DNA from: Bacteroidia bacterium | GTDB lineage: Bacteria; Bacteroidota; Bacteroidia; SpSt-205 | Direction of reading: 5' to 3' | Assembly (NCBI GenBank): GCA_025057135.1 | Contig: JANWXY010000082.1 | Coordinates: 1-40,897, forward strand | Length of the DNA stretch: 40,897 nt | Part shown: positions 1 to 40,897 of the stretch, one piece after another | Numbering within the stretch: the stretch's first letter is position 1 | Layout: every line of letters begins with the position of its first letter | Notes under the pieces: model-generated | What the model was told of the DNA's origin: nothing | Seen by the model: the letters and a program-made list of their open reading frames with translations, nothing else | Database searches by the model: none | Made by a program: the position numbers and the translations under genes

Positions 1-124
<124 letters not shown>

Positions 125-152
125 GAAATCTCAAACATTCAACTCCCTCTAA

Positions 153-1715
153 CTACTTCTTCACCTCCAGCCGCACAAATGGTACCACAATCTCCTCCAG
201 ACTTATCCCGCCGTGCTGGTAGGAGTCCCGATAAAGCCGTACATAATCATTGTAGTTCGTCGGATAGACTAAAAAGTGATCTTCCAGCGCAAATAAATAG
301 GTGGAGCTTGCCGTTGCTCGGGGTAGGCGCGCTTCCTCCGGCTTTCTGATGTGGAAAATGCCTTTTTCAGATTTGTCATAGCTCAGATTGCGTCCTTGTT
401 TATATCGGAGATTGGTGGTCGTTTCTCTATCGCCAAGTACTCGTACAGGACGATGTACTTGCACAAATCCGTGGTCGGTCGTGAGAAAGATTTGGGAAAC
501 TTGCTGCGTCAAGAGCCGTAGGACTTGAAAAAAGGTAGATGTTTCCAACCAAGCGCGAGTCGTAGCTCTGAGCGCTATATCATTTGCGGCGAGTTCTTTG
601 AGAACATTCATTTGCACGCGGGTATGTGCCATCAAGTCCAAAAAGTTGAATATTAAAAGGATAACATCATTTTGCCGCAGCATTTGCGGAAGCTGCTGAA
701 GGAGGTTTTTTCCTTCTTCCGGCCGGAGCACCTTCACATACCCTACCTTCAGGGGCATCTTGTTCCGGTGAAGAAAGTCTTTGAAGAACTCCTCTTCAAA
801 AAGGTTTTTCCCACCTTCTTCATCGTCATCTGCCCAGTACCGAGGAAATCGCTGGGCAAGCTCCGCGGGGAAGAGTCCCCCGAATAGGCTATTCCGAGCG
901 TACTGGGTGGCCGTAGGTAGGATAGAGAAGAATAGGTGCTCTTGCAGAGTATGATAATAGGGACTACATAGACTCTCGAGAACTTTCCACTGATCATATC
1001 GCATACCGTCTATCAGGAGGAGTACAGAAGGCTCGCCTTTACGCTCGCCGATATGTGGGATAAAAAATTTTGCCAGTACATCCGGAGAAAGGACTGGACG
1101 CTGAGAACTATTCACCCAATCCATGTAGTTTTCTGAGAAAAAACGCCCAAACATTAGATTGGCTTCAGATTTCTGCCCTTCTAAAATCTCCCGGAGCTCG
1201 GGCATGTCGGTCTTCTCAAGCGCGATATCCCAGTGCACAAGGTCACGATAGACCTGGAACCATTCATCTAACGAGGGACCGAAAGCGATTTGGGTGCTCA
1301 ATCGCCGAAACTCCCGTTGATAGTCTATAGAGGCTTGACGCTGCTGGAGAGTATCTCTGACCAATAAACGCTTGCAGGTGGAGAGGAGCTGTTGAGGCTT
1401 CACCGGCTTAATCAAAAAGTCGGCAATATCCATGCCGACGGCTTCTTCAATCAGGCGCTCCTCCTCATCTTTTGTGACCATGACGATGGGCAGATTAGGG
1501 TAAATGCGCTTGACCTGGCGAGCCAGTTCAAGTCCATCCATTCCTGGCATGTGCTCATCCACGATCAGCAGGTCCACAGGCTGCTGACGCAGCATATCCA
1601 TAGCCTCACTCGGATGACGGGAGGTTACTACCTCAAAGCCTTTCTGGGTGAGATGTATCACCTGCGGTTCTAAATGTTCAATTTCATCATCTATCCACAG
1701 GACGCGACTTCGCAT
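153..1715 (-). CDS. porX: PorX-type response regulator with PglZ/alkaline-phosphatase-fold effector domain
   Basis: This 520-residue protein has the PorX architecture. Residues 1-120 are a receiver domain with acidic D9/D10, phosphoacceptor D53 in VDEHMPGMDG, T81 and K103. After a helical linker comes a PglZ domain of the alkaline phosphatase superfamily. Candidate metal or catalytic residues are D236 (LIDGMRYDQW), T268/T270 (LPTATQY), D360 and H364 (NFLDLMAHT), and D414/H415 (TTDHGF). In Porphyromonas gingivalis PorX is the cytoplasmic regulator of type IX secretion genes, works with PorY and SigP, and its PglZ domain cleaves oligonucleotides. The length matches that family. The gene is divergent from a SpoIIE phosphatase gene. 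The ATG at 1715 lies 4 bases after TATCTTTG (1720-1727, minus), so the mRNA is probably leaderless. No PorY-like kinase is in view. Assignment rests on domain order and motifs. Confidence 0.88.
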   Translation of the reverse strand: MRSRVLWIDDEIEHLEPQVIHLTQKGFEVVTSRHPSEAMDMLRQQPVDLLIVDEHMPGMDGLELARQVKRIYPNLPIVMVTKDEEERLIEEAVGMDIADFLIKPVKPQQLLSTCKRLLVRDTLQQRQASIDYQREFRRLSTQIAFGPSLDEWFQVYRDLVHWDIALEKTDMPELREILEGQKSEANLMFGRFFSENYMDWVNSSQRPVLSPDVLAKFFIPHIGERKGEPSVLLLIDGMRYDQWKVLESLCSPYYHTLQEHLFFSILPTATQYARNSLFGGLFPAELAQRFPRYWADDDEEGGKNLFEEEFFKDFLHRNKMPLKVGYVKVLRPEEGKNLLQQLPQMLRQNDVILLIFNFLDLMAHTRVQMNVLKELAANDIALRATTRAWLETSTFFQVLRLLTQQVSQIFLTTDHGFVQVHRPVRVLGDRETTTNLRYKQGRNLSYDKSEKGIFHIRKPEEARLPRATASSTYLFALEDHFLVYPTNYNDYVRLYRDSYQHGGISLEEIVVPFVRLEVKK

Positions 1716-1719
1716 GCCT

Positions 1720-1727
1720 CAAAGATA
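1720..1727 (-). promoter_or_regulatory. Bacteroidota -7 box TATCTTTG for porX
   Basis: The minus strand reads TATCTTTG, an exact TAnnTTTG match, followed by 4 bases and the porX ATG. Transcription would start at or next to the start codon. I see no clear TTG -33 element. Confidence 0.7.
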
Positions 1728-1739
1728 GCGGATTATTTT

Positions 1740-1747
1740 TACCTTTG
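1740..1747 (+). promoter_or_regulatory. Bacteroidota -7 box TACCTTTG for the SpoIIE phosphatase gene
   Basis: An exact TAnnTTTG match ends 5 bases before the GTG start at 1753. It sits back to back with the porX box, within a 37-base intergenic gap. Confidence 0.68.
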
Positions 1748-1752
1748 GATGA

Positions 1753-3504
1753 GTGAAGGTTCCGATAGTCATAGCGTGGTTGCCAGAAAAATGGGCTTCC
1801 GTAGCACCTGTGTTGCAAGCTGGGCTCGGAGAGGTAAATCTTATGCTTTTCTCTCACATGCAAGCCGCCCAGTCTTTTGTAGAAAAAACTATTGTGGAAG
1901 GGGGGGAGCTTTTTCTATTGATTGCTCCTCTGCCAGAGGGAAAGGAGTTTCTAACTGAGTCACTATATCGGTGGCCCTTAGCTTACGGACTGGCTTTGAC
2001 TGATGATTCTAACTTCATAGAGGAGCGAGCCGACTATCTTACCGTCCTCGTCAACGGGGATGTCCGATGCCTCCATCCGCATCTCAATGAGTTACGGGAA
2101 AGATATTTGGAGCGCCGAGAACGGGAAAGAAAGCAGCGTATCCTCACTGAACTCCATCGGGTCTCGCTCTCTTTGACAGGGGAGGTGCGCTTAGAGCGTC
2201 TTATCTTCAAACTCCTGCGCATTGCCATTGACAATAGCGGGGCAAAGTACGCCTTTCTGATAGTGCCCGCACCAACTAATCCTGAGAAGTTTGAGGTCGT
2301 GGGGTATGCTCATCGCTCTGACCATGAACCTCGTCCCTATCATTCCCGAGAATTGCAGGCAGAAGATCGTATTTTCCATCTACTTGTTCTCCACGCCGCT
2401 CGCAGCCGTGAGAATGTCTTACTTTCTCAGGCTGCCGGAGACACCATTTTTCATCATCATCCCGATTGGGAACGGCTCGGAGCTTACTCGCTTTTATGCC
2501 TACCTCTTATCTACCAAGGGCAGCTCATAGGACTTCTGTACCTGCATGAGCCGGAGCCCGAAATAGAAACTCAGCCAGAACGCATGGAGTTTCTCAAGCT
2601 TTTTACAGCCCCAGCGGCGGTGGCGCTCCAGAATGCACAGCTCTATGCGAATATGGAGGCCCGAGTCCGAGAGAGAACAGAAGAAGTGATTCGTCAAAAG
2701 GAAGAGATAGAGCGCCAGAGTTTGCTCCTGCGTCAGCAGAATGAAGACATCCTCGCCAGTCTCCGTTATGCTCAGCGTGTCCAGCGAGCAATCTTCCCCT
2801 CTTGGAGCGAACTTCAAAAGACGCTCCCAGAAAGCCTTCTATTCTACCAGCCAAGGGAAATCGTCGGTGGAGACTTTTATTGGTTTGCTCAGCGATTGAG
2901 TAAAATCATCATCGCCGTGGGAGATTGTACAGGGCACGGCATACCCGGCGCCTTCATGACAATCATCGCTAATACGCTTTTGAAGCAGATAGTAGAGTTG
3001 GAAGGTGTATTCAAGCCCTCGGAAATTCTTTACTTACTCAATCTACGCATGCGAGCTGCCCTGCAGCATGAGGAGGAGATGTATCAACGCTTTCGGGAGG
3101 GGATGGAAATATCTATTATTCAGTTAGACCCCAAGCGTCGGAAACTCTTGTATGCTGGGGCTGGGCGACCACTTTTCGTAGTTCGGGGACGAAAAGGAGA
3201 GGAAATCCGTCCTGATAAAATTACCATAGGCGCTCCCTACGAGGGGGACGCGCCCGAGTTTTCTCTCCATTCTATGGACTTAGACCCGCAAGAGATGATT
3301 TATCTCTTTTCGGATGGATTTGCAGATCAGCTCAATCCTGAAAATAAAAGATATCAGATTCGGCGTTTCTATGAGTTTTTAGAGCTAATAGCCGAGCAGC
3401 CTGTGCGTCAGCAAGCCGTCCTATTAGAGTCTGAACTGAGCCGCTGGATGGGGAATGTTCGTCAAACAGATGACATTCTCGTTTTAGGCATACGAGTGAC
3501 CTGA
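1753..3504 (+). CDS. GAF-domain SpoIIE/PP2C-type serine phosphatase
   Basis: The 583-residue protein has an N-terminal segment of about 120 residues that loosely resembles a receiver domain without a clear phosphorylation site. A GAF-like sensor domain follows (about 130-300), then a coiled coil rich in Glu/Arg/Gln (about 300-345). A SpoIIE-type PP2C phosphatase domain runs to the C terminus. PP2C metal-binding motifs are visible as VGGDFYW and GDCTGHGIPGAFMT. The segment SLRYAQRVQRAIFPS is typical of Bacteroidota SpoIIE-like phosphatases. The family dephosphorylates Ser/Thr on partner proteins such as anti-sigma-factor antagonists, but no partner is encoded nearby. The GTG start is preferred because the ATG at 1749 is out of frame and the TACCTTTG box ends 5 bases upstream. 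The name does not imply sporulation. Confidence 0.85.
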   Translation: MKVPIVIAWLPEKWASVAPVLQAGLGEVNLMLFSHMQAAQSFVEKTIVEGGELFLLIAPLPEGKEFLTESLYRWPLAYGLALTDDSNFIEERADYLTVLVNGDVRCLHPHLNELRERYLERRERERKQRILTELHRVSLSLTGEVRLERLIFKLLRIAIDNSGAKYAFLIVPAPTNPEKFEVVGYAHRSDHEPRPYHSRELQAEDRIFHLLVLHAARSRENVLLSQAAGDTIFHHHPDWERLGAYSLLCLPLIYQGQLIGLLYLHEPEPEIETQPERMEFLKLFTAPAAVALQNAQLYANMEARVRERTEEVIRQKEEIERQSLLLRQQNEDILASLRYAQRVQRAIFPSWSELQKTLPESLLFYQPREIVGGDFYWFAQRLSKIIIAVGDCTGHGIPGAFMTIIANTLLKQIVELEGVFKPSEILYLLNLRMRAALQHEEEMYQRFREGMEISIIQLDPKRRKLLYAGAGRPLFVVRGRKGEEIRPDKITIGAPYEGDAPEFSLHSMDLDPQEMIYLFSDGFADQLNPENKRYQIRRFYEFLELIAEQPVRQQAVLLESELSRWMGNVRQTDDILVLGIRVT

Positions 3505-3527
3505 GAGAAGGGAGAGGAGGTTTAGAG

Positions 3528-4163
3528 TTATTCTCGGCTTGATTGCTCTCTTTCAAGCATTACCTTGATGTGGCTCAAAATAGGTGAAATGGCAGGCATT
3601 AAGTCACCATATTGATTTTGAATAATGAGGTGAGCGTATCGTCGTAGTGGGGCGACGTACTGCTCGTAGGCAGGTAGCACTTGGGTAAGGTATTGATGGG
3701 TTACGAAATCTACGCTGTAGCCGCGCTCTTGCTTATCTCGTTGCAAGCGCTGAATGAAACGATAAGGCTCGAGTGCCTCCATAAATATGCGCAGGTCAAA
3801 TAACTCCCGAATGTGAGCCCAGTAAAAGAGAAATAACCCTTCTACGACTACAATCGGTGCAGGCTCAAAAGTCAGGAGACGGGGTACTTTCCCTGCCTGA
3901 TTGAATGTGTATTCCCTTTGAGTTACACGCTCTCCGCGACGCAGTTTCAGAAGGTCCTCATATAGCTTTTCATGATTTATAGCCTCTGGGCGATCAAAGT
4001 TGACTCGTCCATCCAAGTCTCTTGGCTGCTCGTGGAGGTCTCGGTAGTAATGATCAGTTGAAAGGAAAGTAGCCTTTTCTGGTGGCAGGAATTGACGAAG
4101 CAGTTCTAAGAGATAGGTCTTACCTGAAGCACTCCCGCCGGTGATGCCTATCCAATAGGGCAT
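3528..4163 (-). CDS. udk: Uridine kinase
   Basis: The 211-residue protein phosphorylates uridine and cytidine to the monophosphates in pyrimidine salvage. A P-loop lies at the N terminus (GITGGSASGKT, about residues 5-15), followed by STDHYYRD and DGRVNFDRPEA, the substrate-binding segments of the family, and a mid-protein VVEGLFLF strand. I place the start at the ATG at 4163 (MPYWIGITGG). The open frame extends 26 codons upstream but would overlap rdgB and lacks family similarity. With this start the gene begins 8 bases after the rdgB stop and is the last gene of the 6827-3528 operon. It converges with the SpoIIE phosphatase gene across 23 bases with no obvious terminator hairpin. Confidence 0.88.
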   Translation of the reverse strand: MPYWIGITGGSASGKTYLLELLRQFLPPEKATFLSTDHYYRDLHEQPRDLDGRVNFDRPEAINHEKLYEDLLKLRRGERVTQREYTFNQAGKVPRLLTFEPAPIVVVEGLFLFYWAHIRELFDLRIFMEALEPYRFIQRLQRDKQERGYSVDFVTHQYLTQVLPAYEQYVAPLRRYAHLIIQNQYGDLMPAISPILSHIKVMLEREQSSRE

Positions 4164-4171
4164 GGGCAGTC

Positions 4172-4726
4172 TTATCCCGCTGAAAGCTGTTTCAGAAGTC
4201 GGTGTAGCGCGCGGGCGCGATGAGAGTTTCGCAGTTTCCACTCTACACCCAGTTCAGCCACGGTTGCCGTCTGTTTGTCTGGTATGAATACAGGGTCATA
4301 ACCAAATCCTCCTGAACCAGCTTTTACTCGGGCGATTCGGCCGTGCCATATCCCTTGGGCAAACGTATATTTACACGGTCCATAGTACGCCACCATCACT
4401 GCTACGAAGTAAGCATCTCTCTGAGACATATCACGCATGGCTTCCAGTAGCTTATCTGGTCCCCCAAAGCGAGCGGAATGGACCCCTGGACGACCTCCTA
4501 AACTGGGCACAAATAGACCGCTATCTTCTACGATTACAGGCTGCTTCAGATGACTTTCGTAAAAGGCGGCTTTGAATAGAGCATTATCGTAGAGAGACTC
4601 GTACGGTTCCGGTGCTTCGGGTATGTGCGCAGGTAGAGCATCTATCTCCAACTGCCCTTGGAGTATGTCCTGTACTTCTGAGAGCTTATGGGGATTTTTT
4701 GTAGCAAAAATCCATTTATCCGCCAC
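4172..4726 (-). CDS. rdgB: XTP/dITP (non-canonical purine NTP) pyrophosphatase
   Basis: A 184-residue member of the RdgB/HAM1 family, which removes ITP, dITP and XTP from the nucleotide pool. Diagnostic segments are the N-terminal FATKNPHKLSEV, the central VEDSGLFVPSLGGRPGVHSA and the C-terminal GSGGFGYDPVF with SHRARAL near the end. The start is GTG at 4726, which gives the short N terminus usual in the family (MADKWIFATKN). The start overlaps the 3' end of the SUI1 gene by 11 bases, so the two are likely translationally coupled. Grouped with udk, a nucleotide salvage gene, this end of the operon is nucleotide-pool related. Confidence 0.92.
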   Translation of the reverse strand: MADKWIFATKNPHKLSEVQDILQGQLEIDALPAHIPEAPEPYESLYDNALFKAAFYESHLKQPVIVEDSGLFVPSLGGRPGVHSARFGGPDKLLEAMRDMSQRDAYFVAVMVAYYGPCKYTFAQGIWHGRIARVKAGSGGFGYDPVFIPDKQTATVAELGVEWKLRNSHRARALHRLLKQLSAG

Positions 4727-5039
4727 TTCTTTTGACTATATGACCCTCTTTTTGGAGCAGTTTTATCACTTTTTCTACTTGGTCGCCTTGTAGTATGATT
4801 TTTCCGTCGCTAATACTGCCACCAGTAGCGCAGTTCTGCCGCAGCCTTTTAGCTAATGCTTCCATATCGGCCGCCCGCCCTATGTAGCCCATAACTTCTG
4901 TAACTTCCTTTCCGCCAGCGATCCGACGGCGTTGAACTCGGAGATTCTGCTTGGATGGTGTCTGAGGTTCTTCCGGCACTTCTTCTTTGAGCGGCCGTGT
5001 AGAATATACTAACCTATCCCATTTTCGCTCCGTACTCAT
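4716..5039 (-). CDS. yciH: SUI1/eIF1-family translation factor (YciH)
   Basis: A 107-residue protein whose C-terminal part (about 35-107) is a SUI1 domain. It contains RVQRRRIAGGKEVTEVMGY, then LAKRLRQNCATGGSISDGK and IILQGDQVEKVIKLL, matching the eIF1/YciH fold including the conserved CATGGS loop. In E. coli, YciH binds the 30S subunit and has been reported to help reject aberrant initiation complexes, including those on leaderless mRNA. The first 30 residues are polar and poorly conserved. The ATG at 5039 overlaps the preceding stop as ATGA, and its 3' end overlaps rdgB by 11 bases. Its presence in a genome with apparently many leaderless transcripts is discussed in the findings. Confidence 0.9.
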   Translation of the reverse strand: MSTERKWDRLVYSTRPLKEEVPEEPQTPSKQNLRVQRRRIAGGKEVTEVMGYIGRAADMEALAKRLRQNCATGGSISDGKIILQGDQVEKVIKLLQKEGHIVKRSGG

Positions 5040-5734
5040 TTCAGCAGGAATGTATCATGTACCAGAGGGATTTTATTGTCGTGAGGGGCATCTTGTGGAT
5101 TACAGTGATAGCCCCAAAGTCTCACCTGACCTAAGAAGGGATAAAGAGCTTGATAGTAGCAGTGGGTGGGCGTGTGATGAAAGGCTATATCGTGAAATAC
5201 ATACAGCGGCTGGTGGGCAGCTATCCATGCAGCATCATGGAGGATCGGAACAGGCTCTCCAATATCGCCGCTATACAGAATGTTCATACTTTTAGAGGTA
5301 AAAAGGTAGGCACAGCTCGGCATGTGAGCGACATGAAGGCGTGCGGTAGGTATTGCCAATACATGAGAAGCGAACTCCGATGGATACAATACCTGTGCAA
5401 ACTTTTCCACTTCTCCCATCAGGAAGTGCAGATAGGTGTATATCTTGGCAAAAAGCTCTGCGCTTCCAGCAATAATCGGAATCGGAGGGAGCTTGCTAAG
5501 AAAATGCCGATGATACAGTAGCGCAGAAAGGCTACCTATGTGGTCATCATGTAAGTGCGTGATACAAATAGCGTCTATCTTCTCTACGAGTCTATACTCA
5601 ACAAGGCGAGGATAGACAGTGAAACCGCAGTCTATGAGAAAGGTTTTATCCTCCCACTCTATGAGAGCGGCGGAGTTACCTAAGGTTACATCATGGGCTC
5701 CACCTGCGCCGAGAAACCTGACGGGAGGGGTCAT
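5036..5734 (-). CDS. Metallo-beta-lactamase-fold hydrolase
   Basis: The 232-residue protein has the core MBL-fold motifs: LIDCGFT after the first strands, the metal motif THLHDDHIG (HxHxDH), a downstream histidine in VAHMPS, and the bridging aspartate in ILYSGDIGE. A final histidine in LWGYH could complete the dinuclear zinc site. The set resembles the RNase Z/phosphodiesterase-like branch, but I see no feature that fixes a substrate. It overlaps bcp upstream (ATGA at 5731-5734) and the SUI1 gene downstream (ATGA at 5036-5039), so it is made with them. A function in RNA or nucleotide metabolism would suit the operon but is inference. Confidence 0.82.
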   Translation of the reverse strand: MTPPVRFLGAGGAHDVTLGNSAALIEWEDKTFLIDCGFTVYPRLVEYRLVEKIDAICITHLHDDHIGSLSALLYHRHFLSKLPPIPIIAGSAELFAKIYTYLHFLMGEVEKFAQVLYPSEFASHVLAIPTARLHVAHMPSCAYLFTSKSMNILYSGDIGEPVPILHDAAWIAAHQPLYVFHDIAFHHTPTHCYYQALYPFLGQVRLWGYHCNPQDAPHDNKIPLVHDTFLLK

Positions 5735-6192
5735 GAGCTACCCAAGATTTGTTCAGCGTGTGCATCGGTTTTGACTTTTGTAATAACGTCAGAAATACGT
5801 CCATCTTCGTCTATTATGTAGGTGATTCGCTGAATACCCTCATACGCCTTGCCGTACATTTTTTTCACCCCCCAGGCTCCATAAGCTTTGATGATGGTCT
5901 TTTCTGTATCGGCTATGAGAGGAAAAGGTAGATGATACTTTTCAGCGAAATGCTTATGAGATTCTACATCGTCTGCACTAATGCCTAATACGACATAGCC
6001 GGCGGCTTGGAGTTTTTCGTAGTTATCTCGTAGATTGCAGGCCTCCTTCGTACAGCCTGGAGTGTCGTCTTTGGGGTAAAAGTAAATGATAACTTTTTTG
6101 CCTCTGAGCTCAGAAAGGCGTATTGATCTTCCGTTTTGGTCTATACCTGTGAAATCAGGTGCTACTGACCCTTTGGGGAGAAGGTTAGACAT
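5731..6192 (-). CDS. bcp: Thiol peroxidase, BCP/peroxiredoxin Q type
   Basis: A 153-residue peroxiredoxin that reduces hydroperoxides with thioredoxin or a similar donor. The peroxidatic cysteine C47 lies in YPKDDTPGCTKEAC, and C52 gives the CxxxxC pair of BCP-type enzymes that form an intramolecular disulfide. Length and the N-terminal GSVAPDFTGIDQNG match the family. It begins 20 bases after the stop of the acidic exported protein and shares a 4-base ATGA overlap with the hydrolase gene, so it belongs to the 6827-3528 operon. It is likely cytoplasmic, with no signal peptide. Confidence 0.93.
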   Translation of the reverse strand: MSNLLPKGSVAPDFTGIDQNGRSIRLSELRGKKVIIYFYPKDDTPGCTKEACNLRDNYEKLQAAGYVVLGISADDVESHKHFAEKYHLPFPLIADTEKTIIKAYGAWGVKKMYGKAYEGIQRITYIIDEDGRISDVITKVKTDAHAEQILGSS

Positions 6193-6212
6193 ACAGCCGC
6201 TAAAACAAATAT

Positions 6213-6827
6213 CTAATCTTCATCCGTATCTTCAATATCCTCCTCGCTCATCCAGTCTTTGGGGGATTCGGTTGGTTCGTCGGGCTCATCGTCATCGTCT
6301 TCTTCGTCAATCACCTGAGATTGATTGAGTAGGAGGTCTATATCTTCATATTTTACCACCCCTTGTACAGACGGCACGTAGTTCAAAGAGTAATCTGCAT
6401 AAAGCCGCTTGGGAGGTATTTTCATATGCTTTTCGACGACTTTTTCTATAAAGTATTGAAGTTCGTCCGTAAAACTTATAGGACTCTGGATGCGTTGAGG
6501 TGAAGGTTTGAATGGTGCGCTATTTTGGTAAGCGATTAGATTCTGGCATCCCAAACTGATGACATAAGTAAAACGCTCGGTGATGATTTTGATTTGAGGG
6601 ACGAAACACTCAGCTATGGAGCGGTCCGTATCTTCGTCATCGGCACTAATAAACTCATCCTCCCATTCGCTGGTTATTTTTAGACGAATGACCTTTTCTT
6701 CCCAGGAAGGATGAAGGGCATTATCAGCGGTGATATCGGGGGCTGGCCTGAGCTTAGCGATCAGAATCTGAGATTTCTGTGCCCATACAGCTATTGCAGA
6801 AGACAGGCAGATTAAATATACCTTCAC
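6213..6827 (-). CDS. Exported protein of unknown function with acidic C-terminal tail
   Basis: I do not recognise this 204-residue protein. Residues 1-16 (VKVYLICLSSAIAVWA, GTG start) form a signal peptide with likely cleavage before Gln, the Ala|Gln pattern common in Bacteroidota exported proteins. The middle (about 20-170) is mixed alpha/beta with one cysteine (GCQNLIAYQN). The last 33 residues are strongly acidic, built of Asp/Glu runs with two tryptophan- or proline-containing breaks, and could bind calcium or a basic partner. It is the first gene of the operon leading to bcp, rdgB and udk. The GTG start lies 4 bases after TACCTTTG (6832-6839, minus), which supports it and predicts a leaderless mRNA. 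Confidence 0.7.
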   Translation of the reverse strand: MKVYLICLSSAIAVWAQKSQILIAKLRPAPDITADNALHPSWEEKVIRLKITSEWEDEFISADDEDTDRSIAECFVPQIKIITERFTYVISLGCQNLIAYQNSAPFKPSPQRIQSPISFTDELQYFIEKVVEKHMKIPPKRLYADYSLNYVPSVQGVVKYEDIDLLLNQSQVIDEEDDDDEPDEPTESPKDWMSEEDIEDTDED

Positions 6828-6831
6828 TCGT

Positions 6832-6839
6832 CAAAGGTA
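6832..6839 (-). promoter_or_regulatory. Bacteroidota promoter for the 6827-3528 operon
   Basis: The minus strand has TACCTTTG 4 bases before the GTG start at 6827. A TTG trinucleotide lies 19 bases further upstream (6859-6861), a plausible -33 element. The box sits in the 20-base gap behind the SufT-like gene. Confidence 0.75.
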
Positions 6840-6847
6840 CAAAGAAG

Positions 6848-7174
6848 TTACAGAAGTCCAAGCTGAATGCGAGCGTTCTCACTCATGCGACTCATATCCC
6901 ATGGCGGATCAAAAGTAACCTCTACTTCTACATTTTTTACACCTGGAATGGATTGGACAGCTTTTTTGACGTCGTCAGGTAGATGTTGTGCGGCTGGACA
7001 AAAAGCTGAGGTCAGCGTCATGAGAATTTTCACCTCGCCTCCTGGTGTGGCTTCTATGTGGTAAATCAGTCCAAGCTCGTAAATATCCACTGGAATCTCA
7101 GGATCATAAACTTCTTTGAGGGCGCGGATGATGGCTTCTTGGAGAGCAGCAGGGTCCTGTATATTGTTAGTCAT
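6848..7174 (-). CDS. MIP18/DUF59 family Fe-S assembly factor (SufT-like)
   Basis: This 108-residue protein is a stand-alone DUF59 (MIP18) domain. It carries the signature ALKEVYDPEIPVDIYELGLI (about residues 18-37), then KILMTLTSAFCPAAQHLP with the conserved cysteine, and VEVEVTFDPPWDMSRMSENA near the end. Family members (SufT, PaaD N-terminal domain, MIP18/Cia2) help mature iron-sulfur proteins. Bacterial SufT genes are often in suf operons. Here it is the last gene of a three-gene unit that begins with sufU, which supports that role. Its ATG overlaps the stop of the glycosyltransferase as ATGA (7171-7174). Confidence 0.88.
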   Translation of the reverse strand: MTNNIQDPAALQEAIIRALKEVYDPEIPVDIYELGLIYHIEATPGGEVKILMTLTSAFCPAAQHLPDDVKKAVQSIPGVKNVEVEVTFDPPWDMSRMSENARIQLGLL

Positions 7175-8106
7175 GACTGCTTGAAGGTTGATAGTCCATC
7201 TTTTATACCACGAATTATCGCTGCACCTATTACAGCCTTAGCCCAAATGGAATCAGGCGATACTTGCTTATCCGTAAAATATCCAAGAAGCTGACCGAAC
7301 CATCTGTATAACCCTGTGTGGGCTAATATACTTTTGATGAGCCATGCAGCGTCTAATCGAAACCGATAGGGATGGTGCCGATTGATTAGTATGGGCAGGG
7401 GAGGCATGTTGAGGGTTTCGGGGGCTTTGTACATCAGTTCAGCTAAGGCTATGCCATGTCGGTACTCTCTCCGTATAAAGTAGTCTATCGTAGGGGGGGG
7501 AATGTGGTGGATAGCTTTATTTTGGGTGTCCATATATATCTTTACGTGACGCTGGTGCAGACGATAGGCAAGTTCGTACTCTTCCGCTACGGGTGTTTTC
7601 AGATTGGAAGCATATGGCGACTCCTTCTCAGAGAATAGGGTTTTCGGTACCGATAGATGCCCGCTCGCTATATGCTCTTGTACGACAATAGAGCCCGGTG
7701 CCTCGGGCATCTTTTCATGGATAGAAGGATAGACCCCATAGTACAAACATGGTTGGTCGGCGGTACGAAGGTGGAATTCATAGTGCCTCAGTAAGCTATC
7801 CGGCAAAAGCATTACATCATCATCTAAAAAGAGAACAATATCCGTTTCTAAGGCTTGATATCCTGTATTACGAGCAGCTCCTGGGCCTGAGTTAGGCTGA
7901 TAGATGTATTTCAGGGAAAAAGCAGGTGGTATTTCTATCTCCCCAAGGATAGGTTCTATGGGTGGAGTGCTACCGTCATCTACGATTACAACCGGTATAG
8001 GTAGGGGTATTCCTGCTGTATGGCTCTGGAAAAGAGCTTGGAGCGTTTGCTTTACCTTCTCAGGACGTCCGTAGGTCGGAATGGTTATACCTATGCTTTT
8101 CGTCAT
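7171..8106 (-). CDS. Family 2 glycosyltransferase
   Basis: A 311-residue GT-A-fold enzyme. The N terminus SIGITIPTYGRPEKVKQTL is the nucleotide-sugar binding start of GT2, followed by VVIVDDGS, the acceptor-side NSGPGAARNTGY and the metal-binding FLDDDVML. A late histidine/arginine-rich part (FIRREYRHG) resembles the acceptor half of GT2 enzymes. There is no clear membrane anchor. The donor and acceptor are unknown; envelope or secreted glycans are likely. The start is the ATG at 8106, which overlaps the sufU stop as ATGA. The frame runs 23 codons further but loses family similarity there. Its position between two Fe-S assembly genes is unusual. Confidence 0.85.
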   Translation of the reverse strand: MTKSIGITIPTYGRPEKVKQTLQALFQSHTAGIPLPIPVVIVDDGSTPPIEPILGEIEIPPAFSLKYIYQPNSGPGAARNTGYQALETDIVLFLDDDVMLLPDSLLRHYEFHLRTADQPCLYYGVYPSIHEKMPEAPGSIVVQEHIASGHLSVPKTLFSEKESPYASNLKTPVAEEYELAYRLHQRHVKIYMDTQNKAIHHIPPPTIDYFIRREYRHGIALAELMYKAPETLNMPPLPILINRHHPYRFRLDAAWLIKSILAHTGLYRWFGQLLGYFTDKQVSPDSIWAKAVIGAAIIRGIKDGLSTFKQS

Positions 8107-8567
8107 TCGCTGCTTATGACTTGGTCGGCATGATTGAGAGCGGCATGGAGAGTGTGCCAGGGCAAAGAGGCACACTTGACGCGCATAGGGAAGTTTTTCA
8201 CTGTTGAGAAAATGTTGAGCTTCTCTTTTACGCCTGCGGGTATGCTTGAGTAGGACTCGGGCTCTCCTTCACGAGTGAGGAGTTCATGAAATGCGTTGAA
8301 AATTCTCTCTACTTCTGAGACTTCTCTGCCTTTGGCGATAGTGGTCATCACGGAAGCGGAGGCTCGACAGATAGCGCAGCTCTTTCCATGAAATTTGATA
8401 TCCTTGATGACTTCCTCCTCCACATGTAGCGTGATGATTACGTGGTCTCCGCATAAAGGATTATATCCCTCGCCCTGATGAGTTGGCTGTGGTATTTGAC
8501 CAAAGTTTCTGGGATATCGGTTATGTTCCATTACAAGCTCTTGATAGAGAGACTGGAGATCAGACAT
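8103..8567 (-). CDS. sufU: SufU-type iron-sulfur scaffold / sulfurtransferase
   Basis: A 154-residue NifU/IscU-N family protein. Zinc or cluster ligands of SufU are present: C39 and D41 in NPLCGD, C64 in GKSCAICRAS, and C132 in RVKCASLPWHTL. The insert between the second and third cysteine regions is the longer SufU type rather than IscU. In Bacillus SufU accepts sulfur from SufS via zinc ligand exchange and feeds SufBCD. No sufS or sufBCD is in the window. The start at 8567 (MSDLQSLYQELV) matches the family; the frame runs 19 codons further upstream without similarity. It heads the unit with the glycosyltransferase and SufT-like gene. Confidence 0.9.
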   Translation of the reverse strand: MSDLQSLYQELVMEHNRYPRNFGQIPQPTHQGEGYNPLCGDHVIITLHVEEEVIKDIKFHGKSCAICRASASVMTTIAKGREVSEVERIFNAFHELLTREGEPESYSSIPAGVKEKLNIFSTVKNFPMRVKCASLPWHTLHAALNHADQVISSE

Positions 8568-8581
8568 CACGCCCGTAATAA

Positions 8582-8589
8582 CAAATATC
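8582..8589 (-). promoter_or_regulatory. Possible imperfect -7 box GATATTTG for sufU, overlapping a small inverted repeat
   Basis: The minus strand has GATATTTG, one mismatch from TAnnTTTG, 14 bases before the sufU ATG. It overlaps an inverted repeat with arms ATATC (8585-8589) and GATAT (8594-8598). This is the weakest promoter call, made because sufU otherwise has none. The rest of the 135-base gap (8568-8702) shows nothing I can name. Confidence 0.35.
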
Positions 8590-8702
8590 TCCTGATATGT
8601 GCTACAGGGTCTGGCCAAACTCATTCGCTGCTTTGAGGTGGAGCGAAGATAGAGTCGGCATTAGCCACGAGTACTTCATGCAGAAATCGCCAGCTTTTGT
8701 GA

Positions 8703-10637
8703 TTAGTCCGTGCCTATAAAGATTATCTCTGTGCGTCTGTTCAGGGCGCGACCAGCTTCTGTGCGATTATCACCGATTGGGCGAGAGGCACCGTACCCAC
8801 GAGCGGTAATCCTTGTGGGAGATATACCTTTTTGAGTCAGGTAGTCTCGCACGCTTTCTGCGCGCTGCTGGGACAGTTTTTGATTGTAGGCAGCGGAACC
8901 GATGCTATCGGTGTGCCCCTGCACTTCCACTCGCCATCGGGGATTGTCTCGGAGGAGGCGAATCACTTCGGTGAGTTCTACTTCCGATTCTGGTCGCAAA
9001 GTAGCTTTATCAAAATCAAAGAAGATATTCCGCAGCACGAGACGCGCCCCGATTTGAAGCTTTTCCATAGGAATGATGAGGTGGTAAGCAGTGTCGGTGG
9101 TAGAGAGGTCAAAGTGCCCACTGTAAAATAAGTAACCCTTTGCTTCTGCGAAAAGCCCATAGCGTCGTCCTAAAGGTAGAGATAAGAGAAACTCCCCCGT
9201 AACTTCATTGGAACGCAGAGCGCGGATAGTGTCTTTCGTTTCTATATCAATCACGGCTACATATGCTGAAAGAGGGGTGCGATTGCCGGCGTCTATCACG
9301 CGTCCCCGTACATAGGTGGCGGCAAGTTTAGGCCGAATCCCTTCCCATACCTCAAACTCGTAGATGTCTTCCTTACCTAAGCCTTCTGGTCTCACAAGGG
9401 CGATATATGCTATGCGTCCGTGTGCATCTATGCACAGGGTCTGTTCATCGGCTGGGGTGTTGAGGGGATAGCCGAGGTTGCGTGGCGTGGTCCAGCCAGT
9501 ATCCGTGAGATAAGTAACGAAAAGGTCCTGACCGCCCATTCCAGGGTGGTAGTTAGAGGCGAAGTAAAGAGTCTGTCCATCGGCGGCTATCATAGGACTA
9601 TATTCATCGCCGGGGGTATTGATTGGGGGACCGAGATTTATAGGTTTTTGCCATTGACCGTTTTGCCATTCGCTGTACCAAATATCACTTCCCCCCATTC
9701 CGCCTGGACGCCCCGAAGCGAAATACAATCGCTTTCGGTCATGAGTCAGTGAAGGATGAGACTCCCAATGGGGACTATTTATGTTAGGGCCGAGGTTTTT
9801 GGGCTCGGACCAAGTGCGTCCTCGCAGTTCAGAGAAATAGATGTCACAAGACCCCAGCCCTTCGGTACGGTCGCATAGAGTGATAAAGGCCCATTGCCCA
9901 TCCGCAGAAAAAAATGCTGCTCCCTCATTTTGGGTGGAGTTGATGGGAGCGGGCATACGCTGTGCTTCAAGCCATGTTCCTGTCTGAGGAGATTTTTCGC
10001 TCCAATACAGGTCTTCATCGTATCCTCGGAGTGGGTTGACAGGCTGATCTGGCTTAGGGCGTCGTGAAGTAAAAAATAACCGCTGACCATCTGCAGTCAA
10101 GCTGGGTAGGTATTCCTCGGCGGAGCTATTGACTGCGGGACCCATATTTTTCGGTCGGAAAGGTACGGGATGTCGCACAAGCTCAGCTGCACTTTTACTC
10201 TGGCTGAGAAGGATAGCTCCTTCATCCTGCAGAGCACGCGGCATGTGTCCCACTGCTGCTATGATAAAGCGTCGCCAGATGACCTCTGCGGAGTCATAGG
10301 CCATCTCAGCAGTATAAGCCTTGCCCAGAAAATATAGTCCCCAAGCTGTTCCCGCGGGTGAAACACTCCGCAGATTGAGAAGGCGATGTCCAACGAGTTT
10401 GACTTGAGGATAGAGTTTTTGACTGATATGGAGTTTTCCTTGAAGGATCAAGGCGTCTTCATACTGCGGCTCTAATCGTAAAGCCTCATCCAATACCGAA
10501 AGAGCACGGGTTTCTTGCCGAGCCTGAGCCAAGCGTACAGCTTGCAGGTATAGTTCGTAAGCTTTCCTGGAAATGCCTTTTGGTGGGGAGGGCTGAGCCC
10601 ACAGGAGCAGGCTCAAGATTAGGCAAGCATATCTCAT
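8703..10637 (-). CDS. PorE-like outer-membrane/periplasmic protein: TPR, PD40 propeller, CRD and OmpA domains
   Basis: The 644-residue protein has a signal peptide (MRYACLILSLLLWA|Q), TPR-like helices (about 18-120), and PD40/WD40-like propeller repeats (about 165-430). Repeat cores include SLTADGQRLFFTS, SLTHDRKRLYFAS and MIAADGQTLYFAS. A carboxypeptidase-regulatory-like beta domain follows (about 445-520), then an OmpA peptidoglycan-binding domain (FDFDKATLRPES, EVQGHTDSIG, NRRTEI). This order is that of PorE, a P. gingivalis T9SS component thought to tie the machine to peptidoglycan. Related proteins occur in several copies per Bacteroidota genome, so the exact role is uncertain. PorE is a lipoprotein, but I see no lipobox here. 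The ATG at 10637 overlaps the queE stop as ATGA and starts the signal peptide. It is the last gene of the 15881-8703 operon. Confidence 0.85.
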   Translation of the reverse strand: MRYACLILSLLLWAQPSPPKGISRKAYELYLQAVRLAQARQETRALSVLDEALRLEPQYEDALILQGKLHISQKLYPQVKLVGHRLLNLRSVSPAGTAWGLYFLGKAYTAEMAYDSAEVIWRRFIIAAVGHMPRALQDEGAILLSQSKSAAELVRHPVPFRPKNMGPAVNSSAEEYLPSLTADGQRLFFTSRRPKPDQPVNPLRGYDEDLYWSEKSPQTGTWLEAQRMPAPINSTQNEGAAFFSADGQWAFITLCDRTEGLGSCDIYFSELRGRTWSEPKNLGPNINSPHWESHPSLTHDRKRLYFASGRPGGMGGSDIWYSEWQNGQWQKPINLGPPINTPGDEYSPMIAADGQTLYFASNYHPGMGGQDLFVTYLTDTGWTTPRNLGYPLNTPADEQTLCIDAHGRIAYIALVRPEGLGKEDIYEFEVWEGIRPKLAATYVRGRVIDAGNRTPLSAYVAVIDIETKDTIRALRSNEVTGEFLLSLPLGRRYGLFAEAKGYLFYSGHFDLSTTDTAYHLIIPMEKLQIGARLVLRNIFFDFDKATLRPESEVELTEVIRLLRDNPRWRVEVQGHTDSIGSAAYNQKLSQQRAESVRDYLTQKGISPTRITARGYGASRPIGDNRTEAGRALNRRTEIIFIGTD

Positions 10638-11227
10638 GGTATCGCAAGATAGCGGTGTAGCTGCATGCTTAGTCTCCAAGAAGGATGGAGCTTGATGTAA
10701 TCCATGATCCACTGGAGGGCCGAGGGGTTGTAAAAGTCGGGTTGGAGAAAGTGGGCTTGGGTAGCTTTACACCGATTGCGCTGGGTTTCTGCCCATGCGA
10801 AGTCGCTTTTCGCATGAATGACTACTTTGAGCTCATGGGCTTGATGGTACCATGTGGGTTGAGGAGGCTTGAATCGCTTAGGTGAAAAAGTGACCCAGTC
10901 TATAGGGAGGTCAGGAGGCGGGTAAGCCCCGGAGGTTTCTATCTGGAGGAAATAGCCACGAGCTTTCAGCTCAGAAATAAGCGGATCAAGTGGATGCATG
11001 GTAGGCTCCCCTCCAGTGAGGACTATATGTGTGGCAGGGGTCTGACTTATCCATCCTAAGATATCCGTGGGAGAGAAAGTAGGCCAGCCCTCTTTTTTCC
11101 AGCTATGACGTGTATCGCACCATGAACATCCTACATCGCATCCTCCCAGCCTTATGAAGTAAGCAGGCGTGCCAGCCCAGTAGCCTTCGCCTTGTAGAGT
11201 GTAAAAGTGTTCTACGATGGGATACAT
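10634..11227 (-). CDS. queE: 7-carboxy-7-deazaguanine synthase
   Basis: A 197-residue radical SAM enzyme that makes 7-carboxy-7-deazaguanine from 6-carboxytetrahydropterin in queuosine and 7-deazaguanine synthesis. The cluster motif is C30, C34 and C37 (GGCDVGCSWCDTR). The SAM-binding VLTGGEPTMH, the N-terminal FYTLQGEGYWAGTPA and the C-terminal LSMQLHRYLAIP are all family signatures. It starts 5 bases after the ppk1 stop and overlaps the PorE-like gene. No queC, queD or queF lies in the window, so the pathway is completed elsewhere or the substrate is imported. Confidence 0.94.
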   Translation of the reverse strand: MYPIVEHFYTLQGEGYWAGTPAYFIRLGGCDVGCSWCDTRHSWKKEGWPTFSPTDILGWISQTPATHIVLTGGEPTMHPLDPLISELKARGYFLQIETSGAYPPPDLPIDWVTFSPKRFKPPQPTWYHQAHELKVVIHAKSDFAWAETQRNRCKATQAHFLQPDFYNPSALQWIMDYIKLHPSWRLSMQLHRYLAIP

Positions 11228-11232
11228 TGGGA

Positions 11233-13308
11233 TCAGCTTTTGGGATGACTTCGGCGACGCATAAACTCTACCTGAGCCGAAAAAGGAGCAAGGTCTGTCT
11301 CTACTGCCAAGCGGCGCAGGTATTTGCCATTAGGTTGAAGTAGCCAGGTGTGGGTAGTATCGCTGAGGAGGGTTTCGGCTATATTTAGAGCCGTGTGAGC
11401 TACTTCTTTCTCCAAAGGATAAACAACCTCTACTCTACGGTCTAAGTTCCGTGGCATCCAGTCTGCACTGCCGCTATATACTCGGGTTTTGCCCCCACTT
11501 TGGAAAATGTAGAGGCGACTGTGCTCTAAAAACCGTCCGACGATACTATGTACGCGTATTGTAGGGCTCACTGGAGTTTGGGGTACAAGGCAGCAGATGC
11601 CGCGTATCACCAAATCTATCTGTACGCCTGCCAAAGAAGCCGCATATAACGCACGAATCATCTCTGAGTCTACTAAGGAGTTGAGAACAAGCAGGATGCG
11701 ACTGGGGCTCTCTATGGTATGCTCAGCTATACATTTATCAATCTCTGCAAGGAAGGTTTCTCGGAGGTTTTCCGGAGCTACGGCGAGGCGACGCCATTCC
11801 CGTTGACCTGAGTTTCCTGTGAGGTAGTTGAAGAGTTCGGCGATGTCGCGAGTGATCTCAGGATTAGCTGTGAGTAAGCTGATGTCGGTGTAGATGAGCG
11901 CGGTTTTTTCGTTGTAGTTACCTGTGCTGAGGTGGGCGTATCCTCTCAGACTGTTTCCTTCTCGTCTAATCACCAGTGCCGCTTTACAGTGGATTTTGAG
12001 GCCTACCATGCCGTAAACGACATTAGCCCCTGCTTTTTCAAGTTCTTTTGCCCAGTAGATATTGGACTCTTCGTCAAAGCGTGCTTTGAGCTCTATCAGG
12101 ACGGTGACCTGTTTGCCTCGGTCTATGGCCTCTCGGAGAGCCTGGACGATGAGGGATTTCTCTCCTGTGGTGCGATAGAGGGTCTGTTTGATTGCAAGCA
12201 CCTGTGGATCCCGAGCAGCCTGCTGAATAAACTCCACCACTGGCATGAAGCTGTCATATGGATGGTGCAGTAAAATATCTCCCTGGGCTATGACTTCAAA
12301 TATATTAGACTTTCCATGCAAAACAGGGGGAATCACAGGTACAAAAGGACGGTCCAACAGGCTGGGCTCATCTACTTCATTTAGAATATCCCACAGCCGT
12401 TCTAATCCAAGCAGTCCTCGCACCTCGTACACATCCTCCGGTTCAAAGCCTAACTCCTCCATCAAAAAGCGAATAGGCTCAGCAGGCATTTCTGAGCTCA
12501 CCTCCAGACGCACTACGTCTCCCAAACGGCGACGACGCAGCTCTTTTTCCACAAGCTCTAAAAGATCATCGGCTTCTGCCTCAGAGATCTCTAAATCTGC
12601 ATCGCGCGTAAGGCGGAAAGTGTAGTATTCTTTCACTTTTCGCCCGGGGAAAAGGACCTCTAAGAAGAGACCCACCAGGCGTTCTATGGGAACAAATCCG
12701 TAGCGGTGTGTCGTATGAAAGGGAATAAACCGCGGCAGCACCTGTGGAATAGGGACAAGTGCCGAACCGTCACGCAGTTCTACCCATAGGATGAGCTCTA
12801 GCCCTCGCAAAGGAGGGACTGGATGCGCTGAATCTATCGCTAATGGCGTAAGCAGGGGAAATACCTGCTGATGAAAGTACTCAGATAAAGCTTCGCGCGG
12901 CACCCGGGCCAGCCGTCTGCCTTGATAGATGAAAATGTCCTCAGCTTCCAAAGCAGGTATAATCTCCTCATGAAATATACTTTCAGCCTGGGAGAGAAGC
13001 TGGCGTACCCGCTCCCGAATGCGTTGGAGAGTCTGCTTAGGGGTGAGCCCATCAGGTCCGCGTTGCCGAACCCCCGCTCTGATTTGCTCCTTGATTCCTG
13101 CGACACGGATCATGAAAAATTCGTCCAGATTGCTGTAAAAGATTGAAAGAAAACGCGTCCTACTCAAAAGCGGATGAACTGTATGCTGAGTTTCCTCAAG
13201 TACTCGTGCATTGAATTCCAGCCAGCTCAGCTCTCTATTGAAAAACAGTTCTGGGCGAGAAAGGTCGGAGTTACGCAAAAGAGAGGTAAGCTTAGAGAGG
13301 GTCGCCAT
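11233..13308 (-). CDS. ppk1: Polyphosphate kinase 1
   Basis: A 691-residue PPK1, the usual length, which polymerises the terminal phosphate of ATP into polyphosphate. The N-terminal domain shows FFNRELSWLEFNARVLEE and LDEFFMIRVAG. The phospholipase-D-like catalytic halves carry H440 (GLKIHCKAAL), the phosphorylated histidine of the family, and H596 (GRFLEHSRLY). Segments IKQTLYRT and STGNYNEKTA are also typical. The start overlaps the 3' end of tilS by 17 bases. No exopolyphosphatase is adjacent. It sits in a mixed housekeeping operon, so polyphosphate synthesis is probably co-expressed with ssb and tilS. Confidence 0.96.
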   Translation of the reverse strand: MATLSKLTSLLRNSDLSRPELFFNRELSWLEFNARVLEETQHTVHPLLSRTRFLSIFYSNLDEFFMIRVAGIKEQIRAGVRQRGPDGLTPKQTLQRIRERVRQLLSQAESIFHEEIIPALEAEDIFIYQGRRLARVPREALSEYFHQQVFPLLTPLAIDSAHPVPPLRGLELILWVELRDGSALVPIPQVLPRFIPFHTTHRYGFVPIERLVGLFLEVLFPGRKVKEYYTFRLTRDADLEISEAEADDLLELVEKELRRRRLGDVVRLEVSSEMPAEPIRFLMEELGFEPEDVYEVRGLLGLERLWDILNEVDEPSLLDRPFVPVIPPVLHGKSNIFEVIAQGDILLHHPYDSFMPVVEFIQQAARDPQVLAIKQTLYRTTGEKSLIVQALREAIDRGKQVTVLIELKARFDEESNIYWAKELEKAGANVVYGMVGLKIHCKAALVIRREGNSLRGYAHLSTGNYNEKTALIYTDISLLTANPEITRDIAELFNYLTGNSGQREWRRLAVAPENLRETFLAEIDKCIAEHTIESPSRILLVLNSLVDSEMIRALYAASLAGVQIDLVIRGICCLVPQTPVSPTIRVHSIVGRFLEHSRLYIFQSGGKTRVYSGSADWMPRNLDRRVEVVYPLEKEVAHTALNIAETLLSDTTHTWLLQPNGKYLRRLAVETDLAPFSAQVEFMRRRSHPKS

Positions 13309-14611
13309 ATTGAGCCCGAAGGTAAAAACTTTCTCCGCTAAAAGCAGTCCATGCTGTGTCCTGGGAAACGCGATATCCTACCACGCCGACCAGTGTGCCT
13401 TCGGCATCTTCTACGACGAAGGCATGCTGCCGTTCAAATCCATAGAGTCCAATCTCTGGCCAAATATCACTTACCTTTTTGGACCGACCTTGCAATCCAA
13501 AAGGCATAAGCCTGTCACCGAGTCTCCATAATCGCAGAGTCAGAGGGAATCGGAGTTGATGTACGCGCCATGCGAGAGCTCCGGAAGGGGGAGAAGCTGT
13601 TACTCCAGTTTTTATATGCCAGTATCCCCATTGGAAAGTCATTTCTCTGGGAAGGAGCTGTAGGGCTGGCCAGTCTGGCTGCCAGAGTGTAGAGCTTCCA
13701 CGAGCCAGCCCATCGGGCGTGCGAATATAAGTGAAGCCTTCGCGGTCATACCGAGCACCGCTATGTTTGGCTCTCCATAGCAGCCACAGCCGAGCTAAAT
13801 CATGGCTATCTAATCCCCACCGCTTTTTTAGGATGTAATAGAAAGCGTCCTTCGGTAGATTCCGTACGAGAATCTCACCGTAAGGCTTAGCAAGGAAACT
13901 TTTACTCTCCCAATGACGATATAGGCGCCGTAAATGCTTTTGCTGCAGCTGAGATATCTCATATCGCTGAATGCATGTCCGCTTGAAGGCGGGGTTTATG
14001 CGGTACATAGGTGGCAGAATCCACCAGCGGAGCTGATTGCGTAGGTATTTGGGGGTGTAGTTTGAAGTGTCCAGCAAATAATCCGCTTTTCTCTCACGCA
14101 GGTAAGCGATGATTTCATTGCGTGGAGTAAAAAGTAGAGGACGCAACCAGCGCCTTCGTCTATAAGGGATACCCCGCAGCTCTGGATATAATCCACTGCG
14201 CAGGAGACGATAAATAAGGGTTTCCACCTGATCGTCCAGTGTGTGTGCGGTGGCTCCCCAAAAAATACCATGCGCCGCAAGCTGCTCTTCCATCCAGGCA
14301 TATCGTAGTTTTCGGGCTTCGGCCTGGATGCCGCGTCCGCCTTGAAAAGTTTTAGGTTGTATGGAAAGCACGGATAAAGGGAGGGCCTGCTTTTGAGCCC
14401 ATGTGCGAATCCATTTTTCTTCTGCTTCGGAGGCAGGTCCCCGCAGATTATGATTTACGTAGGCTAAATGTACCGCATAGCCCAGCTCCCGCAGGATAAG
14501 TGCAAGTGCTACGGAGTCTGGCCCTCCACTAAATGCTAAGAGAACTTTTTCTGGAGGCGTGAGATACTTTTCGAGCCGCTGAGAAATGCTTTTTGTTAGG
14601 CTGCTTGTCAG
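13292..14611 (-). CDS. tilS: tRNA(Ile)-lysidine synthase with a non-AUG start
   Basis: TilS converts cytidine 34 of the CAU-anticodon isoleucine tRNA to lysidine and is essential in most bacteria. The PP-loop SGGPDS (residues 28-33 in this numbering) follows KVLLAF. Further landmarks are AYVNHNLRG, ATAHTLDDQVET and the RNQLRWWILP motif; a C-terminal domain reaches the end of 439 residues. The first ATG, GTG or TTG in frame is the GTG at 14371, 80 codons into the gene and after the P-loop, so it cannot be the true start. The frame opens just upstream of CTG at 14611, which overlaps the ssb stop as CTGA, and ATT occurs at 14587. I choose CTG; ATT is the alternative. I see no frameshift in the codons between 14611 and 14371. 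Confidence 0.87.
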   Translation of the reverse strand: MTSSLTKSISQRLEKYLTPPEKVLLAFSGGPDSVALALILRELGYAVHLAYVNHNLRGPASEAEEKWIRTWAQKQALPLSVLSIQPKTFQGGRGIQAEARKLRYAWMEEQLAAHGIFWGATAHTLDDQVETLIYRLLRSGLYPELRGIPYRRRRWLRPLLFTPRNEIIAYLRERKADYLLDTSNYTPKYLRNQLRWWILPPMYRINPAFKRTCIQRYEISQLQQKHLRRLYRHWESKSFLAKPYGEILVRNLPKDAFYYILKKRWGLDSHDLARLWLLWRAKHSGARYDREGFTYIRTPDGLARGSSTLWQPDWPALQLLPREMTFQWGYWHIKTGVTASPPSGALAWRVHQLRFPLTLRLWRLGDRLMPFGLQGRSKKVSDIWPEIGLYGFERQHAFVVEDAEGTLVGVVGYRVSQDTAWTAFSGESFYLRAQYGDPL

Positions 14612-15027
14612 AAAGGCAGGTCGTTATCGTCCAAGGAAAGATCAGGCGGAGTCGGTTCAGAAATATCAGGTGCCGAGCTGTCGGTGGCTGTGGGCGTTTG
14701 CGCGTCTTGGGAGGCATATGATACTATTCGTAAGTTTTGCACTCGGCACTCAAAGCTAATCCCCGGGGTATTGTCTTGTCGGGTATAGAGGCGAACCCCC
14801 GGTGTGCCTTCTACCAGTACTATGGCCCCCTTTTTGAGAAGTTTGAGGACTTCGGTGCTTTCTCCGGGGTTTCGCCAGTAGGAGCATTCTATCCACTGGG
14901 TTTTTTCTTCTCCGGAAGGAAGCCGCTGAGTACTTGGTATAGAAAAGCGAATAACCTGGCCATTTGATACGGAACGGAGCTCAGCGTCTCGTCCAAGTCT
15001 GCCAACAGCGATGAGTTTCAGATACAT
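14608..15027 (-). CDS. ssb: Single-stranded DNA-binding protein
   Basis: A 139-residue SSB. The OB fold occupies residues 1-105 (LKLIAVGRLGRDAEL, VIRFSIPSTQ, TQWIECSYWR, KGAIVLVEG). A Pro/Thr/Ser-rich linker leads to the acidic tip DDNDLPF, the conserved docking peptide for partner proteins. It starts 2 bases after the stop of the M23 peptidase gene and its stop overlaps the tilS CTG start. The protein is somewhat shorter than E. coli SSB but normal for Bacteroidota. Confidence 0.95.
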   Translation of the reverse strand: MYLKLIAVGRLGRDAELRSVSNGQVIRFSIPSTQRLPSGEEKTQWIECSYWRNPGESTEVLKLLKKGAIVLVEGTPGVRLYTRQDNTPGISFECRVQNLRIVSYASQDAQTPTATDSSAPDISEPTPPDLSLDDNDLPF

Positions 15028-15029
15028 CT

Positions 15030-15881
15030 CTACTCCAAAAGTAAATACTTCCGAGGATCCACTTTGGCTCCACGCTCTATCACTTCATAGTGCAGGTGCG
15101 GTCCCGTGGAGTAACCCGTAGACCCTACATAGCCGATAATATGCCCGCGTGGGACCATATCTCCGACATTCACGGCGGTGCTGCTGAGGTGTGCGTACTT
15201 AGTAACTATGCCATTGAGGTGGTCTATTTCTACCTGTATGCCATATCCCCCTTTATCCCAGCCGGCGTAAATAACCTTACCCGCAGCAGCCGCTTTTACT
15301 GGAGCCCCCATCGGCGCATCTATATCTACACCAGTGTGCATCTGCCATGCACCATGGAAAGGGTCGTTTCGGTAGCCATAGTCGCTAACTATCGGTCCCC
15401 TTACGGGATACAGACAGGGCATTCTATTGAGGCGTTCATTTACCTCAGAGAACTGCCTTTCTATGACCCGATATTCACTGAGGAGGCGATGACTTCGGTA
15501 TAGGCCGATTTCTTCTGGCGTAGTAGGGCTACCACCCATTCCTCCCTCCCATACTGAGGGCGGCAGGGGAGCCATGCCCAGGAGCGGTCGGTAGAACTTT
15601 TGCATTCGTTCGTACAGGCTTTGACGCCGTTTTTCCAAGGCATATATGCTGTTGCGTATAGCTTGAGCGTCTTGTTGGGTTCTTTGGATTTGCTTTTCTA
15701 TCAAACGAGTGTAGTGCGCTTCCCACAGAGAATAAGTCGGCGCCAAGGAGACTGCACCTGCGACTGCTCCCCAGAAAAACGCTTTGGGTATGCTACGCAG
15801 CAGCTTCCATGGAGAAAGAGAAACTCTCTTGTAGCTGAGCGTTTTTTCATCCCACTCAAAGCGATGTAAAATTCTCACCAT
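15030..15881 (-). CDS. Membrane-anchored M23 (LytM-type) peptidase
   Basis: A 283-residue protein with one transmembrane segment (about 30-50, AFFWGAVAGAVSLAP), a periplasmic coiled coil (about 55-110) and an M23 domain at the C terminus. The zinc motif is complete: HTGVDID (HxxxD) and GPHLHYEVI (HxH), with SDYGYRNDPFHG before it. Such proteins cleave peptidoglycan crosslinks or act as regulators of division or envelope enzymes; with both motifs intact it should be active. The start is the ATG at 15881. A GTG 12 codons upstream (15917) would lie on top of the TATATTTG promoter and is rejected. It is the first gene of the six-gene operon down to the PorE-like gene. Confidence 0.87.
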   Translation of the reverse strand: MVRILHRFEWDEKTLSYKRVSLSPWKLLRSIPKAFFWGAVAGAVSLAPTYSLWEAHYTRLIEKQIQRTQQDAQAIRNSIYALEKRRQSLYERMQKFYRPLLGMAPLPPSVWEGGMGGSPTTPEEIGLYRSHRLLSEYRVIERQFSEVNERLNRMPCLYPVRGPIVSDYGYRNDPFHGAWQMHTGVDIDAPMGAPVKAAAAGKVIYAGWDKGGYGIQVEIDHLNGIVTKYAHLSSTAVNVGDMVPRGHIIGYVGSTGYSTGPHLHYEVIERGAKVDPRKYLLLE

Positions 15882-15906
15882 CAGCCAGTACTTTTCAAGT
15901 TCGGGG

Positions 15907-15914
15907 CAAATATA
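15907..15914 (-). promoter_or_regulatory. Promoter of the M23-ssb-tilS-ppk1-queE-PorE-like operon
   Basis: The minus strand reads TATATTTG, with TTG 16 bases upstream (15931-15933). The gap to the ATG at 15881 is 25 bases, the longest among the exact boxes in the window, so this mRNA should have a short leader. No other exact box was seen before the genes downstream of it to 8703. Confidence 0.72.
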
Positions 15915-16000
15915 CACTAATATCTTTTATCAACAGAGCCTCCACGGCGAAAAAAGTAAGCTGAGGAAGGAGGCATTCAGGCTATAATAGCGGTGCGTCG

Positions 16001-16008
16001 TATTTTTG
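16001..16008 (+). promoter_or_regulatory. Bacteroidota -7 box TATTTTTG for the FadJ-like gene
   Basis: An exact TAnnTTTG match ends 4 bases before the GTG start at 16013. The 131-base gap to the M23 gene holds this box and the divergent one at 15907-15914; I see nothing else definite in it. Confidence 0.7.
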
Positions 16009-16012
16009 CTTC

Positions 16013-18103
16013 GTGATTTTGTCTGAGAAAGAGGGAGAGTATGTCATACTGTCCTGGAAGCTCCCGAAAATGAATGTGCTTAGCGCGGAGAGTGTGCAAG
16101 CCTTCGCTGAGGCGTTAGAAGGAGCACTGGGCGACCCGAGCATCAGGGGGATTGTCATCACTTCGCAGAATAAAGAGTTTATCGCTGGGGCCGATATTCA
16201 GGCGATACAACACTTTATGGAAGCAGGTGATGTGAAAGCTATTTATGAGGCGAGCTGGCAGATACAATCGGTCTTCCTTCGCCTTGAGACGGGTGGGAAG
16301 CCCGTCGTCGCCGCTATAAATGGTGCTGCTTTGGGGGGAGGGTATGAGTTGGCTTTGGCGTGTCATCACCGAATAGCTTTGGACGACCCTCAAATAGAAA
16401 TCGGACTGCCTGAAACCTCCCTTGGGCTCATGCCCGGTGCAGGCGGCACTCAGCGGCTTCCGCGCAAAGTAGGGCTGATGGCTGGATTAGAACTGGTATT
16501 GGAAGGAAAGCGTCTCCGTCCTCAGGAAGCGCTTCAAAGCGGACTAATAGAGGAACTTGTACCTGATAGAGGAGCCCTCATAGAGCGGGCTCTGGCATGG
16601 CTTCGGGCCCATCCTCAGGCGAGCAATCCTTGGCATCAGAAGGACTTCCGTTTGCTCGGTCCCCGAGTTCAGAGCGAAATGGGACGAAATATCTTTTCTG
16701 CCGCAATAGCTCGTTTGCGGGAAAAGTCTTATGGACACTACCCTGGTTTAGAAAATGCCCTGAGAGCTATTTATGAGGGGCTACAGGTTCCCATCATGCA
16801 GGCCTTACAAATAGAGAGTCAATATTTCGCTCGCACACTCACCACGCCCACGGCTCGTGCCATGGTGAGGACGCTTTTTGTGGAGAGACAGCGTCTTTTA
16901 CACCTACCGCATCGCCCTTCTCATGTCCCTCCCGCTACTATCGGGAAGGTGGCTATCCTTGGGGCTGGAATGATGGGCCGGGCCATTGGCTATGTAGCGG
17001 CTTCAGCAGGTTATGAGACCTGGATTAAGGACACTGATGAAGCCGCTCTCCAATCTGCTGAGAAGTTCTCCAATGATCTCCTCAATAAAGCTGTTAGCCG
17101 TCAGCGACTTTCCCCATCAGAGGCCGAGGCCACTCGTAGACGCCTACATTTCACCCTAAGCTATGATGGCCTCGCAGGCGCAGACTTAGTGATAGAAGCA
17201 GTATTTGAAAATCGTACTGTCAAAGCTCAGGTATATCAGGAGAGCCGTCCGTATCTCAGTTCAAAGGGCATTTTAGCTTCCAATACCTCCACGCTTCCCA
17301 TCACAAGTTTAGCCGAAGCTTCGGGTATATCCGATAGGTTCATTGGACTACATTTTTTCTCGCCAGCAGAACGCATGCCCCTATTAGAGATCATTTTAGG
17401 CAAGGAGACGAGCTCGGAGACTTTAGCATGGTCGTTAGATTTTGCTAAGAAGATCGGAAAAGTGCCCATCGTTGTCCGAGATAGTCGTGGATTTTTCACC
17501 TCTCGTGTATTTGGTACTTACGTACGGGAGGGACTTCGCATGCTCAAGGAGGGTATTCCTCCTGCTCTCATAGAGAATCTTGGCCGTCAGGCAGGCATGC
17601 CTGTGGGACCACTGGCTCTGGCGGATGAAGTGAGCATATCGCTGATGTACAGCATTCTTCGTCAGACGGAAGCCGATTTAGGGTATGCCCTTTCGGATGA
17701 TCCTGTTTCTGACATCGGGCAGCTGTTTGTGGAAAAGTTGGGGAGACTTGGGCGCAAAGCTGGTAAGGGTTTCTATGAATACCCATCCGATGGCACTCCA
17801 AAGCGCCTATGGTCCGAGCTATCTGCTTACTTTCCCCCCCGAGCTGTCTCTCCGAATGAATACGCCGACCTCAAAGACCGGTTTCTATATGTACAAGTCG
17901 CTGAGGCATTTCGTACTTATGCAGAGGGCGTTCTTTTAGAAAAAGCTGATGGAGATGTTGGCTCTATTCTCGGCTGGGGATTTGCGCCTTTTACCGGGGG
18001 GGTATTCCACTTCGTAGAATGGACAGGGCGGGAGAAGTTCCTGTCTCGGATGTCCTATTTGTCCGACAAATACGGCGAGCGTTTCTATGCGCCCTTAGCT
18101 TAG
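16013..18103 (+). CDS. Enoyl-CoA hydratase / 3-hydroxyacyl-CoA dehydrogenase fusion (FadJ/FadB-like)
   Basis: A 696-residue two-enzyme fusion for the second and third steps of fatty-acid beta-oxidation. The N-terminal crotonase part (about 1-190) shows EFIAGADIQAI and GGGYELALACHHR for the oxyanion hole, and GLPETSLGLMPGAGGTQRLP with a catalytic glutamate. A linker leads to the NAD-binding dehydrogenase (about 305-490) with KVAILGAGMMGRAIG, SNTSTLPITSLAE, GLHFFSPAERMPLLEII and VRDSRGFFTSRV, then the helical C-terminal domain. No thiolase or acyl-CoA dehydrogenase is nearby. GTG at 16013 is required because the next ATG would remove part of the crotonase fold, and it sits 4 bases after TATTTTTG. 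Its stop overlaps the convergent pdxH stop by 4 bases. Confidence 0.92.
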   Translation: MILSEKEGEYVILSWKLPKMNVLSAESVQAFAEALEGALGDPSIRGIVITSQNKEFIAGADIQAIQHFMEAGDVKAIYEASWQIQSVFLRLETGGKPVVAAINGAALGGGYELALACHHRIALDDPQIEIGLPETSLGLMPGAGGTQRLPRKVGLMAGLELVLEGKRLRPQEALQSGLIEELVPDRGALIERALAWLRAHPQASNPWHQKDFRLLGPRVQSEMGRNIFSAAIARLREKSYGHYPGLENALRAIYEGLQVPIMQALQIESQYFARTLTTPTARAMVRTLFVERQRLLHLPHRPSHVPPATIGKVAILGAGMMGRAIGYVAASAGYETWIKDTDEAALQSAEKFSNDLLNKAVSRQRLSPSEAEATRRRLHFTLSYDGLAGADLVIEAVFENRTVKAQVYQESRPYLSSKGILASNTSTLPITSLAEASGISDRFIGLHFFSPAERMPLLEIILGKETSSETLAWSLDFAKKIGKVPIVVRDSRGFFTSRVFGTYVREGLRMLKEGIPPALIENLGRQAGMPVGPLALADEVSISLMYSILRQTEADLGYALSDDPVSDIGQLFVEKLGRLGRKAGKGFYEYPSDGTPKRLWSELSAYFPPRAVSPNEYADLKDRFLYVQVAEAFRTYAEGVLLEKADGDVGSILGWGFAPFTGGVFHFVEWTGREKFLSRMSYLSDKYGERFYAPLA

Positions 18104-18747
18104 GGGGCGAGTCGTAGCTTTTCCCAGATTTCTCCTCGGCGAATATACACCAGCCGGTCATGGAGACGACTTGGGCGCCCTTGCCAGAATTCTATTCGGT
18201 GGGGCAAAAGTCTATATCCTCCCCAATATGGCGGACGAGGCACGGGCTTTTCGGGATAGCGTCGAGCATACTCCTCCCAGCGTCTTGTGAGGGTTTCTTT
18301 ATTGATTGGCTGACTTTGTGGAGAAGCCCATGCACCTATTTGGCTCTCATACGGGCGAGAGGCAAAATAGGCATCTGAAATGTCCGTCGGTGCTTTTTCT
18401 ACTCGTCCCTCTATACGGACCTGCCGCTCTAAAACATCCCACCAGAATGTAGCTGCAACGCGAGAATTATCCGCCATTTCCTGGGCTTTGGCACTCTCAT
18501 AGTTGGTGTAGAAGTATAAAAATGGCGGCTCAAAGCCTTTGAGGAGAAGGACGCGTGCGTGAGGCTGCCCCTCTTTATCCACTGTCGCTAATAGAAAAGC
18601 GTTCGGCTCAATCATCTGAGCAGCTACCGCTTCTTCCAGCCAGCGTCTCAGGAGGATAAAGGGGTCAGAAGGGGCGCTTCCCTCTTCCAAAGCGCCTTGG
18701 GCATATTGCCTTCGTAAGTTTGCCAAGTCTAAATCTGCCATATCCAT
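18100..18747 (-). CDS. pdxH: Pyridoxamine 5'-phosphate oxidase
   Basis: A 215-residue FMN enzyme that oxidises pyridoxamine or pyridoxine phosphate to pyridoxal 5'-phosphate. Family segments are LATVDKEGQPHARVLLLKG, FYTNYESAKAQ, ATFWWDVLERQVRIEG, SRPYESQIGAWASPQS and the C-terminal GGYRLLPHRIEFWQG followed by RLHDRLVY. The gene overlaps the end of ilvE, whose product needs pyridoxal phosphate, so cofactor and enzyme are co-expressed. Two ATGs, at 18747 and 18741, could both start it. The stop overlaps that of the convergent FadJ-like gene (TTAG at 18100-18103). Confidence 0.95.
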   Translation of the reverse strand: MDMADLDLANLRRQYAQGALEEGSAPSDPFILLRRWLEEAVAAQMIEPNAFLLATVDKEGQPHARVLLLKGFEPPFLYFYTNYESAKAQEMADNSRVAATFWWDVLERQVRIEGRVEKAPTDISDAYFASRPYESQIGAWASPQSQPINKETLTRRWEEYARRYPEKPVPRPPYWGGYRLLPHRIEFWQGRPSRLHDRLVYIRRGEIWEKLRLAP

Positions 18748-19793
18748 TCAGAGTTGGGAGCTGGTAATTGGCCACTCAAAAGCTCAAAGTAACTGATTTT
18801 GAGTTTCTGTGCTATGGGAGTTTCAATAGGAAGGGTCCATACTTTGCCTCTATAATGGATCGCTCGTATAGGCATGATTGTAGCTGCCGTGCCACTGCCG
18901 AAAAGCTCCAGAACTTCTCCGTGTACTAAACCTTCGGTGATTTCGTGGAGAGAGATATCCCGTTCTTCGGTAGGGATTTTGAGAAGTTGAGCCAAGCGCA
19001 AGAGGGTATCTCTCGTGATGCCTGGTAAGATAGTGCCTCTGTCTAATGGTGGGGTGATGAGGCGCGGTCCTCTCAGCACGAGAAAGGCATTCATCGTACT
19101 GAACTCTTCAATATACTCGCGTGTAGTGGAGTCTAACCATAGAGAAACTTGACAGCCAGCCGCCTGAGCCTTTTTTCCACTGAGCATAGCTGCTGCATAA
19201 TTTCCTGCCATCTTGACGGCACCTGTGCCGCCTGGGGCAGCTCGGCTCATTTCTGTTTCTACATAAGCATTTACCTCTCCGACATAATAAGGTCCCACAG
19301 GGGTCAAGTAAATGAGGAAGATATAAGTATCAGAAGGACGAACGCCAAGCCAAGGATCAGCGGCAAAGTACAGCGGACGGATGTAGAGTGCATGTTGTAA
19401 ATCAGGAGGGAAAATGTCGCTTTCTAAGCGAAGGAGTGCATGCAGCATTTCGGCGAAAAGCTCATAGGGCACTTCTGGCATAGCTAAGCGAGTCGCTGAG
19501 AGGTTGAGGCGCTGCCAGTGGTCTTTTACCCGAAAGGCAAACCGCATTCCGTCTGCTCGTTGATAAGCTTTCATCCCCTCAAAAAGTGCCTGACCGTAGT
19601 GTAGGGCTGAGGTCCCAGGGTGAAGAGATAGCTCGTGAAGGGGCTGAATCCGAGGGGTCTTCCACGAGCCTTCCTTGTAATAAGCTATCGCCATGTGGCG
19701 GCTGAATACGCGCCCAAAAGGCACAGTTTCCCATGTAAGCGGTTGGGCTCGGGCGGGAGCCCTTTCTATTTCTATCTCATATTTTGACATCAT
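18729..19793 (-). CDS. ilvE: Branched-chain amino acid aminotransferase
   Basis: A 354-residue fold-type IV aminotransferase that interconverts Leu, Ile and Val with their 2-keto acids. The pyridoxal phosphate lysine is K194 in GAVKMAGNYAA. Other family marks are LHYGQALFEGMKAY, IRPLYFAAD, EEFSTMNAFLVL, ILPGITRDTLLRLA and ELFGSGTAATIMP, the last typical of the longer ilvE branch found in Bacteroidota. It begins within the last 17 bases of the glycosyltransferase gene and its end overlaps pdxH by 19 bases. The first codons encode MM, so the start may be 19793 or 19790. Confidence 0.95.
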   Translation of the reverse strand: MMSKYEIEIERAPARAQPLTWETVPFGRVFSRHMAIAYYKEGSWKTPRIQPLHELSLHPGTSALHYGQALFEGMKAYQRADGMRFAFRVKDHWQRLNLSATRLAMPEVPYELFAEMLHALLRLESDIFPPDLQHALYIRPLYFAADPWLGVRPSDTYIFLIYLTPVGPYYVGEVNAYVETEMSRAAPGGTGAVKMAGNYAAAMLSGKKAQAAGCQVSLWLDSTTREYIEEFSTMNAFLVLRGPRLITPPLDRGTILPGITRDTLLRLAQLLKIPTEERDISLHEITEGLVHGEVLELFGSGTAATIMPIRAIHYRGKVWTLPIETPIAQKLKISYFELLSGQLPAPNSEWIWQI

Positions 19794-20991
19794 GGGTAGA
19801 AGGTTGTAAATCCATGCGGGGCAGACGCTGCCATACTTTCAAAGGATCATCTTTTCGGAGAAATCTCCAAAAACCAGCTATCTGGGCCAAATGTACAAGC
19901 ACAAAGTACCCAGGGGCGGTCATAGCTTGGAGAAGCTTCATGCGCGGGACGAATATCAACAATGATGCTTGCATCCATGCAGCCAGCATCGCACCGAAAA
20001 GGATACAGTAGAAATACCCCGCATGAGTAACGCATAGGACGCCTCCGCTGATCAGCATGACAATCAAGGCTATCGGGGCGATTAGATACCTAAATCCCTT
20101 GTGCGAAATGAAAAAGAATGAGAATACAGGATGGCGTAGGGCTTCGGACAAGCTAAAGCCTAACCGAATGGTATGAAAGGCATTGCAGGCTATTCTGACT
20201 TTACGATGAAACTCTATTTTAGAATCTCTGGAAGGCTGTTCATAAGCTAATGCTTCTGGGGCGAAACGCAGCCGTTTCCCAGAGAGCCCCAATCGTAAGA
20301 CAAGATACTGGTCATCTCCGGCCTCTTCTGGTATTGGCAACCAAAGCTCAGTCCGCAAAAGCAAAAACTCACCAGGCAGCCCCAGAGCACAGTCAAAGGT
20401 ACTTTCCGCTTTGCGCAATATGCCTTCATATCTCAGATACGGAGACTCTGTGTGCGCAAATGCATGGGCTCCTTGGGTGTATATCAAACGATACCCTCCT
20501 ACCGCATCTGCCATAGGAGGCCGCATGAGATGGAGAACGGCTGCTTTGAGACTTTGAGGAGCGAGCAGGGCATTCGCATCGCTAAAAAGTACCAGAGGAG
20601 TCTGTACCGTAGAGCGTGCGGCATTGAGAGCCACATTCTTTCCACGACGATGAACTATGATGTATTTGGCCTCTGGATATTGGCTCAGAGCATCAAGAGT
20701 GGAGGCTAAGCTACTGTCCTTCTCATCGGTTGAAATGACCCAAAGTATATGGACTTTATCAGACGGATATTCTAGACGACGGATAGACTCCATTTTGGGC
20801 TTGACAGAGTCGGCTTCCTTATAGGCTGGGATGACGATGGTAACTTCGGGAAACTCCTCGAGTTTATACGGCTTGCGGCGATGCAAGGCCTCTTTGATTT
20901 TACTGGCGAGCCATATAGCCGCTGGATATAGACCATACGGATATACTACGAGAAAGAGGCTGCTCCAAAATATCCATTCCCATACCTGCAC
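19777..20991 (-). CDS. Membrane-anchored family 2 glycosyltransferase
   Basis: The 404-residue protein has an N-terminal transmembrane segment (about 5-28), a GT2 catalytic domain and at least two C-terminal membrane segments (about 300-350). Catalytic-domain marks are VTIVIPAYKEADSV, VLFSDANALL for the metal-binding aspartate, GLPGEFLLLRTEL and EEAGDDQYLVLRL with the catalytic acid. This is the layout of processive or polysaccharide-synthase-like enzymes, but the product is unknown. GTG at 20991 gives the N-terminal membrane helix and sits 4 bases after TACCTTTG (20996-21003, minus), predicting a leaderless mRNA. It leads ilvE and pdxH, with no obvious metabolic link. Confidence 0.87.
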   Translation of the reverse strand: MQVWEWIFWSSLFLVVYPYGLYPAAIWLASKIKEALHRRKPYKLEEFPEVTIVIPAYKEADSVKPKMESIRRLEYPSDKVHILWVISTDEKDSSLASTLDALSQYPEAKYIIVHRRGKNVALNAARSTVQTPLVLFSDANALLAPQSLKAAVLHLMRPPMADAVGGYRLIYTQGAHAFAHTESPYLRYEGILRKAESTFDCALGLPGEFLLLRTELWLPIPEEAGDDQYLVLRLGLSGKRLRFAPEALAYEQPSRDSKIEFHRKVRIACNAFHTIRLGFSLSEALRHPVFSFFFISHKGFRYLIAPIALIVMLISGGVLCVTHAGYFYCILFGAMLAAWMQASLLIFVPRMKLLQAMTAPGYFVLVHLAQIAGFWRFLRKDDPLKVWQRLPRMDLQPSTHDVKI

Positions 20992-20995
20992 GATA

Positions 20996-21003
20996 CAAAG
21001 GTA
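20996..21003 (-). promoter_or_regulatory. Promoter of the glycosyltransferase-ilvE-pdxH operon
   Basis: TACCTTTG on the minus strand, 4 bases before the GTG at 20991. It is back to back with the box at 21014-21021, separated by 10 bases. Confidence 0.72.
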
Positions 21004-21013
21004 AGATGGGAAC

Positions 21014-21021
21014 TACCTTTG
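21014..21021 (+). promoter_or_regulatory. Promoter of the S66 carboxypeptidase gene
   Basis: TACCTTTG on the plus strand, 4 bases before the GTG at 21026. The two divergent starts are only 34 bases apart, so their upstream elements must overlap. Confidence 0.72.
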
Positions 21022-21025
21022 CTTA

Positions 21026-21949
21026 GTGGAATGGCCCCCTCCCTTGCATAACGGGAGTAAAATAGCACTGATCGCTCCTGCGCGTTGGGTTGAGACCGAA
21101 GCTTTGCATCCTTTCATAGAGTTTGTTCAGCAGCAGGGGTGGTATCCTGTTTATACGGAGGGGCTTTCGGCCCGAGAGGGCGTACTTGCGGGTGATGATA
21201 GGCACCGATTAGCCTTTTTGCAGAAAGCCTTGAACGACCCTACGATTGCTGCTGTGTGGTTTGTACGGGGGGGATACGGTACTTCTCGCCTTTGGAGATA
21301 TCTCTCATGGGAGCTATTCAAGAGATACCCGAAGTGGCTGATTGGATTCAGTGATATTACTCCTCTACTGTGGGGAGCGGCTAAGGTGGGGATCGTTTCA
21401 CTTCATGCGCCTGTGGCTGTTCAAGTTCCTCATAGAGTATCAGCTGACACTCTTGGATACCTACTCAAAATCCTAACATCAGAGAGATTTGAAGTTACCC
21501 TGAGTTGGTCTTGGCAGCCTTGGTATGCGTGGCGTGCTGGGTCAGCCTTGGGCAAGCTCCTCGGAGGTAATCTATCCCTCCTTGAGACTCTCTGTGGCAC
21601 TTCTCTGGATATAAAGGGCTGGGATGAGCAATCTATCCTCTTTTGGGAAGAAGTGGGAGAGTACAATTACAGGATAGATAGGCTAAGTTGGCATCTAAAT
21701 AACGCCGGCTGGTATGACAGAGCGGAGGCACTCCTCATTGGAGGGGTCACAGGCATACAGGATGACGAGGATGCACCGTTTGGCAGGACTCTGAGGGAAA
21801 TTGTATGGGAAAGTACCCCTTCACATCTTCCTATAGCCATGGGACTTCCCATTGGTCATGTAGCGAGAAATCTCCCTCTACCTGTGGGCGCTCAGGCCTC
21901 TCTTATTATTGAAGAAAAGCAAGCACAGTTACGCTTCTGGCGCGGCTAA
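21026..21949 (+). CDS. S66 family LD-carboxypeptidase (muramoyltetrapeptide carboxypeptidase)
   Basis: A 307-residue serine peptidase of the LdcA family, which removes the terminal D-Ala from murein tetrapeptides during peptidoglycan recycling, normally in the cytoplasm. The N terminus [16 protein letters not shown] is the family start. The nucleophile is S109 in GFSDIT. The glutamate region is [14 protein letters not shown] (about 207-219) and the histidine is H278 in [10 protein letters not shown]. There is no signal peptide. The GTG start at 21026 is supported by family similarity from the second codon and by the TACCTTTG box 4 bases upstream. An ATG 6 bases later is out of frame. Its 3' end overlaps the convergent rpmA gene by 21 bases. 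Confidence 0.9.
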
Positions 21950-22195
21950 GGGGCGTACTTCTACATACTTGCGCCCCTTCTTTTCTCGGAAATGGACAGT
22001 CCCCTCTACTACCGCAAATATGGTGTGATCTTTCCCAATGTCTGTACCCATGCCAGGCCAGAATTTTGTTCCCCGCTGCCTCACGATTATATTTCCAGGA
22101 CGAGCGATTTCCCCTCCAAATAGTTTGACGCCTAATCGCTTGCTTTCAGATTCGCGTCCATTCCGTGTGCTACCAAGTCCTTTTTTGTGAGCCAT
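21929..22195 (-). CDS. rpmA: 50S ribosomal protein L27
   Basis: An 88-residue L27. The N terminus [20 protein letters not shown] is the canonical start, without the cleaved leader found in Firmicutes. The rest ([34 protein letters not shown]) matches throughout. The N-terminal tail reaches the peptidyl-transferase centre. It starts 4 bases after the rplU stop, the usual gene order, and converges with the carboxypeptidase gene with a 21-base overlap. Confidence 0.98.
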
Positions 22196-22199
22196 ATGA

Positions 22200-22502
22200 T
22201 TAGATAGATTGGATTTGTACCAGTGTCATGGCTTGTCTATGTCCTCTTTTTCGCTTGTAGCCTTTGCGTCGTTTCTTCTTGAAGACGATGACCTTCGGAG
22301 CCCGCAGGTGTTCCTCCACTTTGACCTGAACTGAGGCGGGTAGATAAGGCGTGCCGACTTGGATTTGCCCATCCCTCTCTATCAGTAATGCACGGTCTAT
22401 GAGGAACTCGGCCCCAGCTTCATAGGGGAGGCGATTCACGGCGAGACGCATTCCGGGGGAAACCTTCCACTGCTGCCCACCCAGTTCTATGATAGCATAC
22501 AT
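22200..22502 (-). CDS. rplU: 50S ribosomal protein L21
   Basis: A 100-residue L21, which binds 23S rRNA. It begins [14 protein letters not shown] and ends with the basic [16 protein letters not shown] region followed by TLVQIQSI, as in the family. It is the first gene of rplU-rpmA. The ATG at 22502 lies 8 bases after TACTTTTG (22511-22518, minus), so a very short leader is expected. There is no room for a classical L21 leader, because the terminator of the upstream gene reaches the promoter. Confidence 0.97.
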
Positions 22503-22510
22503 AACGGGGG

Positions 22511-22518
22511 CAAAAGTA
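22511..22518 (-). promoter_or_regulatory. Promoter of rplU-rpmA inside the preceding terminator's T tract
   Basis: TACTTTTG on the minus strand, an exact TAnnTTTG match, 8 bases before the rplU ATG. It forms the end of the T-rich tract after the hairpin at 22524-22553. Confidence 0.65.
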
Positions 22519-22523
22519 AAAAT

Positions 22524-22553
22524 AATCCCCCATATCTCATGATATGGGGGATT
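22524..22553 (-). terminator. Rho-independent terminator for the T9SS cargo gene
   Basis: A perfect 13-base stem (arms 22524-22536 and 22541-22553) with a 4-base loop. On the minus strand it is followed by ATTTTTACTTTTG. It begins 27 bases after the stop of the minus-strand gene ending at 22581. Confidence 0.85.
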
Positions 22554-22580
22554 GAGAGAGGGACCGACGCTTTATTAGGC

Positions 22581-25415
22581 CTATTGACGGAGGAGCTTAC
22601 GAGTTTCCGTATATCGTCTGCCTTGGGCGTCGATGATATCCAGTTGTAAGAAGTAAATCCCTTGGGAGAGACCGTTGGTATTCCAGCGGAGGGTGTGTTC
22701 TCCGGCGGGGAGAGGAGAGGGGTGGGTATGACCTGTGATTCTTTGGCCGCTAAGCGAGAAAAGCTGCCAGCTTACTCGTTTAGCCCCGGTAGGTAGAGCG
22801 AGGCGAATCATGATTTCATCAGAGAATGGATTGGGGAAAGCTTCTATGCGAATAGAGGTGCTACCAATCGTAGTAGGCAGGCTGGTAGCGGAGCGGCTAT
22901 TGAGCTTCCAGATGCCGCGCCCCCAAGTACCTATATAGATCGGACGCTCTGGGTCTGGTAGAAGCCTTATTTCCCAACGGGGATTCTCAGGGTCTGAGCG
23001 ATCTACGGTATCTACTTGATAGCGGTAGGGTTTCCATGTGATGCTTGTTACAGGTACGCGACCGATGACTTCTCCCGTCATTTCTTCCCATACAGGGTTG
23101 CTGATATTGATGCAGCGCCAGAGCCCCCAGTGAGTACCAGCCAGCAGAAGAGCAGCGGAGTCAGGATGGAAAAATAGGCTATATACGGGCACATTTGGGA
23201 GGTTACCATGAATGGAAGTGAAAGTCGGATTAGTATCGGTGGCATTTGTTGATACAAAGACCCGCTGGGCTGCTCCCGCATAGGAGCCCACGGCGATAGC
23301 TACGAGATTAGGATTATTTGGATGGACGGCGATAGCGCTGATCGTTCGTCCATTGACAAGGGAAGCAATAGCTGCCGTCTCGTCTTCATAATCCATGCTA
23401 TCAGCTCTATTGATGGTTATTTTATCGGCATAGCGGATGCGCAGCAGTCGTCCGTCAGAAGTTCCTATCCAAACTGTATAGTGTCCGTTTTCAGGGTATC
23501 CAGCGGCGATAGCTGTCGGGATTCTGTTGGTATTATTATAGTAGCTGGAATATATCTGGTTAGAGTTTAGGTTACTGATCGGGGTAGGGCTGACCATGCT
23601 CCAGTATTGTAGCGAATCTACACTTAAGGAGACTGCATTAGAAATGTGCCACAAGCGCCGACCTGTGGCGACAAATAAGTGCGTAGTACCCAGAAAGTTT
23701 CTGTCTCTATCGTAAATCAGTTCAGGAAAGTTTTCTAAAATCAAGAGAGGGGGATAAAGCGGACCGAAGCCTGAGGGGCGTTCATCATTCACAGCAGCTG
23801 GTTCGGTGGGAGGTTGCACATTATCGAGAGTATCGTGAGTATAAAAGGCGTACGGTGCTGGGACGTTATATATGGGACTATACTGCCTTCCATAGTCAGT
23901 GGACATTCTTAGTCGTCCCCCCTGATATGAAAAGAATACGTTACTCGGCAATCGTGTGCTTACGGCGAGATTGCCTATGGGATTGGCCACGGGTGAGAAA
24001 GCCGACCCGGGAGGGGGATTGATTATTCGGAAAATGCCCTCAGGATCAGAGGCGTATCGGCAAGCTATATTGAGGGGAGTCAGACCTGAGGCGTGGATAT
24101 CTCCATTAGGTGCCACTGCTACCGAAAGGACAGCTGCAGCTTGGATGCCTGTATTAGCATTTTCTGCCCTTGATCCATCTTTCTTTATGCGTATCAATCG
24201 GCCGTCACCTATGACGAGATAGTCCCCATTTTCTAAAAATACAAAGTCTCGTATGGGTCTGGGGAGGTTGAGCACGAGATTTGGCGCCCCTGCGATGGTG
24301 GGAGCTGCATTTGGTGGGTTGATTCGTCTCCATCCATAATCAGGCGCAAATTCCCAAATCTGGTTTCCGCCTAAGAGGATATGGGATGGGTCGCTGGGAT
24401 CAATCGTGAGAGCAATCACCTTTGCGCCTAAGTTGCCTAATACATTGAAAGAGTTATTCTGCCGAGAAGCAATTGGCGTCCAAGAGCCACCATTATCTGA
24501 GGATACCCAGACAGTGAGCAGCTCTCCATTGGCGTTTGCACTAGCCAGATACAAGATAGATGGATTAGACGGCGCAGAACGCACCACTACATTTCCACCG
24601 CCTATTCCTGTGATTCCTGTCGTGCCGGCCTGCGTGACCTCGGTGGGTAGGCTTATAGAGACCTGACTGAATGTTTGTCCGTCGTTGGTAGATACAAAAA
24701 GCCCCGTATTGGTCGTTACAAACAGGGTATGGTTAGCTCCCCACGCAATGCTACGCAAGGGACCTCCCCCGGCAATGCCAGATTTGCGAATCGTTTGGAG
24801 GTTGTCAGAGGAGAAGATTACGCTATCTGGCGTGAGGATAGCTATCTTATCTCCCGAAATGGCGATATCTACGATATTCGTCAGCCGTCCTGAGGAATAG
24901 TTAGAACCATAGGAAATGTTTGGATAGGAGAGAGTCCATGTTGCGTTTTGATTAGAAAAAGTTTGTCCGCCGTCCGTAGAAACGAAAACCCCCATACCGG
25001 GCAATCCGAATCCGCCCATGATGTTTGGACGTAAGGTGTCTATGACCCGGAATGATACCCCAGCTTCATTGAACTGCGAGATATTCCCAGTACCGACATA
25101 AAGGATGCCGTTAGAAGCGGCGAGGGCGGTTACAGCTAAACTGCGATAGGCCGCCTCCCCATTTTGATTCAGAGAAAAACTCGGTGTCAGTCGCCATGTG
25201 CGTCCTTCATCGCTGGATTCGTATAACCCGCCAAAAGCTGAGCCCACATAAATTTTATTACCTACCCGTATGCCTCGAGTGAGAATGCTTCCGATGTTTG
25301 TAGGCCCAACCGGCTCCCATGGAAAGTAAGATGTGGAGGTTTCCATCCTAATCGGATGCGGCCGCCAGCTTAGTGATATGAATATAAGTCCCACTAGGGC
25401 AGTTAAACGCCACAT
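22581..25415 (-). CDS. Large secreted beta-propeller (BNR/sortilin-like) protein with T9SS sorting domain
   Basis: A 944-residue exported protein. Residues 1-17 form a signal peptide (MWRLTALVGLIFISLSW). The body holds many Asp-box/BNR-type propeller repeats such as SSDEGRTWRL, STDGGQTFSN, STNDGQTFSQ and SSDNGGSWTP, the fold of sortilin and exo-alpha-sialidase-like proteins. No catalytic residues are evident, so the substrate is unknown. The last 80 residues are a type A T9SS sorting domain: FPNPFSDEIMIRL, then QLFSLSGQRI, LRWNTNGLSQGIYFLQL and a basic end. It should cross the outer membrane by type IX secretion and be cleaved or anchored. ATG at 25415 is 4 bases after TATATTTG. A strong terminator follows. 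Confidence 0.88.
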   Translation of the reverse strand: MWRLTALVGLIFISLSWRPHPIRMETSTSYFPWEPVGPTNIGSILTRGIRVGNKIYVGSAFGGLYESSDEGRTWRLTPSFSLNQNGEAAYRSLAVTALAASNGILYVGTGNISQFNEAGVSFRVIDTLRPNIMGGFGLPGMGVFVSTDGGQTFSNQNATWTLSYPNISYGSNYSSGRLTNIVDIAISGDKIAILTPDSVIFSSDNLQTIRKSGIAGGGPLRSIAWGANHTLFVTTNTGLFVSTNDGQTFSQVSISLPTEVTQAGTTGITGIGGGNVVVRSAPSNPSILYLASANANGELLTVWVSSDNGGSWTPIASRQNNSFNVLGNLGAKVIALTIDPSDPSHILLGGNQIWEFAPDYGWRRINPPNAAPTIAGAPNLVLNLPRPIRDFVFLENGDYLVIGDGRLIRIKKDGSRAENANTGIQAAAVLSVAVAPNGDIHASGLTPLNIACRYASDPEGIFRIINPPPGSAFSPVANPIGNLAVSTRLPSNVFFSYQGGRLRMSTDYGRQYSPIYNVPAPYAFYTHDTLDNVQPPTEPAAVNDERPSGFGPLYPPLLILENFPELIYDRDRNFLGTTHLFVATGRRLWHISNAVSLSVDSLQYWSMVSPTPISNLNSNQIYSSYYNNTNRIPTAIAAGYPENGHYTVWIGTSDGRLLRIRYADKITINRADSMDYEDETAAIASLVNGRTISAIAVHPNNPNLVAIAVGSYAGAAQRVFVSTNATDTNPTFTSIHGNLPNVPVYSLFFHPDSAALLLAGTHWGLWRCINISNPVWEEMTGEVIGRVPVTSITWKPYRYQVDTVDRSDPENPRWEIRLLPDPERPIYIGTWGRGIWKLNSRSATSLPTTIGSTSIRIEAFPNPFSDEIMIRLALPTGAKRVSWQLFSLSGQRITGHTHPSPLPAGEHTLRWNTNGLSQGIYFLQLDIIDAQGRRYTETRKLLRQ

Positions 25416-25419
25416 ATGG

Positions 25420-25427
25420 CAAATATA
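25420..25427 (-). promoter_or_regulatory. Promoter of the T9SS cargo gene
   Basis: TATATTTG on the minus strand, 4 bases before the ATG at 25415, with TTG 17 bases upstream (25445-25447). This is one of the most complete promoters in the window. Confidence 0.78.
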
Positions 25428-25443
25428 ATGAGAACCTCTCGGC

Positions 25444-25956
25444 TCAATTATGCAAGCGTGCGACAGGAAGCCAGCGTACTTTTTGGGCCTTTGTAGAGGG
25501 CTTGTCTCCTAAATGAGGCGGAGCGCGCTCTGAAAGGGTCGGATAGTCGTATGGGCTCAAAGGTGGAGGAGATGTCGCTGGTGGGCGACGGAGCTTTTTA
25601 TATAACCACTGATAGTTTTGAATAGCTACCCGATAGTCTGGTTTCCATAGAAGGCTTTGACGCCACAAACGCAGCGCCTCAGCACTATCTCCCCGATATA
25701 CGGCGATATATCCAAGCTGCTGATAAATCAGTGCCTGCGATGAAGAGTCTCTCTCCGAAATCAGCAGGCCTCGCCAGTAGATCAGCGCACTGTCCCACTT
25801 CTGGCGTTGGGTATAGAACTGGGCTAACTTGTAGGTATTTTCTCTGGGAGAGCCCTGAGCATAGAAGACCCCAATCCCTAAAAAGAGAATATATTTCAGA
25901 CCGCCTTTATCTACTACTTGAGCTATCAGTGGAATGTCCCATATTCTGGCTTTCAC
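25444..25956 (-). CDS. Exported TPR-like protein downstream of yidC
   Basis: About 170 residues with a hydrophobic segment ending in GIGVFYA|Q, a probable signal peptide. Two or three TPR-like helical pairs follow (about 45-125; KLAQFYTQRQKWDSALIYW, ALRLWRQSLLWKPDYR), then a proline-rich tail. The start is uncertain. The frame is open far upstream into yidC, but only the GTG at 25956, 30 bases after the yidC stop, gives a sensible length. From it the hydrophobic core begins about 20 residues in, which is long for a signal peptide. A non-standard start closer to the core is possible. TPR proteins mediate protein contacts; no specific role can be given. No promoter box is visible before it, so it is probably co-transcribed with yidC. 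Confidence 0.6.
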   Translation of the reverse strand: MKARIWDIPLIAQVVDKGGLKYILFLGIGVFYAQGSPRENTYKLAQFYTQRQKWDSALIYWRGLLISERDSSSQALIYQQLGYIAVYRGDSAEALRLWRQSLLWKPDYRVAIQNYQWLYKKLRRPPATSPPPLSPYDYPTLSERAPPHLGDKPSTKAQKVRWLPVARLHN

Positions 25957-25985
25957 GGGGTTTGGACTGGTGATTTTTTCGCGGA

Positions 25986-27743
25986 TTATTTCCGTTTGAA
26001 CCAGCGCTGCATTTGAGCGCGCTGTTGAGCTACCTGGGCCTTGTTTTGCTTTTTTCGTTGAATCTCTCGCAGTTTCCGGGCTAATGCCTCTTTGTCTACA
26101 AACTGCTTCATCACTAAGGTCTGTACAATGGTTAGAAGGTTCAGGACGAAGTAATACCAACTCAGAGCAGAGGAGTAATCGTTCAGGAAAATGAAGAATA
26201 TCACAGGGGAGATATAAGACAGCCATCTGAGATTCTGAGGCGTAGTCGTCTGCCCTTGTTGCACAATGTAAGTATAGGCAAGTGTAGAGAGAGCGGTCAG
26301 TAGGGCAAATAGACTGAGGTGGTCCCCTATCAGAGGAATGTTTATTCCCCATTTTATCAGCGCATCATAGGAGGAGAGGTCAGAGGTCCAGAGAAACCCC
26401 TGCTGCCGCAGTTCAAATGCATTTGGGAAAAAGCTGGTCATAGCGAAAAATATCGGTATCTGTAAGAGTAGGGGAACGCACCCACTTAGCGGGCTGACTC
26501 CAAGCTGGCGATACAGAAGGCTGCGCTCTATCATGAGCTTGTCGGGCTGATCCTTGTATTTTTCCTCCAAGGCTTTGACTTCGGGTAGTTCATTCACCAC
26601 CTGCATTCTCACCCCGAGGAGATAGCTTCGCCATGTCAGAGGTGATAGAAGGATTTTGACCAGCAGCGCCAGAATAGCTATGATGACGCCGTAAGACGAA
26701 ATATACTTCTCTAAAAATCCAAACACGGGTATGATGAAAGCGGTATTGATGTACCGGATAAAGTTCCACCCTAAGTTGAGCTGCTTTTCGTAATCCTCTT
26801 TATAGGAGCGGAGAAGGGCATATCGGGTCGGTCCCAGATACCACTGCTGCTCGGTCTTGTCATTTGTCAGGGGGAGTTGGAGTTCTATCTGGTACTTGGG
26901 CAGACCGCTAAAGGGCAGAGTCGTAAGTGTAGCGGAGGAAAAAGCCTCGTTTGCTTGGAGAATGGCACAGAAAAACTGTCCTTTGGCGGATATCCAACGA
27001 ATACGCCCTTGCAGGGCTTTTTGTTGGGTTTCATCTTCATCGGGGGTGATGGACTCAACCTCCTCAGCTTGTCGGTAATAGAGGGCGCAGTGAGGTCGCA
27101 TTGATGCAGTAGAAGGTTCTGTTTGTGGTGTCTGGTAGCTTAGCGTATAGGAGACATAAGGATTGCGGAGGTTTTCTTTCAAGTTATGGAAAGCGATACG
27201 CTGTCGGAAGTGATACTTATCGGCAGGGATATAGTAGCTGACTTGGATGAAAGTGTCAGGCGCAAGGCTGAGGCGGAAAACTACGCTATCCTCAGTGGAA
27301 ATGGCCTTAGGTGGTGCATGGACCAAAGTGAAGTATAATCGCTCACTACTTATGACCGCCCGTCCTTCGGCGAATATAAATGCCTGTTTCTGTGAAGAGT
27401 CCCAGAGGGTAATCGGTTTTCCTTGAAGGCCTGTCAGATTTTTCAGGGTATGCGTGTGAAGTGCCGCCCCTTTCGTGCTGAACTGAAAACGGGCTACTTC
27501 ATTCTCCACAGTTATGAGGCTATCTTTTCCAGTAGCGAACTGTGCATACCTCCCCAGGCGAGCGAATAAAAAGTTAGAATCTACTTTCTCTGCGGGAAGG
27601 GTGTCTCGATTTCCTTGGGATAAACTTGTAGTGTCTGAAGTAGAACGAGAAGCTGACGGGGCAGAGCTACGAGCCATCCATATGGTCCACAGGAACATTA
27701 GCAGAGTAATCAAGAATATCCCAATCCAAGTCTGTCGCTGCAC
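25986..27743 (-). CDS. yidC: Membrane protein insertase YidC
   Basis: A 585-residue YidC of Gram-negative type. It has an N-terminal transmembrane helix (about 6-23), a large periplasmic beta domain (about 60-335) and the conserved C-terminal insertase core with several membrane helices. Core marks are ILLSPLTWRSYLLGVRMQ with the conserved arginine in the groove, then KLMIERSLLYRQLGVSPLSGC and VPLLLQIPIFFAM. The C-terminal tail is basic (KRK end) and can contact ribosomes. GTG at 27743 provides the first membrane helix and lies 4 bases after TATCTTTG (27748-27755, minus). Neither pyrG nor the rnpA-rpmH cluster is adjacent. Confidence 0.96.
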   Translation of the reverse strand: MQRQTWIGIFLITLLMFLWTIWMARSSAPSASRSTSDTTSLSQGNRDTLPAEKVDSNFLFARLGRYAQFATGKDSLITVENEVARFQFSTKGAALHTHTLKNLTGLQGKPITLWDSSQKQAFIFAEGRAVISSERLYFTLVHAPPKAISTEDSVVFRLSLAPDTFIQVSYYIPADKYHFRQRIAFHNLKENLRNPYVSYTLSYQTPQTEPSTASMRPHCALYYRQAEEVESITPDEDETQQKALQGRIRWISAKGQFFCAILQANEAFSSATLTTLPFSGLPKYQIELQLPLTNDKTEQQWYLGPTRYALLRSYKEDYEKQLNLGWNFIRYINTAFIIPVFGFLEKYISSYGVIIAILALLVKILLSPLTWRSYLLGVRMQVVNELPEVKALEEKYKDQPDKLMIERSLLYRQLGVSPLSGCVPLLLQIPIFFAMTSFFPNAFELRQQGFLWTSDLSSYDALIKWGINIPLIGDHLSLFALLTALSTLAYTYIVQQGQTTTPQNLRWLSYISPVIFFIFLNDYSSALSWYYFVLNLLTIVQTLVMKQFVDKEALARKLREIQRKKQNKAQVAQQRAQMQRWFKRK

Positions 27744-27747
27744 GCGG

Positions 27748-27755
27748 CAAAGATA
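27748..27755 (-). promoter_or_regulatory. Promoter of yidC
   Basis: TATCTTTG on the minus strand, 4 bases before the GTG at 27743, with TTG 17 bases upstream (27773-27775). The remaining gap to 27860 shows nothing else I can identify. Confidence 0.78.
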
Positions 27756-27860
27756 GACGGCTAAGAGCCTTGCAAGTTTAGATCACATTAGAATCCCCCG
27801 AGCAAGGTGCGGAGCGGCTCAGGAGCAATGAAGTAGGCTTGATGGTGTATGCTGTATGAG

Positions 27861-28184
27861 CTATACTTCATCTATGCCTAAATAGAAGTTGAGTTTGGCT
27901 CGGAAATCCTGAATAAGTCGGGTATCTCTGGCTTCCATAGCGAGGCGATGACCTTCCCGAAATTGCTCTATGGCTTCGGCATCGCGACCGACTTTTTCAT
28001 AAAGCAGACCGAGTTGGTAATGGGTTGCGAAGTGCTCTGGGGAGCGGCGAAGGGCCTCTTGGAATGCGGCTTCTGCTTCTGTCCAGCGGCCTTGTCCCAT
28101 GAGATACACGCCAAGCGTATGAGCCCAAAAAGGGTCCTTTTGATCGGCTTCCATACGGGCGCGCAGCTCGGCTTCTTTATTCAT
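27861..28184 (-). CDS. Small cytoplasmic TPR protein
   Basis: A 107-residue protein with two clear TPR units: WAHTLGVYLMGQGRWTEAEA with its partner helix, and HYQLGLLYEKVGRDAEAIEQ with its partner. A C-terminal helix follows. No signal peptide. TPR proteins of this size are scaffolds, and its partner is unknown. The start at 28184 (MNKEAELRARMEADQ) is chosen because the frame further upstream runs into the divergent gene without similarity. No clean TAnnTTTG box lies before it; TACCTTG, one base short, occurs 6 bases upstream of the ATG. Confidence 0.72.
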   Translation of the reverse strand: MNKEAELRARMEADQKDPFWAHTLGVYLMGQGRWTEAEAAFQEALRRSPEHFATHYQLGLLYEKVGRDAEAIEQFREGHRLAMEARDTRLIQDFRAKLNFYLGIDEV

Positions 28185-28198
28185 TAGGGGCAAGGTAC

Positions 28199-28206
28199 AA
28201 ACTTTG
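28199..28206 (+). promoter_or_regulatory. Near-match -7 box AAACTTTG before the membrane protein gene
   Basis: AAACTTTG differs from TAnnTTTG at the first base and ends exactly 4 bases before the ATG at 28211, the favoured spacing in this window. The divergent start at 28184 is only 26 bases away. Confidence 0.4.
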
Positions 28207-28210
28207 ACCC

Positions 28211-29446
28211 ATGCTCGTACTATCGCCCCTTCATGAAGCAGCAGGGTTTGTCGTAGTGGGGCTATGGTTAGGATATGTTGGGTACCGGATAGAATATCAT
28301 CGCCTGCCACTCTGGCTATATGTTGCTCTGATAGCGAAAATTTTTGCTGCGTGGTTTTTTGGGTGGTTGTATGCGAGCTACTACTGTCATGGGGATACGC
28401 TCAAAGCATACTTGACTGCCAGCCGCTTAGCTTATTACCTCTGGGAGGTGCCCGCAGATGGACTGGCTCTCCTTTTTCGGGAGCTGAGTCCTGTATGGGA
28501 GGCAAAAGGTTGGCGGATTTTTTTTCAGGACATTCACTTGTACGGCTATGATTATGAGTGGAGCGAGCCCAGTAGCTATTTCTTTTACCGTCTACTTCTC
28601 CCTTTGTATCTCGCAGGGGGTGGAAGCTACTACGGCATGCAAGGACTAACAGCGATAACTGGCGGACTGCTTAGCTATGCTGCCTATCGGAGATGGGCCC
28701 AGCTAAGCCTATTCCCGAGTCATTTCTGGGTGGTCTGGTTTCTTCTACCCAGTGGGCTTCTATGGACGTCAGGCGCCCTGCGAGACACATTTGCTGTGCC
28801 ACTGATGCTGTATGGCATGGCATGGATCGCTAATGTGCAAAGCTGGCGAGACTTGTGGGGCTTGCTCGCTTTGCTCGTATTGGCTGCATTGCGTTTGGAA
28901 GCATTACCACTGGCTGTAGTTGGCGGTATGCTCTATCGGTGGGGCAATCTCTGGCTCTTACTCGCAGGCGCGGGGGCGGCGGTATTCGCTTTGGGGCTAT
29001 TTATAGGCCCGTGGGCGTATGCCTATCGCGCAGAAGCGCTCCTGCCTGCTATCCATCCTGATATAGCGGAGGCCAGCACTTTTCGTCTTGATTACGAGCC
29101 AAGCTTCTGGGGAAGTCTCATCGGATGGCTGAGGGCTCTACCGTATGGGCTGCTGGGACCTTTCCCCTGGCAAATACAAAAGCCGCTTGTTTGGCTGTAT
29201 GGAATAGAAACTTGGGGCATGGCGGGATTAGGTGCATACTATGCGTGGCGTTCAACTTGGGGGCTTAGGCAGATTCTGCTTATTTTAATGGGCATTTTTG
29301 TCATCGGTGTCGTGGCTATGGCTATGCCCTACTGGGGCACATTAGCGCGGCAGAAGCTATATGGGATTTACTTCATGGCCTTGGGGCTGGGTATGGCTTG
29401 CGAGCCACTCTTCAAGGATAGACCAGACAGCTTGAGCGAGTCGTAG
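28211..29446 (+). CDS. Polytopic membrane protein, possibly GT-C-like, function unknown
   Basis: I do not recognise the family of this 411-residue protein. It has about ten hydrophobic segments across its whole length. Soluble loops include SYYCHGDTLKAYL after the second segment and a Trp/Tyr-rich region (WSEPSSYFFYRLLLPL). The motif LPSGLLWTSGALRDTFAVPL is followed by an arginine-containing membrane segment. Such polar motifs between helices are seen in polysaccharide polymerase and GT-C proteins, so envelope glycan synthesis is a guess. The ATG at 28211 has a near-match box 4 bases upstream. The last 90 bases overlap the convergent dehydrogenase gene, an unusually long overlap. Confidence 0.72.
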   Translation: MLVLSPLHEAAGFVVVGLWLGYVGYRIEYHRLPLWLYVALIAKIFAAWFFGWLYASYYCHGDTLKAYLTASRLAYYLWEVPADGLALLFRELSPVWEAKGWRIFFQDIHLYGYDYEWSEPSSYFFYRLLLPLYLAGGGSYYGMQGLTAITGGLLSYAAYRRWAQLSLFPSHFWVVWFLLPSGLLWTSGALRDTFAVPLMLYGMAWIANVQSWRDLWGLLALLVLAALRLEALPLAVVGGMLYRWGNLWLLLAGAGAAVFALGLFIGPWAYAYRAEALLPAIHPDIAEASTFRLDYEPSFWGSLIGWLRALPYGLLGPFPWQIQKPLVWLYGIETWGMAGLGAYYAWRSTWGLRQILLILMGIFVIGVVAMAMPYWGTLARQKLYGIYFMALGLGMACEPLFKDRPDSLSES

Positions 29447-30337
29447 TTCGCTTTCTTCTGTAAGGCCTGCGATGTGCGGAGTGAGGAGCACGGCGGGATG
29501 CTTTCGCAGCTTCTCCCAGCTTTCGTAATCTGAGGGTGTGAGCTGAGTGGGGGGTTCAGCTGGTAAAGTATCTATGGCAGCCCCCCATAATCGCCCAGTT
29601 TCTAACCCCTCAACGACAGCAGGTAGGGATAGTATCCCACCCCGTGCGGCGTTGATAACCGCTATGGGTTTGCGAAAATTCCTCAAAAAAGCCGAGTCTA
29701 TCCAGCCTGCTGTCTCAGCTGTCAAAGGAACATGCAGGGAAAGCACATCCGCTTCCTCATATATCCTTTCCAGTGTAGTTTCTGTGACGCCGGCTCCTCC
29801 GAAGCCTCCTTTGTATTTGTCATAAGCGAGGATTTTCGCACCGAGTGTAGCCAATATCTGAGCTGTACGGCTGCCATTTTGTCCAAAACCGATAATCCCT
29901 ACGGTGAGGGAGGCGAGTTCTCGTCCCATGGAGCTCTTCCGTGCCCACTGAGCGGTATCTCTAATCAGGTGGTGAGCCGAGAGGAATCGCCGAGAGAGCA
30001 TCAAGATAGCCGCTACTACATATTCTGCGACGGGAAGGGCATTCGCATGGGGGGTGCTGCGCAGTTGTATGCCTAAATCTTGGATAGCCTTTTTATCAAT
30101 ATGTTCCGTGCCTGAGCCCGCTCGTATGATCAGCTGTAATCGTGGTGCATACCGGAGCACGGATCCATCTACGGGAATAGCCCCTCTCATGATCCACACA
30201 TGAGCATGGGACAGAGGACTGAGCAGATGCTCTAAGGTAGGCGACTCTATATGAGTGATGGAAAGGAACTTGTGGAGCGTGAGCTTACTCAGCAGAAAGG
30301 GGTGGTAACTTTCCGTCAGAAGTACCGAAATGGACAT
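29357..30337 (-). CDS. D-2-hydroxyacid dehydrogenase (SerA/PGDH-like)
   Basis: A 326-residue NAD-dependent dehydrogenase of the D-isomer family. The NAD motif is VGIIGFGQNGSRTA. Catalytic residues lie in INAARGGIL (Arg), TLPAEPPTQ (Glu) and LLTPHIAGLTEE (His). IIRAGSGTEHID and PVAEYVVAAIL match the 3-phosphoglycerate dehydrogenase branch. There is no C-terminal ACT domain, so if it makes serine it would lack that control; other 2-hydroxyacids are possible. The start overlaps the NUDIX gene by 53 bases. It closes the DivIVA-led operon, and its 3' end overlaps the convergent membrane protein gene by 90 bases. Confidence 0.88.
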   Translation of the reverse strand: MSISVLLTESYHPFLLSKLTLHKFLSITHIESPTLEHLLSPLSHAHVWIMRGAIPVDGSVLRYAPRLQLIIRAGSGTEHIDKKAIQDLGIQLRSTPHANALPVAEYVVAAILMLSRRFLSAHHLIRDTAQWARKSSMGRELASLTVGIIGFGQNGSRTAQILATLGAKILAYDKYKGGFGGAGVTETTLERIYEEADVLSLHVPLTAETAGWIDSAFLRNFRKPIAVINAARGGILSLPAVVEGLETGRLWGAAIDTLPAEPPTQLTPSDYESWEKLRKHPAVLLTPHIAGLTEESELRLAQAVWSILEEWLASHTQPQGHEVNPI

Positions 30338-30866
30338 AATGTAGGAGGGTGTGGGCTATGGTTTGTAGGTTGCGAGTGATGGAGAGTATGCGGTCCCCTG
30401 GCATGACATGAAGAGTAATATTTTCTCCTGAGGTGGTACGGTAAGGCTTGCTCTGGTAAGCCCTGAGGATTGCAGATGGTACTTTGAGGCGAGTAGTATA
30501 AAAGTAGCCAACTTCCCCCCAAAAAGCTGGGGAAGGATATAGTCCCTTCGGAGTGAGAGGGATAAGGTCCTCTGCGGAGAGCAGCCATCCTGTTTCTTCA
30601 GCAAGTTCTCGGAGTGCAGCTTGAATAGGGGACTCGTCGGGGTCTATCATTCCGGCGGGATGCTCATAAAATGGCCCAGGAGCTACGGGACGCTCTTGGC
30701 TGACTATGAGAAAGGCTTCTTCACCTTCGTCAGTGTAGAGAGCGATTGAAATCGCCGCAAAGGCCCCACGATGAACGATGAGGCGTTTTTCTCCTGAGGG
30801 CAGAGTGCGTTCTTCTATGTGGAGTAAAGGGTGTCGCCATAAAAAGCGCGATTCAGGAGTCGCCAT
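30285..30866 (-). CDS. NUDIX hydrolase, ADP-ribose pyrophosphatase-like
   Basis: A 193-residue NUDIX enzyme. The Nudix box spans about residues 72-94 (GMIDPDESPIQAALRELAEE with a following TGW), with metal-binding glutamates in RELAEE. The upstream QERPVAPGPFYEHPAG and downstream SPAFWGEVGYFYTTRL resemble ADP-ribose/nucleoside-diphosphate sugar pyrophosphatases, though the exact substrate is open. It overlaps the DUF502 gene by 14 bases and the dehydrogenase gene by 53 bases. Confidence 0.85.
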   Translation of the reverse strand: MATPESRFLWRHPLLHIEERTLPSGEKRLIVHRGAFAAISIALYTDEGEEAFLIVSQERPVAPGPFYEHPAGMIDPDESPIQAALRELAEETGWLLSAEDLIPLTPKGLYPSPAFWGEVGYFYTTRLKVPSAILRAYQSKPYRTTSGENITLHVMPGDRILSITRNLQTIAHTLLHYVHFGTSDGKLPPLSAE

Positions 30867-31455
30867 CTTTGGCTGAGGATTGTCCAGTTACGAATCCGCC
30901 CGAGAGGATCAGTTTCAAAGCTTCTGTGCCCCGCATGTTTAGCAAAATGATTTCGCTCCTCGGTACAAGGAAGACCCTACCCGTGAGCGCTGAAAATGCA
31001 AATGGCGCAAATACTGCGACCAGGTCATATCCTGGGATGGGGTGTTCGTTCGTGAGAAAGCCTATTTGATAGACAGACGAGTTAGGCTCCGGACGAAAGA
31101 GAACGGGATAGTCAAACCTGTACGAGCGACGAGAGGTATTCACCAGCTCCCGTACTGAGCTGTAAAAAAAGCCAACGAACGGAATTTTCCGAATCCTATC
31201 CTCTAAGGTGCTGAGGAGCGTAGGACCTATCCAGTGCGTACTGATGTAGCCGAGTACAGTCAATCCCAGAAATAAAAGCAAAATCCCTAATCCAGGGAAG
31301 CCTGTAGGCAGGATGTTATCCAGCCAGCTAAGGGTGATTGAGATGACATAGATGGTAGCTAAAGCCGGCAGGAAAAAGAAGACCCCACGCAAGAAGTAGA
31401 TAACTAAGGTATTCAGCGCAAGCCTTATATAGCGGCTCAGAGCTGAAATGAACAT
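30853..31455 (-). CDS. DUF502 family membrane protein
   Basis: A 200-residue protein with two transmembrane segments (about 15-42, YFLRGVFFFLPALATIYV; and about 52-75, LGILLLFLGLTVLGY). The family core follows: IPFVGFFYSSVRELVNT and YQIGFLTNEHP, then a hydrophobic part with FAPFAFSALTGRVFLVPRSE. DUF502 proteins are widespread and uncharacterised. Here the neighbours are lpxD upstream and a NUDIX gene downstream, so an envelope function is plausible but unproven. It starts 3 bases after the lpxD stop. Confidence 0.88.
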   Translation of the reverse strand: MFISALSRYIRLALNTLVIYFLRGVFFFLPALATIYVISITLSWLDNILPTGFPGLGILLLFLGLTVLGYISTHWIGPTLLSTLEDRIRKIPFVGFFYSSVRELVNTSRRSYRFDYPVLFRPEPNSSVYQIGFLTNEHPIPGYDLVAVFAPFAFSALTGRVFLVPRSEIILLNMRGTEALKLILSGGFVTGQSSAKDGDS

Positions 31456-31458
31456 AGC

Positions 31459-32469
31459 TTAGAGTTTATCCTCGGGATGTCCGTTGGATAAGCTGGGGTC
31501 TAAGATGCGCAGCAATCGGGGCAGTCGTCCCATAGAGGCGATTTCACGCCAGGCTTTCTTGACCTCTTTGGCGATGAAGCCGAAATATACCTTTCCGCTC
31601 TCCAGAGACGTGAGAACGCCTGATTTAGCCAATACGGTGGCTCGGGCTCCTATGCGGATGCCGCTCGGCACACCGACCTGCCCCCACAGTACAACGCCAT
31701 CTTCTATTATGCAGGTGCCAGCAATCCCCACTTGCGCCGCTATTTGGCAGTTTCTGCCGATGAAGGTATCGTGACCTATCTGGACTAAGTTGTCAATCTT
31801 TGTGTGGTCTCCGATGTAAGTATCGGAGGTCACCCCTCGGTCTATGGTCGTATTAGCACCGATTTCTACATAATCGCCAATCACCACGCGTCCCTTGCTC
31901 AGCAGGCGCTCTGAGCCTATTTCTGTACGCTTGTAATAAAAAGCCTCTCCGCCAATCACACAGCCCGATTGGATCATGACATGAGAACCGATATGGGTGT
32001 AAGGACCAATTGTAACATTTGGATGGATTGTGGTATTTCTGCCGATGTAGCAGTTCGGACCAATCACGGTGTTGTGTCCGATGCGGCAGCCCGCTTCTAT
32101 GTAGGTACCCTCTCCGATGATGACATTTTCGCCGAGTTCTACCCCCGGGTACTCGGCATGACTGGGGGGAAATGCTGGCGAGCTGCTGGGGCGAAAGTGC
32201 TCTAAGAGCATATTGAAACTACGGAATGGAAAATGCGTATAGATAAGGGCTTTGTTTGGGGGTGGGTCCACTTCTTGATTTAGGAGGATGATAGAAGCAC
32301 TACTCTCTAGCGCGCGGCGGAGATACTTGCTGACATCGGTAAAGGTAATATCCCCAGGTTCCACCCGATGAATCTCGTTGATACCGGTAGCGAGAATGTT
32401 CGGATCACCGATTAAAGAGCCGCCCACTAAACTCGCTATCTCGTGGGCTTTATGTGCGGGTATTTTCAT
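31459..32469 (-). CDS. lpxD: UDP-3-O-acylglucosamine N-acyltransferase
   Basis: A 336-residue LpxD, third enzyme of lipid A synthesis. The N-terminal uridine-binding domain begins MKIPAHKAHEIASLVGGSLI. A left-handed beta-helix of hexapeptide repeats (about 110-280) follows, with the catalytic histidine in LVQIGHDTFIG and the family segment GGEAFYYKR. A C-terminal helical region ends near residue 335. I start at the ATG at 32469, which matches the family; the frame is open for 26 more codons but those lie inside dcd. With this start the overlap with dcd is 20 bases. No lpxA, lpxC or fabZ is adjacent, so this is a solitary lpxD. Confidence 0.93.
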   Translation of the reverse strand: MKIPAHKAHEIASLVGGSLIGDPNILATGINEIHRVEPGDITFTDVSKYLRRALESSASIILLNQEVDPPPNKALIYTHFPFRSFNMLLEHFRPSSSPAFPPSHAEYPGVELGENVIIGEGTYIEAGCRIGHNTVIGPNCYIGRNTTIHPNVTIGPYTHIGSHVMIQSGCVIGGEAFYYKRTEIGSERLLSKGRVVIGDYVEIGANTTIDRGVTSDTYIGDHTKIDNLVQIGHDTFIGRNCQIAAQVGIAGTCIIEDGVVLWGQVGVPSGIRIGARATVLAKSGVLTSLESGKVYFGFIAKEVKKAWREIASMGRLPRLLRILDPSLSNGHPEDKL

Positions 32470-33007
32470 GAGATTGTAGATTTTTCCATAGAAACGAAGG
32501 TGTAGGTAGAGGATTTCGCTCCTTATAGCTCGCGGAGGGGCGCTCATTGTATGGTATTTGCACTTCGCCTGCTAACTTGAAAAATATAAGCTGCCCTATG
32601 GGCATGCCGGCATAGATTTTTACAGGGTGGATGACAGATATTTCCAGAGTCCAGTGATTACAGAAGCCTATGTCTCCCTTGCTTGCCGTGGAATGTATTT
32701 GTATGCCTAAACGCCCTACACTACTTTTGCCTTCTAAGAATGGCACGTATGTGCGGCTCTCGGTATATTCTTCCGTAGACCCAAGGTAAAGAACGCCTGG
32801 GACGAGCCACAATCCATTCGGGGGAATTTTCAAGACAGAAGAAGGCAGCGGGCGATCGGTATGTAAAGCATGGGCAGCATACACTCGGAGGTAAGGTCCC
32901 AGATGAACATCGTAGCTATTGCTCCCCAGAGCCTCCCGTCTGAAGGGCTCAATATACAAATCCCCCTTCTCAAGAGCCTCCAAAATCTGCTTATCCGAGA
33001 GAATCAT
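32450..33007 (-). CDS. dcd: dCTP deaminase
   Basis: A 185-residue trimeric deaminase that turns dCTP into dUTP for thymidylate supply. It shows MILSDKQILEALEKG at the start, SNSYDVHLGPYL, the nucleotide-binding EGKSSVGRLGIQIH and catalytic E122 in HWTLEISV. IPYNERPSASYKERNPLPTP near the end is typical. It overlaps DivIVA upstream (ATGA at 33004-33007) and lpxD downstream by 20 bases. A dUTPase is not in view. The C-terminal dozen residues (LQSHENTRT) are not conserved and overlap lpxD. Confidence 0.93.
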   Translation of the reverse strand: MILSDKQILEALEKGDLYIEPFRREALGSNSYDVHLGPYLRVYAAHALHTDRPLPSSVLKIPPNGLWLVPGVLYLGSTEEYTESRTYVPFLEGKSSVGRLGIQIHSTASKGDIGFCNHWTLEISVIHPVKIYAGMPIGQLIFFKLAGEVQIPYNERPSASYKERNPLPTPSFLWKNLQSHENTRT

Positions 33008-33570
33008 AGCTTTTCAGCGATTTTAGAAGCCCAGGCACTTTTTGAAGCAGGAGGTGGGGGTTTAGGAGTGGAGGCGGTAGGTGTGGATTGGGCTGGGGCG
33101 GAGGGAGAGGTGACAAGTGGGGATTGAGCATTTACTAACTGGTCAAGCCGTTCTAACTGAAGCGTCAAGAAAGCCCGCATTTCTAAGAGAATATCCTGAC
33201 GGCGCTGCTGTAATACGCGAATTTCCTCTTGGAGCTGGGCTTGTTGTCGCTGTGCATTATTGATGATATCCTCGGCTTTTTGCTGGGCCTCTTGGACTAT
33301 GAGGGTAGCATTTTTTTCTGCGTTTTGAAGGGTCAGTCGGCTGGTTTCCTCGGCCTGGAGAAGGGTTCGTTGGAGGATGTTTTCCATCTCCTTATATCGG
33401 GCTATTTCAGCGGAGAGCTGCTCTACTTTTTGCTTGAGGGTATGCTTTTCGTCCAAAAGCGCGCCCCAAGCTTGAGCTATCTGTCGCAGAAATGTACGCA
33501 CTTCCTCTGGGTCATAGCCGCGGAGGGAGCGATTGAAGGTCTGATTTTGAATATCTATGGGGGTGAGCAT
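33004..33570 (-). CDS. DivIVA-domain coiled-coil protein
   Basis: The 188-residue protein begins LTPIDIQNQTFNRSLRGYDP and EEVRTFLRQIA, the DivIVA N-terminal domain that senses curved membranes in Gram-positive bacteria. A long coiled coil (about 45-150) rich in Gln, Glu and Lys follows. The Pro/Thr/Ser-rich tail (TPTASTPKPPPPAS) ends in a short helix. In Gram-negatives such proteins are less studied. Here it heads an operon with dcd, lpxD and DUF502, suggesting a link to envelope growth or division. Its ATG lies 13 bases after TACCTTTG (33584-33591, minus). Confidence 0.87.
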   Translation of the reverse strand: MLTPIDIQNQTFNRSLRGYDPEEVRTFLRQIAQAWGALLDEKHTLKQKVEQLSAEIARYKEMENILQRTLLQAEETSRLTLQNAEKNATLIVQEAQQKAEDIINNAQRQQAQLQEEIRVLQQRRQDILLEMRAFLTLQLERLDQLVNAQSPLVTSPSAPAQSTPTASTPKPPPPASKSAWASKIAEKL

Positions 33571-33583
33571 AGCCCAGAGAAGG

Positions 33584-33591
33584 CAAAGGTA
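33584..33591 (-). promoter_or_regulatory. Promoter of the DivIVA-dcd-lpxD-DUF502-NUDIX-dehydrogenase operon
   Basis: TACCTTTG on the minus strand, 13 bases before the ATG at 33570, in the 40-base gap after nuoF. No exact box was seen ahead of the genes downstream to 29357. Confidence 0.65.
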
Positions 33592-33610
33592 TCAAAAACT
33601 ATGCCTTCTC

Positions 33611-34885
33611 TTAGACAGGGACAAGCGTGGGGTGGGCCACTTTTTCAAATTCTGTCCGATACTTTTGCACAATCGCTCGTACGGGCCACACCGCCGCATC
33701 AGCCAAAGCGCAGATGGTACGTCCCTCCATCTGATTAGCCACAGAAAGCAAGCGATCTATGTCTGCATACGTAGCCGTCCCATTTAGGAATCGGTGAAGG
33801 ATTTTTTTCATCCATCCTGTACCTTCACGACAGGGGGTGCATTGCCCACAGGACTCGTGCTTATAGAAGCTCGCTATTCGGTAAGCGAAGCGTACCATAT
33901 CCGTGTCTTCATCTAATACCAGCATACCCCCGGTACCCATCATACTACCAACTTTTCGTAGGGCATCGGCGCTCATTCGTACCTCTTCTATCTCTTCTGC
34001 TTTTAGAATAGGGGTAGATGCGCCCCCTGGCACTACGCCTTTGAGCTTTTTACCTTGGCGAATACCCCCGGCCACTTCATAGATTAGGTCTTTTATCAGC
34101 ATTCCGCTGGGGTATTCATACACCCCGGGACGATTGACATGTCCAGATATGCCGTACAAAATCGGGCCCGGATGCTCAGGGGCACCAATCTTGACATAGT
34201 TTGCAGCACCTATGCGGAGGACGAGGGGCACATGGGCGAGGGTTTCTACATTATTGATTGTTGTCGGAGAGGCCCATAACCCCTTTTGGGCTGGAAAAGG
34301 TGGTTTATAGCGGGGATAGGCTCGTTTGCCCTCTAAAGATTCCATTAATCCAGTTTCCTCTCCGCAGATGTAAGCTCCTGCGCCCCGATGTACGTATAGT
34401 TCCGTTGTAAAATCTGTTCCTAAAATCCGCTTTCCGATGTACCCTCTCTCGTAAGCCTGATTTACAGCATTTTGCAGGATATCTATCCAGTCGGCATATT
34501 CTCCTCGCACATACACATATATGGCGTCTATCTGCATGGCATATGCGGCGATGAGAGCCCCCTCTATGAATAAGTGGGGATTGAACTCTAAAATCCGCCT
34601 GTCTTTGAAGGTGCCGGGCTCAGATTCATCCCCATTGGCGGCGAGGTATCGGCGCACGCCTTCTTTTTTGGGAGGCATGAAGCTCCATTTTAGACCCGCG
34701 TTGAAGCCCGCGCCCCCTCGACCGCGAATATTAGCGGCTTTCACCTCATCTATTACTTGGGCTGGGGTCATGCTTTCTATCACTCGTCGATACTGTTCAT
34801 AGCCGCCATGCGACTCATACACGCGGATGTCGTGAAGGTTTGCGATTCGTGGTAAAAGGAGGGGACGATAACTGCGCCAATCCAT
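33611..34885 (-). CDS. nuoF: NADH-quinone oxidoreductase subunit F
   Basis: A 424-residue NuoF, the complex I subunit that binds FMN and NADH and carries cluster N3. It shows GRGGAGFNAGLKWSFMP for the NADH/FMN loop, ANGDESEPGTFKDR, HRGAGAYICGEETGLMESLE and SPTTINNVETLAHVP. The cluster ligands are in ESCGQCTPCREG and a later cysteine in TICALADA. The gene stands alone: no nuoE, nuoG or other subunit is next to it, although these usually form one operon. The ATG at 34885 has TTACTTTG, one mismatch from the -7 box, 4 bases upstream. A NAD-reducing hydrogenase or formate dehydrogenase diaphorase subunit is a less likely alternative. Confidence 0.93.
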   Translation of the reverse strand: MDWRSYRPLLLPRIANLHDIRVYESHGGYEQYRRVIESMTPAQVIDEVKAANIRGRGGAGFNAGLKWSFMPPKKEGVRRYLAANGDESEPGTFKDRRILEFNPHLFIEGALIAAYAMQIDAIYVYVRGEYADWIDILQNAVNQAYERGYIGKRILGTDFTTELYVHRGAGAYICGEETGLMESLEGKRAYPRYKPPFPAQKGLWASPTTINNVETLAHVPLVLRIGAANYVKIGAPEHPGPILYGISGHVNRPGVYEYPSGMLIKDLIYEVAGGIRQGKKLKGVVPGGASTPILKAEEIEEVRMSADALRKVGSMMGTGGMLVLDEDTDMVRFAYRIASFYKHESCGQCTPCREGTGWMKKILHRFLNGTATYADIDRLLSVANQMEGRTICALADAAVWPVRAIVQKYRTEFEKVAHPTLVPV

Positions 34886-34889
34886 ATGT

Positions 34890-34897
34890 CAAAGTAA
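34890..34897 (-). promoter_or_regulatory. Near-match -7 box TTACTTTG before nuoF
   Basis: TTACTTTG on the minus strand differs from TAnnTTTG at the second base and ends 4 bases before the nuoF ATG, the favoured spacing here. Confidence 0.42.
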
Positions 34898-34917
34898 AAC
34901 CATTTTCCGAATATGTT

Positions 34918-34925
34918 TATCTTTG
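34918..34925 (+). promoter_or_regulatory. Promoter of the DUF1573-monooxygenase-dehydrogenase operon
   Basis: TATCTTTG ends 4 bases before the ATG at 34930. It fixes that ATG as the start rather than the 30-codon longer frame, since the longer form would begin upstream of the promoter. Confidence 0.75.
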
Positions 34926-34929
34926 TCGT

Positions 34930-36036
34930 ATGCAAAAAGTCCTCAAACTCGCCGCGGCATTCGCTATCTTGTGGGCGCAGATCACCTTTGATAAAACTGA
35001 ACATGATTTCGGCGAGGTGGTGGAAGGGCCTCCCGCTGTATATACCTTTACTTTCAAAAACACTGGCACCAAGCCTGTCAAACTCACCTCTGTGAAGGCT
35101 TCCTGCGGTTGTACTACACCGAGTTGGACACAAGATGAAGTGCCCCCAGGCGGGACAGGGCAGGTACAAGCCTCCTATGACACAAAGGGGCGTCCGGGTA
35201 ACTTCATCAAAACCATAACCGTTCAGTATGATGGAGGGACCACACCTGTAATACTTACCATCAAGGGGGTCGTAAAGAGCTCTAATCAAGCTCAGGACAA
35301 ATACGGCGAAGTAGACGCGAACCTTGCATGGACGAAGCGTAGGGAAACCTTCGGACATGTCAAATCTGATCAAACTCCGTCGCTCACTTTTGAAGTAAAA
35401 AATATCGGTCAATCGCCTGTGGAATTTTTAGAAGGTGTGGAGCTTAAGCCGATGTTCAAGCTGAGTTTTTCTCCAAAGGTACTCCCTCCTGGACAAGAAG
35501 GAAAGGTAACAATCACCTTAGACGGTAAAGCCGCCCGAGCGGCTGGTTGGAAAAATCAGTCGGGCTTTTATGAAATCATCAAGATAAAGACTACTGACCC
35601 TGTCAGCCCTGAGAAGCAGCTCGTCGTAAATGGGAGCTTTGAGATTGCCTATACCCCCGAAGAGTTAGCCAAGGCTCCGAAAGCCGTATTTCCTGTAACA
35701 GAGTTTGACGGTGGAGAAGTTTTAGAAGGACAAGTGGTGGAGTATCGGTTTGTCCTTCGTAATGAAGGGAAAAGTGATCTGGCGATTGAAAGTGTGAAGG
35801 CATCTTGCGGGTGTACGGCAGTGGAGCCTACTGAAAAGCTGCTCAAACCTGGCCAGAGCACTGAAATCGTAGCTAAGTTTGACTCTCGGGGGCGTCCAGG
35901 TCCTCAGCACAAAACTATAACTGTGGAAACTAACGACCCCATGAACGGCCGAGCTGTCCTCCATCTCAAGGCGAATGTCATCTCACCTTCTAACTTCGGA
36001 GTCGGAGGCAGCGCACCTGTCAGTCCAGGTTACTGA
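34930..36036 (+). CDS. Exported protein with three DUF1573-like Ig repeats
   Basis: A 368-residue protein with a signal peptide MQKVLKLAAAFAILWA|Q. Three immunoglobulin-like repeats of about 110 residues follow (about 20-117, 130-240 and 255-355). Repeats 1 and 3 have the DUF1573 signature: HDFGEVVEG or FDGGEVLEG, then VKASCGCT (C59/C61 and C293/C295), then KGRPG or RGRPG and ITVQYDG or ITVETND. The middle repeat keeps the fold (FEVKNIGQSPVEF) but lacks the CGC motif. DUF1573 proteins are common in Bacteroidota and their function is unknown; CGC pairs could bind metal or form a redox site. It is first in an operon with a flavin monooxygenase. The start at 34930 gives the signal peptide and is 4 bases after TATCTTTG. 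Confidence 0.87.
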   Translation: MQKVLKLAAAFAILWAQITFDKTEHDFGEVVEGPPAVYTFTFKNTGTKPVKLTSVKASCGCTTPSWTQDEVPPGGTGQVQASYDTKGRPGNFIKTITVQYDGGTTPVILTIKGVVKSSNQAQDKYGEVDANLAWTKRRETFGHVKSDQTPSLTFEVKNIGQSPVEFLEGVELKPMFKLSFSPKVLPPGQEGKVTITLDGKAARAAGWKNQSGFYEIIKIKTTDPVSPEKQLVVNGSFEIAYTPEELAKAPKAVFPVTEFDGGEVLEGQVVEYRFVLRNEGKSDLAIESVKASCGCTAVEPTEKLLKPGQSTEIVAKFDSRGRPGPQHKTITVETNDPMNGRAVLHLKANVISPSNFGVGGSAPVSPGY

Positions 36037-36041
36037 GATAT

Positions 36042-37355
36042 ATGGTGTGGGACGCTATCATAGTCGGCGCTGGTCCTTCTGGACTGGCCTCTATTCGCCG
36101 TTTGCGTGAGGCGGGCTTATCCGTCCTCGCCTTAGAGAAGCGGCACGATGTCGGTGGAGTGTGGCTTTACGAAGAGGATCCCGAGAGTCATTCCAGCGCT
36201 TATCAGACTCTCACTATGATCACTTCTAAGGCGTGCTCCCACTTTGAAGGATTCCCCTTTCCGAAAGAATGGCCTGATTATGTGCCGCATTACTTAGCTT
36301 ACAAGTACTTACGGCAATACGCCGAGCATTTCGGATTGCTTCAGCACATTCGCTTCAACGAGACTGTCTCTTCGGCGACCCGACATGCGGATACGTGGAC
36401 TGTGCAAACTACCAATGGACAAACTTACCATAGTCGTTATCTTTTAGCTGCTTCTGGGCACCACTGGAAGCCCTTTATACCTGAATATCCGGGTAGCTTT
36501 GAGGGAGAGAGTTATCATTCTCATGTGTATAAGCGCCCTATTCAGTTGGCCGATAGGCGGGTACTGATAGTCGGTATTGGAAATTCAGGCGCAGATATCG
36601 CTGTAGATGCTGTGCGTGTAGCGCGTTCTGTGGAGCTCTCTACTCGGCGCGGCTACCATATTTTGCCCAAGTTTGCCTTTTTCGGTCTCCCCACCGATGA
36701 GCTATACCGTCGCACCATTGCTCCCCTTCCTAAGCCCATGCGTCGCTTTTTATCTAACCTTACCCTCAAGATTATCGTCGGTCCTTTGGAACGGTATGGA
36801 ATGCCTAAACCCAAAGACCCTCTTTTTTACACCCACCCTTTGATGAATAGTGAGCTTTTGTATCACATGCGCCATGGTAAGGTTCGCATCCGTTCTGGCA
36901 TAAAGTATCTAGAAGGTAATCGTGTGCATTTTACGGACGGGTCCTACGGAGAGTATGACACACTGATTTGGGCTACGGGGTATGAGGTTGACTTTCCATA
37001 TCTTCCAAAAGCCCTCATTCCCGCTGGTGACCGTGCCAGACGCATCTATCTCAACATCTTTCATCTGGATGAGCCGAGTCTCTTTTTCTTGGGACTCATT
37101 CAACCGAATGGGTGTATTTGGAATTTAGCCGAGAAACAAGCCGCTCTGATTGCTCGGTATATTTCAGGGGCTTATAGACTGCCCTCATCTGTGCAAGAAG
37201 AAGCTGAAAAATACTGGCAAGCTCACGAGGAGCGATTTGCAAATAGCCCTCGTCACATTTGGGAGGTAGAGTGGTATGAATATGCGGAGACCCTTGACAG
37301 ACTCATAAAGCGCCATCCTTTACCAGTCCAGTCACGTTCCGCTGTGCATGCCTAA
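36042..37355 (+). CDS. Flavin-containing monooxygenase
   Basis: A 437-residue class B flavin monooxygenase using FAD and NADPH. FAD binding is at GAGPSG (9-14) followed by EKRHDVGGVW. The FMO fingerprint FxGxxxHxxxY is exact at F153, G155, H159 and Y163, and NADPH binding is at GIGNSG (178-183). ATGYEVDFPYL near residue 310 is the usual C-terminal landmark. The family oxygenates soft nucleophiles or carries out Baeyer-Villiger reactions; the substrate cannot be read from the sequence. It begins 5 bases after the DUF1573 gene and overlaps the dehydrogenase by 8 bases, suggesting that the two enzymes share a pathway. Confidence 0.92.
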   Translation: MVWDAIIVGAGPSGLASIRRLREAGLSVLALEKRHDVGGVWLYEEDPESHSSAYQTLTMITSKACSHFEGFPFPKEWPDYVPHYLAYKYLRQYAEHFGLLQHIRFNETVSSATRHADTWTVQTTNGQTYHSRYLLAASGHHWKPFIPEYPGSFEGESYHSHVYKRPIQLADRRVLIVGIGNSGADIAVDAVRVARSVELSTRRGYHILPKFAFFGLPTDELYRRTIAPLPKPMRRFLSNLTLKIIVGPLERYGMPKPKDPLFYTHPLMNSELLYHMRHGKVRIRSGIKYLEGNRVHFTDGSYGEYDTLIWATGYEVDFPYLPKALIPAGDRARRIYLNIFHLDEPSLFFLGLIQPNGCIWNLAEKQAALIARYISGAYRLPSSVQEEAEKYWQAHEERFANSPRHIWEVEWYEYAETLDRLIKRHPLPVQSRSAVHA

Positions 37356-38145
37356 GATTTTGATTACAGGGGCAGCTGGGGGTATCGGGAAAGCTACCGC
37401 TCAGCTTCTGTGGGCGAAAGGCTTTTCTCTCGTACTCACAGATGTGTCTGAAAAAAGCCTCTTATCTGTGTTTTCCAGTTTGCCTCAGGGGTCTTCCATA
37501 GAACGATTAGACGTTACCAGCCCTTCCGAATGGGAGAGTATAGCTGAGAAATACCCAGATACGGACATACTCATTCAGATGGCAGGTATCATGCGAGCGG
37601 GAAGCTTTGTTGAGCAGCCAATAGAAGAGTGGCATCTTCAGCAGCAGGTTAATCTAACAGGCACAATCTATGGTGCGAGAGCATTTGGGCGGCTATTTTT
37701 GAAGCGAGGCTATGGGCATATAATCAATATCGCATCTTTGGCGGGTGTCGCACCTGTCCCTGGTATAACGGGCTACACGGCGACTAAGTTTGCTGTTAGA
37801 GGGTTTAGCTTGGCTCTGGATATGGAGTTGCGTTCCCGAGGTGTGCCTGTCACGGTCGTCTGTCCTGGACCTGTGGCGACGCCGCTCATTTTTGATGAAC
37901 TGCCCAAGCCTGAAAGCGTATTTACCCTCTCTGCTGGAGGCTTGCTTCCTCCGGAGGCGGTAGCCAGAGCTGTCTGGCGAGCTATACGCCGGCGCCCGAG
38001 GGAAATCCTGCTCCCCAATGATAAGGCTATCGCTGCTCGGTTAGTCGCTCTTTTTCCGAGCCTGCTGGGGTGGGCTCCTCGGCTCTTAGAGAAAGGCGCG
38101 GCTAAGCGTCGCTCTGAGTATCTCCGAAGCCTTCCTTCGGATTAG
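37348..38145 (+). CDS. Short-chain dehydrogenase/reductase
   Basis: A 265-residue classical SDR. The cofactor motif is TGAAGGIG (7-14). The catalytic residues are N102, S130, Y143 and K147 (NIASLAGV and YTATK). The normally conserved NNAG motif reads QMAG (77-80), a visible departure. An acidic residue after the second strand (LVLTDVS) favours NAD over NADP. The C-terminal third is basic (RRRPREILLP). The start overlaps the monooxygenase end by 8 bases. The pair resembles monooxygenase/SDR modules that oxidise alcohols and ketones in series, but the substrate is unknown. Its 3' end overlaps the convergent membrane protein gene by 44 bases. Confidence 0.9.
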   Translation: MPKILITGAAGGIGKATAQLLWAKGFSLVLTDVSEKSLLSVFSSLPQGSSIERLDVTSPSEWESIAEKYPDTDILIQMAGIMRAGSFVEQPIEEWHLQQQVNLTGTIYGARAFGRLFLKRGYGHIINIASLAGVAPVPGITGYTATKFAVRGFSLALDMELRSRGVPVTVVCPGPVATPLIFDELPKPESVFTLSAGGLLPPEAVARAVWRAIRRRPREILLPNDKAIAARLVALFPSLLGWAPRLLEKGAAKRRSEYLRSLPSD

Positions 38146-39712
38146 GCTGATCTTTCGGGCTTATTCTTTTATTTCGTTTAGCTACATCGCTGAGAGCGAT
38201 CGCGGCTAAAATGTAGCCAAAGAATATAGAGATATAGAAGTATCTCCATTCGGAATGCCCTGTCAGCACTGGGACGACAATCATGCCCCACGCAGCACCC
38301 ATAAGTGTGAGCAGGATACCCTTTTCCGTAGTTCTGTAGCGATTACGCCATATGCCTATCAGCAGATATAGGCTGCTAAAAAATCCTAAAATCAGCCCTG
38401 TTGTAGCATATACGCTGACATAATAGAAGTAAGCTTGCTTAATCCACCGAGGCACACGACCGCGTCCCTCTTCGGCTTTTTGAGGTGGATGAAAGATATT
38501 GTCATAGAGAACCATGACGCCTCTGTAGAAAGGAAGCCACTTGTATTCCCGTCTAAGTTCAGCCATAATCGTGTCCAGCTCTCTCACTACTTGTTTCGCT
38601 ATGGACACTTTTTCTGATTTACTTAGGGAGTCCCCAAAGCGATGACGCTTTATATCAAGTAGCACTTTTTTCCACCTGTCTTTGGTAAGCACTTTGGAAT
38701 ACACCCACTCTGGGAGGCATGCAGCAGTTGGCGAGTCTTTCTGAATCTCCTGAGATATGCAGAGCATCAAAGATTTTGGATGATATTGAATCGAATGGGG
38801 CATTCCGAGCATAGCCTCCAACTCTCCTAATTTTATCCTCACATAGTTATAGACTTGCGTGGGCATCCAACACGCCTCTACGGTTTCATTTGAGCATAAA
38901 GTAACTCCATAAATATTTGAAGGATCAGTGAGTACCCATCTGCAAGTATGTTTATATACATGCCAGCTCCATAATCCCTGAGGAATGAGCCATGTAGGGA
39001 TGAGGATCAGGATAGGCTTTCCCCTGTCAAAACCGAAACTCAACATCCAGATTATCACTGGAATGAATATAAAAGGAGCTGCTCTGAACTTGGAGAAATA
39101 TGCCCAGACAGCGAAAAATATGGATACAAACAGATAGAAGTATGAACGCTTCTTCACGGACGCAATTAGAGCCAAGACTGATAGCCCCAAAGGAAAATAA
39201 TAAATATCGCCCATTAGCATGCTTAATAGGTATGGGGGTAGAAGTAGTAAAGGCAGCAGACCCCAATACACCTTTATATGAAAAAAACTGCATACTTCAA
39301 ACACAATGTATATTATTATGCTCAAAAAAAGAGTTAGGTATATGAAATACAGAGCCCTTGTGACCCTTTCAAACTGGGGTATCGTCAAATCAAGCCAATC
39401 TGTCAAAATGATGCTTGGTAGTAAAAGTGTGCCTATACCCGGATAGGACCCTTGACGAGGCAAACACTCTCCCTGACTTTGAGCACTGTCTAAGATGGTC
39501 CTTAGTGGAATGGGTAGGTTGTTGCGCTCTGCGGAGGTGAGGGGCTGACTGAAAGAGCCATTGTATAGTAGGTTTACCATCGGTCGGAAACTCGTCATAA
39601 AATCATCATAGAAAAATCCCCTCTCCTCGGGAGGACGCTCTATGTAAGTAGTGTAGAGTAAATGAGTAATACTCAGTCCAGCTGCGATGAAGAGTGAATG
39701 CAAGTATCGCAC
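38102..39712 (-). CDS. Polytopic membrane protein of unknown function, possibly GT-C-like
   Basis: I do not recognise this 536-residue protein. It has an N-terminal membrane helix and then an extracytoplasmic loop (about 25-95) with YDDFMTSFRP and a cysteine. Six or so membrane helices follow (about 110-260), then a large polar domain (about 265-430) with several cysteines (TLCSNETVEACW, LMLCISQE, AACLPEW), and three C-terminal helices. An early acidic loop plus many helices recalls GT-C glycosyltransferases, but I cannot confirm it. The GTG at 39712 lies 5 bases after TAAGTTTG (39718-39725, minus). Base composition drops clearly in the 39.0-39.4 kb part, compared with the dehydrogenase next door. 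Confidence 0.7.
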   Translation of the reverse strand: MRYLHSLFIAAGLSITHLLYTTYIERPPEERGFFYDDFMTSFRPMVNLLYNGSFSQPLTSAERNNLPIPLRTILDSAQSQGECLPRQGSYPGIGTLLLPSIILTDWLDLTIPQFERVTRALYFIYLTLFLSIIIYIVFEVCSFFHIKVYWGLLPLLLLPPYLLSMLMGDIYYFPLGLSVLALIASVKKRSYFYLFVSIFFAVWAYFSKFRAAPFIFIPVIIWMLSFGFDRGKPILILIPTWLIPQGLWSWHVYKHTCRWVLTDPSNIYGVTLCSNETVEACWMPTQVYNYVRIKLGELEAMLGMPHSIQYHPKSLMLCISQEIQKDSPTAACLPEWVYSKVLTKDRWKKVLLDIKRHRFGDSLSKSEKVSIAKQVVRELDTIMAELRREYKWLPFYRGVMVLYDNIFHPPQKAEEGRGRVPRWIKQAYFYYVSVYATTGLILGFFSSLYLLIGIWRNRYRTTEKGILLTLMGAAWGMIVVPVLTGHSEWRYFYISIFFGYILAAIALSDVAKRNKRISPKDQPNPKEGFGDTQSDA

Positions 39713-39717
39713 GAAAG

Positions 39718-39725
39718 CAAACTTA
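39718..39725 (-). promoter_or_regulatory. -7 box TAAGTTTG for the membrane protein gene
   Basis: An exact TAnnTTTG match on the minus strand, 5 bases before the GTG at 39712. The 116-base gap to the lipoprotein gene contains only this and the opposite box as recognisable signals. Confidence 0.62.
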
Positions 39726-39812
39726 GCTATAAATAAGAGAGGCTTCGCCCGTCCTCTGTAGGCGCGAATGACAAACTGTGGTAACTATTTCTCACAGAGT
39801 GGAGATTTTGCT

Positions 39813-39820
39813 TACCTTTG
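39813..39820 (+). promoter_or_regulatory. -7 box TACCTTTG for the lipoprotein gene
   Basis: An exact TAnnTTTG match, 8 bases before the ATG at 39829. It argues against the longer open frame starting at 39778, which would begin before the promoter. Confidence 0.65.
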
Positions 39821-39828
39821 CTCCCAGT

Positions 39829-40815
39829 ATGCGTAGCATAGGGAAACTGACCAGTATAGGACTGCTATCCGTCCTAACCTTGGCAACATTCGTTGCTTGT
39901 AAGAAGGAAAAAGAACAAAATGGCCCTGAGATTATTGTAGGCAGCGGCACAAATGTGAGGCTAAACGACACAATGATTATCGGGAATATCCGGCCGATAA
40001 TCATAGAGCTCTCTATCAAAAAGGGGAGCGGTAAGGATGACGGCGACCTAAAGAGCTATACCGTAGTAGTCAAGAAAGATGGCTCTACTACCAACGATGG
40101 CTACTCTGGAAACGCTCCAAATGGCTCGGCCTTCACTCTTAGGGATACTTTCGACTTTTCTCCTCAAGTGCCTACGACTTACGAAATCACCATAACAGTT
40201 ACTGACAAAAATGATAAGAGTGCCAGTAAGACTTTCAAGATAATATATAGAAATCCAAGTCAAGCTCCAGGTGCGTATTATATGGGGACAATAACTGTTG
40301 ATACTGTAAGTGTGCCTTTCATTTACTTTGAGAATTTCTCTGTAGGGGCTAAAGGCCTAAACGATATAAATGATCCCAAAAATGTGATTGCTGCTTTCCT
40401 TGTGAGACGCATTACGGCAAATGACACGAACAGATACAGTTTGGTAACTCCTGACTCTCTGGGAAAAGGTAGCTATGCCGCTCTTAGTTATGTGTATTGG
40501 ACTGCGTCTTCTAAGCCAAGAACCGTGTTTTATTCGCTCACCGAGAACGAGTATAATATGGCTACGGACTCTGTCAGTATCCATCAGGTGGTTATATCGG
40601 CCACCAGTAAAACTAAATTTATTGAAAACGGTGATGGTGCTCGGGCACTCATAGGCGGTACTCAGGGAGCTTCGACGACTGGTCCGCATAACTATCTCGC
40701 ATTTCAGCAAGAGTATCCGGCTGGTAACCCAAGCTCCAAGATTTGGGGAGTGATTAAGGTAAACTCCGTAAGTGGCCGTACCGCTTCTCTGCAAGTCAAG
40801 TTAATCCTGAGATAG
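39829..40815 (+). CDS. Outer-membrane or periplasmic lipoprotein of unknown function
   Basis: A 328-residue protein with a lipoprotein signal peptide (LLSVLTLATFVAC), lipid-modified Cys at about residue 24, followed by KKEKEQN. Residues 40-140 look like an Ig/PKD-type beta domain (YEITITVTDKNDKSASKTF, typical of the last strand of such domains). The rest is Thr/Ser/Asn-rich beta structure ending SVSGRTASLQVKLILR. Proteins of this build are often surface lipoproteins in Bacteroidota. The start at 39829 is preferred because it gives the signal peptide and follows the TACCTTTG box. A strong terminator follows. No neighbour suggests a specific role. Confidence 0.75.
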   Translation: MRSIGKLTSIGLLSVLTLATFVACKKEKEQNGPEIIVGSGTNVRLNDTMIIGNIRPIIIELSIKKGSGKDDGDLKSYTVVVKKDGSTTNDGYSGNAPNGSAFTLRDTFDFSPQVPTTYEITITVTDKNDKSASKTFKIIYRNPSQAPGAYYMGTITVDTVSVPFIYFENFSVGAKGLNDINDPKNVIAAFLVRRITANDTNRYSLVTPDSLGKGSYAALSYVYWTASSKPRTVFYSLTENEYNMATDSVSIHQVVISATSKTKFIENGDGARALIGGTQGASTTGPHNYLAFQQEYPAGNPSSKIWGVIKVNSVSGRTASLQVKLILR

Positions 40816-40840
40816 TTTTAGGCTGGAAAAGCTAAGCCTC

Positions 40841-40881
40841 ACTGGGCATGGGATGAAATGATTCCCATGCCCAGTTTTTTT
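40841..40881 (+). terminator. Rho-independent terminator of the lipoprotein gene
   Basis: Perfect 13-base arms (40841-40853 and 40863-40875) around a 9-base loop, followed by a run of seven T (40875-40881). It lies 25 bases after the stop at 40815. Confidence 0.9.
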
Positions 40882-40897
40882 GCGTAGTGTGCGGTGG

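Follow-up and report, generated by a model that had tools for sequence, protein, structure and literature searches.

The stretch of DNA analyzed here (hereafter the window, 40,897 nucleotides from a Bacteroidia bacterium) raises the question of whether the TAnnTTTG boxes standing directly before many of its start codons are promoters placed so close to the genes that transcription would begin at the start codon itself. A sequence-only reading had claimed that these boxes recur at a fixed distance from the first codon, mostly 4 bases. Defining the gap as the number of bases between the end of the TAnnTTTG box and the start codon, we verified gap 4 for all eight starts so assigned (1715, 6827, 16013, 20991, 21026, 25415, 27743, and 34930); the boxes of 1753 and 39712 stand at gap 5 and those of 22502 and 39829 at gap 8, so that all twelve exact boxes at gaps 4, 5, and 8 are present. 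In both near-matches, one before 28211 and the other before 34885, a single base is mismatched and the gap is also 4. The gaps of 13 and 25 had been reported without naming the starts and fit 33570 (box 33584-33591) and 15881 (box 15907-15914, where the codon is ATG). An extra gap-8 box at 15036-15043, before the start at 15027, was absent from the earlier list. The features of the window are as follows:

1720..1727, minus strand: -7 box TATCTTTG, gap 4 to ATG 1715 of a response regulator and PglZ-domain protein
1740..1747, plus strand: -7 box TACCTTTG, gap 5 to GTG 1753 of a GAF and SpoIIE-domain protein; divergent from 1715, with 37 bp between the two starts
6832..6839, minus strand: -7 box TACCTTTG, gap 4 to GTG 6827; possibly an internal promoter, as a co-directional gene sits 20 bp upstream
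15036..15043, minus strand: -7 box TACTTTTG, gap 8 to ATG 15027; the upstream gene ends 2 bp off
15907..15914, minus strand: box TATATTTG, gap 25 to ATG 15881, a possible M23 peptidase start; assignment uncertain, as the box lies within the longest reading frame
16001..16008, plus strand: -7 box TATTTTTG, gap 4 to GTG 16013 of an enoyl-CoA hydratase / 3-hydroxyacyl-CoA dehydrogenase; the best hit in G003 has gap 5 and one mismatch in the box
20996..21003, minus strand: -7 box TACCTTTG, gap 4 to GTG 20991 of a glycosyltransferase; also gap 4 in KatS3mg025
21014..21021, plus strand: -7 box TACCTTTG, gap 4 to GTG 21026 of an LD-carboxypeptidase, divergent partner at 34 bp; also gap 4 in KatS3mg025
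22511..22518, minus strand: -7 box TACTTTTG, gap 8 to ATG 22502 of ribosomal protein bL21; also gap 8 in KatS3mg025 (L021)
22524..22553, minus strand: terminator-like hairpin of 13 pairs, its T-run adjoining the bL21 box
25420..25427, minus strand: -7 box TATATTTG, gap 4 to ATG 25415 of a T9SS C-terminal sorting domain protein; also gap 4 in KatS3mg025
27748..27755, minus strand: -7 box TATCTTTG, gap 4 to GTG 27743 of YidC; gap 5 in KatS3mg025
28199..28206, plus strand: near-match with one mismatch, gap 4 to ATG 28211; weak EpsG match, under the Pfam cut-off
33584..33591, minus strand: box TACCTTTG, gap 13 to ATG 33570; predicted leader of ~8-9 nt
34890..34897, minus strand: near-match with one mismatch, gap 4 to ATG 34885 of NuoF
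34918..34925, plus strand: -7 box TATCTTTG, gap 4 to ATG 34930 of a DUF1573 protein; the longest frame opens at TTG 34840
39718..39725, minus strand: -7 box TAAGTTTG, gap 5 to GTG 39712
39813..39820, plus strand: -7 box TACCTTTG, gap 8 to ATG 39829

The window contains 36 exact TANNTTTG boxes, whereas 100 shuffles averaged 19.6 +/- 4.4 (maximum 30); the chance rate of 1/4096 per strand quoted earlier, about 20 in all, is correct and is exceeded by the window count. When ATG and GTG codons opening at least 60 codons were considered, with the mean per gap over gaps 9-59 as background, gap 4 held 8 boxes versus 0.35 (Poisson P ~4e-9), gap 5 held two, gap 8 three, and gaps 0 and 1 one each, with none at gaps 2, 3, 6, and 7 in the same count. 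The earlier figure of 18 transcription units varies with how operons are cut.

The genome-wide distribution of box-to-start distances, which had been suggested as a check, peaked at gap 4. In 368 kb of the window's genome lying outside the window, 37 boxes stood at gap 4 versus a background of 2.37 per gap, and over the whole genome 264 RTG matches were found at gap 4 versus 39 at gap 40. The window's family is a little-known family of Bacteroidota that includes a hot-spring genome, and its order comprises 13 genomes in the data set. The peak was also observed in sampled stretches of four family genomes besides the window's own (G060, G007, G003, and G011), with gap-4 counts of 98 versus 5.1 per gap in KatS3mg025 (820 kb; a MAG, and the nearest named genome to the window's), 20 versus 0.8 in G007 (200 kb), 21 versus 0.7 in G003 (172 kb), and 9 versus 0.4 in G011, which belongs to a different genus of the family (51 kb). 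Gaps 6-8 exceeded the background as well. In whole-genome counts, the gap-4/gap-40 ratio reached 5-15 in all 12 genomes of the window's family, versus 1.8 in the single genome of the sister family and 1.2-3.7 in 15 outsiders picked for high counts, G028 being the highest. Tight box-to-start placement is a trait of the window's family; the difference from other Bacteroidota is one of degree, since the latter also show a slight excess at gap 4 (20 versus 10-12 per gap in 79 loci, approximately twofold). Some stretches were poor in boxes and offered too few to judge (G234 with 32 boxes, two of them at gap 4, G191 with four, and G226 with none). An apparent avoidance of gap 6, as though leaders were only 0 or 3 nt long, was rejected as an artefact of allowing TTG starts, because at gaps 3, 6, and 9 the TTG internal to the box shares the reading frame of the gene; the first-gene box counts given below are restricted to ATG and GTG starts, with TTG excluded.

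The placement was also preserved between species. Among 28 best-hit pairs (23 genes) with an own gap of 4, in which starts up to 10 codons from the aligned residue were accepted, 21 had an exact box at gap 4 and four at gap 5, one had gap 5 with one mismatch, and two had none; the gap was kept even where the flanks had diverged and ATG and GTG had been swapped. The 14 pairs with an own gap of 5-8 comprised seven at gap 7, two at gap 8, one each at gaps 4 and 5, and three with none, while the 115 pairs without an exact box of their own included five with an exact box at gap 4 and seven at gap 4 with one mismatch.

With respect to transcription units, an exact box at gap 4-100 preceded 191 of the 498 first genes in four family genomes and 284 of 648 in 79 other loci, a similar frequency inside and outside the family. 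Outside it, the boxes stand farther upstream: gap 4-8 accounted for 152 of the 191 boxed first genes in the four genomes versus 23 of the 284 elsewhere (Fisher P ~1e-60). Within the four genomes, gap 4-8 boxes were found at 152 of 498 first genes versus 58 of 603 operon-internal genes, and those at internal genes may be internal promoters or reflect wrong operon cuts. No exact box at gap 4-100 was found for the other 307 of the 498 first genes (83 of 129 in the window's genome), and the box counts therefore give no overall proportion of leaderless units. A fixed short box distance, its conservation across species, and its enrichment at unit heads were all observed.

The composition of the boxes follows that of mapped promoters. 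In F. johnsoniae, G is depleted at the two free positions of the box, the consensus being TAHHTTTG, and transcription starts 4-5 nt after the box, while in F. psychrophilum the box occupies -12 to -5. Here, G made up 11% and 6% at the two free positions in 162 gap-4 genes, and TAHHTTTG fitted 38 of 41 gap-4 boxes versus 198 of 307 of all boxes. In the same 162 genes, position -1 was a pyrimidine in 76%, and the codon at +1 was RTG, with TTG almost absent. A TTTG at -33 formed no peak in these aligned genes, in a fixed-position count that is blind to variable spacing; this element is much less evident in F. johnsoniae, and B. thetaiotaomicron has it at variable spacing. The higher frequency of boxes at unit heads than inside units, together with the avoidance of G, indicates a promoter rather than a ribosome signal.

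Taken with the mapped Flavobacterium spacing of 4-5 nt, a box at gap 4 or 5 would start the transcript at the start codon or one base away from it, and gaps of 6-8 predict leaders of ~1-4 nt. We infer the transcription start, from these mapped promoters, and the mode of translation. The best explanation is that the mRNAs are leaderless or nearly so, which we regard as very probable; the gap-4 peak in the genome and the family and the Flavobacterium spacing support the earlier proposal of leaderless mRNAs, with 5' ends deduced from that spacing. Counting against it, gap 3, which would set the start codon ahead of the usual transcription start, is slightly elevated in KatS3mg025 (14 versus 5.1). 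In addition, the structure predicted for the first 40 bases was not consistently weaker than elsewhere.

The same spacing by itself would fit a transcription or a translation signal equally, and TAnnTTTG could be a translation signal beside the start codon, within an ordinary leader transcribed from a promoter farther upstream. The majority of first genes lack an exact box and would need other or degenerate promoters, as this explanation supposes. However, operon-internal genes, which would also need such signals, carry gap 4-8 boxes far less often than first genes, the free positions avoid G as mapped promoters do, and of the 191 boxed first genes only 39 had their box solely at gap 9-100, so no second set of exact boxes was seen farther upstream; we consider this explanation very unlikely. 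Alternatively, transcription might start as predicted while ribosomes use a later in-frame codon, leaving a short true leader, given that starts were picked by reading frame, without protein data. Yet transcription start alone would need only a purine, whereas RTG at +1 is in clear excess over gap 40; the best-hit pairs keep RTG with ATG and GTG exchanged, their alignment extending to that codon, and bL21 (gap 8) matches its Pfam model from residue 1, which makes a later codon very unlikely. A chance or compositional origin, in which A+T-rich boxes and start codons are each concentrated ahead of genes and so mimic a fixed distance, would accord with the box density above shuffles and the twofold excess in other Bacteroidota, but has negligible probability given near-background gaps 0-2 and 9-12 in the window's genome, low reversed-pattern and gap-40 controls, and a family excess of ~15-fold or more that other Bacteroidota do not match.

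Under the leaderless reading, TAnnTTTG would be the -7 element of promoters used by the main Bacteroidota sigma factor, and in the window's family transcription would proceed from the start codon's first base at gaps 4-5 and from a few bases ahead of it at gaps 6-8. Many units would then carry their first cistron on an mRNA with no leader or almost none, and the AUG or GUG at its 5' end would be recognized without Shine-Dalgarno (SD) pairing. Inner cistrons, which are SD-less and often overlap the preceding gene, would probably be translated through translational coupling; an SD motif was found at one of 167 inner genes, under the 4-8 in control windows. Searches for bS21, bS1, and IF3 in the 13 genomes of the order revealed no clear loss and no change in machinery. 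bS21 was detected in 12 of the 13, the single miss being G009 (99% complete), and bS1 in 12, one of these above the curated cut-off, with G011 as the miss; IF3 was detected in nine, with misses in G007, G008, G011, and G012, the completeness of the genomes with bS1 or IF3 misses being 66-83%. The 16S rRNA was matched in none of the 13, the one-contig G005 included, and probably lay outside the searchable sequence, so that the anti-SD sequence was not visible.

Extended to the whole family, leaderless initiation could be the default for first genes and coupling that for the rest, with ribosomes seldom or never loading on a 5' leader and bS1, bS21, and IF3 kept, a proposition whose chances we judge evenly balanced. 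Under this family-wide reading, G051, from a different family, would represent an intermediate case. To our knowledge, such a lineage would be the first in a phylum where leaders are the rule among mapped members.

The placement gives a direct rule for start-codon and promoter calling in genomes of the family. In a published survey (PMC3160421), leaderless mRNA is predicted for >20% of genes in Actinobacteria and Deinococcus-Thermus, where, as here, a promoter box (~12 bases before the start codon) is read as a sign of leaderless transcripts, but the box is TANNNT and the phyla are different; the same survey lists Bacteroidetes among the clades rich in 'atypical' genes (PMC3160421). Within Bacteroidota, the likeness extends to the mapped primary-sigma promoters of B. 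thetaiotaomicron, F. johnsoniae, and F. psychrophilum (TTTG / TAnnTTTG), which have the -7 box as here, and mapped promoters of the phylum share the avoidance of G at the free positions and an A+T-rich stretch near -18. The initiation of these bacteria is likewise SD-poor, and the inner genes here also lack an SD motif. Nevertheless, mapped Bacteroidota are mostly leadered: in B. thetaiotaomicron ~3.7% of 5' UTRs are <10 nt, in F. psychrophilum leaderless mRNAs make up 5.5%, and in F. johnsoniae 87% of predicted transcripts have leaders >10 nt, whereas 152 of the 191 boxed first genes here predict leaders of ~0-4 nt. The family bears on how Bacteroidota choose start codons without SD pairing, a question to which leaderless mRNA was excluded as the answer in F. 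johnsoniae because its transcripts are leadered. The SD-less mRNAs of mapped relatives keep their leaders, and here the leader is apparently gone; the family would therefore provide a natural contrast, with the same sigma box, the same ribosomal proteins as far as searched, and a different 5' end.

Exact TANNTTTG boxes, the form of the -7 promoter element under consideration, were found 36 times in the window against 19.6 +/- 4.4 in shuffled sequences, and their placement relative to start codons was far from even. When the gap, that is, the number of bases between the end of the box and the start codon, was counted for ATG or GTG codons opening at least 60 codons, a gap of 4 occurred in 8 cases compared with 0.35 per gap over gaps 9-59. 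The sequence-only reading had held that a fixed distance from box to start, most often 4 bases, predicts widespread leaderless mRNAs. In the re-checked window, its exact boxes at gaps 4, 5 and 8 were all present where it had placed them, and the two boxes it had left unnamed correspond to gaps of 13 and 25 before the starts at 33570 and 15881, respectively. The features of the window referred to here are as follows.

153-1715, minus strand: response regulator with PglZ domain, which we take to be PorX-like
1715/1753: divergent pair, 37 bp start to start, with a -7 box on each side
15027 (start): additional box at gap 8, absent from the sequence-only reading
20991/21026: divergent pair, 34 bp start to start, with a -7 box on each side
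22511-22553, minus strand: terminator-like hairpin of 13 pairs, its T-run entering the bL21 promoter box
22581-25415, minus strand: protein with a T9SS C-terminal sorting domain

The presence of both the PglZ response regulator and the T9SS sorting-domain protein suggests a type IX secretion system in the window's lineage.

The same peak extended across the window's genome, G000 (2.08 Mb in 94 contigs), which was sampled as 20 stretches covering 368 kb outside the window. In these stretches, gap 4 was observed 37 times versus 2.37 per gap, followed by 13 cases at gap 5 and 32 at gaps 6-8 summed, with 0 to 3 each at gaps 0-3 and 9-12. The genome-wide peak proposed earlier as a check was thus borne out, TANNTTTG-N4-RTG occurring 264 times in G000 versus 39 for its gap-40 version and 31 for the reversed pattern.

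Gene calling relied on long frames and a hexamer score, each start being the frame's first ATG or GTG irrespective of any box. The first gene of a transcription unit was defined as divergent or lying >60 bp behind a co-directional gene, and was considered boxed when an exact box stood at gap 4-100. Among boxed first genes, gaps of 4-8 were found in 39/46 in G000 (window included), 79/98 in KatS3mg025 (the nearest named genome), 13/21 in G007 and 21/26 in G003, totaling 152/191 for the four genomes, in which 112/191 had gaps of 4-5. In 79 named loci of other genomes (1.31 Mb, two labelled Ignavibacteriales and Desulfonatronospira), the corresponding figure was 23/284. A box at gap 4-100 was nevertheless about as frequent in the one set of first genes as in the other (191/498 and 284/648, respectively); therefore, the recognisable promoters of the family are not raised in number but shifted in position to the start codon. 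Operon-internal genes less often had a box at gap 4-8, with 58/603 in the four genomes and 2/311 in the 79 loci. Counted with no gene calls, the 79 loci had 20 cases at gap 4 versus 10-12 per gap, and this twofold excess indicates that other Bacteroidota also contain some genes of this type.

The order comprises 13 genomes, of which 12 belong to the window's family (11 in one genus, 1 in another) and 1 to a sister family. The 12 family genomes presented 189 to 302 gap-4 matches versus 13 to 49 gap-40 matches, a ratio of about 5 to 15, compared with 86 and 48 in the single sister-family genome. Gap-4 placement is a trait of the window's family. KatS3mg025 gave the same counts as G005 and is on that ground presumed to belong to the window's genus; its name points to the hot-spring sediment sample KatS3 from Katase (52 C, pH 7.2), according to the excerpt of PMC9671151 naming mg025. 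In a 394-genome phylum sample, ranked by eye from the table with the rough reversed-pattern control, G000 was on top with 264 over 31 (8.5), followed by G226 with 44 over 11. Among 48 class members, the same control gave prominence to G020 (41 over 6) and G051 (418 over 96), the 6.8 ratio of G020 being close to that of G009, the family genome with the lowest value (250 over 33); with gap 40 as the reference, G020 and G051 both dropped to 2.6. Outside the order, the gap-40 control covered 15 genomes chosen for high counts, with ratios of 1.2 to 3.7, the highest being that of the whole genome G028 (146 over 39). G051 is from a different family, the first 50 kb of its sampled sequence having 33% GC, and its sampled stretches (L129-L132, L186-L196) exhibited an intermediate, mixed pattern, with gaps of 4-8 in 22/58 boxed first genes; it is possibly an independent or halfway case.

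The distance was also retained between species. Proteins of G000 were searched by tblastn against stretches of four family members (G060, G007, G003 and G011), keeping the non-reciprocal best hit per genome, and 157 pairs aligned at the N-terminus. In the 28 pairs (23 genes) whose own gap was 4, exactly 4 was retained in 21 and 5 was found in 4, the remainder being 1 with gap 5 and one mismatch and 2 without a box. An own gap of 5-8 (14 pairs) corresponded to a partner gap of 7 or 8 in 9, 4 in 1, 5 in 1 and none in 3. Start choice leaned somewhat towards boxes, and the 115 pairs with no own box, searched identically, served as control: gap 4 in 5, gap 5-8 in 5, a one-mismatch box at gap 4 or 5 in 11 and none in 94. 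The surroundings of the box had diverged in most pairs, and exchanges between ATG and GTG occur.

Promoter anatomy was inspected in 162 gap-4 genes of the four genomes, accepting any in-frame start within 40 codons. G was scarce at the free positions of the box (11% and 6%), a feature outside the search criteria that agrees with the revised F. johnsoniae consensus TAHHTTTG in the consulted part of PMC6847099. A T/A-rich segment was located at -20 to -16, a pyrimidine directly preceded the start in 76%, and the first base of the codon was A in 78%, G in 20% and T in 1%; no TTTG was seen near -33 in this set. In the four-genome stretches, 38/176 divergent pairs were boxed on both sides, 12 of them with starts 29-41 bp apart, so close that the two promoters should overlap. 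At 20991/21026, where gap 4 on both sides also occurs in KatS3mg025, and at 1715/1753, the two promoters of each pair may exclude each other. Before bL21, terminator, promoter and short leader are compressed into 78 bp.

Mapped F. johnsoniae promoters place the transcription start 4 or 5 nt from the box (PMC6847099), and in F. psychrophilum the box spans -12 to -5 (PMC9723704), as excerpted. Given these Flavobacterium spacings, a gap of 4 would put the first base of the start codon at +1. The observation behind the leaderless interpretation is confirmed and the interpretation itself supported, the transcription start being extrapolated, and the leaderless arrangement is predicted to be dominant among the recognisable promoters of the family. 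In KatS3mg025 (L101-L120, L144-L163, L021), gap 3 was mildly elevated (14 versus 5.1 per gap); there the expected start would fall one base inside the codon.

Regarding translation, SD motifs preceded 1/167 internal genes of G000, below the control windows (4-8). Co-directional neighbours overlapped in 115/231 cases, 40 of these by 4 bases, in a count that used longest frames and hence overcounts overlaps; that internal genes are reached by coupling is a reasonable guess. Searches of the order's 13 genomes detected bS21 in 12, IF3 in 9 and bS1 in 12, the last with 1 over the curated cut-off compared with 2/14 control genomes. The anti-SD was not seen because the 16S rRNA search matched in 0/13 of them, and folding of the first 40 bases was without consistent effect.

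Leaderless mRNAs are well documented in Actinobacteria, Deinococcus-Thermus and archaea (excerpt of PMC3160421). Two papers, in the portions consulted, point to more of them in the phylum than its mapped members show: one mentions earlier reports of many in Bacteroidetes and interprets an A+T bias accordingly (PMC5397173), and the other ties them to Flavobacteriia without the anti-SD core (PMC10783764). Among the literature matches listed, seen in part, we recognised none dealing with a fixed distance between TAnnTTTG and the start or with leaderless mRNA in the window's family. According to the available extracts, ~3.7% of 5' UTRs are <10 nt in B. thetaiotaomicron (PMC7366714), 5.5% are leaderless in F. 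psychrophilum (PMC9723704) and 13% of predicted transcripts have leaders of <=10 nt in F. johnsoniae (PMC6847099). The kind of mRNA is thus already known, and it is predicted to dominate among the recognisable promoters of the window's family, within a phylum whose mapped members have few leaderless mRNAs.
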